A stretch of 64,000 bases of DNA from Ilex aquifolium (taxonomy: Eukaryota; Streptophyta; Magnoliopsida; Aquifoliales; Aquifoliaceae), in the NCBI GenBank assembly GCA_951799425.1, contig OX637406.1, forward strand, positions 29,196,390-29,260,389, written 5' to 3'. The notes below the pieces were generated by a model. The model was not told the DNA's origin. It was given only the letters and a program-made list of their open reading frames with translations, and ran no database searches. Shown in pieces: positions 1-64,000 of this stretch; position 1 is the first letter of the stretch; each line of letters begins with the position of its first letter. A program made the translations under genes and the position numbers.

Positions 1-2010
1 AATGAACAAAAATCAAGCAAGAGATATTGAATTACATTTTGGGTCACTAAAAAATTTGCTTAATTCAAAAACCAAGTAATGAGAGAAATTGAAATAAATG
101 TAAGAAACTTTCAATTTTTTGGCAGAGTATCCTTTGAAAATATGATGTAATTCAATATATGAAAATATGCTAGGCCTAATAAACTTGAAAAATTTGGGCA
201 GAATTTTCTTTAAGAGTGGACCCCAAGAATTATACAACAAAGGCCTATAATAAATTAGAGACCACAAAATTAAACCTTAAACAAATAGCATATGAAAATA
301 ATGTTATTTAGTCTCTTTAAGCCCGACCTGCTATCATTTCGATCATGAAATGATGGCGTTCACACCTACAAACCCACATTGAAGGGAAAAAATAGATATA
401 AAGATAATAAAGTGAGTCAAATTAGTTTTATTTAATAACCAATCAAAACCAAACGAAGTTATACTTTACCACTGGCGATGAGCCAATAGTCCTTGGGCTT
501 GGAGACCTCGAACATGTTGGAAGTGTAGAGCTAAGTACCGGGTAGACAGTGAGCTATTGGATTGTAGCTTAAGGTGAGCTATAGTGCAGAAAGGAATTTT
601 TTTCCCTTTACTGTTACCAGCTTGAAACCTTTCAGAAAAGGCAAAAGAAAAGATAAAGAGGGAGACCTAGAGGGTTTAGCTCTAAATTTTGTTTGCCTTT
701 TAGAGTCCTTGAGGGTTTTGTGCCATGGACTTTTATAAAGAGAGAAACTAATATAGTATGAGAGAGAGCGAGAGAGGGACAGGGCATAGGGTTCAATAAC
801 TTGAGATAAACAGTTTTTCTACATAACAGTGCAGGGTCACGGGGTTACTTGTATCCCCGTAAGTTACTCACTATTCACTCTCTTTTTTCTATTCTCTTGA
901 TGAATTGAGCATGTATTCAAACTAAAATACATATAAGAGGATGAAAAACATATGGGGATGGAGATCATGGGAGTGAGTTTCGTTGGGGTTCAATTGTGGT
1001 TATGATTTTTTCCCACAGAAGCCAATCTAGAACATCACACACTTATTACACCACAAATGAAGCCATTTCACACATCCATCTATTAAGCCCATAGACCCTT
1101 TTATCTGCACCAATACCCACGCAAGAAAACATAAACAGGCTACTGTAAAGGACAGTAGCCTTAAACAAATATATTACGTGACACATTTCCCGACATTATG
1201 ACACCATAACATACTGCAGCAAGACCCAATATTTATTGCATAAAAACTCATCTAAACCAAATAAAGTTTACCAAATTAAAACCACCAAAAAAAAAAAAAA
1301 CAGAGACATGAAATCCCTATCACATACATACATGAAAAACAGAGGTTTAAAGGGGCTGATAGATTTCCAGCACACAAAGGGAAGCTCACTTGTTTGTCTT
1401 TCGTAATTTCCATCAAACTCAACTTTCGATACAATAGAAGCCTCAAATCCACAAAAGTGCCTATAAAAAATAAAGCAAAATCCAATATGATATGCCTTAG
1501 AAAATTCATACATGCCTTAAATTTCATTTCTCTATTAGGGTTTCCTCTTAAACATATGGATGACAAAATCCACAAAAAACACACAAACCCATAAAAACAA
1601 AAACCCAAGACAACAAACCAAGAATCTACTTTTTAGTCACTAAGATAGCCCAATGGACTTCAAACCAAGAATCTGCATAGTGATTTACATTGCTATCACT
1701 GAGATTTCAAATGGACTTCAAACCTGAGCAAATCAGTCTTTCCAAGTCATTGAAACTTATGTTCTTCCACTTCTACCTTTACCATTTTATTGACTTGGGG
1801 GCACCAAAACAACCATCTCATCCCCAACTCCAACAACACTAATTCGCATAAACTGGTTTTTGCCCTTTCAGTTCTAGTCCATAAAGTTTGCCCGATGTAC
1901 TATAAAGTCTGATTCTGCTTTATCATTCTTTATCAGTTCTTCTATCAAGCACCTCTCATGCACCATCTTTTCAACAAACAAATCGACCAATTCTGCTTCT
2001 ATAATGCTAA
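1..2010. other. AT-rich intergenic stretch, no gene recognised
   Basis: No exon, transposon protein or paired terminal repeat could be recognised here. Open frames are short and low in complexity. The missing 3' exons of the ureidoglycine aminohydrolase fragment further right were searched for on the minus strand and not seen. The stretch includes a short perfect hairpin (1137-1161) and a purine-rich run near 750-780. Confidence 0.5.
1137..1161. repeat. Short perfect hairpin
   Basis: AGGCTACTGT and ACAGTAGCCT form a 10-bp perfect inverted repeat around a 5-base AAAGG loop. There is no T-tract or gene context to make it a terminator. It may be the decayed end of a transposon. Confidence 0.5.
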
Positions 2011-2043
2011 TCACCTGCCCATTCGAAAGTGATTTCTCAGTGA
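1874..2043 (-). other. Unrecognised short open frame, possible exon or captured fragment
   Basis: On the minus strand a stop-free frame of about 55 codons reads through a charged, helix-prone segment containing VEKMVHERCLIEEL and ends at a TAG. Its composition looks more protein-like than its neighbours. No family was recognised and no start codon lies in frame. It sits beside a partly duplicated purine-rich segment and close to the broken ureidoglycine aminohydrolase gene, so it could be a rearranged exon or a chance frame. Confidence 0.22.
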
Positions 2044-2079
2044 GAAGATGGGCCTGTTCGAAAGTGATTTCAACCTACG

Positions 2080-2440
2080 GGAAAGAACAAACACTTTATG
2101 TGCAAGGAAAGAGGGTGGCACGGTGCAATTCAAAAAACATGTGGAAAGAGGGACGACGTGTGACTGTGTGAGAGAAAGAGGGGAGGAGAGGAAAAAAGAA
2201 AAGGCAGGTGGAAAGATGGATTTTCCAACTCGAGCAGGGAAAACTGTTTTTTGAGGCATTTCAACAAACACTTTATATGTTGGAAATGGGGTGGGACTAT
2301 GGTTGGGGACGGTAGAGGCGTATGACTGTGTGAGAGAAGAGAGGGGAAGAGAGGAGAGAAGAAAAGGGTAGAGAAAGATAACTGTGGTGGAGAGAAGCAG
2401 AGGAGATGGAGAGAAATTGTGGGTGTGTGGTGTTTTGCGT
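2080..2440. repeat. Imperfect tandem duplication of a purine-rich unit (about 180 bp)
   Basis: Two diverged units both contain AACAAACACTTTATRTG, then a segment rich in GTGACTGTGTGAGAGA, then long GA-rich runs (about 2085-2250 and 2262-2440). On the minus strand they read as CT-rich DNA, as in plant leaders or introns. They lie directly downstream, on the minus strand, of the last recognisable ureidoglycine aminohydrolase exon, so they may mark the rearrangement that truncated it. Confidence 0.5.
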
Positions 2441-2574
2441 GTGTCTTGAGAGAGTGAGTGAGGATCAGACGGAGAGAGGGAAGAGGTAGGAAATATAGAT
2501 AAATACCTTGGAGCACTGTTGTTGATGGCAATGGCGCTCTGAGGGTGATACTGTGGGCAAGAGAGGGTCGGCGG

Positions 2575-3165
2575 CATCTTTGCTAAGTACATAACAAAGT
2601 GTGATCCCATTGCTGGAGAGATTAGATATGCTCCCGGTGTATTGGTCCTACAAAACCCTTTTCAAATAATGAATCAAGGAGGATTGAAAAATCAAAAGAA
2701 TAAACAAATCAAGATGCCGAGTTGTATATACCAATCAGGTAAAGGGCTGAAGACATGACTTTCTGGTGTGATTAAAGCGTGGTCTCTTTTATACACACTG
2801 CGAGTAAACCCCGACAAGTCTACCAGGGTAATATACTCCCAAAACTATATTATGATGTCAAAATAAATCACCAACACAACAACTTCTTCAATCTAAAGTC
2901 CCAAAACAACATAACACATTTTCTTTTTTGTTCTTTTCTGGGTTAGGAAAACTAAATTAAGACATAAGATTCAACTTCTTCTATCAGTTTTTACCTTCCA
3001 TTTTTTCTTGGCAACCAAACAGGGGACTGACCTTGGAGATGAGAAGGAGAGAGGAGTGGGGGTTTGTGACCTTTCCAATAGAGAGGTTGAGAATTGGTGT
3101 CAGCGTTGAAGATTGAAGGCGCAGAGCAAAACCCTTCTTGGGTAACAGCTACTTTGAGGAGACCT
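2575..3165 (-). pseudogene. UGLYAH: (S)-ureidoglycine aminohydrolase, 5' part only (three exons)
   Basis: The enzyme releases ammonia from (S)-ureidoglycine in the allantoin branch of purine breakdown in the plant ER. Three minus-strand exons are visible. Exon 1 (3032 to about 3165) encodes GFCSAP, then PLYWKG, then SPSHLQ. Exon 2 (2732-2819) encodes GFTRSVYKRDHALITPESHV and then SPLPDW. Exon 3 (2575-2647) encodes TNTPGAY and then ISPAMGSHFVMYLAKM. Donors GTCAGT and GTATAT and two AG acceptors keep the phase exactly (the split codons are Asp and Trp). After LAKM the family signature stops and CT-rich repeat DNA follows. The catalytic cupin region and all later exons are absent. Upstream, the exon 1 frame meets a stop before any ATG, so the start is lost, frameshifted, or in another exon. 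This is a truncated gene copy. The family assignment is from memory of plant UGLYAH proteins and is strong over the three exons. Confidence 0.82.
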
Positions 3166-3414
3166 GAAATATTTCGAGATTCATAGAATTTAGAAACTTC
3201 ATCAGTGTGTTCATTGGTAGCAAAACAAAGAGGAAAATGAGAGAGAATAAACTAAATGTTTGTGGATGTGAGTTTACTCAGAGTGATTGATAGCAGCGGG
3301 TGTGCAGGTGAGCGCAGTGTAACGTTAAAGTGGAGGTGATGGGTGTGATAAGATGGGTTTTGGGGGAGGGGCGAAATATGTGTAGGATAAAATTCAAACT
3401 CTCTTCTGTTTTAT

Positions 3415-3446
<32 letters not shown>

Positions 3447-4070
3447 ATTATTTTAATTAGCCGTATTCTTGTCATACCTGTGTTCTATATTTTGGGATTT
3501 TACTGTATTCCTGTATTCGTATCATATCGGATATGACACCCGTGTCCGTATTTGTGCTTACTAGCCCGCAACCCAAGAGTATTTGATCCGACTCGATGTG
3601 CTGAGCTCGTCTTCTCCACATGAGGGTTTCAACAAAAAACCTTAGCTCCAATGGCGCCTTCCACCAACGCCACTACCATGCCACTAACAGCCAAAACCAA
3701 GCTCCGACAGCAACAGAGAGCACCTCCCTGACCTCCGATGACCACCACACAGCGGCAATCACAACACCGTGGTGACCACGATCACAAACTACGACACATC
3801 ACAACACAATGATGACATATCATAAGTCGACATCAATCACAACCCACAACAAATCACAATCGTCCTCCACAACACACTCACAAGGAGTCCGACGTTAAAC
3901 CATCACCCACGACCCTAGACCATGGTTGTGCGGTTACACTGTGTGTAAAATTAGATTAATGGAACAGAAATAAGACCGAAAATAAAAGAAGAAAGAGAGA
4001 TGAAGAAAGAAATTCTTAGATCAAATCCTTAATAAAAAAAAATTCTCAGATCAAATTTTGGATCAACCTC
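3166..4070. other. Non-coding stretch with a TA microsatellite
   Basis: No gene was recognised. A (TA)n run of about 24 bp lies near 3422-3446. From about 3600 to 3950 the sequence is richer in C and A, with repeated CACAAC and CAACAC words. On the minus strand this could be the leader of the Copia-type LTR at 4083-4280, because that LTR has a primer-binding site on this side. Confidence 0.4.
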
Positions 4071-4082
4071 GCTCTGATACCA
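4071..4082 (-). other. Primer-binding site (tRNA-iMet type)
   Basis: The minus strand reads TGGTATCAGAGC, the classic plant Copia PBS complementary to initiator methionine tRNA. It lies directly outside the LTR at 4083-4280, so that LTR acted as a 5' LTR of an element running toward lower coordinates. Confidence 0.7.
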
Positions 4083-4280
4083 TGTTAAGTTTAGAGAATT
4101 AACATAATATTAGAGAAACGGAGAGTGGTCAAAAAACTTAACCTACCTCTCACAAACCACTTGTACTTATAGTTATCTCGTAATCATACAAAAGACGAGT
4201 ATACTCTCTTTATGGTATACTTATTACAACCACCATTTACATAATAATACTCTAATACTCTTAATAGTCTTGTTGTCACA
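4083..4280 (-). mobile_element. Copia-type LTR (about 198 bp)
   Basis: The plus strand starts TGTTAAG and ends TTGTCACA, giving TG...CA ends. A PBS follows at 4071-4082. Copia RNase H remnants lie on the other side (4330-4625), in the order expected for a 3' LTR. The single LTR thus has a body on one side and a PBS on the other, as in elements that share an LTR after recombination. The outer boundary at 4280 is inferred from the TG/CA rule only. Confidence 0.55.
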
Positions 4281-4329
4281 ATATAGTCTCCGATTCATTA
4301 TCGTGAATTCCTAGCTCTCCCACTAAGAT

Positions 4330-4625
4330 TTGGAGCCACATAAGCTCACGAATTCCATGAGAAGCTCACGAATTTCATAAGTCATTGCAGTGTATTCAGC
4401 CTCTGTACTAGATCTAGCTACCACTGCTTTCTTTTTGCTCAGTCAAGTGACAAGATTCCCTCCTATCAATGTGTAATAGCCTGACGTAGAACGTCAGTGA
4501 TCCACTGAATCGACCTAGTTGCATCATTAAATCCTTCTAACTTCAAGTGACCATGTTTGGAGAACAAGATTCATTTTCTTGGAGTTGACTTAAGATATCT
4601 CAAAATATAATAATCTAGTGCTACC
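4330..4625 (-). mobile_element. Copia RNase H remnant
   Basis: Minus-strand translation, with stops and frameshifts, gives YILRYLK near 4600, a ILFSKHGHLKLEG segment, and a degraded KKQ...AEAEY-like region near 4400. This is the order found in Copia RNase H. It is non-functional and belongs next to the LTR at 4083-4280. Confidence 0.7.
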
Positions 4626-5170
4626 AAGTTTGCCAAACTCAAATGACACCCTTGATCTGGGTCGGACAACCCCAAATAGGTGCATTCGCGTTTCAGTTCG
4701 CCTAAAATGTCGACCCATGTTGAACCCTAGTTTCAAAACAACCCATGCCACACTATAATCCCAATCCTAGTCCCAAAATGTTCCAAAAATCCCTAAAAAA
4801 CACCACGCTAGACAACCAACATATAGCATATTCAAGAAGTCAGACTGGCAAAGAGGGTAGAATACATACTTGTATCGTACAGTTTGAGAAGATTCATGAT
4901 GATTTCGCACCACCGTTACAATCGTCATCGCAATCTAATAGATTTTGCACCTTCGTAGCAAAGGATTCGCAATCTTCGTCGTCATATTTGATTTGTCTAT
5001 GATTTTTTGCCCTATTTGTTTTGGTCTTATTTGAGATAGAAACAGAGAGACATATAGATAAGAGAGAAGACAACGACACCTCTCTATTTCTTTTGAAGTT
5101 GGAATGTGATAGAACAATTAGGGTTAACGTCTCAGATAAAAAAAAAGCTCTCCTTTTTACATGACAATAA
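4626..5170. other. Intergenic stretch, nothing recognised
   Basis: No supported gene or element boundary was seen. Open frames here are short and have no recognisable family signature. Confidence 0.4.
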
Positions 5171-5177
5171 CGTCTCA

Positions 5178-5370
5178 AGCATGTTAGGCTGTACTCCTAC
5201 ATACTCTCCTACTGAAGCTAAACATCGATTGAATGGTGGTAATAGTGATGTAGTAGATAAGGAGAGCTACCAAAGATTAGTGGGAATATTGATTTATCTC
5301 TTTCATACTTGATTAGATATTGCTTATGCAGTGGGTATGGTTTCTCTGATAGTATGTGTACGGTACAATA
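5178..5370 (+). mobile_element. Copia reverse transcriptase C-terminal fragment
   Basis: Plus-strand translation gives YSPTEAKHRLNG, then DKESYQRLVGILIYLFHT, a stop, and DIAYAVGMVS. This is the conserved stretch between the RT and RNase H domains of Copia polyproteins (usual form YQRLVGKLIYLSHTRPDIAYAV). It is an isolated piece with an in-frame stop and has no LTR in view. Confidence 0.75.
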
Positions 5371-6940
5371 GTTTCTCCGATAAGCATTGCCTTGGGGGTA
5401 GACTTAGTTGGTACGGTATTCAGGTCGTGGTTCATTTTAGTACACTTATTTGGTTCGCTCTCACTATTACAAATTTTTTTATATAGTCTAATATAAATAG
5501 GTAATAGGGCATAGGCAATACCCATCCTACTTAGAATTTTGTTTCAAAAATCTCTTTCTTCTTCTTCTCTTTCATTCCCTAAACCTTAATGTCCAATTAT
5601 TTAAGTTTCAACTCTTCCTATTCTCAAAATTGTATTGGCATAGGAGGAATCTCAAAATTGGTTGAGATTCTTGGATCATTGGACCATGGAATTTTCTTTA
5701 TCAAAGAAATCCCCAGCTTCATTGTCTGAAGTCACCACTTTAGAATTGGACTCAAATTCTTCACTGTCCATATTCACCTTCAAACCCGAAACCAAACCAA
5801 ATACCTCCACAATATTCTTAAAGTTTAAAATCTTTTCCTCGTCCCTTACTGGAAAGAATATCACTTCATACTTCATATATATCAAAATGACGATTTCCAA
5901 TTTCTTTCGAACTTTCTGAATGCACTTATTCTTCGCAACCCACTTTTCCTTCAAATTCTCATTTCTCGATTCTTCCGGTGATCTCTCTTCAATCTTCTCC
6001 ATTTCCTTTTGCTCTGCTGATTTCCTTCTTTCTTCAAGAGTTCAATCTTCTCTGACTTTCCTTTGGAAGTGCTTGACTCTCCTTTTTGCCCCTCCAAGTT
6101 CAAGCACAGATGTCAATGATGCAAGACTATCTTAAGTTTTTTGGACAACTAAACAAATTTTTGGAAAAATAGCCTTTAGAGACATAATGAGAATGCTAGT
6201 TTCCTTATAGCTCAATTGTGACAATATGACCAGTCTGAAGCTATTCTATGATAAAATTGACAGGTTATGCCTCTGTGATGTAGGGCTGTTTAAATTACCC
6301 GTTTAACCGATTAACCAGCCCTACCGAAAGCAAATGGGTGGGTAGTAATCTAAAGTTCCAAATGGTTCGATTTGCGGAAGTGAGGCAAGAATACCTGATT
6401 ACATCGGTTCGGTTGACAGGTGGGAGCAAGTCAAAACCCGAATCACCTGAACTGCCCGACTTTTAGTAATTAATAATATAAAAAATATATATACTGTTAA
6501 TATATTCTGGATTTATCCTTTAAAAAAAACATAAATATAAAAGCATCAAAGGGTTCCAAACCCTAAAGACAGAACAGGATCTCTAGGATCTCTGCCTCTG
6601 TTTCACTTCCCCCACTCCTCTTCTCTCTCTCTCTCTCTCAAAACTCTAAACTTCCTCTTCTACATCCACTGATGATTGATCCTCAAACACCTGCAACTAC
6701 ATTGAGCAAATCGTGTTAGTCCTCGTTGACTGATCTTTTTTTTTTTTAAACAGCTCTCTGATAATCTCTCTGTGCGTTGATTTCTTTTTTTTCTTTTTTG
6801 TGGTTGTCTTTCTCCGTAGTTTTTTTTTTTTTTTCTTGCTCATATATCTTTATGTTGTCTATCTCTGTGTGGTCTTGCATCAATGAAACTCGCCCAATAA
6901 CTGAACCAAAACCTGACCGACAAACATGGTCGGTTATCCC
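5371..6940. other. Intergenic or intronic stretch with weak LINE-like trace
   Basis: No gene was recognised with confidence. On the minus strand at about 5700-6002 an open frame contains FGLVSGLKVNM, which resembles the SGLKVN motif of plant LINE reverse transcriptases, but the flanks do not support it. A (CT)n run lies near 6621-6640 and T-runs near 6728-6840. The segment from 6280 to 6480 is rich in AACCGATTAACC-like words, as near some transposon ends, but no second terminus was found. Confidence 0.35.
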
Positions 6941-6949
6941 CAATTTCAT

Positions 6950-7157
6950 AGCGCCTAGGGAACGCAAGTTTGATCAAGGATTGGAGAGGAGAGGTGGAAG
7001 AAAAGGCTAGGGATCGATTTAGGAGTCTTTGTGCGAGCCGGATGCGGTGAGAGTCGCACGTACGGTAACGAGGGGGGTTCGCGTCTATACGTGTAGTGTG
7101 GTGGTTGGGCCTACCCACCCTATTTGTTCCATGATCTATGGGTCTACTGGAGCTACC
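6950..7157 (+). pseudogene. nad2: Mitochondrial DNA insert: group II intron 3' end joined to a nad2 exon piece
   Basis: This patch is GC-rich against its neighbours. At 7035-7068 it contains a near-consensus group II intron domain V: GAGCCGGATGCGG, a GAGA loop, then GTCGCACGTACGG, which fold into the diagnostic AGC-triad hairpin. A domain VI-like stem follows (about 7080-7120). From 7121 the sequence codes for CSMIYGSTGAT, a segment I recognise from plant mitochondrial NADH dehydrogenase subunit 2. The match stops at 7157, where nuclear GGTTCGGTT repeats begin. In plant mitochondria nad2 is split by group II introns, one of them trans-spliced, so this is probably the intron half upstream of a middle exon. 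It is a non-functional nuclear mitochondrial insertion (NUMT). The left boundary is approximate. Confidence 0.75.
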
Positions 7158-7572
7158 GGTTCGGTTGTATTATCCAAACGGTTCGGTTCGGTTAAACTTT
7201 TCTACTTCCGAGAACAATCGGTTCTGCTGGCGGAAGTTGCCACTTTCGACCCTAAAGGTCGGTTGAACACTCCTACTGTGATGTATGCAATCAAGCTAGG
7301 CATGATTCCAAATGATCCGGATAGTGGATTTTGTTATCATGATGACCACTGGTTGGCCTTTCTTTATTGTGTTCCTAGAGATATCAGTTCACAGCTCATG
7401 AGGCAATCTTCTTGTGACCTATTTTGTTGTAGAGTAATCACTGAATTTTAGTAGGTAAAATCTGTTTAATTTCTACATGCCGATACTTCAAAATGCAATG
7501 AGTAGGATTGTGTAACCTGCAGTTGTTTTTTTTCCCCTTCTTTCTTTAATTAACTTCTTCTGAATTTAACAG
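7158..7572. other. Intron-like stretch upstream of the ATPase exon
   Basis: An open frame runs through this segment to 7451, partly because the mitochondrial patch upstream is also open. Its translation does not match the region of the SpoIIIAA/SPD1 family that should come before the P-loop exon, so it was not taken as an exon. GGTTCGGTT-type words occur at 7158-7195. The stretch ends with a pyrimidine tract and an AG acceptor at 7571-7572. Confidence 0.45.
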
Positions 7573-7645
7573 GCCTGGTGTAGGTAAAACTACAGTAATG
7601 AGAGAGATTTCTCGTGTCCTCTCGGATGAGTTTCAGAAAAGAGTG
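7573..7645 (+). CDS. ATPase exon a: Walker A (P-loop)
   Basis: It encodes [20 protein letters not shown] and then QKRV. The acceptor is TTAACAG at 7566-7572 and the donor is GTTGGT at 7646. The first base completes a codon from an unseen upstream exon. Confidence 0.85.
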
Positions 7646-10600
7646 GTTGGTTGAGTTTTAACAGCAATGCATTACTCTCTCTATCTGCATATGTATATCT
7701 GTGTATCTGTATATCTACTATTGTTTCGATCTTTCAATCTCTCATGTTTGTCTTCTTGTGAGGATTGTTAATGACAGAAATTGGATCATCAGAGTGTGCT
7801 GACTATTCTGATAACCTAATAGGTCATTGTCGATACTAGCAATGAGATAGGTGGTGATGGTGATATTGTGCACCCAGCAGTAGGGGGTTCCCGAAGGATG
7901 CAGGTTCCAGAACCATCCATGCAGCATAGAATCATGATTGAGGCAGTGGAGAATCACATGCCTGAGGTGATCATCGTTGATGAGATAGGCACAGTGGCTG
8001 AAGCTCATGCTTGTCGCTCGATTGCTGAGAGAGGAGTCATGCTTATTGGTACTGCCCATGGGGAGCGGCTGGAGAATATTATTAAAAATCCTACTCTGTC
8101 TGATCTGGTTTGTTTGAATCTCTTTTATAAATCGTTAATGTGGAAACTTTATTTCATTATGTCTTTACATTGTATACCATTCTAGCTTTGCTTCTTCTAG
8201 AGATCTTTCCATCGTATGTAGTTACTTCGTTAACTCAAAGTTGGAGCTAAGTTGGTACTTTATTACGTTATATTCTTTCCTTGGGACAAAGGTTAGAATT
8301 GGGTGGAAACCAAAAATAATCTTCTTTTTTACTAATATTGTACCGAAATTTTGATCTCATTTCTGCTTCAAACTTGATTGGCAGATGCTCTCATCCTTCT
8401 ATGTCAATCCTAAAAGTTTAATCCTTCAAGTATGATTGTGTGCACTTCTATGTGTTTTTATGTCTTTCTTTTTTTCTTCTTCATCACAACCTAGGACTAC
8501 TAGAAATCTACATTGTCACATTGTTTTTTTATTTTGATAAGAAAGAAAATTTTCATTTCATAAAAAGTATATAAAGTACATAAAAGGCGGATAAGAAATC
8601 CACCCTAAAAACAAAAAGATACAAGGATAAAATAAAACAAATTTAGCTAGATGCGGCTTTTGAATTATGTTGTAAAACCGAAAAAGAAGTGTTTCCAAAC
8701 TCTATTTAAACCACCGCCGCCCAAGGAGATGCTAAAAACTTCACTCTATCCCATAACAACTCTCTTTACTCTTGCCTTACCTTCAAAAATTATGTGATTC
8801 CTCTCTCTATCCCATATCGTTGATGTTTTTTTTTCCACTCCCAAAGCTTTGGAAACACACTGCAAATAGAGATACACAATAACCCACATTAATTCCACTT
8901 CGCGCAATAGCTCTTGCCACAAATACATAGCTGTAGAACAATGAAAGAACAAATGATCAATATTTTCACCACTTTCTTTACACAAAACACACCAATTAGG
9001 GGAAAGATATATCTGTTAGGTCTCTTATTATTATTATTTTTTTTTGCAACAAGTCACATGTGTTCATCTTACCATGAGTAATCATCCAAGAAGGCACCAC
9101 CGCCTTAAAGGACACTCTAGCCTTCCAAATAATCCGGTGAGGTTCAAAGAAGAATCGTTAGTAACATCAATGAAATATTGAAAATAGGAGCCACAAGAAA
9201 AGTATCAAGAAAAACCAAGAGACTAGACTCTATCATTAATTGTCAAATCCAAATAAACCAAATTAAGCAAAAGAATAAGAGATGCTAGCTCCAATGTTTC
9301 ATGATCGTTAAGATCACAAAAAAATTTGAAATTCCACTCCCACATGGGAAGAAGGAGAAGTAAAAATCAAACTTTTCATAAAGGCATTATGGGACCCCGA
9401 TAACTTACAGAGCCGAGGAAGCAAAGATGCAAAAGATGACTCACCACTCCAAGTATCTTCCCAAAAATGCATTTTCTCCCCATTTCCCTCTCTCAAAGTG
9501 ATATGTTTTCTACAATCATCCAACCCATGAGAGATTTTGAGGGATTACGAAAGGATCGTATATTCACCACATTAGAGTCCCATCCATTGGAATGGATTTC
9601 ACCCTTACTTTTGATAATAAAATGCCACTTTTGATAATAGAATGCCATAAGGAATCAAACTCCAATGGAAACCTCCAAAGCCACTTTCCCAACAAAGCTA
9701 CATTTCTATTTATCAAGTTGCCAATTGCCAATCCCCCAGTTGGTTTTGATTTTGCCATAACTTCCCATCTTACTAAATGATATTTCTTACCTTCCCTACT
9801 TTCTTCCCATAAAAAATCTCTCATCTCTCCAATATCTTGACCACGTTTCTAGGCATTTTAAAGAGGGACATAGAATACGTAGGAATACTATCTAAAATTG
9901 CTTGGAGCAAGGTAAGTCTCCCTAGCGTTGACAAACATGTCTTTTTCTAACCATCTAACTTTTTTTGCACTCTCTCCATAACTGGGTTCCAAAAATTGAA
10001 GGACAAAAGACTACCTTTCAGTAGAAGTCTTAGGTATTTTAATGGCCACTCACTCACTTCACATCCCAACCCCCTAGCCAAGTCTTCAACTTCATTCCTG
10101 GGTACGTCAATCTCAACAAAATTGAGAAATTTTTGTTCTTCTCCTAATAAGGACAAAATGGTATCATCTGCAAATAGAAGATGAGTAACACAAATCCTAT
10201 CATCACTTGTTACGAAATCTTTCACTAAACTATACTTCCTTCCTCTATCCACCAACCCCCTAGAAGCATTAAATCTTCCCATTGGTTTACCATTAACAAC
10301 CATCGAAACATTCATAGAAGATAAACATCCCCCAATCCATATTCTCCATCTACTCCCAAAACCCTTAACTTTGAGAACAAAGTCCATGAAACCCCAATCT
10401 ACATGATCTTAAGCCTTTTTAAAATCAATCTTAAAAATAACCCTTTCCTTACCTTTTGCTGTATTCTCTTTAACCACTTCATTAGCCACCAAAGCTCTAT
10501 CCAAAATTTGTCTCCCTATAACAAAATCACTCTGATTTCAAGAAATTATATTTCCTAAAATCTCCCTTATCTCTTTAAAAACACATTTGCAAGAATCTTA

Positions 10601-13600
10601 TATAAACTAGTAGCCAAACTTGTAGGTATAAAATTCCCAATTTTCAACAAATTATGTTTTTTCGAGATCAAACAAATAAAAGTTGCATTAATACTCACAT
10701 TCACCACACGATTCTTATAAAACTCCTTAAAGACATTAAATCATCTTTCACCACATCCCAACAATCTTGAAACAAAGCCATAGAAAAAATATCCAGGAGA
10801 TTTGTCTCTGAAATACTCAGAAACATCTTTTACTTCCATCTTCTCAAAAGGTCTCTTCAACCAACTAGATTTATGAACCCCAATAGGACATCTATCCAAT
10901 CCCATTATTTTCGACCCCTACTCCTCTTGAGTAGAATAAAGATTTTCAAAATATTTACTACTCTCTTTCTCAATGCTCCTTTCATCCTCGATCACTAGAC
11001 CATTGCCAATTTCAAGCTTATTTATAAGGTTCTTTTTCCTTCTACCATTAGCACCTCTGAATTTTTTTTGAATTGCTATCTCCCCCTTTAGCCCGTTTAA
11101 CCTTAACCTTTTCCTCATTAAACATCACCTCCTCAAATATACTCCTTAACTCTGATCTCTCCTTTCTCAATTGGCTATTTAAATCTCCCTCCCACCATAT
11201 CCATCCTATCAATCTTAGAAATCTGATTCAAAATCATACATTTTTCCAATCTTACATCACAAACACTTCTTTATTCGAAAACTTAACTTTCTTCTTCACC
11301 TTTTCTAACTTCTTCATGAATTTAAATCTCTCCCAACCTCGAACCACTCTGTTGCCACTAGCTCTATGGATCAAAATTTCGTTTTGAAATGGTTAAAACG
11401 ACCGTTTTGTTTTCATTTCCAAGAGGACCAAAACGAAACAGTGATAAAATCTAAATTCTATTGGTTCAAGGTGTTTCAGAATATTTCAAAGGTGCTTTGA
11501 GATGTTTTGACTTGTTTTCACCATTATTTCAGAATGTTTCGAGGTATTTCAAGGTATTTTGGTATATTTTGACCAATATTTCAGAATGTTTTAGAAATAA
11601 ACGTTCAAAATTTGTATTTGTTTCCATGTTGTTTCCGAAACATCTCTGAAACGTTTCCGTTTCCTAACTGACCGAAATAATACACCGAAACGAAATTTTG
11701 ATCCTTGACCTACTCTTAAAATTCTGTTTAAACATATGATGTTCCACCCACATATTCTTAACCTGAACCCCACTTAAAAGCATTCAAATCAAGAACAATA
11801 GGAAAATGATCCAATAGAATTCTTATTAGAGTTTCTTGTCTTACATTAGGAAAAACTCCTCCCAATCTGGTGTGAGTAAAAACGTATCTAACCTTCAACA
11901 AACAATATTCTCCCTCAAATTAGTCCAAATACATGAAGTATTACCCAAAGGTGGATCTCTCAAACTAGTTTCCCTAATAAAATCATTAAAATCACGAATT
12001 CTTCTAGTTCTTTTGCAAATTAAAGTCTCCCCCAAACACCACTTAGAACCACATAAACCATGTAACCTTGCTAATTCTTCTCAAAAGTTCCTCCTTAACC
12101 TAGTGCTATTAGAACCATAGACCCCTAACAACCGCCACTCTAACCCATCCTTCATTCTAAAATGAATTGAATGAGTATAAATTACCGTAAAACCTCTAAG
12201 GTAGAGACAATCCTCACATCCCACTCTATGACCAAACCCCCTGATTTACCGCATGAAGGTAAAAAAGCCCAATCATTAAATTTAATAACCCAAAAACTAG
12301 ACACAATTCTTTTGTCAACCAACTTCTTTGTCTCATGTAACACTACAACGTCATGATCCGTCTTAGTCACGGTTGTAAATTTAAAAAGTTTTTGTTCAAT
12401 CTGAATGTGCATTGACATGTTTTGTTCATATAATAGTTTCCCGACCATTGTAATATGCATTTCCAATCAGTAGAGCAACATGTTCATTATCCTGTTCAGA
12501 ACTAAAATATTGATCACAGTTCTTCGTAATTAACAAGTCAAACTAAAACAAAATATCCAAGGGGCTTTGAGAGGAAAAAAAAGAGACGCAAAGTGAGCTT
12601 TAACATACTTCTCAAAGCCAGAAGAAGAGGTTTATGAGAAACAAATGCCTCGACTTATTCTATAGCTTGACAGCTATTCTAGCTACCTACCACTCTACAC
12701 TGATGCTCACACAAAGCTACATCAAATTTAATGATTTTAGCAAAATAGAGAAAAGGGTGCATCTTTAATCATCCTATGCCAAACATACGGATCTGCTTAG
12801 TGAACTTCCTGATGACATTCTGCTGATAATTTTGTCATGCTTGACAATGAAAGAAGCTGCAAGAACTAGTTCTGTTTCATGTAGATGGGAATATGTGGAA
12901 ATATTTCACCGGGACTTCTGGTTTTTAGGCTTCAAAGATGGTACCTGGAAGCAAATCACTTGAACATGAAAAACTTAGTTTGTAAGTTGGGTGAATCAAA
13001 GTCATTGATTCCCATCATCAGGGTGTGACTTTAGATGGATTCAGAGTTTCTTTTGATTTGGACGAATGCTACTCCATTCATATTGATTGATGGATTAACT
13101 ATGCCATAGAAAAGAGGGTTCAAAGTCTTGAGTTGGACTTCACATCATGGTGGCGATATTGTCAGCACAAGTGCTGCACTTTTCCATTGGGGCATCTAGG
13201 TTATTCCAACTTTAATACCCTAAGAGCCCTCTGCCTGCTATGACTGTGACTGAAGAGGTTCTTCTGTTCTTCTTGTCCAATTGCCCAGTGTTTGATCATT
13301 TACATGTCCACAGCTCGAACACTCTGGTTAATCTAAGGATTGATGGGCCTTCACTAAGCTGAAGTTCTTAGAGACTTGTAGCTTTCCCCCCATTGCAGCA
13401 TGTCGAGATTTCTGCAACAAATCTCATGGCCTTTACTTGCTTTGGGAGAAGAACGAGTGTCCCTCTAAAGAATGTCCCCCAGCTCACTGTGTGAAACCCG
13501 GGTAAATTTGAATTTTTGTGAATAAGGGCAAAATGGTCATTTGCCATCCTAATGCTTATTTGAAATACTCATACTCTAGATCTCGGATGAGGAAACGGAG

Positions 13601-16600
13601 TTCGCCGTTGGATTCGTATCGCGAAATCTAGTCGCCCGGTCAAATTTCGTCGAATTCCGAGATAGTCGAATTTTTGCACGTCGTTCGAGGCGACTGCGTG
13701 GCGAATGACTTTTTAAAGGTCTCCAAAAATGTATTTTTGAAAATTTCCTTAAAATTAAGTTAAAGTTCCAATAAAATTTATTTGGACTAAATCCGAGATA
13801 TAATGACTCATTTCGGGACGAAAAACGGACTCGGAAGTCGAAAATATGCGGTGCGATGTGGACCGCTCATTTACGCCTATAAATATCCTCTTAAATCAGC
13901 TTTTTGGAGAAAAAAATATCTCCTCATTGGCTGTAAGCAGCAGGCCAAGACCAAAGAGAAAGAAAAAAATTTTCTTCAACCTTCCCGCTCCGATTCCGGA
14001 AGTTCCGTCTGTCGGAATTCGTCGGACCAAGACTTAAAGTTCTTCTACTCGTCAAGGGCTATGCGTACGTACCAAGAACGAGGGATTTCACCGAAGATTC
14101 AAGTGGAGTCTTTGGAGAAATCAAAGATTTTGTGGTCTTTGTTGGTGTTCTTGAAGCTTTGAAGCTCTAGTCTTCATCTCACGCTTCAAAAGGTAGGGTT
14201 TCTTCTACTTGGGTTGATTTCTAACATAAATGTCCATAAGAATGGTTGGATGTATGTGTTATATATATATCTATCAATTGCCTATTAATATGGAAATGAG
14301 AAAGTGAGCTTAGAAATAGCTTAGGCCAACTTCTAGCTTGACTTTGGTGCATGGGGGTTACTTGGGCATTTTCTTGTAATTATGTGAAATTGTGGGCATG
14401 ATATGTGTTTAACATGAAGGTGTCTTGAAGGTGTTGATTAAATGCCTTGAATGATGATATTTAATGTTGTGTGACAATATTATGTGATTACATAATTGAT
14501 GCATGTAAGGTGTTTGATAAAATGCCTTGAATGTGAAAAGTGTTATCTTGATGAAATTGAAATAACATTCTTGAGTCGAGTTAGGTGATAACTTGTGGAA
14601 ATCATATGCTTATTGATATATTGAGCGTGATGATGATATATGGAAGTCATGTGTATATGACATACATTTCCATGGGATATGATGATAAGTGTTATATGTT
14701 GCTCATGTGGCGTTCATTACATGAGACATGACATGGATAAGCAATGGTTCATTACATTGCATTTGCACGGAACATTTCATCACATGGGTGTGTGCATGGT
14801 TGTCGTCAATACCACATTTGGTGATTGACGGAAGGCTTGGGAAAGTTGGGTCGAAGGCCTAGCTAAGCCGCTTGGTTTCATGATAAATTGGGTCGGGGTT
14901 AGCAAGAAGGGCTAGAATATCCCTCGGGTGAAAGACTCGTTGATAGGATTCGCACTCTGTTGGTGTAAAAGGCCATAAAGTGTGTCGGTATACGCGGAAC
15001 CGTGGGTTGAAATCCTGAAATTCCGTGTCGGCTGGGTGCCGTTGGTGTAAGTCCATGAATGCCCACCCCAAGAAAGACTCTAGTTTTGCAAATGTCAATT
15101 GATGTGTAACATAGATGACGGTTCAAAGGCACGTTAGCACTACAATGTGTTGTGGGAGTCGGTATGGGCTTGGGATAGTATGCATGAGTGAGTTTCATCT
15201 CATTACTTGGCATGACATCATGAGATTCTATCTTGAATAATATATTCTTATTTGGAATGGAAGAAGTTGTTTGTGGCATGTGCGCATTGCATACGCATTT
15301 TAGGTGGGGAGTAGCCTCTGTAGGAGTTTTTCTACTGAGCGTTGGGTCACCCTATATGGGAAACATTTCAGGGGGAGAAATACACCGATGAATGGCTCTA
15401 ATTTGGACCCTCATGTTTGAAGAAAGCCGAATGTGGCTTTATTTTGTCTGAATGTACAACAATTGTGGAAATAATATTTTGGGCATGTAATCTTTTGCAA
15501 ATAATTGTAATAGAACTTATATGGACTATTGTTAAACTAACCTTACATGTTTTGATATAAGTATTGATAAATGGACCCGGTGCGGTCAAGTTTTACTTAT
15601 AAATGGACCCTGTGTGGTCATTGTGTTATTTTGGGCCTCGGATGGGTCATGTTAATGTATACTGCACAGGTTGTGTTTTTGGTAGAGCTCCCCGTACAAA
15701 GGAGACTCTGTCCGAATTTCGTTAAAATTAAGGACCCCGGTAAATGGGGCATGACGGTGTGATATCGAGTTACTCGGTATCCACGAGTATTCCGCGGGTT
15801 GATGGGTAATCAATGGACCCCCGAATTTTGGGATGTCACACACTGAGGCATCTTTTGGCAGCAGTTACTGTAAATTTTTAGTTTTGGATTAGTTTTGTGA
15901 GTTTTTTCCCTATCTCTTTCAGCTAGAGGCACTTGCATTAAACCTGAAGCTCATGGTTCCCCATATGAGTGTACTCCTTCCTCAAAGAATTTTTTGAATT
16001 TAGTAATCTCAAGCATTTGGAATTACACGTTCCTGCACATAATGACCAAAGCATCCTTTTCCTCGCTTTCGTGACAGAGGCATGTCCATGCTTGCAAAAA
16101 TTGAAAATAAAGTTAAAGTTTGATGGACCTATAAAATAGAAGCTCGGGAAAGCTATAATGAGACAAAATAAAGTCCGGCTGGCCACAAAAAGTCCATTTC
16201 TGCACCAGAAGATGGTGGATTTTATTGCATTTTGTGGGCATGATGCAGATTTTGAGCTTTTCGTGCAAGGATGGAAATCTCGTGTCGAACATTTTAAACA
16301 CTCTAACACGAAACTGGTGTGGAATCCCGAAATGCCGTTTCGATCGAAATAGTGGCTTGATTCGACTACACAGTCTACACTCCATGCCAAACACAAACCC
16401 ATCATAAATCACAGCTCCTCCAAGCCAAAAAAAAAGAAAGAAGGGAAAGACAGAGAAAGAGGGAATATCTTCAACAAATGTGCAAAACACGGGTACCAGA
16501 AGAGAGGAAGAGAGAGAAAGACAGAGATAGAACACACCCAGAAGAAATTGAAGGAGAAGAGTTCAGTAGCTTACCTCCCCGAGTCCAGATCTGAGCAGAT

Positions 16601-19600
16601 CTAAGCCTCCCTCCACTCTCACGGTTCAGATCTAAGGCTCTAGGTATCTTCCTTCTCTCTTTCTTTCTTCTTCTCAGTTGGGTCTTCATCGACGAAACTC
16701 TCTCTCTGTCTCTGTCTCTTTCTTGCTCCCGTGTAAATTGACGCACATCGTGTTTTATAAAGCCGTGGCCCTTTTTTTCCCCGTTTTATCTTTGTGTTTT
16801 TTTTCAGCTTGTAAGTTATAATTAATTTAATGTCCCCCCTTTTATTTTATCAAATAACTCTTGTTATAATTCCCACCTTTTTTTTCCTTTTTTTCATTTT
16901 TTTCAATTATTCTTGTATGTTATTATTATTTGCTAAATTTGTATATTAAATAGTTACAATTTATTTTATGGTATATACCTTGTTTGTTAAATATCTAGAA
17001 TTAAGTATTTATGTGTGTAAGAATTGTTTATGCAATGATTTTAATATTAATGAAATAATATTACTTATTAATTTGATGAGAAAATTTAAATTAGTAAATT
17101 AGTATTATAATAGCATGTAAATACTTCATTTGTATTATGAGACCTTAATATTATGTAAAAATTTGTTTGGTTGATGAAAATTAAGTGTTTGAAACTAATT
17201 AAAGTGATTTCCGTCTCGTGTTAAGCCTTTTTTTTCCTCCAACTTGATGTTATCTTGTATAAATAGATGTTAACCCAATACACATGTTCAATTAATCAAT
17301 TATTAAGCTTATATTTATAAATAAATAGATTGTATTTGTGTTTCCATATTTTTTCTACGTTTCCGAAACGTTTTAGTTTTCAAGTTGACCGAAATGGTAC
17401 TCCGAAACGATATTTCGATCCTTGTTTCCGTGTACTTCATTGAGAATGCTGAGTCGCTTGCAAAAAATAATTATTGATGCCTGAAATCTAAATCATGTTA
17501 GGAGGACGAAGGGAATGGAAGCAGAGAGAGAGCGTGGCAAGGAGCTGGAAACAAGACTACCTCCAGTAGTCGAACGGATGTTGATTTAATAGTTGAATCA
17601 TTATAGCTACTCTATTGAATTTGTTTCTAGTATAGACTAGCAGTGGCATAGATGAGACAATTTTAACTATTGCTAATTATTGTGAGAATAATTATGGGCG
17701 AGGTTAAGTTACTATTAGAGTGTTTTTGTGAATTATATATCTTGCTTATCATTATAGACCTTTAATTGTCGCAAATAATGAAGGTAATGATGATGATATT
17801 TGGATTGCGGGTTTTGGAACAAAAAATAAAATGATGTTGGTCTCTGTAAACTACAAAAGCAGCTAGTTATGACTGCACTAATACTACATGGAGCTCAATC
17901 TTTGGCCAATGTTGGATTATTATAAGGGCTTTAAGGCTGATTGTCCATCTTATGGTGCTATGTTTGAGAAATTGATTGAGTGTTTTTTTTTTTCCGGCTA
18001 AACTTAATGTGCAATTTGATCAAGTTCATGATCAAGTTCTTGGTAGAGAGCCTTTTTCTATTTTGCGACAGGCTTATGCATCTTTTCAACAAGAGAAAAT
18101 TTGGAGAATGTCTATGCTTCATTCTATCTTAAAGAACACGTTTGCTTTAGTTATTGTTCATCCTTTTACAGATACACGAGAGGGACAATCTTGACTGGAT
18201 AATAAAGATCAGCTAAAGTGTGACTATTGTGGCAAGACAAGGTCTAACCGAGAGCACTGTTAGAAGCTAGAAGGACGTCCCGCCAAGGAACGTGGTGGAC
18301 GGACTTGTCTAGTTGATCATATGCTCATCTGCCTGAGATATCAACCGACTTTTCTCTATGTAGTGTTACTGATACTGAAACTATCTCGAGGGAAAAGATG
18401 TCGATTCTGAAACTTTTGTTGTCCAAGTTTGATTCTCTGCCTACCTTTGCTTTATTTGTCAATTCTATTAGTACTTTTGCTAGTATTTTTACTTCATCTT
18501 ACTTTTCCAAAAGAGATATCCATGCTAGTGCCTATGAATCTACTTCCATTTTTTTGTGTTTGCTCTTTAGATTATGAATTTGGTTCTACAGACCACATGG
18601 CATTCTTTAAGTTCTTTCTTTTATTATACTCCATCTTTTGGTAAGGATAAAGTTAGGTTAGCCAATGGTTCTTCGTCTTTTGTTGCGGGCAAACGTCCCA
18701 AATTCGTTCCTCGGGATTCATGCTCTTAATTATGTAACTAATCTATTGTGTATTGGAAGCATTGTTTTGTCTCTAAATGGCAAAGTCATGTGTTTCTTTA
18801 CCTATTGGGTTCGTTTTTTAGCGGGATAATGGTAGAAAATGCAAGAAAGAGAAAATTTGCAGGAAAATGATGGAAAAAATATTTTTTCTCCATGCTTAGA
18901 TTTTCTCAAAATTAGCCAACTTTTTTTTCTTGCAAAAAACACAAGAAAAAGTAAGAAAGTTTTGATTTATAATCTGACTTCCCATTTTATCTTTATTTTT
19001 CTTAAAATATTCAATTGGTTATCAATTTTGAAAAAACTTGGTATGGATTAGGCTAACCATAGAATCTGGCTTGGAGATTTTGGTTTAGGCTGATCCTTAT
19101 CCCAGAATTAGGTTAGGAGCTAGTTTTTAAAAAAAAATTAATTTTTCAGTTATAATACATATTTCTTTCTTCTTTAGACCACTTGAATTTAATTAAGGGT
19201 ATTTTAGACAATTAGAAAAATGTTCTTGTAACTTTCTTTTCTTTTAGACAATATACTAATTTTTTTTTAAACTCCCTAACAAGTTTTTCAGGCTAACTAA
19301 ATACATTCATGAAAATATATTTTCTTTTGATTTCTTTTTTTTCACTTCATTTTCTATCATTTTCACTTTCCATCGTTCTTTTCCTCCTAACCAAATGGAT
19401 TCATTGGGTTTTTGAGGACCTCGACACCCGAATAACATTGGCTATGGTAGGACACCTTGAAGTTAGGCTCTCGTCTAGCACGAAGACAAGTTAAACATAA
19501 ATGGGTGATTTTGTGGAGCAAAGAGAAATGGGTCAGTTAAGAGATATAGGGCAAGATTAGTTGCTGAGGATTTTACTCAAGCAAATATGGCACAGGCTAT

Positions 19601-22600
19601 TATGAGACATTTACACTAATAAATAGCTAAGATGAACACTATATGGGTGGTTATATCTTGTCCAATCACGTTGATGTGCAACCTCAAAACAGTTGTATGT
19701 GAATGCATTTCTTTATAAATATACTGGAAGTTATATATGGAAATTACTCAAGGTCTATCATCCCAAAATATTTTTTATGGATTGAAGTAAGCAATCACTT
19801 GGGGCATGGCTTGGTGAGTTCCATAATGCGATGATTAAAGCTGGGTACAAGCAGCATCATGCAAATCTTACCATTTTCATCAAACATGCTAATGGAAAAT
19901 TATACTTCTCTTTGTGCATGTTGATGACATAGCAGTGACCGCAAAAGAAGTGGAAGAGATATCAAGACTAGCCAAGGAGCTTGATATCAAAGATTTAGGT
20001 CTACTTCGGTACTTGCTTGAAATTGAATTTGCTGCGTCAAAAGATGCATATTACTATCAATGCAATATGTTCTTAATCTTATAAAGCAGGCAGGTGCGTT
20101 AGGATGCCAACTAATTGTTACGCTTATTGAGGCCACCCATTGCTTTACTGGTTAAGAAGGTGATCTGACAGATAGAGAGAGAATACCAGAGAATAGTGGG
20201 TAGGCTTATCTATGTTTCTCATACTCATCATATTGAAGTGAGTGTTGTGAGTCAATTTGTGCATAATCCTCACACAACTTACCTAAAGGTTTTCCAAAAT
20301 TTGAGATACCTAATGTTTAGCATAGGAAAAGGAATACTACTTTCTAATTAGGGTCATCTGAAGATAGAGACCTTCACAAATGCAGATTGGGCAGATTAGT
20401 AGAAGACATATGGTCTACTTTAGACTGTTGTTGCTAAATCCGATGCAAGTAGAATATAGAGCCATCGCATAGGGGTTTGTGAACTTTTAGGCTTCAATCC
20501 CTATTGGAAAATTTGGGATTAGTTTGTGAGGGTCATTTTAGTCTGTCTGGTAACGGTAAGGCCGCCACATTTAATTTTCATAACTCAGTTTAACATGATG
20601 TAACAAAATACATTGAGATTGATCATCACTTCATTAAGGAGAAGCTAGATAAAGGTTTGTTTTGTACACCATTTGGAAGTCTAAAGACCAACTTGGACAT
20701 GTAATTACTAAGGACATTGATAGTAAAATTTTCATTCTCTTCCATGCAAGTTGAGTATGAGAGATATCTTGCACTAACTTGAGGGCCGAGTGTTGACATA
20801 TATTGTTATTCTAGAGATGAGGGGTATTGTTGTACTTTCTTGGATTATGTTTAGTATAAAGATGTAAGTGAAGGGATGAGTCTTATAACTCGTACCAAAA
20901 CCCTATTTTGCATTACATTTTCCTTCATTCTCTTCTCTCCCCCTCTCTCTCTCTCTCTCTCTCTCTGCATTCTAACTTTCAAGTAGCTTGCCTTGCTATT
21001 CTTTTCCAATTCAAATAATTGCCTCATTTTGGATTAGAAAAAAATACAATTGCCTCATTCTTGTTTGACACAACCATTTCCTAATGTTTTGGTTGTTTAT
21101 TGTCATTCGTTCCTTTTGCAATTATTGGGCTATACCGAGAAGTTCATAAAAAGGTTGTGTCCAAGGGCTAAGAGTTTGTTTTGTTTTTGTTGAAACGTTT
21201 CAGTTTTGGTGGAAACCTAAATGAATCGGAATTCCCTTGTTCGGGAACTTTTAGGGATCAAAATTCAAAATTTTTCCTCTGTTTCCATTATGTTTTCGAA
21301 TCATTTTAGAACTATTATGAAATATTTTTATTTTCGAACTAATTGAAATTATGCATCGAAATGAAATTTTGATCATTGATTGTATCTACTGCACAAAGTT
21401 TCGGTCTATAATGTGGTAGGTAGTGTTACCTAACGTTTTTGAGAAACCGATTCCCAAATACAAAATCCGTGCATTTTAGGTGGCTGATGAGCACTTGCTA
21501 TTGCACTTCTTCCAACCTTTGAATATTGAAATATACCTAATGTTGCAAAATAAGAAATCAGAGCAAGAGAATGGAAGTTGTATTTTGCCTTTTTACTGAT
21601 AGTAAATTGGATGTCAACTATGGAAGATAAATTGCTGGCGAACCACTACAGGTGATCGACTACACTTCTGTCAGTGAGACCATGTTCTTATTCATCAATA
21701 GATGTAAGCATGTCTAGGGTGAACCACGATTATAATTCCCATCTTTTGCCTTTAATTTTTACGAACAAGTTCTTGTTTGAAACATAATTCTTGTGCACCA
21801 TCCATCAAATGCCAAATAAGCGTATTAGTGGGGGCAGCAGGTCCTCAATCAATTAAGAGTTCTAGATATGAGGAAACTGAGAACACCTCTCAAGCCCATT
21901 GACGAGGGACAAATGAAAGGGTTTTGCTGCCTTTGTCCTGCTATTGCCTTTGGTTGAAAAGGTATTTTTCTCCTTCGCAATTTGCCTTAGGTATGAACTG
22001 CATGGTGAGACAGTGTTCATGACTCGCTAATTTATCATTTTTTCTGATAAAGTGTTGAAAGTGTTTGAAGTTTGATCATTATGTCCGCACACCCACAAAC
22101 ACCTATAAACATTTCAGTTGGCAGTGTTCCCATTTTTTTTCTTCCTTCTATTTGGCAAACTAATTGATCTATGTGGCGAAAAACTTTTTGCAGTAATTTA
22201 AGACTCTATTTCTTCTAAATGCATAAACTTGAGTTAAGTTGTTTTTAATGGAACAAATACAATACAAAGTAAATAGTGCCCTCATCTTACATGGTCTCAT
22301 TTTCTTTTGTTTGAGATTTGTTAAAGTATTTGCTAATTCTCAGGAGCAAAGAAATTTCAACTACATTATTGGAGAAGCCTTGAACTCTAAACACCTATAT
22401 TAATTGGAAGTTTCATGTGTTAGAGTATTAATATTAAGAGTAGTTTAGGTATTTACTTTATGTTGTGTTGCCCTACCATATAAGGCTCACTTTGTGTACT
22501 TCTAGGTTAATGAGGATTACAAACTTGTTTTAGTCTAATAATATTTTTCTCTTTCTCTTCTTTATTTTCTCTTTTATTGTCTTTTTGATCAATTCTAACA

Positions 22601-25600
22601 TGGTATCAGAGCGATTATGATCCGAGATTAAAAAAAGAGGGAATTATCACACTCGAAATTTTAGATTACAGAAAAGCAAAAAGGCAAAGAAAATTTTGCC
22701 GTCTGACAGAGAATGACGTTAGCATCGCCGGTGATGACGTCATCCTTTTCCGACCGTTAAGACCACCATTAGACTCGAAATTTCATGGGCTTTCTACTGG
22801 TATGCTTCGCTTTTGATTTTGAGCTCATCTGGTAGGTGTTTCTATTTTTCGAATATTTTCGACACCATTATTCTTTTTTGCGCCTGCTTCTGCTGTTGTG
22901 GGTTTTGTTTTTTGGTTGATCGAAGCAGTGAATTTGATTGTTCTATATGCTGGGTTGCTAGTTTAGTGTTCTTCCTTGATTTGAATTTGGTTGTCTTCTC
23001 GTTGTTCTTTGGCTTTTCTTGCTTCGGTGTTTGAAGGAGTTTGCTTCGGTATTTGAAGGTGTTTGAATTTGGTGTTTCACTGGTCTGTTTGAACAATTAG
23101 TTGTGATATTGGATTTAGTTTATTTGAGTAGTGGGTTGCTGTTTTTTAGTGTTATTGCTGATTATTGGTTTCTTCTTGTTTGAGTGTGGATTTTTGGTAT
23201 TGTTCGTGGTTTGATTTGTTTGAGTGTATTTTGATAATTGTTAGTGCTTCGTCTTTATTCACCTATGGCAAGTGAAAATTCTGATTCACTTCAGGTCAAT
23301 AGTGTGAGATTAATCGGTAGAAATTATGTTTATTGGACTTATGTTATAAAATTTTTTTGTTAGGGAAGGACATATGGAATTATATTAGTGGCACTGCACA
23401 GGCTCCAACTGATACTAAGGTAGAAAAAGTATGTTGATCTGAAGAGCACTTGAGATATCAACAATGCTAGAATTATCACATGGATCAATAATTCAATTGA
23501 TCAGACTATTGTGGTTCATCTAGCCAAGTTTAGCACACCTAAGAAAATTTGGAATTATTTGGCCACACTCTTTGTCCAGTCTAATTTTGCAAAGAGGTAC
23601 CAGCTAGAGCATGAAATTCGTGATGCGTGTCAAGGGGACAAAAACATACAAGAATTCTACTTAGTTATGGCTAGATTTTGGGATCAGATAGCACTTACTA
23701 AACCCACTGAGTTGAGCACTAATCATATATATCGCACTTTTAGAGAATAGCAGAGGTTGGTGCAATTCTTGATGTCCCTTAGAGGGTTGAGCTGTTTCTA
23801 TTGTGAAAAGGGTCACTAGAAGGCCCAATGTTCTAAGTTGATGAACAAGAATGCACGAGGATCTCAAAATCAGCCATTTAAGTATAGAGATCGTCATACA
23901 ACAGTCGTTGCACCATCGGTGGATGAGTCAGCCCCATCAGCTCCCAGTCCGACTATGCTTGCAGATCAGCTGCAGAAGTTTCTTTCTCTCCATCAGCCTG
24001 GTACTCTCATAGTTTCTCCTACTATAGGTTCGTTCAGTTTAGGTTCTTCAAGTATATCTCGAACTGCCTAGATCTTTGACTCAGGTGCCACATATCATAT
24101 AACCAGTGATTCCTCTTTATTTTCATCCATTGTTTCTCCTTCAACTGTATTTGTACTTACTGTTAATGGCTCTCAAATGTCTTTAGCTGGTGTTGAGGCA
24201 ATTATTTCTTCTAACCTTACACTTTTAGATGTCTATTACATTCCTCATATTACTTTGAATTTAATTTCAGTCAGTCAAATATTTGACTCTGAATTTTTGG
24301 TTCATTTCTCTTCCTCTAATTGTATTGTGCAGGAGCCACAGTCCAAGAAGTTGATTGGGATAGGTCGTAAAAAGGGAGGGTTATATGTGTTGGAGGAGCT
24401 TCATGTCCTAGATGTTGCTACTTCTACTGTTGATCTATCTTCTTTTCGTTTGAGTTCTGAGTCATCTTGTTTTTATGTATGACATTCTCGCCTTGGTCAT
24501 GTTTTTCATTCCCATTTAAAATTTTTAGGTTCTACTAGTAGTTTGGGTAGTTTTGAAAGTAATGACATTTCTGATTGTAGTGGATGCAAGTTGGCTAAAT
24601 TTAGTGCATTACCTTTCAATAAGAGTATTACTTGTTCTCTTGTACCATTTGATCTTATTTGATCTTGTTTATTCTGATATATGGGGACCGACTCCAGTTC
24701 TTACACAAGGAGGGTACATATATTTTGTTTCTTGTATTGGTGATTATACAAGGTACTGTTGGGTATTCTTGATGAAATGTTGGTCTAAATTCTTTTCAAT
24801 CTTCACTTCTTTTCGTAACATGGTCCACCTTCAATATTCCTCTGTTATTAAATATTTTCGATGTGATCAAGGAAGTGAATACAATCTTACTTCTTTTCAT
24901 AACTTGTTGAAATTTGATGGTACATTTTGTCAATCCTCTTGCACTGACACACCTGAGTAGAATGGTGTTGTCGAACGTAAACACCTTCATATTCTAGAGA
25001 CAGCACGCTCCCTTCTCTTATTAGCACATTTTCCTAGCTCATTTTGGGTGGAAGCAGTTCTTATAGCAATTCATTTGATCAACTGCATTCCTACTGTTCG
25101 CACCTTTGGAGTCTCCTCATTTGAAAAACTGTGGTAAGCCGCCTAACTATTTTTCTTTACGTGTGTTTGGTTGTACTTGTTTTGTTTTGCTCTCTATGTT
25201 CTTCGTACCAAATTTTTTGCTCGCTCAGTTTTGTGTCTTTATTGGTTATGGTGAGAGTCAAAAAGGGTATCGTTGCTATGATCTTATTACCAACAAACTT
25301 TATGTCTCTCGCTATGTTGTCTTTATGGAGCATATTCCATTCTTTTCAATTTCATCTAGTTCTTCCCCAATGAATAAGTCGACCCGCTATACATTGATCA
25401 TTTTGCTGCTGATGTTCCTCATGACACATATGTTGGTGATTTCACTGTGTCAGATCCTTCTCCCTCTGAGTTGACTGTTCATCGTCCCCCTATTGTGGAT
25501 GCGGTGCCTCCCCTTTCTCCTCTTGCCACCCAATCATGTTTAGACACTCTGGATCATACCTCATGCTATCCTCAGCGCTCTCGCAAATATCCAGACAGGT

Positions 25601-28600
25601 TTGGTTGGAGTAACACTTGTTATTCTCCTAACTTTTGTTCTTTTCTTACTTCTATTCACTCCTTATCTGAACCCACCTCCTGCAAGGAAACTTTACTTGA
25701 TCCACTTTAAAAATAGGTTATAGATGAGGAGTTGTCTACCTTACATAAGACTAGAGCTTGAGAGCTAGTGTCTTAACCACTTGGTAAACGCACCATTGGT
25801 CGGTGAGTTTATGAGATAAAAATCAAGTCTGATGGTTCTGTGGACGGTATAAAGCTCGATTAGTAGTTAAGGGTTTTGCTCAGGAGTATGGTCTAGATTA
25901 TGATTAGGCTTTTGCCCCTGTTGCGAAGATGACCACTGTTCGTACTGTGATTGTAGTTGTTGCCATTTGCCAATGGAGGTTCTCTCAGTGGATGTAAAAA
26001 ATGTATTTCTTCATGGAGATTTAAGTGAAAAGGTTTTTATGACTCCTCCTGGATTGTCTCATAGTCTTGGTCAAATATGTCAACTTCACTAAGCTTTATA
26101 TGGCCTTAAGCAGGGTCCTAGGGCAGGGTTTGCCAATTTTTTTGGGTTTTTGCACCAGCGACCATGATTTTGCTCTTTTTTTACGGTCTATTTTCTCCGG
26201 TTCTATTATTCTTTTACTATATGTTGATGATATATTATTACGGGTGATGACATTGCTGATATATGCTTATTGAAAACTCAGTTGTAGGACCATTTTGAGA
26301 TAAAGGATTTGGGGCAGCTAAGGTATTTCTTGGGCATTGTGATTGCTTCTTCTTCTAAAGGCTATTTTTTCTCTCAGTCTAAGTATGCCTTAGATATTAT
26401 TCAACGAGCTTGTTTATCTCGGGTAGTTACAACCCCTTTAGAGCTCAATGTTCGTTACTCTTCTTCTGATGTTACTCCATTGTCTGATCCTACCCTCTAT
26501 CGCACTATTGTTGGGAGTTTGGTATATCTTATAGTCACTCGTCCGGATATCTCTTATGCAGTTCATATTGTAAGTCAGTTTGTCGCCTCACCCACCACTG
26601 TTCATCAGGCTGCTGTTTTTTGTATTCTTCGGTATCTCTGTGGTACTCAGCAGAGGAGTTTACTATTTCCTCACTCCTCATCAATGGAACTCTGGGCTTA
26701 CTCCGATGCTACTTAGGTTGCTCACTGTATGGATCGCAAGTCCACCACTGATTTCTGTCTTATTTTTTGGGGATTCTCTTATTTCGTGGAAAAGAGCAAA
26801 AAAAAACTATTGTTACTTGTTCTTCTACTGAAGCTGAGTATCGTGATATGACATCTGCCACAGTTGAGATAGTCTGGTTACGATGACTCCTTGTTGATCT
26901 TGGCATTTCGATATCTTTTCCTACTCCTATGTTCTGTGACAACACTAGTGCTATTCAGATTGCCCACAACTCAGACTTCTATGAGCGCACAAAATGCATT
27001 GAAATTGATTGTTATTTTGTGCGCCATCAGGCACCATCATTTTCCGCTTTCTTCCTTCCACCATGCAGATAGCGGATTTTTTAACGAAATCTCACACCAT
27101 AGCACGTTTTTGATTTATTCTTGGCAAACTCTTGATGTTTTTCGCCACATCATTGTCAAGTATTGATCAGAATTGGCCGAAGTACCCCCTCGAGGTATCT
27201 GTTTCTCATTTAAATAAAATACCATCGTTCTAGAGTTAAAAAAATTGAATTTGAATCTAACTAAACTACTTGACTTTGAATCTAACTAAACTACTTGACT
27301 TTATCTTATCTAAATATGTACAACAGAATTTAAATACAAGATAAAACATATCCTATTAGGAGACTGCCCATCTTAGTTAAAGAAAACCCTAGTTTTCTTG
27401 ATACCCTCCCTCAAATTGATGCTAGTGAGTCGACTAGTAGCAATTTGCTAACTAAGTATTGATACCGTTGTCGAGTCAGAGCTTAGCTATTTGGTGTTTA
27501 GTGGGCACTTGAGGGAGAATGATGGCTTTAGACTTATAAGCATCTCGGATATAGTGACAATCAACTTCGATGTGCTTCGTACGTTCATGAAAAACTGGGT
27601 TGGCTGCAATCTGAATGGCACTTGTATTATCACCGTGAAGAGGCGTGGGATGTGTCTGTGCAAATCCGAGTTCTGAAAGAATACCACGCAACCACATAAT
27701 TTCTGAACATACATCAGACATTGCCCGATATTCAGCTTCTGTAGATGATTTAGATACACAATCTTGCTTCTTGCACTTCCAAGAGATAAGAGAGTCCCCA
27801 AGGAAGACACACCATCCAGTAGTAGAACGGCGAGAGTCCAGACAATCAACCCAATCTGCATTACTGTAGGCAGTCAAGTGAAGAGAAGAACCCTTAGGAA
27901 AAAATAGTCCACGATTAAGAGTCCCAAGTAGATAGCGAATAATCCGACGAACCGCTACACAATGGAGATGTTGGGGAGAATCCATGAACTTACTAACAAT
28001 GTGGATAGGATAAGAAATATCAGGACGCGTGATGGTGAGATAAATCAAGCTGCCAACCAACTTACGGTATAAGGTAGGATCTAGGAGAAGTTCGCCTTCG
28101 TCTTTCCCATACTTAACATTCACCTCCTGAGGAGTATCAACTGGAGTAGTATCTTCCAATCTCTTTAATTGAATTAAATCTTGAATATACTTGTGTTGAT
28201 TGAGAAATAAACCATGTGGTAGAGACCTAACTTCCACCTCGAGAAAGTAGGTAAGATCCCCAAGATCTTTCATGTGAAACACATTATGAAGATGTTGCTG
28301 AAGTTTTTGAATCAATGGGCCATCTGAACTAGAGATGATAATATCATCTACATATACGAACAAAAATACTACTCTAGCATCCCCATTGTGGAAAAATAAG
28401 GAAGCATCTTACTTACTTTGCTCAAAAGAAAACCCTAGCAAACTATTGCGAAATTTCTCAAACCAAGCTCGAGGAGCTTGTTTGAGACCATATAAAGACT
28501 TCTTCAATTTACAGGCAGCTGTAGGGATGAAATAGGCATACCAGATGGGAGTGTCATGTAGATATCTTCCTTTAGATCCCCATGAAAGCATTCTTGACAT

Positions 28601-31600
28601 CCATCTGTCGTCGTAATTGCCAAGATTGAGAAACAACAAGAGTAAGTAACAGACGAACAGTAGTCATCTTGGCAACCGGAGCAAAGGTCTCATCATAATC
28701 TATGCCATACTCTTGGCGATTCCCCAAAGCAACCAATCGAGTTTTATATCGTTCTAGTGAACCATCAGAACGAAGCTTGACGGAGTAGACCCATTTGCTA
28801 CCAATTGGCTTGATCAAAGGAGGACATTGTACCACATCCAAGTCTGATTATCTGCAAGTGCATGAAGTTCTGTTTGCATCGCTTGCTTCCAGCACTCATG
28901 TTCCATAGTCTGCTTGTAAGAAGATGGGATAGCAATGGAAGATAATGTAGCAGTCATAGAAGTAGGGGAAGGAAAGCCATACCGATCTGGTGGGTGGGAG
29001 ACACGAGTAGATTTCCGGGAACAGGCACAACAGGAGCTATGGTGGATGTCGGATTAGGTGTCAGAGGAGGAGAATCTTGAGAAGCCATAGAAGAGTCGGC
29101 CAAAGGGGTGTGATGACGTCGAGTGTAGACAAGACCAGGTTTAAACCGAGCCACTGGAGTAGAAGATGTATCAGAATCTAGTATAGGTAAGGACTCGGGC
29201 TCATCATGAAAAATTGAAAAACTAGGTGAAATAGGATCAACATGAGAGAGAAAAAATGGCTGCTTCTCAAAAAACAAAACATTCCTGGAAATTCGGATTC
29301 TTCGAGTATTAGGATCGTAACAAAGAAATCCTTTTTGAGTTGAACTATAACCAAGAAAAGCACACTTAACAAATTGAGCAGTCAATTTATGTCTCTCATG
29401 CGGTGGAAGATGAACGAAACATACACAACCAAATATATGCAAATCAGAATAATTAGGTGTGTGACCAAACAGTATGGAATATGGAGAAACATTGTGTAAA
29501 ACTGGTGTAGGCAATTGATTAATTAAATGGACAGCGGTAGCTAATACCTCACACCAAAAATGAGGTGGAATTGATGAGTCAATAAGAAGGGCCCGAACCA
29601 TATCAAGTAAATACTCGTTCTTACGCTCAACTACACCATTTTGTTGGAGGGTAGAGGGGCAAGAACGTTGAGAAAGAATACATTTTTCTTGAAGAAAATT
29701 CTGAAATTCATTAGACATATATTCACCCCCAGAATCAGATCGTAAGACCTTGATAGAGGAAGCAAATTGTGTCTGAATGAGTGCGAGAAAGGCCTTGAAA
29801 ACAGAGAATACTTCACTTGTAGTACGAAGAAAATAGATCCAAGTGAATCTACTATAATCGTCAATAAAAGTAACAAAGTATTTATAGTGAGCATGTGAGA
29901 TAACATGAGATATACCCCAAACATCGCTATGAATTATGTCAAACACTCGAGAAGCATGAGAACCATGTTGTGGAAACGGTAACACTTTGCTTTTGGCAAG
30001 TTTGCAAGAAGTACAATCAAAAGAACTCATTGCTATCAACTCAGAATTTTTATTATCAATTGCACCAGATTTAAACAAAGTTTGGAGTACATTAAGATTG
30101 GGATGCCCTAAACGGCGATGCCAATCTTTAGTACTTATTTTGACAGGATTACAAGAAATAAAAGGACTAGACTCAACAAAAACTGAACTGGGATTGAGCG
30201 GAAATAGCCGACCCTTCTTAGGATCCCTCGCGATCATCCTCTCGGACACTTGATCTTGCACAGCACAACCAGAAGATGAAAATGAGACATTACAATTATT
30301 GTCAACAAGTTGTCCAACAGAAAGTAAACTGGAGGAAAGGTGAGGAGAAACTAAAACATTGCGAATGAGAGGGGACACATCACCCACAACAGAAATTGGT
30401 AGTGAACTACCATTTGTTGTGTGTATTTTGAGAGGACCATCATAAGACTGAAGATTATGTAACAAACTGGGATTATTAGTCATATGATTTGATGCACCAG
30501 AATCTATGAGCCAAGAATTAGGTAATGACTTTGGTTTACCAGAGATTCCCAAAGCGAAAAAGGTGGAAATAATCATTTGTTGGACCATATCTGGAGTAAG
30601 AGTAGTGGAACTGGAACCGGCTGGTATTGAAGCATGAGTGGTGGCAGCAGTAGTTGTAGACGAGGATGCACCGGAGACTTCAACTGAGGTGGAATAGGCA
30701 CGCTCTTGTTATTGAGGTGGGATTGTGCAATCTTTGATAATATGGCCAGATTTTTTGCAATAGTTGCAAAATTTCTTTGGACAGTGAGTAGCAATGTGTC
30801 CAAAGCCCTTACAACTATAGCATTGTGTAGTGCTATAGTCTCGGCCCTTGGATTTTCCTTGTGCTGTAAACGCCACCTGAGCAGGAGATGGAACCTGTTG
30901 TTCCATTGTACTCCGAGTAAGTAACCTATACTCCTCCCGAAGCAAATCGCCCAAACAATCATCAAGAGAGGGCACTGGATCTTGATTCATCAACTGAGAA
31001 CGAACAGAGTCAAAATCTGGACGAAGTTTCATAAGAAACTGATCCCTCCTACTGGTTTCATGCACACTTTGCACATGAGGAAGGCCCGCATTAGAGACAG
31101 AGGAATACACAATGTTAGTGTATTCAGCCACAGATTTGAAAAACCAGAATAGAATGCTTCCACTAAGAGGTCACCTTGAGAAAAATTAGCCATCTCAAAT
31201 TTGAACTGAAAACGTCGCGCGGAATTATTCTGAGCATAAATTCTTTTCAAGTATTTCCACATAGCCTTGGAAGTTTTGTAGGGGCATAGATTAAGAATGA
31301 TATGGGGCTCCATAGAGTCGAGGATCCAAGACATGATCTTGGCATCCTTACTTTCCCACGTATATAATTGCTTTGCACCTTTAAGGAGCTTGAATAGTGC
31401 CATCAACATAACCCCAGAGCTCTTTACCCTTGACAAGAATCTCAAAATGAAATGCCCAAGCAGCGTAATTTTTTCCTGTAAATTTCACACATACGGTAGT
31501 GGAATCCATAGCAAATAAATGAAATCCGAGATAAAAAAGAAACCAATATATGAACAGAAATATTGGGTCTGTACCGAAAGCCAAAAACAAATAGAAGCCG

Positions 31601-34600
31601 AGACTATTTGAAGTTGCTGAAACTGAGGTTGCTGAAAAACAAGAGGTGTCGAAACAGAATCAGAGATGCCACTGATGAGTTCTAACACCACAGAGTTGCC
31701 GAAACTGAGAAATCGAAAAGACCCAAGAAGAAAATTTTTTTTTTTTTAAGGAGACACGGTAATTAGGTACCTGCTTTGATACCATGTCAAGTATTGATCA
31801 AAATTGGCCGAAGTACCCCCTCGAGGTATCTGTTTCTCATTTAAATAAAATACCATCGTTCTAGAGTTACAAAATTGAATTTGAATCTAACTAAACTACT
31901 TGACTTTGAATCTAACTAAACTACTTGACTTTATCTTATCTAAATATGTACAACAGAATTTAAATACAAGATAAAACATATCCTATTAGGAGACTGCCCA
32001 TCTTAGTTAAAGAAAACCCTAGTTTTCTTTGATAATCATGAGTTTGAGAGGGGGTGTTAAAGTATTAATAGTAAAGGTAGTTTAGGCATTTACTTTATGT
32101 TATGTTGCCCTATTATATAAGTCTCACTTTGTGTACTTCTAGGTTAATGAGGATTACAGATTTGTTTTAGTCTAATAATATTTTTTTCTTTCTCCTCTAC
32201 TTTCTCTTTTCTTGTCTTTTTGATCAATTCTAACATCATGGAGTTGGCAAAGTGAAATATTGAAGCAAGATACTAATTTCTGTAATTGTGCATTATCTTG
32301 AATGAAATGGGTGATATCCTCTGATGAATTTTGCTGTCAAATGTACAGATTGGAGGAGTAGAAACTGTCACTTTAGGTGATCAGGAAGCCCGAACCAGAA
32401 ATTCTAAGAAAAGCATTCTTGAGAGAAAAGCTCCTCCAACATTTCCTTTTTTGATTGAAATGAGGGAGAGGCACTACTGGGTTACACATTGGGTAAGTTG
32501 GCCAATTTTGGCAGTTTGTTGAGTGGAATTCCTTTAAAAGGAAATTTGGATTATAAGAACCAAAAACATAATATTTTTCTTAGAAAATGAAAGAAACTAC
32601 CCCTCTTTGTATATTTGGGACTAATCTGGGGATAGTGGTTCTGCTATTCAATAACACAAATTGGAGTTTGTGTTAAATGTTTATTCAGTTGTATTTTTTG
32701 CATTGCATAGTGTTGCACCATTCCATTCTGGCAAACTTGAGTGCAGCAAAAGTAAGAGGCTAGAAATGAGGATAATTTGGAAAGATACAGACATTCCCAA
32801 AAAAGGAAGCAATCAGAGATGCCAAGTCTAAAGCATTAACGACATGCTGTCCTTTCTCAGAAACCAGGTATAAAAACTGGACATAAAAATATTTATAAAC
32901 TTGCTTAGTGAAGAGCAAAGAGAGCAGGAGATTCTAATAATGCTAACAATAGCAAGAATAGTTTTTAATTTTTCCTTCCTAATTCATTTGCTTCCTTTAA
33001 TATTTTGTCCAAAATGCATTCCTCCACCTCACCCCAAATGCAAGATGGAAAGAGAGCGAGGGGGTGGGGGCATACATAAAAAAGAGAAAGAAATAAAGAA
33101 GAGAACAAAACACCAAATATGGTTTTACCGAAGATACTTTATAGTAGGCATCAATTGGAAAGAATTTGAGCGGGCTTTGCAACTACCTGCTTTACAAAGT
33201 TATTTGGTCACGAGCCATGGGCCTATTTGGATCATTTACTTAGATAGGGACGTGTACCTTGTTCTTACATATGTTAGTGTTATAGATGATTGTCTCGGGA
33301 AGCTGTAGTTTTCACACTATGTTTTGAAGACAAATGGGAACCTTTTTTATGAAAAAGCTAAGAAGCACGGACACGGACACGGACACGGACACGGACACGG
33401 ACACGACATTTCTAAAAAAAGTAGGACACGATACGTTAGGGATACTCTACAAAAATTTATATTTTATATATAACATTATATAATTTATCACAAATATAGT
33501 GGAATGATATGCAATTCATAAAAAAATCAGCATTTTATGATAAGTAAATCTTATGTGTAGTCATCTGCGTGAATTTTTAGATTAAAGCATCATCATAATA
33601 GTCAATAATCATCAATTTTAAACTTTATTAATCACATTTCAACACATATTTATTGTTTAGTAGTAGACACGTGTCCGAAATTAAAATTTTTTCATTTAAT
33701 TATGGACATAGATAAAAAAGTATCGGACACGTGTCCGAGAGTGTCGGCGTCCGACACGGATACGTCACCTTCTCGAGAGTATCCGTGCTTCATATGGAAA
33801 AAGAGAAGCTATTTATATGCAACGTAACTTACACTGTCCCTGTTCATGCTTCCTTGTTTTCTTTCTTTTTTGCAGACAGAAAGGAGCGTGGATTTGTTTC
33901 TTTGTGGGAAAAAGCCATTGGTTGAGGTAATTTTGTTTATTATGTTGTGGATTTTCCCTTCTTTCGGTGATGAAAGTGCTTGTGAATGTGTTAAGAGCAT
34001 CCTACTCAAAACTAATTGGCAATGAATGGAAAGTCCCTTTAAGCATATAAACCAACCTAATCATTATTCGATGTGGGATACATGCTCCCTTTACACCCTC
34101 CCTCCAGTGGGATGTGGGTTTGCACATGGGGCTAACAAACAGATACACAAACATGCATACCGAGAAGTTTAAATGGGTAAAAGACTTGACTCACTGACCA
34201 CTCAAGACCCAACTCTAATACCATGTTAGAGCCTCCAACTCAAAACCAATTGACAAGGAGTGGAGAGGCCCCTTAAGCATATTCATCAACGTTGGTGATT
34301 CTAATCATTCGATGTGGGATACAAACTCGCTTAGAGAATGTGAATAGAGAAGGGCAACAAATTCCTTTTACCTTCATTTGGTGGCGAAAGGACTTTACTG
34401 TGAATAGAGAAGGGCAAAAACTTTCTATGCATTATAAATGTATGCCAATTGGAATCATGAAAAGTGATGTAAGAAGATGACCAACCCTGTCAAGACGTGG
34501 ATAGGTTCCAAAGGAAAAAGATATAAGAAAATGCTCCATGTTTAGAGGTTGTGAGGCATGGACACATTTTAAGAAGAGTTGTATCCATGTTTGACATGGT

Positions 34601-37466
34601 GTAGGACGTGATACACATCAGGTATGACACTCCTCTAACTCTCTGGCAATCGTTTTGGACACTACTAAACATGTTTAAAATTCTTTTCATAAAAATTTGA
34701 ACTCATACAAAAGATAGAACTAGTGAAGCATGCAATGAACTCTGTAGGATGAAGAAAGACCATAATTGGAAAAACTGGTATCATTAGGGATTTGTAGTAC
34801 TAGTGGCACACATTCTATGTATGTTTTTTGTTGTGCTTCATTTTCAAATTCTCCAAAGTGTTGGTTGATCTTAATTAATGAAACCTTTTTTTTTTTGGGG
34901 AAGGGGACTTGAACCCTTGATCTCAAGAAGACAAAACCTTTACAAGACAAGGAGTACCATTGGATCAAAGACCCATGGGTAAATGAAACTAACACACACA
35001 CAACATATAAATATGCTCAAGTTTATCTCCTACTTTCTTGAAATTAGTCATGTCAGGGTGTTTGAGCCCACCATTTTTCTGTCCATGTTTGTGTTTCAGC
35101 AATGGTAGAGTGCCAATGCTAGTCGATCCACCTACAGCCAAACCAAAATTACTTTAGGTGTACCCCTCGACATCCAAGAGATTATGAAACTGGACATCAT
35201 AATCCTTAACCAATAGGTAATGAAGGCAGCTTCCTTACACACAACCTATCTGTGAAAGTTGTACTTCTCAATTTTCCATAGTGAAGCACTCGGGGGCGGA
35301 GCCAGAAAATTCTTTCAGGGTGAGCACTGTATATTTTAACAAGCTTAATTTTTTTCTTGTAATTGATAAAAATAGAATAATGCATATATATTATTTAATT
35401 CTTAAAAGTTCATTAAACTTAAAAGACTAAAATTGCTAAGCATAGTAGATACAAATGACAAAAAAAAAGCTAATTATATCTTTTTACCAAACAAAGCCTA
35501 ATAAAAACTATTTAGGATTGACTTCGATGAAGTTTTATACGTTGAAAGTCTTGTATTAACTTTATTATTATTTATATCCACAATCATATTATCACTTAGT
35601 TATTTATCATTCATTCGATTACACAATAAAATATATTATTTATTATGTCGGTGATAATTACTAAAATCAATGTTAAAATTATAAGTAAACTCATGGATAT
35701 ATCATGCATTTTCTGGTCTTGATTAAAAAATAGGGTGGACACAATTTATTATATTAAAAAAATACTTAAAATATATGTAAGTAATTTTAGAAAAAAAATT
35801 TTGAGGGTGGGCATGTGCCCCCCAGGGCATGAGGTGGCTCCGGCCCTGGAAGCACTGATCTTTCACTACTAACAATGTAATGATGAGTCATCTTGGCGGG
35901 TTCTGATGGAATTTAGAACTGTCCTGCTAGCAAACAGAACAATGCACTCTAAATTAGGCCTCATAATAAAAAATTATAATTGTGCCATCCCCTTCCTTAA
36001 ACCGTCATGCTTGGTTTTTTGTTTAAGGTTTTGAAAGGATTGTGAAACACTTAGTTTGATCCTTTTAGTTTGCACCATTCCTCATTTAATGCAATCTCCA
36101 ACACTGCAGAAACTCTGCATAATTGTAACATCCCCACCCCACTGTCTTTTGAGAAATTTATCCGATCTTGTTTATGTGCTTGACATCTAGCCTCTTTGAC
36201 AAGTTAGACAATATCATCCTTCATACAATTAAAAGAAGATATATACGAACCATTCTAATGTAATATTACCATACAATAAAACTCCATTCGGCCTAGAACT
36301 TTACTATAGAATGTCCAAGGCGGTTTGCCTCTATTCTTGTTATCGTTCTTTGTGCCTTTTTTTCCGGAAAGTTCTATTATGCTTTGTGTCATCCTCCCTC
36401 GCATTTGATAAAACTCGCTGTTGAGATCTGTAAGTATTGACTTGCATCCTTTGAGTATGAAAATCCAAAGTTGATTCGACATAAAGGTATCCTTCGGACT
36501 CGAGAATGATTATTCTAGGAAGCTCGTCTTTCCAAACACACCATTAGTCTATCAAGAGCTATGAATGCAATGTTGGAGTAGTGTGCACATCAAGGACACC
36601 TTTTAGGTTGCTCCGTTTTGTCTTGCTAATCTATTATGAACAAGAAAGCATATTTCCGTCCTTGTCCTGAGCTCTGTATTCAACTTGCTCTTTTGTGCTT
36701 TACTAAAATATGTCAATCCTCTCTAATGTGATTTTATTTCACATTCACTTGTGCGCTTTTGTGGTTATTTGCAATTGGGAGATCGAGAGTGAAGTTGTTC
36801 CAAATTTAGAGGATACTAATACCTGATTGTTTCTTGAGTAGGATTATTAAATAAGATAATATTTCCTTCGACGTATAAATTATGCTTTATCAAAACAGTA
36901 GATGCTTCCATAAAAGTTGGTTTTGTTAAACATTTTAACCGTCTTCATGAACCAGTAAGTCTTACTTTTTAGAAAATAATCCCAAACAAGTGCACAATCG
37001 ATTTGAATTCCTCTTTTTCCCTTTATAACAAGAATAATAATTATGCAATTAACTTAAACGTACTGATTGACTAAAACATACAAAATATAGTGTTTCAAAA
37101 AGCGTATAATAGTTTTAAGCAATGGTGAAGTCAAAATTCATCAATTTGATTCGCTTAATCTTTTTAATGTTTTAAATTCAATTTCATCTTAATGATTTTA
37201 TTAATTCTTTCATGAGTCCTAATCTAACATTGATTCTATTACTTAATTATATCCGATTATAAGAGGTGCGAGAGAGAGCAAAATAATACTCGATGGAAAC
37301 AGAAAGCTACTGTAGGTGACGTCAACCTTTTGTTGAATCCTTTAATTGTTTTATTGTTTCAGGTCTCTAACATTGGTAAAGACTGTAATACCTCGTTGTT
37401 TTGCAGGTCAGGAGAAGGGATGAGCAGTCCAAGTTTGTGATAGAAAGATGGAAAACAGAGGACTGA
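7573..37466 (+). CDS. SpoIIIAA/Ycf45/SPD1-family P-loop ATPase, 3' five exons (gene-level entry)
   Basis: This host gene encodes a AAA-type P-loop ATPase related to bacterial SpoIIIAA, algal plastid Ycf45 and plant SEEDLING PLASTID DEVELOPMENT 1. In Arabidopsis it most resembles the At1g33290 type, from memory. Five exons read in one frame: 7573-7645, 7823-8107, 32349-32492, 33876-33926 and 37407-37466. They encode Walker A PGVGKTT, the family signature [15 protein letters not shown], Walker B VIIVDEIG, a sensor-like [30 protein letters not shown], and a C-terminus ending VIERWKTED before TGA. All splice sites are GT/AG, all phases agree, and no stop interrupts the exons, so the gene may be functional. 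The first visible exon begins inside a codon. Exons for the upstream domain were not found in 7.5 kb and may lie outside the window or be lost. The largest intron is about 24 kb and full of retroelements. Confidence 0.85.
7823..8107 (+). CDS. ATPase exon b: family signature and Walker B
   Basis: It encodes [72 protein letters not shown] and NPTLSDL. The acceptor is CCTAATAG at 7822 and the donor is GTTTGT at 8108. The exon a to b junction recreates the conserved [11 protein letters not shown] run without a gap, which fixes the splice sites. Confidence 0.88.
8746..8985 (-). pseudogene. LINE zf-RVT zinc-binding domain
   Basis: It encodes [19 protein letters not shown] followed by YLWQELL. This is the C-x2-C-x7-H-x4-C region found at the C-terminus of plant LINE polyproteins, just before the element's 3' end. 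Confidence 0.8.
9947..11118 (-). pseudogene. LINE reverse transcriptase, frameshifted
   Basis: The catalytic motif [10 protein letters not shown] lies near 10150-10185, preceded by a [20 protein letters not shown] segment that matches the usual plant L1 region before FADD. Upstream, 10918-11118 encodes [11 protein letters not shown] and KYFENLYS, the usual linker ahead of RT. The intervening part has several stops. Confidence 0.82.
11365..11707. mobile_element. Small TIR element (about 340 bp) inside the LINE
   Basis: The ends GGATCAAAATTTCG (from 11368) and CGAAATTTTGATCC (to 11704) are perfect 14-bp inverted repeats. The interior is rich in TTTCAGAATRTTTC-like words and codes for nothing. 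Similar ends occur at 16266/17424 and near 21255/21378, so this is a family in this genome. No clear TSD was seen. Confidence 0.72.
12182..12466 (-). pseudogene. LINE AP endonuclease N-terminal part
   Basis: It encodes [20 protein letters not shown], then [20 protein letters not shown]. This matches the endonuclease motif order of plant LINEs (I-x-LQETK ... W...LP..G.SGG...W). A His replaces the usual Gln before ETK. The rest of the domain is broken. Confidence 0.8.
13490..15840 (+). mobile_element. Solo Gypsy-type LTR, 2351 bp, TSD CACTG
   Basis: It begins TGTGAAACCCGGG and ends GGGATGTCACA, short inverted termini typical of large plant Gypsy LTRs (chromovirus Tekay/Del-like by appearance). 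It is flanked by perfect 5-bp duplications CACTG at 13485-13489 and 15841-15845, and the F-box pseudogene continues on both sides. No coding domain lies inside, so it is a recombined solo LTR. A TATA-like CCTATAAATATCC near 13878 may mark the U3 promoter and suggests plus orientation. Confidence 0.88.
16266..17424. mobile_element. Mutator-like non-autonomous element (1159 bp), possible Pack-MULE
   Basis: Its left end CAAGGATGGAAATCTCGTG and right end CGATATTTCGATCCTTG are imperfect inverted repeats. Flanks TTTTCGTG (16258-16265) and TTTCCGTG (17425-17432) look like an aged 8-9 bp TSD, and removing the element puts the F-box FBD sequence back in order. Inside, at about 16420-16750, is GC-richer DNA that on the minus strand is CT/GA-rich with an ATG and a GGTAAGC donor-like site, like a host 5' leader and first exon. 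No transposase was seen. The remainder (16750-17340) is AT-rich. Confidence 0.65.
17800..20790 (+). mobile_element. Decayed Copia element (gag to RNase H)
   Basis: Gag-like sequence with a zinc knuckle, [14 protein letters not shown], is at 18220-18262, followed by [12 protein letters not shown]. Integrase is not recognisable, and 18650-19480 is AT-rich. RT remnants start near 19545 (a [13 protein letters not shown] segment). The catalytic region reads [12 protein letters not shown] near 19915-19950, followed by [30 protein letters not shown] and NADWAD. Many stops make it dead. It ends with a purine tract GAGGGCCGAG directly before a 3' LTR. Confidence 0.8.
20791..20975 (+). mobile_element. 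3' LTR of the decayed Copia
   Basis: It starts TGTTGACATAT immediately after a polypurine tract. It contains a CT-rich run (20938-20966), common in plant Copia R/U5. The 3' end is uncertain and no matching 5' LTR was found, so the element is truncated on its left. Confidence 0.6.
20976..22412. other. Intronic stretch with a small TIR-element copy
   Basis: About 21180-21378 resembles the 340-bp TIR family, with GGATCAAAATTC near 21255 and GAAATTTTGATC near 21365. The rest, 21380-22412, shows no recognisable gene. Confidence 0.45.
22418..22600 (+). repeat. 5' LTR of element A
   Basis: It is 183 bp, begins TGTTAGAGTATTAATA and ends GATCAATTCTAACA. The PBS follows directly. Confidence 0.9.
22601..22612 (+). 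other. PBS of element A
   Basis: TGGTATCAGAGC is complementary to the 3' end of initiator methionine tRNA and abuts the 5' LTR. Confidence 0.88.
23264..27110 (+). pseudogene. Element A gag-pol remnant
   Basis: Gag starts MASENSDSL at 23264 and meets a stop at about 23360. A damaged zinc knuckle [16 protein letters not shown] lies near 23793-23835. The protease motif [10 protein letters not shown] is near 24076. The integrase zinc region HSRLGH is near 24485, and the core [12 protein letters not shown] with a downstream DQGSEY lies to about 24880. RT has YVDDILL near 26220, followed by [10 protein letters not shown]. RNase H contains [25 protein letters not shown] and a damaged TEAEYR region near 26830. 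Multiple stops and frameshifts make it inactive. The order is gag-PR-IN-RT-RH, which defines Copia. Confidence 0.9.
27154..27403 (-). repeat. 3' LTR of element B
   Basis: On the plus strand it runs from TGTCAAGTATTGATCAG to TTTTCTTGATA, so its ends are TG...TA, not TG...CA. It contains two tandem copies of a 25-bp unit (TTGAATCTAACTAAACTACT and onward). Confidence 0.9.
27476..28841 (-). pseudogene. Element B reverse transcriptase and RNase H
   Basis: The N-terminal RT segment (28572-28841) has [14 protein letters not shown] and [15 protein letters not shown] second frame (28409-28639) has [19 protein letters not shown]. The last frame (27476-28363) opens with [11 protein letters not shown] and runs through [33 protein letters not shown] and [11 protein letters not shown] of RNase H. 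Small frameshifts separate the three pieces, so the polyprotein is broken. Confidence 0.9.
28954..30588 (-). CDS. Element B protease-integrase segment, open frame
   Basis: A 544-codon open frame carries the aspartic protease motif [13 protein letters not shown] near the N-terminus, the integrase zinc region starting [10 protein letters not shown], the catalytic core with HSDVWG and [17 protein letters not shown], a DSGGEY segment and a downstream [11 protein letters not shown], and the [14 protein letters not shown] region at the core's end. The usual final catalytic Glu is present in VVERKNE. It is part of a larger polyprotein, so the ATG here is not a true start. It reads onward into RT only after a frameshift. 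Confidence 0.88.
   Translation of the reverse strand: MVQQMIISTFFALGISGKPKSLPNSWLIDSGASNHMTNNPSLLHNLQSYDGPLKIHTTNGSSLPISVVGDVSPLIRNVLVSPHLSSSLLSVGQLVDNNCNVSFSSSGCAVQDQVSERMIARDPKKGRLFPLNPSSVFVESSPFISCNPVKISTKDWHRRLGHPNLNVLQTLFKSGAIDNKNSELIAMSSFDCTSCKLAKSKVLPFPQHGSHASRVFDIIHSDVWGISHVISHAHYKYFVTFIDDYSRFTWIYFLRTTSEVFSVFKAFLALIQTQFASSIKVLRSDSGGEYMSNEFQNFLQEKCILSQRSCPSTLQQNGVVERKNEYLLDMVRALLIDSSIPPHFWCEVLATAVHLINQLPTPVLHNVSPYSILFGHTPNYSDLHIFGCVCFVHLPPHERHKLTAQFVKCAFLGYSSTQKGFLCYDPNTRRIRISRNVLFFEKQPFFLSHVDPISPSFSIFHDEPESLPILDSDTSSTPVARFKPGLVYTRRHHTPLADSSMASQDSPPLTPNPTSTIAPVVPVPGNLLVSPTHQIGMAFLPLLL
30715..31505 (-). pseudogene. Element B gag (frameshifted)
   Basis: The start [18 protein letters not shown] is near 31505. 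Then come WILDSMEP and [15 protein letters not shown] in another frame, and a third frame from about 31131. Two zinc knuckles follow, [14 protein letters not shown] and [14 protein letters not shown] (about 30735-30815). A stop at about 30712 ends this frame before protease. The double knuckle is less common than the single one of most Copia lineages. Confidence 0.88.
31773..31784 (-). other. PBS of element B
   Basis: The minus strand reads TGGTATCAAAGC directly after the LTR, an initiator methionine tRNA-type site with one change from the usual TGGTATCAGAGC. Confidence 0.85.
31785..32034 (-). repeat. 5' LTR of element B
   Basis: It has the same ends as its partner, including the non-canonical GATA end at 32031-32034. 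The PBS lies at its inner side. Confidence 0.9.
32055..32235 (+). repeat. 3' LTR of element A
   Basis: It is 181 bp and begins TGTTAAAGTATTAATAG after the purine tract. It ends CAATTCTAACA and is followed by the TCATG duplication. Confidence 0.9.
32349..32492 (+). CDS. ATPase exon c
   Basis: It encodes [32 protein letters not shown], then [12 protein letters not shown]. The acceptor is TGTACAG and the donor is a perfect GTAAGT. Its length is 48 codons with no stop. It sits 109 bp after the TSD of element A, so the insertion just missed it. Confidence 0.88.
33362..33791. mobile_element. TIR element with a GGACAC hexamer array
   Basis: GAAGCACGGACAC at the left end and the complement of GTATCCGTGCTTC at the right end form inverted termini. 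Just inside the left end GGACAC repeats about seven times (33369-33410). Near the right end diverged CACGTGTCCGA words occur in inverse sense (33667-33760). The interior is AT-rich and non-coding. No convincing TSD was seen. It lies in the ATPase intron between exons c and d. Confidence 0.65.
33876..33926 (+). CDS. ATPase exon d (17 codons)
   Basis: It encodes [17 protein letters not shown]. The acceptor is a pyrimidine tract plus TTTTTTGCAG and the donor is GTAATT. It continues the family C-terminus after the exon c WVTHW. Confidence 0.85.
33989..34330 (-). mobile_element. TRIM-type miniature LTR retrotransposon remnant
   Basis: Two related LTR starts, TGTTAAGAGCATCC at 33989 and TGTTAGAGCCTCC at 34224, are each followed by ACTCAAAAC-AATTG and later by TCGATGTGGGATAC. 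Directly before the second copy the minus strand carries a PBS-like TGGTATTAGAGT (34212-34223). Internal DNA is only about 100-130 bp and non-coding. This is the layout of plant TRIM elements. The right LTR seems truncated near 34330. Confidence 0.7.
34885..34981 (-). mobile_element. tRNA-derived SINE (97 bp), TSD AATGAAAC
   Basis: On the minus strand the element has an A-box-like TGATCCAATGG, a good B-box GGTTCAAGTCC about 50 bp later, and ends in a poly(A) tract (the plus-strand T-run at 34886-34895). Perfect 8-bp duplications AATGAAAC flank it (34877-34884 and 34982-34989). Pol III promoter, A-tail and TSD together support a SINE rather than a tRNA gene. Confidence 0.72.
35291..35848. mobile_element. 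hAT-type MITE, 558 bp, TSD GAAGCACT
   Basis: The left end CGGGGGCGGAGCCA and the right end TGGCTCCGGCCCTG are imperfect inverted repeats of the common plant hAT terminus CAGGGGCGGAGCCA. Perfect 8-bp duplications GAAGCACT flank it (35283-35290 and 35849-35856), as hAT transposases make. The interior is AT-rich with no coding region. Confidence 0.88.
35857..37406. other. Remaining part of the last ATPase intron
   Basis: No gene was recognised. TGTAACATCCCCACCCC at 36124 looks like the start of a Gypsy LTR, but no end with a matching TSD was found. Confidence 0.4.
37407..37466 (+). CDS. ATPase final exon e
   Basis: It encodes [19 protein letters not shown] followed by TGA. The acceptor is TTGTTTTGCAG. 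The RRRDEQSK and VIERWKT words match the C-terminus of plant homologues from memory. Confidence 0.85.
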   Translation, partial: VRRRDEQSKFVIERWKTED

Positions 37467-38337
37467 TCATATGTTTCATGCAATTCTATTGAGTCTTACC
37501 CCCCCCCCCCCCCCCCCAACCGAAAAAATAACATAAATATCATTCCCCTATTTCGGTATATGATGATTGATAATCAAGTGACAACTTCATTAGTGGCCGA
37601 TCTATTGTCATTTTGATTGTGGAAGTGAGAGGGGGGACTGCAGCGTGGGGATGGGGCAAAGGCTATGCTGGGGTGGTAGGTGAGATGGGCTGTGGAGGTA
37701 AGGGAAGGGCGTTGACGATAAATGGAGTTTGGAGAGAGAGAGAGAGAGAGAGATTTATGCAAAAAAGGGATCAATGTTTGTTGTGTATATGAATATGGGT
37801 TGGGTATGGGTATAGGCGTGGATCTGCATATAGGCTTAGGTTAACGTTTATTTATTTGATTTTGACCAGTAAAATTGGAGGATTAAAAAGTTGTTTTTAT
37901 TGAGAATAATAACATTATCTGTTATTGGGGTCTCAATGTCACCATGCCATATTGAAAAATTGTAGGGGTTGCCAATAAAATAAAGGAAACCAGTTTATTG
38001 TTGTACACAATGAGCTAAGCTGGTACATAACCTAAACCTTACGAGAACCACGTCTCTTAAACTTTTTCGTTTTTCTTTCTTCACTAACAACTAGTTTCGA
38101 AACCAAGACAACTTAGTACTACAATCAACTTAAGAATCTCTTGTAGCTCTTTAGGTTGCGACCAAAGGTAATTCTATGCACGTGTCTTAAACTCGTATAG
38201 TTTACTCATATATATGACGCATTTAATTTTCTTTCTGTTTTTATTCAATTTATTTGCCAATATTGTTTTTCTCTCGCATTTTAATCTTTCTTCACTGGTT
38301 CCACCTTATGAGTGGGTTCCACTGATACACTTTAATG

Positions 38338-38379
<42 letters not shown>

Positions 38380-38960
38380 GTATGTGTGTGTGTGCATATA
38401 TATATATATATATATATACACATAAATATGTATATATTTATTATGTTTTTAAATACTCACATGATCTTTGTGTTTGACCCCATTGGAATTTTAAAAAGAG
38501 AGAGAGGTGCTTATATCTTCTATTCGTCATTGAAAATAGAGCAAATTACACCTAGACTCCTTCAAATATACTCCTTATTTCACATTGTCTCCTAAGCTAT
38601 GCATTTTCTCACATTCCACCTCAAAAATTTATTTTACGTATTTCACAATTAAAACTTGATCACTTTTATTTTGGTCACACGACACTTGATCGCATCGTAA
38701 AACGCGTAAAATCCAACGATCTCATAATTCAACAAAATTTTACTGGGTAACTAAATTTCACGAGAAAAATTTAACGGTGAGATCCGTTTCGTCATCCGAG
38801 TTCTAAAAAAAATTGGGTTTTCAACTTGTACCGTAGTGGTTAATTACCGTTTACTCTTTTTCATAAAAAATCAATTTTTCTCGGGTTTTACAAGGGTTGG
38901 GGTACAATTTTTTGTACTTATGTATGTATCAAAGTTTATTTCTTGTGTATAAACTACGAG
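37467..38960. other. 3' flank of the ATPase gene with simple repeats
   Basis: A run of 19 C lies at 37499-37517, about 30 bases after the stop codon. A (GA)n run is at 37732-37752. Compound (CA)n, (TG)n and (TA)n repeats occupy 38338-38420. No other gene was recognised. The piece near 38535-38640 (CAAATTACACCTAGACTCC) resembles one end of a common plant MITE, but its partner end was not found. Confidence 0.5.
38338..38420. repeat. Compound microsatellite (CA)n-(TG)n-(TA)n
   Basis: About 16 CA units are followed by TATATATG, a TG run, and about 11 TA units. The CA and TG arms are complementary and can form a hairpin. Confidence 0.9.
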
Positions 38961-39400
38961 ACTTAATTTGTACACCTCATTAGGTGGTTTCTATTCACAG
39001 GTCGTCGTGCTCATAGAAACATTTAACATTATTCAAGAGAAGATCAGGGTGAAGAGTAAATCTATAGACAAACAAGGGCTTAGAGGACTTGAATATTTAT
39101 TCTATTGTAGGTCTTTAGGAATAAGTATCGTTTATGGTTTTGAATTAATTTGGGAAAAATGTTGTTTATATTTGGAGTTTGTAAACCTTATGGTTTAATT
39201 ATGGTTTTACTTGGGTTTAATAATGATATTGAATAGTGTTTAGTTTATTCCTCTGGTATTCATTAGATGTGTGGAATGAATCACTTTACTATTTGTCTTC
39301 CATTGTACTTTGTATTTACTATGCACAGGGGTTGGTTGGTTAAGGTCTTGGTGGCCGGACCGTTACCCATCCTACGTGATTTGGGGCGGGGGTGTGACAG
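38960..39400 (+). mobile_element. 3' part of a Gypsy-type LTR
   Basis: The segment ends GATTTGGGGCGGGGGTGTGACA, typical of the 3' end of large plant Gypsy LTRs. Directly after 39400 the Copia gag remnant begins. No 5' end or TSD was identified, so the left limit is a guess. Confidence 0.5.
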
Positions 39401-39402
39401 AT

Positions 39403-40785
39403 GTACTCACAAAACATAATGTGTCTTGAATATATGAACTTTTTGAGCATATGTTTCATACCAAGCAAGGCAATAAGTGTCTAATTGATCACTATGACAC
39501 TTTGAAAGAGTTCAGGGATAAACTTTTACTTTATCCGACCTTGAGTAAGGATTTAGACGTACAACGACAATAGTGTGAAGAGTTTCAAGTTGCTCTATCA
39601 TTTTCAACTTAATTCTGAATATGGTGTGTTCAAAGATCAGATTTTTGCCAGTCAAAAACTTCCAAACTACTGGTGGTGATCATGGAGGCAGTCATCATCT
39701 AGCCCAAGGTGGTGGTCGTGGTGGTAGAGGCACTAGAAGAGTAGGAGTTGAGGCAATTGTTTCGAGTGGAAATGTTCTTATTATGGAGCAACAAGACACA
39801 CTGAGGATTATTGTTGGGATAAACATGGAATACCAGTCTGTGCTAGTTAAGTTTCTAATAAGCCGACTCTTCATGTCTCTCATCCATCGACTAGTGGACA
39901 TACTAAATCTACATTTATCAAACTCAACTCAGTTAGCTCATCCAGTTGATGTCATCCCTCTCTTCCGATATGCCTACTTCAGTTGTCGGTTTAATCATTG
40001 TAGGTAATTTTGCACATGTAGCAGCCCAATCAGCTTGACCCTCTTGGATTATTGATTCGGGAGCTAGTACCTACATTTATGGTATTTCTTCATTGTTTTC
40101 CAACTTCCGTTCTTCCAACTCTCGTATTGTTTTAACTGATGGATCTTTTAAACTAATATGTGGACCTCGTGATCTCTATTGCACTGAATCAAGATCGTTA
40201 CCATCTGTTTTTTTTGTCTCTCAGTTTCTATTTAATCTGTTACTTTTTGAGTTAGGTAACCAAGTCTTTACAGTTTGCAATGACATTTTCTCCATCTTCT
40301 TGTAGTTTTTAAGACCTCCAGATGAAGAAGGTGAATGGTTTCGGCCATGAGTAGAATGAACTTTATTATTTGGATTCCAGAGCCACAGTTCCTTCCTTGA
40401 GTGCTACGTTGTCTCCCCTCTAGTGGCATTTTTGATTAGGTCATCCTTTATTGCAAAAGATTCGTCAAGTCATCCCTAGTTTGAGTCAAATTGTAATATT
40501 AAAAGTGATACTTGTCAATTAGACAAACATCACTGTAGTTTTTTTCCTTCTAGTGGTATGAGTCATTAATCTAGTCCTTTTGCTATTGTTCACTTTGATG
40601 TTTGGGGTACTTCAAGAATAAAAAAATATTTTTGAATTTCATTATTTTGGGATCTTTGTTGATGATAATTCTTGCATGATGTGGTTGTTTCTTATGAAGG
40701 GTCATTCTAAATTGCTTAAAAATTTTCTTACCTTCTATAGTGAAATTCTTATACAGTTTGATAAATGTAAGGATAAGCATTAACT
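39403..40785 (+). mobile_element. Copia remnant, gag to integrase
   Basis: Gag-like sequence (about 39480-39660) leads to GGGRGGRGTRRVG and a degraded zinc knuckle, KCSYYGATRHTEDYC (near 39755-39800). A protease remnant reading DSGAST lies near 40050. The integrase zinc region with RLGHPLLQKI is at about 40430-40460, and core pieces HFDVWG and FVDDNSCMMWLFL run to 40770. Stops are frequent. The same element probably resumes at 44640, after a composite insertion. Confidence 0.78.
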
Positions 40786-40840
40786 TTTTGTGGGATGGAT
40801 CGTCTCTCACGATTACACAAGTGGGATTAAGACACTACCT

Positions 40841-40845
<5 letters not shown>

Positions 40846-40871
<26 letters not shown>

Positions 40872-40873
40872 GG
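40846..40873 (+). repeat. Homopolymer run of 28 G
   Basis: An uninterrupted G tract lies at the left edge of a repeat unit (about 40780-42270). A GAGGGGGGTGAATAGG-type start is common in plant LTR-related repeats, and the tract has probably expanded from it. Its assembled length may be unreliable. Confidence 0.9.
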
Positions 40874-42270
40874 CGGTGAATAGGCTAATTTTAATTTCGC
40901 TTGAACAAATACCAAATTATACCCTAATCTACCACAATTAGCTCTTTCTCAAAAATCAATTAATCAATTAAAAATTGAGAACCCCTTCAACAAGAACAAC
41001 CCATAAAATCCATGAAGATTAGTGTAATGAATTTGTCAATTTTATCAACTGACACTCAATCTCTCACAGTGATCCCAACCCAAGGCAATCAATGCACTAC
41101 CAAACCATTATGAATGATATGAAGATTCAAACAATCATATTGACAAACACATAGTGCTCGTGTGTGCTACAAATCACAAGTGTGTAAAATAAAGTAATAA
41201 ATAATACAAACAATTTGTTGACACATAAATCTTTTCGGGAGCCTAATCCATATCCCATAGTCAATCTAAAAGTACTCAAGTCTTATACCTCCAAACAATA
41301 CTATGGTTAGATGATTCTTTCCTTCAATAGATCTTTCCATTAGATATATCCATCGATGTCATGGATAGTTTCACTTGAACTCCCTGCTGCACATTTCGTT
41401 AGCCTTGAACACTCCTAGAATGCACCCAAGAATCCTGGTATACACACTCTTCAAGTGGGGTTCGTAGAACCAAGCAAGTTCTTCTTCTCCGAAGTGTGAG
41501 GTTGGATAGGAATCACAAGATGTGTTTAGCCTTTGGATTTAGGGATATAGGGTTTTTCTTGCGGACAAAAAAATACAAATTCACGAACGACTGCTTGAAT
41601 AGTGGGAGAGTAGTGGTTGCTGGAATGAAAAAAGAATTCAAATCGTAGTATTAAAATAAGGACCACTCGAGCGACCTTATGATTGCTCAAGCCATCTCAA
41701 GACCGCTCGAGCGGCTTGATAGCAACCCAGAGGGCGGTCTCCACCGTCCACTAGTTCAACCTTTCTTGATTTTATCTCTAAGTGTTCAAAGACTGCTCTA
41801 GCGAAGACTAGCGAACATAGGGCGATCCCTACAGGTTTTTAAGCTAGAAACAAATCAAAAACTTGTTCCTTTGAGCACTGAAGGATGTTGCTCAATTGGG
41901 GTCCGATTAATGATTCAAATCTATGTTTTCAAAATACAATAAATGTTTAGAAACCTTTTCTTTGAGGAACACCTAGGAGTCATTAACGGATCAATCACCG
42001 ATTCCATTTTACATAATCAACCTAAGTCAAATAAATTAAACCAAGGGTGCTAAGGTCTCTAAGGTCATTACTTGTGTCCTAAGCAAGAAGGTGCATATGG
42101 AGAATCTCTCTATGTTGCTTGAAGCACAATCTCTTCCCTTCCATTGATGCTTTTGGATATTCAACTTTGTAGCATCATGACCATGGAATATGTAGATATT
42201 TATAAAAAGACTTCATGAAATTAGCTAATTACAAACATGATCCTATCAATAAACGTTTCATTCTAATAAT
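40874..42270. repeat. Dispersed repeat R, copy 1
   Basis: From about 41440 to 42260 this copy aligns by eye with 47925-48850 in the same orientation. Shared words include GCTCTAGCGAAGACTAGC, CACCTAGGAGTCAT, and GATAGCATCATGACCATR-like sequence near the end. It holds CCGCTCGAGCGG palindromes (41661-41714). No protein was recognised. It is probably a retroelement leader or LTR-like segment. Confidence 0.6.
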
Positions 42271-42289
42271 TCCCTTAAGTATGTACAAT

Positions 42290-44490
42290 CTGTGAGACCC
42301 AAATATGCATGCATGACATTTCATATAGTGTCGGGGGCTTAAATGAGAAAATGTCAATGTTAGCTGTGGGATAAATTATGGTTATTGGGAACTTGGGAAA
42401 ATAAAGTTTAAACCTTGATAATAATTGTTAGTGTCTAATTACTAAATAGACCAAAGTATGGAGTGTGATTGGCTACCTAATGGAAGATTAAATGTGGAGT
42501 TTGTGATTAAAGGGAAACTAGGAGGGGTTTTGGTGTAATTAAGCAAATGTGGTGAGTTATATACACACTTGTATTAACCAAAGGTCTCCTAGCAAGGGTA
42601 TTTCGGTTGAGGCTAAGTTAGTGTAAATTTCTCTCTTTCATGCACCAATTTCCTTGCCTTGGAGGAGAGCTAAGGAGTTGAAGAAGTCATCAACTTTGGG
42701 AGGAGAACTCTAGCTTAGGTGAGGGAGTTTTGCTCAATTGAGGTAAAAACAACCCCTTCTCCTCTCTATATCTTCATAAGTGCCATCTAGGCTCAAGTAC
42801 TTGGATGGTTTTGGCTAGAGTTGGAGCTCAATAATACTAAGGGTGGGACCAGTCGGAGGTTTCGGCTGAGCTTCGACAAAGAAAGCTTCTTGTGGGTAAT
42901 CTCTTAAACTTACAATTTATATGGTTTGAGTCATTAGATATTAGGGAATGAGTGGCCTACTATTTATAAGTGGTTGAGTGTGGAAGAAAAGGTGGAAGGA
43001 GGTGCTAAAACCATATTTCATAACTTCAGTTCAGGGAAGAACCAATACAACTTTGCGTTGTATCGGTACAAAGGCACTCTACCTTGGGATGAACCAGTAC
43101 ATCATGAAATCGATACAACTTGTACCGGTACAACAAGGCTGAATTTTTCCTATCTTTGCTATGGAACCCCTAATACTTCATCCACTCATTCCTTAAGCTT
43201 TCCAAATCATTATATAGAGTTAAGAACAATTCTAACTGGATTAAGTTGTCTACAACTACATGCTTAATGTATTAAATTCGAATTTAGCATGGGGGTTAGA
43301 GTGTTAGCAAGAAAGAGTCTTAACACTAAGAGGTGGTGTTCTGTGAGGGGAATAACAATGCATTAACTCAAACATGAGAGGGTAATCATATATGAACACT
43401 TGAATATAATGTTTGCTTGTGTAATATTAAAATGCATTTTGTGACAACGCATGTATTAGGTATGGAGGCGACTACATCATCGACCATTCCACCTTAAGTT
43501 TCGACAGGGGATCGGATCTGAGGTAGAATTCAACTTGAGGTGAGTGTGCTATCTTTCATTTTTATAATTGGTATGATAGGCTTGCATGTTATCGATTTAT
43601 TATTGTGTTAGGTAATGTTGGATACGTGAAGACATTGCAAGTATGTCAAATAGATTTTTTAGGTAAGTAGGAGCATCTATATATATGTATGTTCTATAGC
43701 CTTGATGACGGATATTGCATGTGTGGCGAATATTTTATGTGTGACAGATTATGCTTGTGTGGCAGATAATGTATGTGTGACGGATATTGCCTGTGTGGCT
43801 AATATTGTCTGTCTGATAGATTATACCTGTGTGGTAGATAATGCCTGTGTGGCAAATAATGTTTGTGTGACAGTTTATGTTTGTGTGATGAATAATGTCC
43901 GTGTGATGGATTATGCCTGTATGCCGAATATTGTCTATGTGACGGATAATGTCTGTATGACGAATTTTGCTAGTGGCAAGTATGCCTTGGTGGTTGTAAC
44001 AATATATATATTTATGATGTATGCGCAAGTATGGTGGTTTCACTTTTACTATGTTGACCTAATATTGATATTAAAAGAATGACATTTCTTCACTTTAACT
44101 GTGCATGTACAATCACTAAGCTTACTGTGCTCACTCTTTGTAGTTTATATTTCCAGGAACCCTATGCAATGAGAGGAGTCCACTACTGAGTCTAGGTGGC
44201 CAAGTGGGATTATACTTGAGAAGTCTTTTGGTGTTTCTCGTGTACTTGGAACATTGTAGATAGTTGGGTTTGCAATTTTTGTGTGTGTGCGTGGTCTGTA
44301 AATATGTGGTTTAGCAGTGAGCACAAACCACCTAAGTATATTTCTAAACTTAACCTTTATTTTGGTTGCTACGGTGGATGTATCTATATTGGGTTTTAAA
44401 GTATATGTCCAAATTACAGGGCTTTGTTTAAATAAGAGAGTCCACCCTACTAGTAATAAGCAAATGTAATATCTCAGGGTTGGGTGCAGA
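42290..44490 (+). mobile_element. Gypsy-type LTR (about 2.2 kb), probably solo
   Basis: The start TGTGAGACCCAAATATG is typical of large Gypsy LTRs. The presumed end lies near CAGGGTTGGGTG at about 44490, where the sequence changes, but the exact end and TSD could not be set. It contains TTGTACCGGTACAA-type palindromes (43061-43133) and an 18-bp minisatellite (43700-43980). No polyprotein lies inside. Together with repeat R it interrupts the Copia remnant. Confidence 0.6.
43700..43980 (+). repeat. 18-bp minisatellite (about 15-16 units)
   Basis: Units follow the pattern TGTGTGACGGATAATGCC with variation. Because 18 is a multiple of three and stops are rare, both strands stay open across the array. 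The plus frame reads as a hexapeptide repeat of the type CVTDxA/CVANxV. This openness comes from the repeat and is not evidence of a gene. Confidence 0.85.
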
Positions 44491-44639
44491 ATGCAAACAT
44501 CGTCATTCATTGAATATTGCCCATACTTTCATTTTTAACATGTATGTACCCAATCCTTATTGGGCAGGCGTTCTCACTACAATCTATCTTATTAATTAGA
44601 TGTCTTCCCCCACCTTAACTAACAAGTCTTTGTTCTCAT

Positions 44640-45110
44640 TGTTCTATCCTGGTACATCATCCTTTAGCCTAACTCCTCGGGTCTTGTTATGTTGTATTTG
44701 TTGATTTTTTTGGTCTGGGTTTGGATAAACTTTCACCTCACTCGGTTAAGTGTGTTTTTCTGGGATACTCTCCTACTCTGAAAGTTTATTTTTGTTATGA
44801 CCCTACCTCTTGTCGATATTATGTCAGTGCCAATATCACCTTTTCTGAGTCATCTTTTTTTCTTGCTTTAGGAACTACTCTTTCCCTAGATTTAATCTCT
44901 ACTAGTCACGGGGAGCTCATATTGCCACCTATACCAGATTGTGTATCTTCTCCCTCTTTGGCTCCTAACCATCCCCTGTAGGTTTACCGTCGTTCCACGG
45001 ACAGACAGGTTGTTCCATATGCTCCATCTCCCTGGCCAACACCTAATTCTACTAAGGTCCATCCTCCTGTGCCGTCTAATGTTTCATCATCTTCTGATTT
45101 GCCTATTTAA
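44640..45110 (+). mobile_element. Copia integrase C-terminal remnant (likely continuation)
   Basis: Translation gives DKLSPHSVKCVFLGYSPTLK, then CYDPTSCRYYVSANITF and SESSFF, the conserved segment after the Copia integrase core, then a proline- and serine-rich linker. It lies on the same strand as the remnant at 39403-40785 and carries the next part of the polyprotein, so the two probably come from one element. Confidence 0.75.
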
Positions 45111-46106
45111 TTTTATAGGCTTATACTTTAAGCGAAATCCTAATCATTTGCATTTTAAAGACTTATATTTATATTTTCAACCTTCATGATAAATAATATC
45201 AGTCACAATATTTAAAAATAAATAAAATCTTAACTACTTTTTTTTCTTTCTTATAACTATATTTAAATTTTATATTACATAATAGGGACCTCACAAAGAC
45301 AACTATAAAATCTGATATGGAATGATGTTTAATTTGGTTATACCTATATCTTTTTATGTAGTTTTATCTAGTTTTTTACCAAAAAGAATCTTTACGTGCA
45401 ACGCACATGGGCAACAAGAAGTCAAGCTAAGTTAAAATGTCAAGGTTTCAAACCTCTATTTCCTTTGCTTCCACTTTGTCTTGTGCTACAAGTAGCTCTA
45501 CATGATGCAGAGTTAGAACAAGAGCTTGTTCTAGAGTCGGGAAGGTAGCCCTCTGTCATATGTTTCTTTTTTCTCTGAAAAGTGACTTCGACTTAAAGGA
45601 GGGTTTCTTGACCACTTTGATAAAGCTTCCTGTTAGGTAGAGGTGAAAGTCAAGTTCCAACGCTATGCAATCTTATCTATAGGGTTAGACTAGTTACAAC
45701 TATCTTTCCTTTTCATCTCCGACTCTCCCAATCCAATAGTTGCTTCAGCTTTCGCCACTCAAATTTTTTATTTTTCTTTTTATTTCTCATCGAACGAATG
45801 ACATCTTCTTCTAAAATGAAGTCCAAAGCTATGAGTCAAACCCAACATGTATGGAATGTTGAAAAGTTCTAGACACGATGTTGACCAAGTTCAAACTTGA
45901 TCAAAGATGCTAGCATTGTTCACTAAGGAAAGGCACCATTTAGTTTCTAATTCCAACCAATTAGTATTATGATCCAGTGAACAACACTACAAGGATAAGG
46001 AACAAAAAATTGACCACAAAAGTAAAAGAATATTCTAAAACACGTGCTTAACCACAGGCCTTACAAAGCACCTAAATGGCATTTAACACACACACACACA
46101 CACATA
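45111..46106. other. Stretch with no gene recognised
   Basis: AT-rich sequence with no recognisable protein or termini. A (CA)n-(TA)n microsatellite lies at 46085-46114, at the edge of the next element. Confidence 0.4.
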
Positions 46107-46115
46107 TATATATTT

Positions 46116-46969
46116 GGGTGGGGATACTCTCACCCCACAAATATCTATTCCCTCTCTATTAAAATTTTTATAATCAAACTACTAAGTCCACCCTTTCTAT
46201 ACCCACCCCATTTTAACTAAGTCCACCTTCTATCTTCTTAAAATTAGGGTTTCATTAACTATTTCCTCTCATACACACCACACGAAAGAGTTTATTAAAT
46301 ATGGATTTTTTTAGTGAGATACATGTTAGTATTACTTCTTGGTTTAATTTTTGGTTTGATTTCATGTGTGTTGTGTGTATTTTTTTTTTTTTTTTTGTAT
46401 TTTGTCAAGCTTAATTATTTTTGATTTAGGGTTTATATGTATGTGCATATATATGTATTTATTCATAAAATTTTGCAACAAAAAGAAAAAATGAAGCATT
46501 GTAAATTCGTAGATTACTTATAACTATATCTGCACATATAAATTATTCTCGTAGGTATACTCAACAAATTTTTTTGATCCAATTTGTGTCCTTTCAAAGA
46601 GAAGTTAAATATTGTTGCCCACACTATAGCAACACAAACTAATCCTCCTCATGTTAATCTAATGGAGGTTGTTTTGACAGAAGTTAGAATAGGCTTGGAT
46701 AATGCACAAATACATAAGTGATGTAGGCATCTTACTTATCAATCCATATTGAAAAAGTCCTTTTGTGTAGGGTGTATGAGAGGAGATAGTAAATGAAACT
46801 CTAGTTATGAGAAGATAGAAGGTGGAATTGTTATTAAAGAGGTGTGTATAGCATGGGGTGGATTTAGTTAAAATGGGGGTGGGTATAGAAGGGGTGGACT
46901 TAGTTGTTTGAAAATAAAAATTTTAATGGGGTGGAAATGTATATTTGTGGGCTGGGAATAGCCCCACCC
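46116..46969. mobile_element. Mutator-type MITE with long TIRs, 854 bp, TSD TATATATTT
   Basis: The ends are GGGTGGGG and CCCCACCC. The inverted repeat extends about 180 bp inward on each side (for example AACTAAGTCCACC near 46180 against GGTGGACTTAGTTG near 46890). Perfect 9-bp duplications TATATATTT flank it (46107-46115 and 46970-46978), as in Mutator-type elements. The centre is AT-rich and non-coding. Confidence 0.88.
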
Positions 46970-46989
46970 TATATATTTACATAGGAAAA

Positions 46990-47875
46990 TGTAACACATC
47001 CACTGCTCTAAGTGTATACCTCAAGTCAAATTCTACAATGCCCAAGAAATAATTGTTGGGAGTGGAAAGCAATTAAAAAGGCAACAGATCGTGACCCTAG
47101 GGTATTTATAGGGTGAAAACAAACCAACCATAAAATCTAATCACTGCCTATTTTCATCGTAGCGTCCAAACAGCTATATTGGCACCCAGACAGTGATTAC
47201 TCCCAATATCTCCTCCCAGTCAGAACCTCAAAGTACTGGTTCTGAAGATCGTCAGAATGGAGTTCTATCATCCGAAAGGTGACTGGTGTCTGAACGGTGC
47301 TAGCTTCTATCCCAGTCTTCTTATGCCATTTTGACCTACTTAGTGGTCGATTTTCAAATCTTTCGTGAAATACACTTTTGTATTTCTTGGTGTCTAGTTT
47401 CTAGTGTCCAAAAATCATCTTGACCAGTTTTCGTAGAATTATCATAACTTTTGATCCAACCGTCCGATTGAGGTGAAATTTTGACACAATACATAAGACA
47501 TCCAGATCTACAACTTTAATGTTTTTCACTTTTTCAGATTCGAAGTGGATCATGGTCAAAAATGAGAAAAACAAAGGTACTGTGTCAAAACTTTGGGAAA
47601 CCAGTGGGCTAAACCTTCCACATTTCATTTTTCTTGATTTCTTCACCTTTAAGTCTCCAAATCCTCATTGAATGTGTCCATCTCTTCACCACTCATTCAT
47701 CCTTAGTTGCAAGGTTATAAAATCCATCATTTACGCTATAATTACCTGCAACATCGAAAATTCAACATTATTCATAATTTCGGCTAACTCTAAGTACTTA
47801 AATACAAAGTTGAGTTAAAATGCATGTAATGAGGCCATCAAATATACAATATTTTGTGCTCATCAGACCTCCCCG
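46990..47875 (-). mobile_element. LTR-like segment related to the solo LTR at 50535-52395
   Basis: On the minus strand it starts TGATGAGCACAAAATATTG at 47875. From there to about 47430 it aligns by eye with 51950-52395. Beyond 47430 the two diverge. A minus-strand TATA-like CCCTATAAATACCC near 47098-47111 supports minus orientation. Its far end may be TGTAACAC at 46990. No TSD was found. Confidence 0.6.
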
Positions 47876-47924
47876 CTACATGGTTTGTCTAGGCCTCAAA
47901 AAATTATGGGCACACCAATGATCC

Positions 47925-48850
47925 TAGGTATGCACACACCAATGGGTTAATCAAACCAACAAGATCTTCTTCTCCAAGTTGTGAGGTTGTGTAGAATCTT
48001 TAGTGGTAGCTTTTTGGGTCTTAGGAATCTAGGTTATGGTGGAATTTCTCAAGTTAGAAAGATGATTTTCTCTTTTAGAAATCTCACAAGAGGCTTTACC
48101 TAGATGTTGGAAAGGCTCTACCTATTTAAAGGTCCGGAATAAGGGTAGTCTTAGTAAATAAGAAAACTCATATTCATGATCAACCACTCAATCGGTGGGA
48201 GGTGGTGGTCATATGGCATTTTTTTTCGTTGGAATGAATATCATGTTTCAATCCCAACTAAGGAAAGAACCGCTCGAGCGACTATGAGCACCGCGCGAGC
48301 GACCATGAAGGACCGCTCGAGCAAGCTCATAGAGTGAGCCCTGTGTTGCCTTCCATAGCCTTTTCCATTTCCTTTCCTAAGTCATAAAGAGACCGCTCTA
48401 GCGAAGACTAGCAAGTATAGATTGGTCCCTACTGGTTTTTAAGCATAAAACCATGCAAAAACTTATTCTCTTGAGTACTAAAGGGTGTTGTACAAAGAGG
48501 GGTTCGATTATAACTCAAACTATGTTTTTAAAACTCAAATGGTTTAGAAAATCTTTTCTTTTAAAATCACCTAGGAGTCATAGTCGGATTGCTTTCAATT
48601 CCATTTTCATCGTAATCAACGTAAGTGAAAAATAACTACGGGTTCATCTAAGATATCTAGGTCAATACCTTGTCCTAATCATGAAGGTGCATACGGAAGT
48701 TGAATGATGTTGCTTGGATGTTTGATCTCCTCCCTTCAATGATGCTTTCAGATCTTCAACTTGATAGCATCATGACCATAGACTAGGTTGAAATTTATAA
48801 TGGACTCCATGAAATTAGTCAATTACAAATATAATATAACAAACTCCTTT
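47925..48850. repeat. Dispersed repeat R, copy 2
   Basis: It is a direct repeat of 41440-42260 with the same order of conserved words. It carries CGCTCGAGCG (48271-48280), a CCGCGCGAGC variant (48291-48300) and CCGCTCGAGC (48313-48322). Its right end abuts Tat-lineage spacer DNA near 48880. Confidence 0.6.
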
Positions 48851-48879
48851 TAACATAAATGCAATTAGCATCTCTTTTA

Positions 48880-49480
48880 CCGAAGTTTTCTTATTATCAT
48901 TTGTAGCCGTGCATTTTTTTGCTTGGGCTTGCTAGTGTCGTTCTTGTTTTCAAGGGGCTTATGGTGTTCCTCTCTACTCTTTCGAGAGTATTTCACCGAG
49001 TTTTTTTGTAATGTCAACTGTGTTTTTCGGTGGTTAGCAAAAAAAACCCCAACGAGCCTAGGGGATGCTAGGTCTTTTACCAGTAATGGAAAAGTCCCAA
49101 GCTTTTCTTGCTTTTTTTTTACAAGCGGCACTTTTATTTGGTATATCTTTCCATTTTTAACCTTATGATAAAAGTGCCTCATGTAGAGGCCTAGTTTCCC
49201 AAGGCTGAGATTGCCCGAGGTTAGGAATAATTGCACATTGTAAAACTCTTTAAAAGAAATGAGATTTTATTGAAATTCTTTCCATATAATAAAGATGGCA
49301 TTAATTCTCTAGCTAAGAAAATAGAGAAAAGGGGAGAACCTTCAAAGAGGTGATGGACTGTTGTCCTTATTGAGGTCTTCATTGGATGGTACTTACTAGA
49401 AATACTTTTTCAGGTGCTCTGCATTCCAGGAAGCATGTATCAGATGCCTCCCATCTAAGGATCGAAGTTCATAAGTGGAA
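48880..49480. repeat. Post-pol spacer of T1 (homologous to 62730-63206)
   Basis: It aligns by eye with 62730-63206 in the same orientation. Shared words include GAGTATTTCA, ACTGTGTTTTTYGGTGGTTA, CCCAAGCTTTT and AACCTTATGATRAA. In Tat elements with an antisense ORF this would be the non-coding segment between the 3' end of pol and that ORF. Confidence 0.65.
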
Positions 49481-49489
49481 AGCCTCACC

Positions 49490-50534
49490 ATTCGACTAAC
49501 TTGGCAGATGCCTCCCAATTGGGACCCAATTTTCCCTAAATGGGATCTCTTGATGCTAGGGTCACTTTATTTAGTACTAGTTCTCCTGGGGAGAATTCTT
49601 GGATCTTTATTCTTTTGTTATAGTACTTAGCAGTTTGGCTTTGGTAGGCTATAACCCTGATCTATGATTTCTCCCTTCTTTCTTCTAATAACTCCAGATT
49701 GATCCTAATCTATTCCTCATTTTTCTCTTTATTGAAATGTTTAATGTTGTAGGTTTTTAGTCCCATCTCAACTAGAATCACTGCTTCAGTCCCAAAGGCC
49801 AAGTAGAATGGAGTTTCTACGGTTGGAGACCTTAACGTTGTCTGGTAGGCCCATAGGATGCTGGGAAGCTCTTCTACCCATAGTCCTTTTGAGGCTTCCA
49901 TTCTTGTTTTCAATCCCTTCAATTGAGTTCTGATGGTGAATTCAGCTTGACCATTAGCTTGAGGGTGAATTAGGGATTAATAATGATTCCGAATCCCAAA
50001 CTTAGAGCATAATTCTCTAAGGGCATCATTATCAAACTGCTTCCCATTGTTAATTATGAGAACTTTGGGTATTCCAAAGTGACAGATTATGGATTTCCAG
50101 ATGAAATCTCTGAGCTTGTGTTTAGTGATTGTGGCTAATGGTTCTACCTCTTACCATTTGGTAAAATAATCAATGTCAACTACTTCAAACCTGTTATGCC
50201 CTTTTTCGATTGTTAGAGGACCTACTATATCATTGCTCCATTGTGCAAAAGGCCATGGACTAGACACTAGGTTGAGCTCCTACGGAGGGCTGTTGAGGAT
50301 GTTAGTGAACCTTTGGCATTTGTCACAGCTACAAGAAAAATCAATAGCATCCTTTTGTGTAGTGGGCCAGTAGTATCCATGATGAAGAGCCTTATAAGTC
50401 AGAGCTCTTCCTCTAGAATGGTTTCCACAAGCTCTTTCGTGGATCTCACTCAACACATATTAAGCCTCCTCTTGGTCTAGGCAATGTAGGTATGGCATAG
50501 AAAAACCACTTTTGTAAATAATTTCACTTATCAT
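49490..50534 (-). pseudogene. T1 integrase
   Basis: A minus-strand zinc-binding region with ACGNHSRGRALTYKALHHGY and CDKCQRF lies at about 50270-50460. The C-terminal part (49710-49922) reads WVEELPSILWAYQTTLRSPT and FYLAFGTEAV. A final LGPNWEG-type segment, here degraded, is near 49530. Its N-terminal side is cut off by the solo LTR at 50535-52395. The frame resumes exactly on the other side once the solo LTR and one ATCAT are removed. Confidence 0.85.
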
Positions 50535-52395
50535 TGCTTGATGAAAAACGTTGTTATTTTCTAACCTCTAAAAACTATCCCTCAAAATGTGTAGTGTATG
50601 GATAAGGGTAGTGTCACTCTTCCTTGGGATAGTGTCAAAAGAAAGCGCAAGAGGAAAGAAAAATGAGATGGTGGAAATGTGAAATGTGGATGCACAAAAA
50701 TTGTGTGTGTGTGTACAAAAGTTCTCCCCAAACGCAAGGAGTCTTTTGAGTGTCGTGTTTTACTTGAAAAAGTATTCCAAGGTCATCTCCTCAGGGAAGG
50801 AAAGTTCAAGTGTGTGAAGGTGATTTTGTAAAAAAAAAAGGTGTAAAATCTTGTAGTTGGTTTTGGTGAGTTTTGTTCTTAATGAAAATGCAAGAAAACA
50901 AGTGTTGGCTAATCCGAAGGATTCACTCCAATGGGAATCCCAAATCAACTCGAAGCCTTCCTCGAATAGAGCTTAGATGAACGATTGATTCGTGGGAAGC
51001 TAGGGATGAAATGGAGGTGAGGATCCAAGCATAACCCATGACTAGGCCTACGGGATATCAAAGGCTCACAACCGCATCCACTCTCAACTCAGTCAAACCG
51101 AACCATCGTACTCTGAGAGGAGGAATGAAAATGAGTTGAAGTGGTACACCCAAGAGGAGTTCTCTCTTGGATTAACCAACTTAATATCTAGTTACTCATA
51201 CTTGAAGGAAAGATAATGAGGTAATGTAAAGGGCCATAATGAAGAAAGGAAACATTGAACTTAACTTAAAGCAAGAAATCTTAAGCTATGAAGAAAAATA
51301 TTCAATACCCATTTTAAAGCAAGAAATGAAGAAAACTTGGAAGAAACAATGGTGAAATCTAAAATGTAGCATTAAACTTGAAATGTACTTGAAGTAAATG
51401 ACATTAAATGAAGATTACAAGAGTCTTACAATAAATTACAAGTGAAAGGATGGAAGAAAATGCAAAAACATAAGCTTTCTATCTACTATTCGTCATCTTC
51501 TTCCTTGGACTTTCTAAGCTTAGGTAGCCACCCTTGAAATCTTGTGTCAATGCTGAATATATGGAGTGTAGACACTTCAAATTTCGTCCATGAGGCTCTC
51601 CTAGCCTGTGTGTGCAGGCTTCCCATCAATGAGAAGAGATTTGATGGCTTGGACAGGCTAGGAGCAGCCTACCCAGCAACTCCCCAGGCAGCCCCCTTCT
51701 CTCCCATCGTCATTAATGCCCTTGCCTCCAAAGTCTTGAAATTGTGTAAGGATGGCATGGTTATGTGTAGAATATGTCAGGGTAGGTGTGGGAGAAGTGT
51801 AGGTGGGCCCCCAAGAAGTTGGAGAAGACTTGCAGGAGTTCTAGGCATTTTGGGCTATTTCAGAAGAGCGTACCGGTACTCAGTACAGGTACCCGGAACT
51901 TCAGTAGGTAAATCGTACCGGTACGGCGTACCAGTACGCTTATGCTCCGGACCAGTTTTCGTAGAATTGTCATAACTTTTGATCCAACCGTCCGATTGAG
52001 CTGAAATTTTGACACAACATAGAAGACAACTAGATCTACAAATTTCATGTTTTTCACTTTTTCAGATTCAAAGTAGATCATGGTCCAAATGGAGGAAAAC
52101 CGAGGTACTTCCACCAAATGGTGCAGGTGCTGGTGCCTATGCTACCAAACACCGATACCTTCTTGATTTCTTTCACTTTTAATCCTCCAAATCCTCATGT
52201 AATGTGTCCATGTCTTCACCACTCCTCCACACTTAGTTGCAATGTTACAAAATCCATGATTTACGCTATAATTACCTACAACATCGAAAATTCAACATTA
52301 TTCACAAATTTGACTAACTCTAAGTAATTAATTACAAAGTTGAGTTAAAATGCATGTAATGAGACCATCAAATATACAATATTTTGTGCTCATCA
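50535..52395 (-). mobile_element. Solo LTR, 1861 bp, TSD ATCAT, inside T1 pol
   Basis: The plus strand runs from TGCTTGATGAAAAAC to TTTTGTGCTCATCA. Perfect ATCAT duplications flank it (50530-50534 and 52396-52400), and the interrupted pol reading frame continues across the join. It shares its terminal 450 bp with 47430-47875. It contains a cluster of GTACCGGTAC palindromes (51870-51938). No polyprotein is inside. Confidence 0.9.
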
Positions 52396-52697
52396 ATCAT
52401 TACATACCTACTAGCCTTTCGATGAAGTTTCTATGCTTCCATTTTGTTAGATGGCAGGATTTCATATGCCATATACTGAATAAAAGGATGGGTCCACCCT
52501 TGCTCATGCTGGATTGTCTTCCCTTAGCCATTTTCTTCCTCTATGTTGGGCCTTGGGAGGAGTTCCACTAAGATCAAACACGGGAGCTCGTTTTGAAAAG
52601 ATGAGACCAGCTGTGCCAAGGAATCAACATGAGAATTTTCTACTCGTGGAATTTTTGTATATCAAAGCTTTCAAACTAAGTAAGATATTCCTTGACC

Positions 52698-53160
52698 TTA
52701 GTCACGTAACAATCGTTCTTTCATCTTTTGCCTCACACTCCCAATAACATTTTTGACAACTAGCTGAGAATTCATCTTGTCTTGAATGTTCCTCGCTCTA
52801 TGAGATATTGCTAACCTTAACCCAACTAGGAAGGCTTCATACTTAACCTTATTGTTCAAGACCTTAAATTCAAATCTCAAGGCATATTTTGTCTTCTGTT
52901 GGTCTAGGGAGATCAGGATTAATCCAACTCCTCCGCCTATGATATTTGAGGAGCCATCAATGTAAAGGATCCAATTCTTTTGCCCTAGAGGGGCTGAGGT
53001 GGCTCCTTTTGATTCGTTGGTAGTGCTCTCTACTATGAAGTCTGGTAGTACTAGTCCCTTGATGGAGGTCTTGGGCTGATAGGTTATATCAAAATTTCCT
53101 AACTCAATAGCCCACTTAGCTAACCTTTTTGATATCTCTAGCTTTTGCAAAATCTATCTA
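52698..53160 (-). pseudogene. T1 RNase H
   Basis: It reads AKWAIELGNFDITYQPKTSI, then LPDFIVES, then WILYIDGSSNIIGGGVGLIL, and further NNKVKYEAFLVGLRLA. This is the RVT_3-type RNase H of Tat elements. The YIDGSS and YEA catalytic surroundings are visible. Sequence from 52401 to 52697 continues toward integrase with stops. Confidence 0.87.
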
Positions 53161-53164
53161 ATAG

Positions 53165-54160
53165 GGGAATATGTTATGACCATGATCATGTGAGCTTGGA
53201 AATAGGGGTATACCTTTCCTACTGCTGTTATCAAGGCGAGAGCTACCTTTTCTAGCTTCAAGTATCTAGTCTTAGCTCCTTTGAGAACCTGGCTAGTGTA
53301 ACATATTGGTTTCTGGGCTCCTTACTTCTCCCTTACTAAGGCAAAGCTAGTAATAGCTTCAGGAAAAAAGGATAGAGATATAGCTTTTCTCCAAATATTT
53401 CTCTAGATAGGAGTGGTGGGGATCCTAAGTACTACTTTAGGTTTTCAAATGCTAATGCACACTTCGGTGTCCACTTAAAAGCTTTCCTCAATGTTTTGAA
53501 GAAAGGCAAGCACTTATCGCTAGCCCTTGTGACAAATCTATTGAGCGTTGCAACTCTCCCTATTAGGCATTGCACCTCCTTGATACTACGAGGTGGGTGC
53601 ATGTCTAAGAGAGCTTGGATTTAACTTCATTTAGTACTTTCTTAGGACTTGGAAAGCTTCATTTAGGCAAGCAATGTGCTCCTTTGCCATCTGGCTTTTT
53701 ACCAACACATTATCAACGTAAACCTCTATACTTTTTCCAAATTAGGTCCTTGAAAATGTGATTGACTAGGCCCTGGTATGTTGCTCCATCATTCTTTAGG
53801 ATGAATGACATCACCTGGTCACAATAAAACCCTTGCCCTATGAAAAATGATGTTTTTCTTGGTCTCCTGGATGCATATAGATTTGATTGTATCCTGAGAA
53901 GGCATCCAGGAAGCTCAAGAGCTGAAAACCTTCTATTGCATCAACCAAAAGGTCAATCCTTGACAGAGGAAAACAATCCTTTGGGCAGGCCTTGTTGAGG
54001 TCTGTGAAATCTATACAGAGTCTCCATTTCTTATTGTGCTTCTTTACTAAGACCACATTTCCAACCCATTCTAGATAGTAGACTTCCTTAATGGATCTTT
54101 CATGTGGGAGCTTTCCTACTTATTTTGCAATAGCTTTGGCTCTTTCGGGGGCGAAGGCTC
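53165..54160 (-). pseudogene. T1 reverse transcriptase (degraded)
   Basis: The best part (53838-54056) reads VLVKKHNKKWRLCIDFTDLN and KACPKDCFPLSRIDLLVDA, then LLSFLDAFSGYNQI, the N-terminal RT motifs of Gypsy elements. The catalytic YxDD region further on (about 53700) is degraded and frameshifted. Confidence 0.87.
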
Positions 54161-54374
54161 TCCTCTTCTATTTGACTGGCTTGAATGAGGGGCTCATATT
54201 AAGCTTATGGGCTATAACCTGGGGATCAATTCCTGGCACGTCCTCATAGCTCCAAGTGAACACATCTGAGTTAGTTCATAGAAAATCCTCAATTTCTATC
54301 TTGACCTGGGAGGGAAGGATTGAACCTATATATGTCACTTGGTTCGGGGTTTGTCCCATGGCTATCTGGATCAA

Positions 54375-54840
54375 TTACTCCACCAGGAGGGCTCGTTCCA
54401 ATTCCGCTGAATCTCTTGGGTCAAGATTATCCACCTGACACATGTCCACGATGTTGCTGCTTTTGCTCGAGGATACATAGCATTCTCTAGCAATGACCTG
54501 GTCTCCTCTTACCTCACCTACTCTGTCCTTAGTTCGGAAATGGAGGAGCAGATGGTATATTGAAGGTACTGCTCTTAGAGCATTGAGGGTCGACTGTCCT
54601 AGAATGACGTTGTAGACAGAGGGACAATCCATAACCAAAAAGTCCACTAGGTGGGTAACCTGATAGGGATAGATACAACTCCCAAGGGATAGGCTTTTTC
54701 TCTTGAAAATTGAACTAAGGGAGCTTTGATCGATCTAAGGTTGCGTCTTCCTATATCCAACTGATCAAAGGCATTGGCAAAGATAATGTTTGCTGAGCTA
54801 CCGTTGTCAATTAGGATCCTTTCCCAAATGTACTAGGCTG
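54375..54840 (-). pseudogene. T1 protease
   Basis: The aspartic protease active site reads RILIDNGSSANIIF (about 54790-54820), with DNGS, a form common in Tat-lineage proteins. The downstream YNVILGQSTLNALRAVPSIY segment (54540-54610) is the conserved protease C-terminal part. One stop near 54655 breaks the frame. Confidence 0.85.
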
Positions 54841-54849
54841 AATTCCTTA

Positions 54850-55537
54850 ACATCTGATCTGGCTCTTCTGGTAGAGCTAATTTCTACTCCAGTTTGAAAA
54901 ATTTCAAAGATGACCTTTATCTCCCTGGGCGGTTTCTGGTGCTCACGAGGCTCTGTAAGAGGAACTCTATCTTCTCTCTGATTTCTAGCCTCAAACCTCC
55001 CCAAATGGCCTTGCCATATCAAGTCTTCTATTTGATCCTTGAGGGTGATGCAATCCTCTATGTCATGGCCTTGGTCACAATTGAATTGGCAATACTTATC
55101 TCTTGCTCGCTTGCTAGGAGGCGTTCTGAGCTTTGCAAGCCATTTTAGTACATTATCGTCTTGTATCTGGAAAAGTACTTGTTTAATCGAGGCAACGAGA
55201 GGGCTATAACCTGGATAACTACCTGGCGAGAGTGAGGTCTTAACCTCTCTCTTGTAGGTACACGATCTATCTTCCCTTTTTTTGCAAGTGTTAGCATTGT
55301 CAAGCTTTTCCTGATCTTTTCATTTCTTTTTAGAAGTACGGTTCTCCACCTTTTTTCTGGAATTTAAGGCATCCTCCGCATTCATATGGTTTTGAGCTCT
55401 AGAGAGGAGCTCTGCCATACTTGTAGGTGGAGCTTTGAAAAGTGAGAACAGGAACCTGTAGGGCTAAAGTCCTCCCATAAAGCTAGTCAAAACTACCTTA
55501 TCATCAACATTGTTTATTTGTAAAGACTCTTCTGTGA
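54850..55537 (-). pseudogene. T1 gag C-terminal part
   Basis: The minus strand encodes FTEESLQINNVDDKVVLTSF near 55480-55537, then MAELLSRAQNHMNAEDAL near 55370-55430, and DQGHDIEDCITLKDQIEDLI near 55020-55080, a CCHC-like region before protease. The gag frame is interrupted at 55537 by the 2.9-kb solo LTR and continues at 58482. Confidence 0.85.
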
Positions 55538-55542
55538 ACCTT

Positions 55543-58476
55543 TGTCACACCATAATTTCCCCAAGCATGCAACATATGTTACTCCAAGCCGGGGAAGCAT
55601 TCAATAGTGTAAATATGATCTAGTATAACGTAGTAGACCAACCCACATAGATGAACTAAGCATTAAATGTTACATTTATTTTATTTACATCCTCTTCACA
55701 CATTTCCTAAACTGTATAAAACATCTGGTAGTTCAACTATTTACAGATCTTTCAGCTTTCACATATCTAAAAAGGGAGAAACAATGTAGGGTTAGTATCA
55801 ACAACTTAGTAGAGTAACTCAATGCCAAGAAAATGTGTCTAAAAATACATAGTTTAGTATAATTGGGCAAAAGAAAAATGAGCATTTGATACATATATAA
55901 GTAAAAATGCCATTTTATGTGAAATAGTATCATTTAAGCAAAGCTTAACGGTAAAAGAGAGTTCAGAAACATCCTATACAATGCTACATCGATGGGCAAT
56001 CATCCTAATAGACCACTCAGGGTCAATACGAACATACAATCCAACCTTTTGGGGGACTTGCACACGCTCCCTACTTAAAGTTCAATAGCTAAGTTCGAAG
56101 ACCAACTAGGTCACCCAAGAATTTACGAACTCAATGAGAAACACTCTACGACCTAAACCTAGAACATAAACCTTATGTCACTCAACCTGTGTACACTTAC
56201 ATTTCATTCAAAAGGATTTCGACATTTCATTCAATAGGAACCATATGGTCATTTTGAAGAGTTGTGCATAACCACACTCGAAACCCTAATTTGGGTTCGA
56301 ATCTCCAGCCAATGTTCAAACACCCAATCATGTAATTCAAAACATGCTAAACATTTACAAATAATGTAAGGAATAATTTTAAAACAAGTTTGAAAAACAT
56401 CACCTGATATGGAATTGAGAAACTCTACCAATCACAGTATTTCAGTCCGAAATTGGCAAAAATAAAATGATTTTATTTTTCAATGAAATTTCATACCATA
56501 CTCAATTTAACTATTTAAGATTGAAAATAAAATTTATTTGCAAAAAATTACCCAAAAATTGGGTTAAATTGGCCTCAGAGGGAAAAATAAAATTTTTACA
56601 CCTCATTTTGATCAGGGTATCGAATTGACCTAAGATTTTACGGGGACCACCATAAGTGTCTTAGGGTCACAACCACAAAAACCAAGGGTCCATTGGACCT
56701 CTCACGCGCCATCACACGCCAACTGGGCCACTAGACTCCCGCCCCCACCTTCTTCTTTGTCTTTAAACTCCAACCAAAAACCTAGGTCCCTACTACTCTT
56801 CAAACCACCCCACTTCACTGCCCAATATCTCACTACCCAGTGCACCATTCTCTATATTTTATGATTCTATGAACTCTCCTCACACCCCTCTGTGGGACCT
56901 CATAGGTGAGGTACCTTGAATCAAACCCAAACCTCATAAAATATTAAACCAAAGTTTGTGAAAAATATTTGTTTTCCACCATGGCCGGACCTGCAACTGG
57001 CGTTTTCACCCTTTAAACGGCCCTAGACCTCATTTTAAATGGTGGAAATGGAATCATTAGGTCCATTTTAGGCTAGTACAATACCCTTTTAACTCTTTAA
57101 CACACAATTTAGCAAATTAAGCTTTCAAAACCTTAAAACCCTAACCTCAAACCACCACTGACCACGACGGCCATCCAAACCACCACCAAACATCCCATTA
57201 AACTCCCAAAAACCAAACCCCAAGCTTGATTAAACTAAAGCCTTAACAATCAACAAACCCATTTCATACTCTTATAAAACCCAAAAATTTCAAAACACGC
57301 TTTCATGCATACACAGTAATCAAAACACAAATTAAATATCATATTGAGCTTCCTAGCATCCTAATTAGTCTAGTATGATACCTTTCCTTGCTCGACTTTA
57401 CCCCTACAAAATTCAAGTTTTGCAAAGTGGACCTCTTTCTCTCTAGCTTCTCTCTTCTATCCTCTATCATGTAGCTAGGAGACCTCCCAAAGAACCAGCA
57501 AGCTGCTTGAAAGTGTTGACCATGCAATGGCAATTATGTAATTTCACCCAAATCTGAAAATTAATTTTTAATATATATATATTATAATTACATAAATGTT
57601 AAAACAAGCCCTATAAAATTGTCGATTAAAATTTTAAGGATTAATTGCACTAGAGATCCCCAAAGTATGGGGTCTGTCTCATTTTGGTCCCTAATGTTTC
57701 AATTGCATCATTTTAGTCCCAGCAGTATTGAATATGTTTCTATATGGTCCTTCAAGCAGACAATGTCCAGATTTCTAATGATTTTTTATCATAAACTTGT
57801 CACGTAATAGTTAAATATGGATAAAAAATAATTTTGATAGCTCTTAAACAAAATTTGGGTAGCTCTTGACCAAAAAATGTGTAATATGGGTAGCTTTTGA
57901 CCAAAATTTGGATAACTCATGATCAAAACTGTGTAATTTAGGTAGGTATTTAACCAAAATTTGAGTATAAATTTGGTCAAGAGTTATCCAAATTATTTTT
58001 TTGTCCATATTTAAGTATCATGTGACAAGTTTATGATAAAAAATCATTAGCAATCTGGACACTGTCTGCTTGGGGTACCATATAAAAACATATTCAATAC
58101 TTCAGGGACCAAAATAATGCAATTGAAACATTGGAGACCAAAATGAGATAAACTTCATACTTTAGGGACCTCTAATGCAATTAACCCAAATTTTAAATTT
58201 CAAATTGACATTTAATTTCATCCTCGAACCTCATTCCCGCACCCCTAACTCTCAGGTACGCACCAATCCTACTTCGTCTGAATTTGTGTTCCGGTTCGCT
58301 CACTCTTCACCAGTCACACTCCTACCCCAAACTAACACCTTATTCATCCTCAGAACACCTACGCACACACTTTGGAAGTATCAATTCCTAGTCCGACTAT
58401 CCATACTCTGAACCCTAATCACTCTTCCACCCGTTCTTATCCTAATTTTCATTCATTGAAAAACTAGGTTGTTACA
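55543..58476. mobile_element. Solo Gypsy LTR, 2934 bp, TSD ACCTT, inside T1 gag
   Basis: The plus strand begins TGTCACACCATAATTTC and ends CTAGGTTGTTACA. Perfect ACCTT duplications lie at 55538-55542 and 58477-58481, and the gag frame is continuous across the join. No coding domain lies inside. It carries a Mutator-type MITE at 57638-58188. Its orientation is not certain. Confidence 0.88.
57638..58188. mobile_element. Mutator-type MITE, 551 bp, TSD AAATTTTAA, inside the solo LTR
   Basis: The left end GGATTAATTGCACTAGAG and the right end CTCTAATGCAATTAACCC are inverted repeats that extend about 170 bp inward (for example CTCATTTTGGTCC near 57678 against its complement near 58140). Perfect 9-bp duplications AAATTTTAA flank it (57629-57637 and 58189-58197). 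The centre has repeated GACCAAAATTTG words. Confidence 0.87.
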
Positions 58477-58481
58477 ACCTT

Positions 58482-59275
58482 GCCACAAACTACTGAAGTG
58501 ATTCTCCCTTCGTCTGTTTGGGATTCAAGATATAGGTGGTAGGCTTCCTATGCATTCTTCGTCCGATAAAATGAGAAAGAAAATACTTGCTAAGTTCCAC
58601 AAAAGACCCTACAGACCCTGGGGAGAGTGTATTGAACCAAAGGCAAGTTGTTCCCTTGGGTGTAGTAAGGAATGCTCTTCGACTGACTTGATTTAGGACA
58701 TTGTGTAGTAACATTAAAGATTTATAGATTTCGAAGTGATTCAAGGGATCCTTTTTTCCATCAAAGCTATCTATTGAAGGCAACTTGAATTTTGATGGTA
58801 GTGGATAGTGTGTGACATGATGCATGAATGGGGATTCTAAATGCTGGACCTGAGTTTCCACCATTTTCAGAGCTTTGGCTTCGACATTGTTAAAAACATC
58901 ACCAATTTGGTCATTGAATTCCTTGAATTTTCGGTCTAGAGATGCATTCTCTTCTGGTTAATGAAGAGTATCATTCTGATTGCGCTAATCTTTTCCAAAC
59001 CTTTTTGGTTTGCGTGGAGTCTTTTTTGAATAAGAAACTTGTTGTGGCTACTGATGTTGGCCAGCAAGGGCTTGAAGATTTGCTGAGTTTGTTGTGCCAA
59101 GCCTTCAACGGTTTGGTTCAGTCTAACATAGTTTCTCTCTAAATTGAGGACACTTTGGCCTGTAGGGGTTCCCTTTCACGGTTGTCTCCTTCGTTCCTCT
59201 TCTGTGAATTCTACTCTCTTAGGGGATCATCTCTGGTTACATCCATTGATCTGGTGATCACCATCCACCACCTTC
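58482..59275 (-). pseudogene. T1 gag N-terminal and central part
   Basis: The 58490-58864 frame includes HYPLPSKFKLPSIDSFDGKK, DPLNHFEIYKSLM, RRAFLTTPKGT and WFNTLSPGSVGSFVELSKYF, the core of the Tat/Gypsy retrotransposon gag family. Upstream, to about 59275, a Gln-rich segment (LAQQTQQIF) fits the gag N-terminus but holds stops. Confidence 0.87.
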
Positions 59276-59341
59276 TTTTACTAAATCTTAGAAAATGCAA
59301 AAAAATCAAGTCATTTTCCACAGATGGTGCGAAACTATTGG

Positions 59342-60090
59342 TGTAGAAATCAATCCTAACCTCTGGGTAAGCTGGTCTCTTTGATCTTCGTCACCCTTCC
59401 AAGTGATTTGAATAGGTTAGGAGAGTGTAGATTCAGCTTTCTAGGACTTCAAAAGAGGATTCTCCAAGCTCGAACACCTGAAATGGAAGTCTAAGACTGG
59501 AATGGGAACTCTGGGGGTCGACCCCCTAAGCTCCCTTTTATAGTGTTTCCTGGAAAGGATCTCAAGGTATTTACTAGACAAGTTCTTGCGTACCTTAGGT
59601 CTTTCTCTAAGCTCCTTTTTATAGTGTTTTAGATGAATAATGAGTGAGGAGTGGACTATGGGCTCCTCCGTTTGTTCTTGGAGGTTAAGTCTCTTTTCTT
59701 TTGAGGTGTTTAACCTCCCTTATATTTGTAGGACTCCCGTTTTGGTTGGAATTTGTCTCTTCAAGTGGCGGGAAGGACTCCTCCACATGGGGGAGTCTTT
59801 TTTAATCCTAGATAGGCTTGATAAAGGCAAGGACCCCTTTGAATTGAGGTATATCTGCCTTTTAACCATTTATCCTCTATAGGCATACTATTGACCTTAT
59901 CTTGGGGGCTATTTGATTTTCAAATTCTGCATAACGTGATCCATAAGATCTCTTTCACGTGCTTGCTAGGTAAGGGATGACTGATTATTAAGAGTAGGCT
60001 TGCTTCAAGCTTTCCCAGTACTGCTAGAAATTTGTTGTCCTGTTGAAACTTTCTCATCATAGTAATTAATTTTCTCCCACATCACATATC
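59342..60090 (-). mobile_element. Tat LTR: 5' LTR of T1 and probable 3' LTR of T2
   Basis: On the minus strand a TATA-like CACTATAAAAGGG lies near 59536-59548. The LTR appears to end near TTTCTACA (about 59342), directly before a TTTCGCACCATCTGTGG segment that resembles the PBS region of Tat elements (usual form TGGCGCCGTCTGTGG). The gag of T1 follows. On the other side begins the antisense-ORF region of a second Tat element, so one LTR appears to serve two elements. The outer limit near 60090 is approximate. Confidence 0.55.
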
Positions 60091-60359
60091 ATTTAATATA
60101 ATGCAAACATTTTACCCATGCAAATTCTTATTAAAATAGAAAATGAAGAAATTTTATTAAATAATAAAGTAAGTTTCACTACAAAAAGAAAGCTTTTAGT
60201 ATATAACTCTATCAACTTCTACATCTCTAAAAATCTTGATGGCAATCTGGAATGTCTTGGCTATGCTGTTCCTTTTCAATTTGTTTACTATAGATTTTTA
60301 TTTCTTTCTTGAAGATCTTTTTAAGGTATTTCAGTCTCTTCTTGAATCCCTGATCTATT
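60091..60359 (+). other. Upstream region of the antisense ORF
   Basis: AT-rich DNA between the shared Tat LTR and the first ATG of the antisense ORF. It would hold the polypurine tract of T2 (minus strand) and any promoter of the antisense gene, but neither could be placed firmly. Confidence 0.35.
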
Positions 60360-62494
60360 ATGCTCCTCGTAACTATTGTTGATTCTTGCTTGGACTTCTT
60401 CCGCTCTTTGAACCAGCCATCTCCTCCTTCATTCTACGCTCTTTATAACTGCCTATTCCCTGTGGCCTCTGAAAAAAATTTGTTTGATCTCATACTTCCT
60501 TTGGTTCAAGAAACAGATCTTGCCAATGAGGAAATTAAGTTCCCCGAAGAGGATCCCTCAGGGGAAGCCTTTGTTTCACTTGAATTATCTACAAAGGGGG
60601 TGCATAGTAGTATCACTAATAAAGATCTTGGAGCTTGCTATTATCATGAAGGCAAAGTCTATTTTTACGAAATCGCCTTGACTGTGGGACTCAGGTTCCC
60701 AATTCACCCTTACATATGCAATTTCTTGTCTTTCTTTAATATTGTCCCGACCCAACTTACTCCAAATAGTTGGAGACTTTTAATAGGTTTGGGTGTTCAT
60801 TGGGGCTTTGCCCATGGTGTGGGTGTGTTCCCTTTTGTGGGAGAGATTCTTCATTCCTTCAAGATAAAGGTCGGTGCTGGCCCAAGCTATGGGTGGTACT
60901 ACTTAACCAAGAGGCCTAATAGCACTGATATACTGATCATGATTCTCACTCCTCCAAAAGAGTGGAAGGACCGATTTTTCTTTGTTTCTAGTTTGGGCTA
61001 GGAGTTCAACCCTTATGAACCTTTTTATGATAAACACTATCAGAGTTCTTTCTTGCTGGGTGATGCCTCCTTCTTCTGGTAAGTCTACAATGCCTTCTTT
61101 GTTTTTGTTTTTCTTTTCATAGAAGGATAAGAAATTGATGGCCTATACCACTTGCAGTTGATAATGTGACCTTGCCATAGAAATTTATGTACAGAGTGAA
61201 GGTGGTCCAAAGCCACACGAATAAGGAATTAGGTCTTCTGGTGATCGACATGAATCTGTTTAAGTTCAAACTAGGGCCTGAACTGCAATATGCTATTATT
61301 ACTATAGCAATGCCCCTTAAGAGTAAGTAACCGACCTTTTTTGTTGAAACAAAAATATTTTTTTTTCTTTTGGTGATGGTCTCACTCTTTGATGTTTTCC
61401 CCCCTATTTAGGTATTTTGCCAATAATTGATAAGAAGGCCCTTTGTAACGTCGGGCTAAATAATCTTTGAAGGGTTTCACTAGCCCTTCTCTACCGATTA
61501 CTTAGAGGTTGACGTGTGGGGGCTCTCCTATTTTGAAAATTTCCCCTGATGTTTCAGCTTCTATAGAGGTGATACCGTTTGACGTGGAATCCTCCCCTGA
61601 CATCCCCTTTATCAAAAAGTGAAAGAAAATAGTAGAGGTGAAACTTCCTACTCATGAGTCCTCCGAGGGTATCCTTACTTTGGACCCTACTCCCCATATT
61701 GCTAAGGCCGATGCTACTTTGAAGAGAGTGTGAAATAGTCCGGAGCTCGCTATGAAGAAATTTTAGGACTTCATTTCTTGTCTTGAAGTTGAGGAGGTGA
61801 TGAAGCTAGGATAATTCAAGGTCTCCAACATGATGGCCCACAACATCTGCAAGGTAGCTTTTAAGCTTAACTACCTGATCTTCTATTTTACTTTTAGCGA
61901 GTCTGATACTTCTTTCTTTTTGTGTATATGCTAGATGGCTATACTAGCAACCGGGATAAGATGTTTAGCTTACATGGAGGAGAATCCTATAAAGGAGAAG
62001 TTGGAAATCGCTCTTAAAGAAATTCTGGTTACTAAGAAGGAGATTATCTCTCGTGATAAGGAGTTAGTGTCTGTTTGTGCTGATCTAGATGATATCAAGA
62101 ACTCCTTAGCGATCAATAAGGCCGCTAAGAGAGGGCTAGAGGAGGCTTTAATGCGATCTCAGGAAGAAGCCAACCAAGCTAAAGAGAGAGAGAGAGAGAG
62201 AGAAGAGTTTGGCTCACCAGCTATCCACCCTTTTGGAGAACTCCCAGAAGCTCATCAAGGATCTTGGGGTTGCTGTTGTGGCTACTTTCTAGCAAGTCAG
62301 CCAAGTTCATTAAGTTTAGAATGAGCTACTGGGATGCTGGCTTTGAAGAATTCGATGACCATGCCTTGATGTTATACCCTAATCTTGAATTTTCTACTAT
62401 CATATTGGATGATGATGACACTCCCCATAGACAAGTTGCAAGCGAAGAAGGGAGCTCTACCGGTGATCGGATGGAGATTAATGTAGTTATCTAG
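60360..62494 (+). pseudogene. Antisense ORF of Tat element T2 (Transposase_28-like)
   Basis: The first segment (60360-61001, 213 codons) contains YFYEIALTVGLRFPIHPYIC, NIVPTQLTPNSWRLLIGLGV, then GWYYLTKRP and KEWKDRFFFVSS. This matches the plant family Pfam calls putative gypsy-type transposon (Transposase_28). It reads on past one TAG to a GTAAGT donor at 61079. A second exon-like piece lies near 61145-61325. The last segment (61935-62494, two frameshifts, one at a GA repeat) is a coiled coil (EIALKEILVTKKEII-like) followed by FEEFDDHALMLYPNLEF and an acidic tail DDDDT. Such extra ORFs are known antisense to pol in Tat elements. Their role is unknown. This copy is broken. Confidence 0.75.
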
Positions 62495-63206
62495 GAATCT
62501 AATCTTTTTTTTTTTTTTGTTTCAGAACTCTTGTAAATATAACTCATTTTTGTATGAATGCAATCAGCATTTCCTTACTGGAGCTTTCCCATTTTTATTT
62601 TCGAAGTTACCTCTTTTTCTTTTTCTTTTTCTTTTTTTTTTTTATTATTTTTTTTGTTGTGGGCTTTAACAACCTTACTCTTGTTATTAGGGGCATTTTA
62701 GTTTTGCTTTGAAGGTTTAGCTTACCTCGTTTTCAACCTTAGCAGTGTTCCCCTTTATCTTTCAAGAGTATTTCATTGAGTTTTTTTTTTTTATAATATG
62801 AACTGTGTTTTTTGGTGGTTAGCCAAGTTGATCCCGAGTGAACCTAGGCGGGGCTAGGTCTTTCGCCAATGAAAGTAAGTTCCCAAGCTTTTGTTGCCCT
62901 TTAACAAGCTAGGCACCTTTTTATTTGGGTTACCCTTCTCTTTTCAACCTTATGATGAAGGTGCCTTACTTGGAGGCTTGGTTTCCCTAAATTGAGCTTA
63001 CTCAAGGTTACAAAATACTGTACATTGTGAAACTTTTTGAAGGAAATGATATTTTTTTGAACTTTTTCCTATATAAAAAAGATTACATTAAGTCATTAAC
63101 TAATGAAAAGGAGAAAAAACCTTTAAGAAGGCGGTGGACTACTCCCCTTATTAACGTGTGTTAGCTGCCTCCCAGCCAAGGTTCGAAGCTCATAAGCACT
63201 AGGTCT
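62495..63206. repeat. Post-pol spacer of T2
   Basis: T-rich sequence after the antisense ORF, then about 480 bp homologous to 48880-49480. In an intact element, pol on the minus strand would follow at higher coordinates. Here it is cut off by the LTR that starts at 63207. Confidence 0.6.
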
Positions 63207-64000
63207 TGATGAATAGCTAAAATTAATGATTAGTAGTTAAAATTAGCATATTACTATGCCTTTTTAAGACTAATTATACTTTGATGGAGTTTAAATGATG
63301 ACATTTCAGGACAAATATTGTACAAGGGTCTAAAGTCAATACATATCAAACTTTCATGCAACAACTGCATGTTCAGGAAGAAAATTGGAAAAGTTGTGAA
63401 ATAAGTCATGGACGTTCGAATGTCCTCTTGAATTATTGGAGGACCAGACTGCTGAGATGATGATACATGGCGTGTTGTAGCTAAGAAGGAAAAAATAGAG
63501 GTACTGGAGTACCACGTTCGAACGCCAATCCACGTTGGAATGTTGTCCTGAATTATTGAAGACCAGGCTGCTGAGTGTAAGGGCAATGGTAGATGGCGAG
63601 TGGAAGTTTCTCTCACAGAGGAACATAGGCCACTTTGAGTAGGAGGTTCAAACTCCATCTGGCGTTCGAATGTCCATCAAGCAAAGACAGGAGACAACGT
63701 TCGAATGCCAGACAACATTCGAACATTGTCCCCAGACAGGCTGCAAAATGGTTGCTTTTCTATCCGGACCTTGGGGCTTTCACTTGGACTTTCACTTGGA
63801 CTTTGAAGACCTTGTACTATTCCTTGACACTTCTTGTCCCCTCCTCCTTGCTTATAAATACTCCCATTGTGGGAGCTTCAAGGCAACACTTTAGAGCTAG
63901 AGCTAGTTGTAGAGTTAGACTTAGATTTACATTTACTGGCATAGAGGAAGATAGATCATCTTTTGGTTGAGATGGAAACCCTCCAAAAGTGACTAACTTT
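63207..64000 (+). mobile_element. 5' part of another LTR, running off the window
   Basis: It starts TGATGAATAGCTAAAATT at the point where homology to the T1 spacer ends. A TATA box TATAAATA is at 63853-63860 and a plausible transcript start follows, so it is in plus orientation. CGTTCGAA-type palindromes occur at 63413, 63515, 63663, 63698 and 63716. No protein was recognised in its open frames. Confidence 0.6.

Follow-up and report, generated by a model that had tools for sequence, protein, structure and literature searches.

Three clusters of short palindromic words in a 64-kb window of Ilex aquifolium DNA (the whole stretch of 64,000 nucleotides analyzed here) are stronger than chance produces, and the likeliest reading, which we hold with moderate confidence from the sequence itself, is that such words are promoter boxes set in small arrays in the U3 of several plant LTR families, each box being dyad-symmetric, CpG-bearing and putatively bound by a dimer, and are of the same kind as the repeated motifs (RMs) of Sireviruses. 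The six exact palindromes listed in an earlier note on this DNA are all present at the coordinates it gives, and their variants are there too: four sites in each of two copies of an LTR family R (R1 and R2), four in a solo LTR, seven in an LTR at 63.2 kb, and three with at most two mismatches, plus one with three, in an LTR-like repeat at 42.3 kb. That note knew of no standard name for the feature; a published counterpart exists in the Sirevirus RM boxes, described as palindromic by Bousios et al. 2010 (PMC2829016).

Enrichment over dinucleotide shuffles holds for the three best clusters. In a Markov-corrected scan of the whole window with all 256 palindromic 8-mers (at most one mismatch, 250 bp), the top three clusters, AT microsatellite aside, were GTTCGAAC (63.5 kb), GCTCGAGC (41.7 kb and again 48.3 kb) and TACCGGTA (51.9 kb), with scores of 8.2, 8.16 and 7.14; only two forms of AT microsatellite scored as high. 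Block-wise dinucleotide shuffling, repeated 300 times, gave a mean best score of 4.91 and a third-best score never above 5.26, and three clusters this strong together occurred in 0 of 300; since the best shuffle reached 7.43, the third real score, taken alone, falls just short of it. The 42.3 kb cluster, by contrast, is not significant by itself (score 3.88). In a second, decay-tolerant scan with 1024 palindromic 10-mers, its ranking limited to words with at least 40% G+C, the previously listed clusters took the first four places among 194 bins and the 42.3 kb LTR came tenth. For palindromic 8-mers with at least 50% G+C, the clusters in R1, R2, the solo LTR and the 63.2 kb LTR scored 8.99 to 9.40, versus at most 1.79 in four stretches from the LTRs of two Copia elements, which held no comparable palindromic cluster. 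The cluster words are even-length dyads with no loop, and the CpG observed/expected ratio is 0.73 to 1.36 in the five clusters versus 0.47 in the window (1061 of 2235 expected).

Family R provides the comparison between copies. R1 (40766..42248, minus strand; 1483 nt, TG...CA) is flanked on each side by TTTAT, a TSD that is weak evidence, with 0.65 chance matches expected and a second, spurious match inside the LTR. Its cluster (41664..41803) comprises sites of CGCTCGAGCG at 41664, 41684, 41704 and 41794 (1, 3, 0 and 2 mismatches), 445 to 584 nt from the LTR start and hence in its upper half. R2, a second, truncated copy with ends set by eye (47866..48841, minus strand), carries sites of the same word at 48271, 48292, 48314 and 48394 (0, 1, 1 and 1 mismatches; 48271..48403). 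The copies are 74.9% identical where 41778-42241 aligns to 48377-48835. Between them, the words have diverged less than the intervening DNA: word columns are 81.6% identical (49 columns), against 47.9% for the remaining 142 columns of that region, in a comparison of two copies that is biased because word columns were chosen by similarity; 3 of 190 rolled masks did equally well. Elsewhere, identity is 66.6% in the 5' part of U3 (419 columns) and 59.5% downstream (79). The idea that the word is constant within a subfamily is consistent with this pattern as far as two R copies can speak for a family. By eye, the gypsy-like element next to R2 does not have family R as its LTR, as this element's second copy runs into other sequence at the same point.

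The solo LTR (50535..52395; 1861 bp, sense strand probably minus) has the TSD ATCAT at 50530-50534 and 52396-52400. Its words are sites of GTACCGGTAC at 51870, 51883, 51915 and 51928 (0, 1, 0 and 1 mismatches; 51870..51937), 458 to 525 nt from the LTR start, again in the upper half. The earlier note placed this cluster directly beside a segment shared with a relative at 47.4 kb. Such a segment does end beside the cluster, a 5' module of 446 bp (51950..52395, minus strand) with 84.6% identity to 47422-47865, but the difference goes beyond the word cassette: we found no similarity between the two LTRs downstream of the module. We therefore reject a cassette swap as stated, since everything past the 446 bp is unrelated and not the words alone. 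That the relative has no such word is unproven, as there is a hint of decayed CGTCCGGACG words at 47163, 47250, 47269 and 47287 (three mismatches each; 47163..47296). This is the best of 1024 words in the region, yet its bin ranks 19 of 194 and is not significant; the best palindromic 8-mer there scores 1.44. The 47.4 kb LTR was oriented by TATAAATA at 47103..47110 (minus strand), which lies 51 nt downstream of the final candidate word. A phrase of the solo LTR had no match in viral contigs or in bacterial and archaeal genomes, nor did its stretch 51840-52395 in plasmids or phages. Searches of viral contigs with word pairs returned 23, 6 and 0 loci, which we take for chance or phage sites because none of the 29 had a blastn match to the window.

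The remaining two clusters lie in repeats on the plus strand. The LTR beginning TGATGAATAGC (63207..64000) continues past the window end and holds sites of CGTTCGAACG at 63413, 63515, 63533, 63645, 63663, 63698 and 63716 (1, 0, 2, 3, 1, 1 and 2 mismatches; 63413..63725), 206 to 518 nt from its start; by eye, two of them sit inside a longer duplicated context. The repeat beginning TGTGAGACCC starts at 42291, one position later than previously given, and runs to about 44478, an uncertain end, with no exact TSD found. Its sites of GTACCGGTAC at 43060, 43091 and 43122 (1, 2 and 0 mismatches; 43060..43133, including TTGTACCGGTACAA) lie deeper in, 769 to 842 nt from the start. Successive words are spaced by 20, 20 and 90 nt in R1, 21, 22 and 80 in R2, 21, 31 and 31 in the 42.3 kb repeat, 13, 32 and 13 in the solo LTR, and 102, 18, 112, 18, 35 and 18 at 63.2 kb; these values match 10.5-bp turns in part only, and we do not claim helical phasing. 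Of the four cluster-bearing families, one has an exact TATA box in the 180 nt downstream (63.2 kb, where TATAAATA lies at 63853..63860 on the plus strand, 126 nt past the last word), against 8% of random stretches. One-mismatch forms occur in R2 and the 42.3 kb LTR, with 52% of random stretches having one at up to one mismatch, and neither form is present within the same distance in R1 or the solo LTR.

The closest known system is the set of Sirevirus RM boxes (PMC2829016), which are likewise palindromic, element-specific and CpG-rich, with several copies in the upper LTR, and are reported upstream of TATA. A repeated palindromic LTR motif of this type is found in R1, R2, the solo LTR and the 63.2 kb LTR and weakly at 42.3 kb; upper-half position is seen in R1 and the solo LTR, whose lengths are known, and word distances from the LTR start in these two and at 63.2 kb resemble those of the published boxes. 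The RM criterion of at least eight copies counts per element, with LTR counts down to three in Table 3 of that paper, and our counts of about three to seven are per LTR and from LTRs only. Unlike the RMs, 12 of 13 of which carry a CGG-CCG signature in that table, CCGCTCGAGCGG, TTGTACCGGTACAA, CGTACCGGTACG and CGTTCGAACG do not combine CGG in the left half with CCG in the right half. Another Sirevirus trait is a poly-C-rich integrase signal close to the 3' end of the LTR; in R1 it may correspond to a minus-strand run of 28 C (40846-40873), about 80 nt from the inferred end, versus an average of 21 bp, and it is absent from the solo LTR (longest C run 3). R looks somewhat Sirevirus-like. A poly-C at 37499 was rejected by eye as a second Sirevirus LTR end. 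The genus is further recognized by the PPT AGGGGGAG, the 5'LTR/PBS junction and RT phylogeny. The same source, whose dataset is Ty1/copia only, gives RMs as absent from classic Copia elements, and we did not find such boxes described for Ty3/gypsy LTRs in titles and abstract openings from the literature on palindromes in gypsy or Ty3 LTRs or in portions of PMC10794571, which is no proof of absence. Tnt1, Retrolyc1 and Retrosol (PMC1838419) offer a parallel in their modular, hypervariable U3 variants that separate subfamilies, but the term "palindrom" is absent from the text of that account as available.

The earlier note's claim that the word changes completely between LTRs is incorrect. GTACCGGTAC occurs both in the 42.3 kb LTR and in the solo LTR, which are otherwise unrelated, and the word of R agrees with that of the 63.2 kb LTR at four of five half-site positions (joint form CGYTCGARCG). 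Computed after seeing the words, the odds of this are 0.6-3% for the identical pair and 0.03-0.5% when the 4-of-5 pair is added. The vocabulary is, on these comparisons, smaller and more shared than had been claimed for a fast-changing U3 cassette. Symmetric boxes in or near U3 that are able to bind a dimer do fit the loopless dyads, the better conservation of R1/R2 words than spacers and the CpG enrichment. Each box would consist of two half-sites recognized by a dimeric DNA-binding protein of the plant, and multiple boxes upstream of the promoter would increase element transcription when that protein is present. One factor may serve different elements, given that two otherwise unrelated LTRs use GTACCGGTAC; SBP-box (SPL) proteins, whose domains are described as binding a palindromic GTAC core (PMC8563897), are a candidate only. 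Decayed words tend toward the C-to-T changes that CpG methylation leaves, a pattern that silenced copies should show: across the 15 words of R and the 63.2 kb LTR, 12 of 19 mismatches are CpG transitions. Counting against this, such transitions make up only 2 of 5 mismatches in the solo and 42.3 kb words. We also entertain, as an unlikely extension, that palindromic box arrays are a general plant LTR promoter design beyond Sireviruses. Unrelated lineages would then reuse a small vocabulary, as every word would attract one member of a small set of dimeric host factors, for example the SBP-box proteins that bind GTAC.

The main rival, to which we give about the same low probability as that extension, is that the words act as RNA: neighboring words would pair into hairpins in the transcribed 3' U3 and give rise to small RNAs, making the cluster a hotspot of silencing, an idea already put forward for maize Sireviruses. 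A palindrome-rich cis-region of these elements is reportedly the subject of Bousios et al. 2016 in Genome Res. The clusters mostly fold better than shuffles, which speaks against promoter boxes and for hairpins (z of -4.48 for the solo LTR, -2.42 and -4.62 for two parts of the 63.2 kb cluster, -3.59 for R1, -3.21 for 42.3 kb and -1.75 for R2), with ordinary values in a second solo stretch (51562-51709; -0.69) and in the 47.4 kb region (-0.52), and the CpG decay signature also suits silencing. Palindrome clusters in the regulatory LTR part of maize Sireviruses, similarly folding and fast-evolving, are described as small-RNA mapping hotspots (PMC5311732, PMC10760457). Yet folding is not independent evidence, because any repeated palindrome folds so; the R2 fold was matched by 10 of 200 shuffles, and hairpins require a loop, not the self-complementary, loopless single words seen here.

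Somewhat less probable still is that the words are functionless by-products of mutation, arising by local duplication of a word palindromic by chance. In a scan of all 8-mers, palindromic or not, the five cluster places rank 10, 12, 13, 19 and 28, with a palindromic top word at ranks 10 and 12 only and a best word at rank 28 (42.3 kb) that differs from the cluster word; palindromes are the best word at 2 of the 40 places listed, and non-palindromic clusters of equal or greater strength exist in the window. This, like the weakness and deeper position of the 42.3 kb cluster and the TATA results, counts against promoter boxes, and local duplication would also account for the context around the two 63.2 kb words. 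However, palindromes make up 0.78% of canonical 8-mers yet hold two of the top 12 places, words agree within R while spacers differ, and a 10-bp word is common to two otherwise unrelated LTRs. We consider it very improbable that an anti-silencing protein encoded by the element targets the words and that they diverge by coevolution, like the clustered short non-coding motifs that differ between related VANDAL elements (PMC5735166, PMC10398659), as those are DNA transposons with a known element-encoded binder, the VANC21 motif is described as non-palindromic and arrayed in one orientation (PMC5735166), no internal region belonging to these LTR families was recognized in the window, and a word is common to unrelated LTRs.

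With these putative dimer-binding promoter boxes, a feature published for Sireviruses may reach a type of LTR that is unlike Sireviruses on the one feature tested, the missing poly-C signal. If a vocabulary of such boxes is shared across unrelated LTR families, sequence could predict which host factor wakes which retrotransposon, and one could ask whether these boxes are also what silencing small RNAs target.

In this AT-rich window, which holds the remains of LTR retrotransposons, we found the six palindromes named in the earlier note where it had placed them, together with the word variants it had claimed. Across all 256 palindromic 8-mers, scanned over the whole window with at most one mismatch and scored, after Markov correction, at their best 250-bp place, the top words were GTTCGAAC (8.20 at 63516), GCTCGAGC (8.16 at 41665) and TACCGGTA (7.14 at 51871), two AT-microsatellite forms (8.79, 7.54) being set aside. 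Dinucleotide shuffling within 2-kb blocks, repeated 300 times, gave best scores that averaged 4.91 with a maximum of 7.43; no shuffle had a third-best score above 5.26, compared with the 7.14 of TACCGGTA. A second, decay-tolerant scan of palindromic 10-mers, its ranking limited to words of at least 40% G+C, placed the bins at 48180, 63360, 51810 and 41580 first to fourth of 194, and the 42.9-kb bin, also with GTACCGGTAC, tenth of 194. With all 8-mers scored alike, palindromic or not, the five cluster places drop to ranks 10, 12, 13, 19 and 28; a palindrome is the top-scoring word at just two of them, ranks 10 and 12.

Cluster scores are 9.03 and 9.09 in R1 and R2, the two copies of LTR family R, 8.99 in the solo LTR and 9.40 in the 63.2-kb LTR; they are lower in the LTR-like repeat from 42291 (the 42.3-kb LTR; 3.88) and in the 47.4-kb relative of the solo LTR (1.44). 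As controls we used two Copia elements, apparently nested at 22417-32236: the outer has LTRs at 22417-22600 and 32054-32236 and a primer site at 22601, and the inner (27154-32034, minus strand) has LTRs 98.4% identical. Control stretches comprising both outer LTRs and, from the inner element, 27154-27403 and 31785-32034 had word-cluster scores of at most 1.79. There are 48 stop-to-stop ORFs of at least 100 amino acids in the window; Pfam matches (E 0.01) occurred in 9 of the 20 scanned, two of them below Pfam's own cut-off, and all were of retrotransposon type (Copia pol domains, a gypsy-type domain, a zinc knuckle and an RNase-H-type domain). No internal regions of the word-bearing families were recognized in the window. 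Elsewhere, 33355-33795, bounded by inverted AAGCACGGA...TCCGTGCTT-type ends and holding GGACACG repeats and TCGGACACGTGTCCGA, has the look of a small MITE-like element, one with terminal inverted repeats and subterminal motifs (partly by eye), and about 570 bp at 57626-58196 are self-complementary (78% identity to their own reverse complement).

R1 appears to be a minus-strand LTR (40766-42248) that begins and ends as TG...CA and is flanked on either side by TTTAT, a match for which 0.65 chance occurrences are expected in the stretch searched and which has a second, spurious occurrence inside the LTR. R2 is truncated (47866-48841, ends set by eye). The solo LTR (50535-52395) is flanked by a 5-bp duplication, ATCAT; it and the 47.4-kb LTR were oriented to the minus strand because the latter carries TATAAATA on that strand at 47103. 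The first 446 bp of the solo LTR on its minus strand (51950-52395) are 84.6% identical to 47422-47865, and nothing recognizable is shared beyond them; this common opening with unrelated remainders is a modular LTR structure. About 870 bp between inverted repeats (46106-46976) are perhaps an insertion in the 47.4-kb LTR, and an array of CTGTGTGA-type repeats with 18-bp spacing occupies 43711-43969 inside the 42.3-kb repeat. The 63.2-kb LTR, which runs beyond the window edge, has TATAAATA 126 nt past its last word.

Between R1 and R2, identity is 81.6% in word columns (n = 49) and 47.9% in other columns of the same region (n = 142), a difference that 3 of 190 rolled masks reached and that is biased because the words were picked for similarity; it is 66.6% in the 5' U3 part (n = 419) and 59.5% downstream (n = 79). 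Among 15 words of family R and the 63.2-kb LTR, 12 of 19 mismatches turn C to T or G to A within a CpG (P = 5e-5 if every change is equally likely, 0.035 if transitions are favoured 2:1), as do 2 of 5 in seven words of the 42.3-kb and solo LTRs. CpG observed/expected in the clusters is 0.91 (R1), 1.09 (R2), 0.91 (42.3 kb), 1.36 (solo) and 0.73 (63.2 kb), compared with 0.47 for the whole window. Judging by these mismatches and ratios, methylation and decay seem to have affected the words in these copies.

The earlier note held that words are constant within a family and completely different between LTRs, a pattern drawn from two copies of R and one of each other family. The second part fails for GTACCGGTAC, which is common to the 42.3-kb and solo LTRs, between which the window self-comparison found no further similarity; the vocabulary differs between LTRs, though not wholly. 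The R word is CGCTCGAGCG and the 63.2-kb word CGTTCGAACG. Computed post hoc and depending on the null, the probability that four random words include two identical ones is 0.006-0.03, and that they include a 4-of-5 pair as well 0.0003-0.005. As sole query, the solo LTR had no match among viral contigs, bacterial and archaeal genomes, plasmids and phages. Two IMG/VR viral contigs, L016 and L019, are rich in GTACCGGTAC sites (10 within 14.6 kb and 8 within 5.2 kb), possibly phage operator-like arrays.

The main rival reading is that the words act as RNA hairpins. Fold z scores are -4.48 for the solo LTR, -2.42 and -4.62 for two parts of the 63.2-kb LTR, -3.59 for R1 and -3.21 for the 42.3-kb LTR, and weaker for R2 (-1.75) and the 47.4-kb LTR (-0.52), but such folding is expected of any repeated palindrome. 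As sites for a dimeric DNA-binding protein, the words would have their likeliest explanation, one we hold with slightly more belief than doubt, because they are perfect loopless dyads, lie several hundred bases inside the LTR and, between the family R copies, stay alike where the spacers diverge. For GTACCGGTAC, the SBP-box family, described in part of one source as binding a palindromic GTAC core (PMC8563897), is a candidate binder and a lead.

Passages of Bousios et al. (2010, PMC2829016) describe the boxes of Sirevirus LTRs (repeated motifs) as palindromic, element-specific, CpG-rich and lying upstream of TATA; classic Copia elements are reported there to lack them. The words here resemble the boxes so described in palindromy and position in the LTR but lack their CGG-CCG signature. 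They number about 3-7 per LTR, where the repeated motifs occur at least eight times per element and as few as 3 times in an LTR, and of the families with clusters the 63.2-kb LTR alone has an exact TATA box within 180 nt downstream. R1 has a 28-C run resembling the Sirevirus poly-C signal in style, although it lies about 80 nt from the LTR end, compared with an average of 21 bp; the solo LTR has no poly-C signal. None of the word-bearing families is classed as a Sirevirus here, although family R may be one. Rapid U3 diversification is known from the Tnt1 superfamily, according to part of a further source (PMC1838419). By analogy, the word clusters may work like the Sirevirus repeated motifs, and that they would be regulatory boxes is surer than that their binder would be a dimer.
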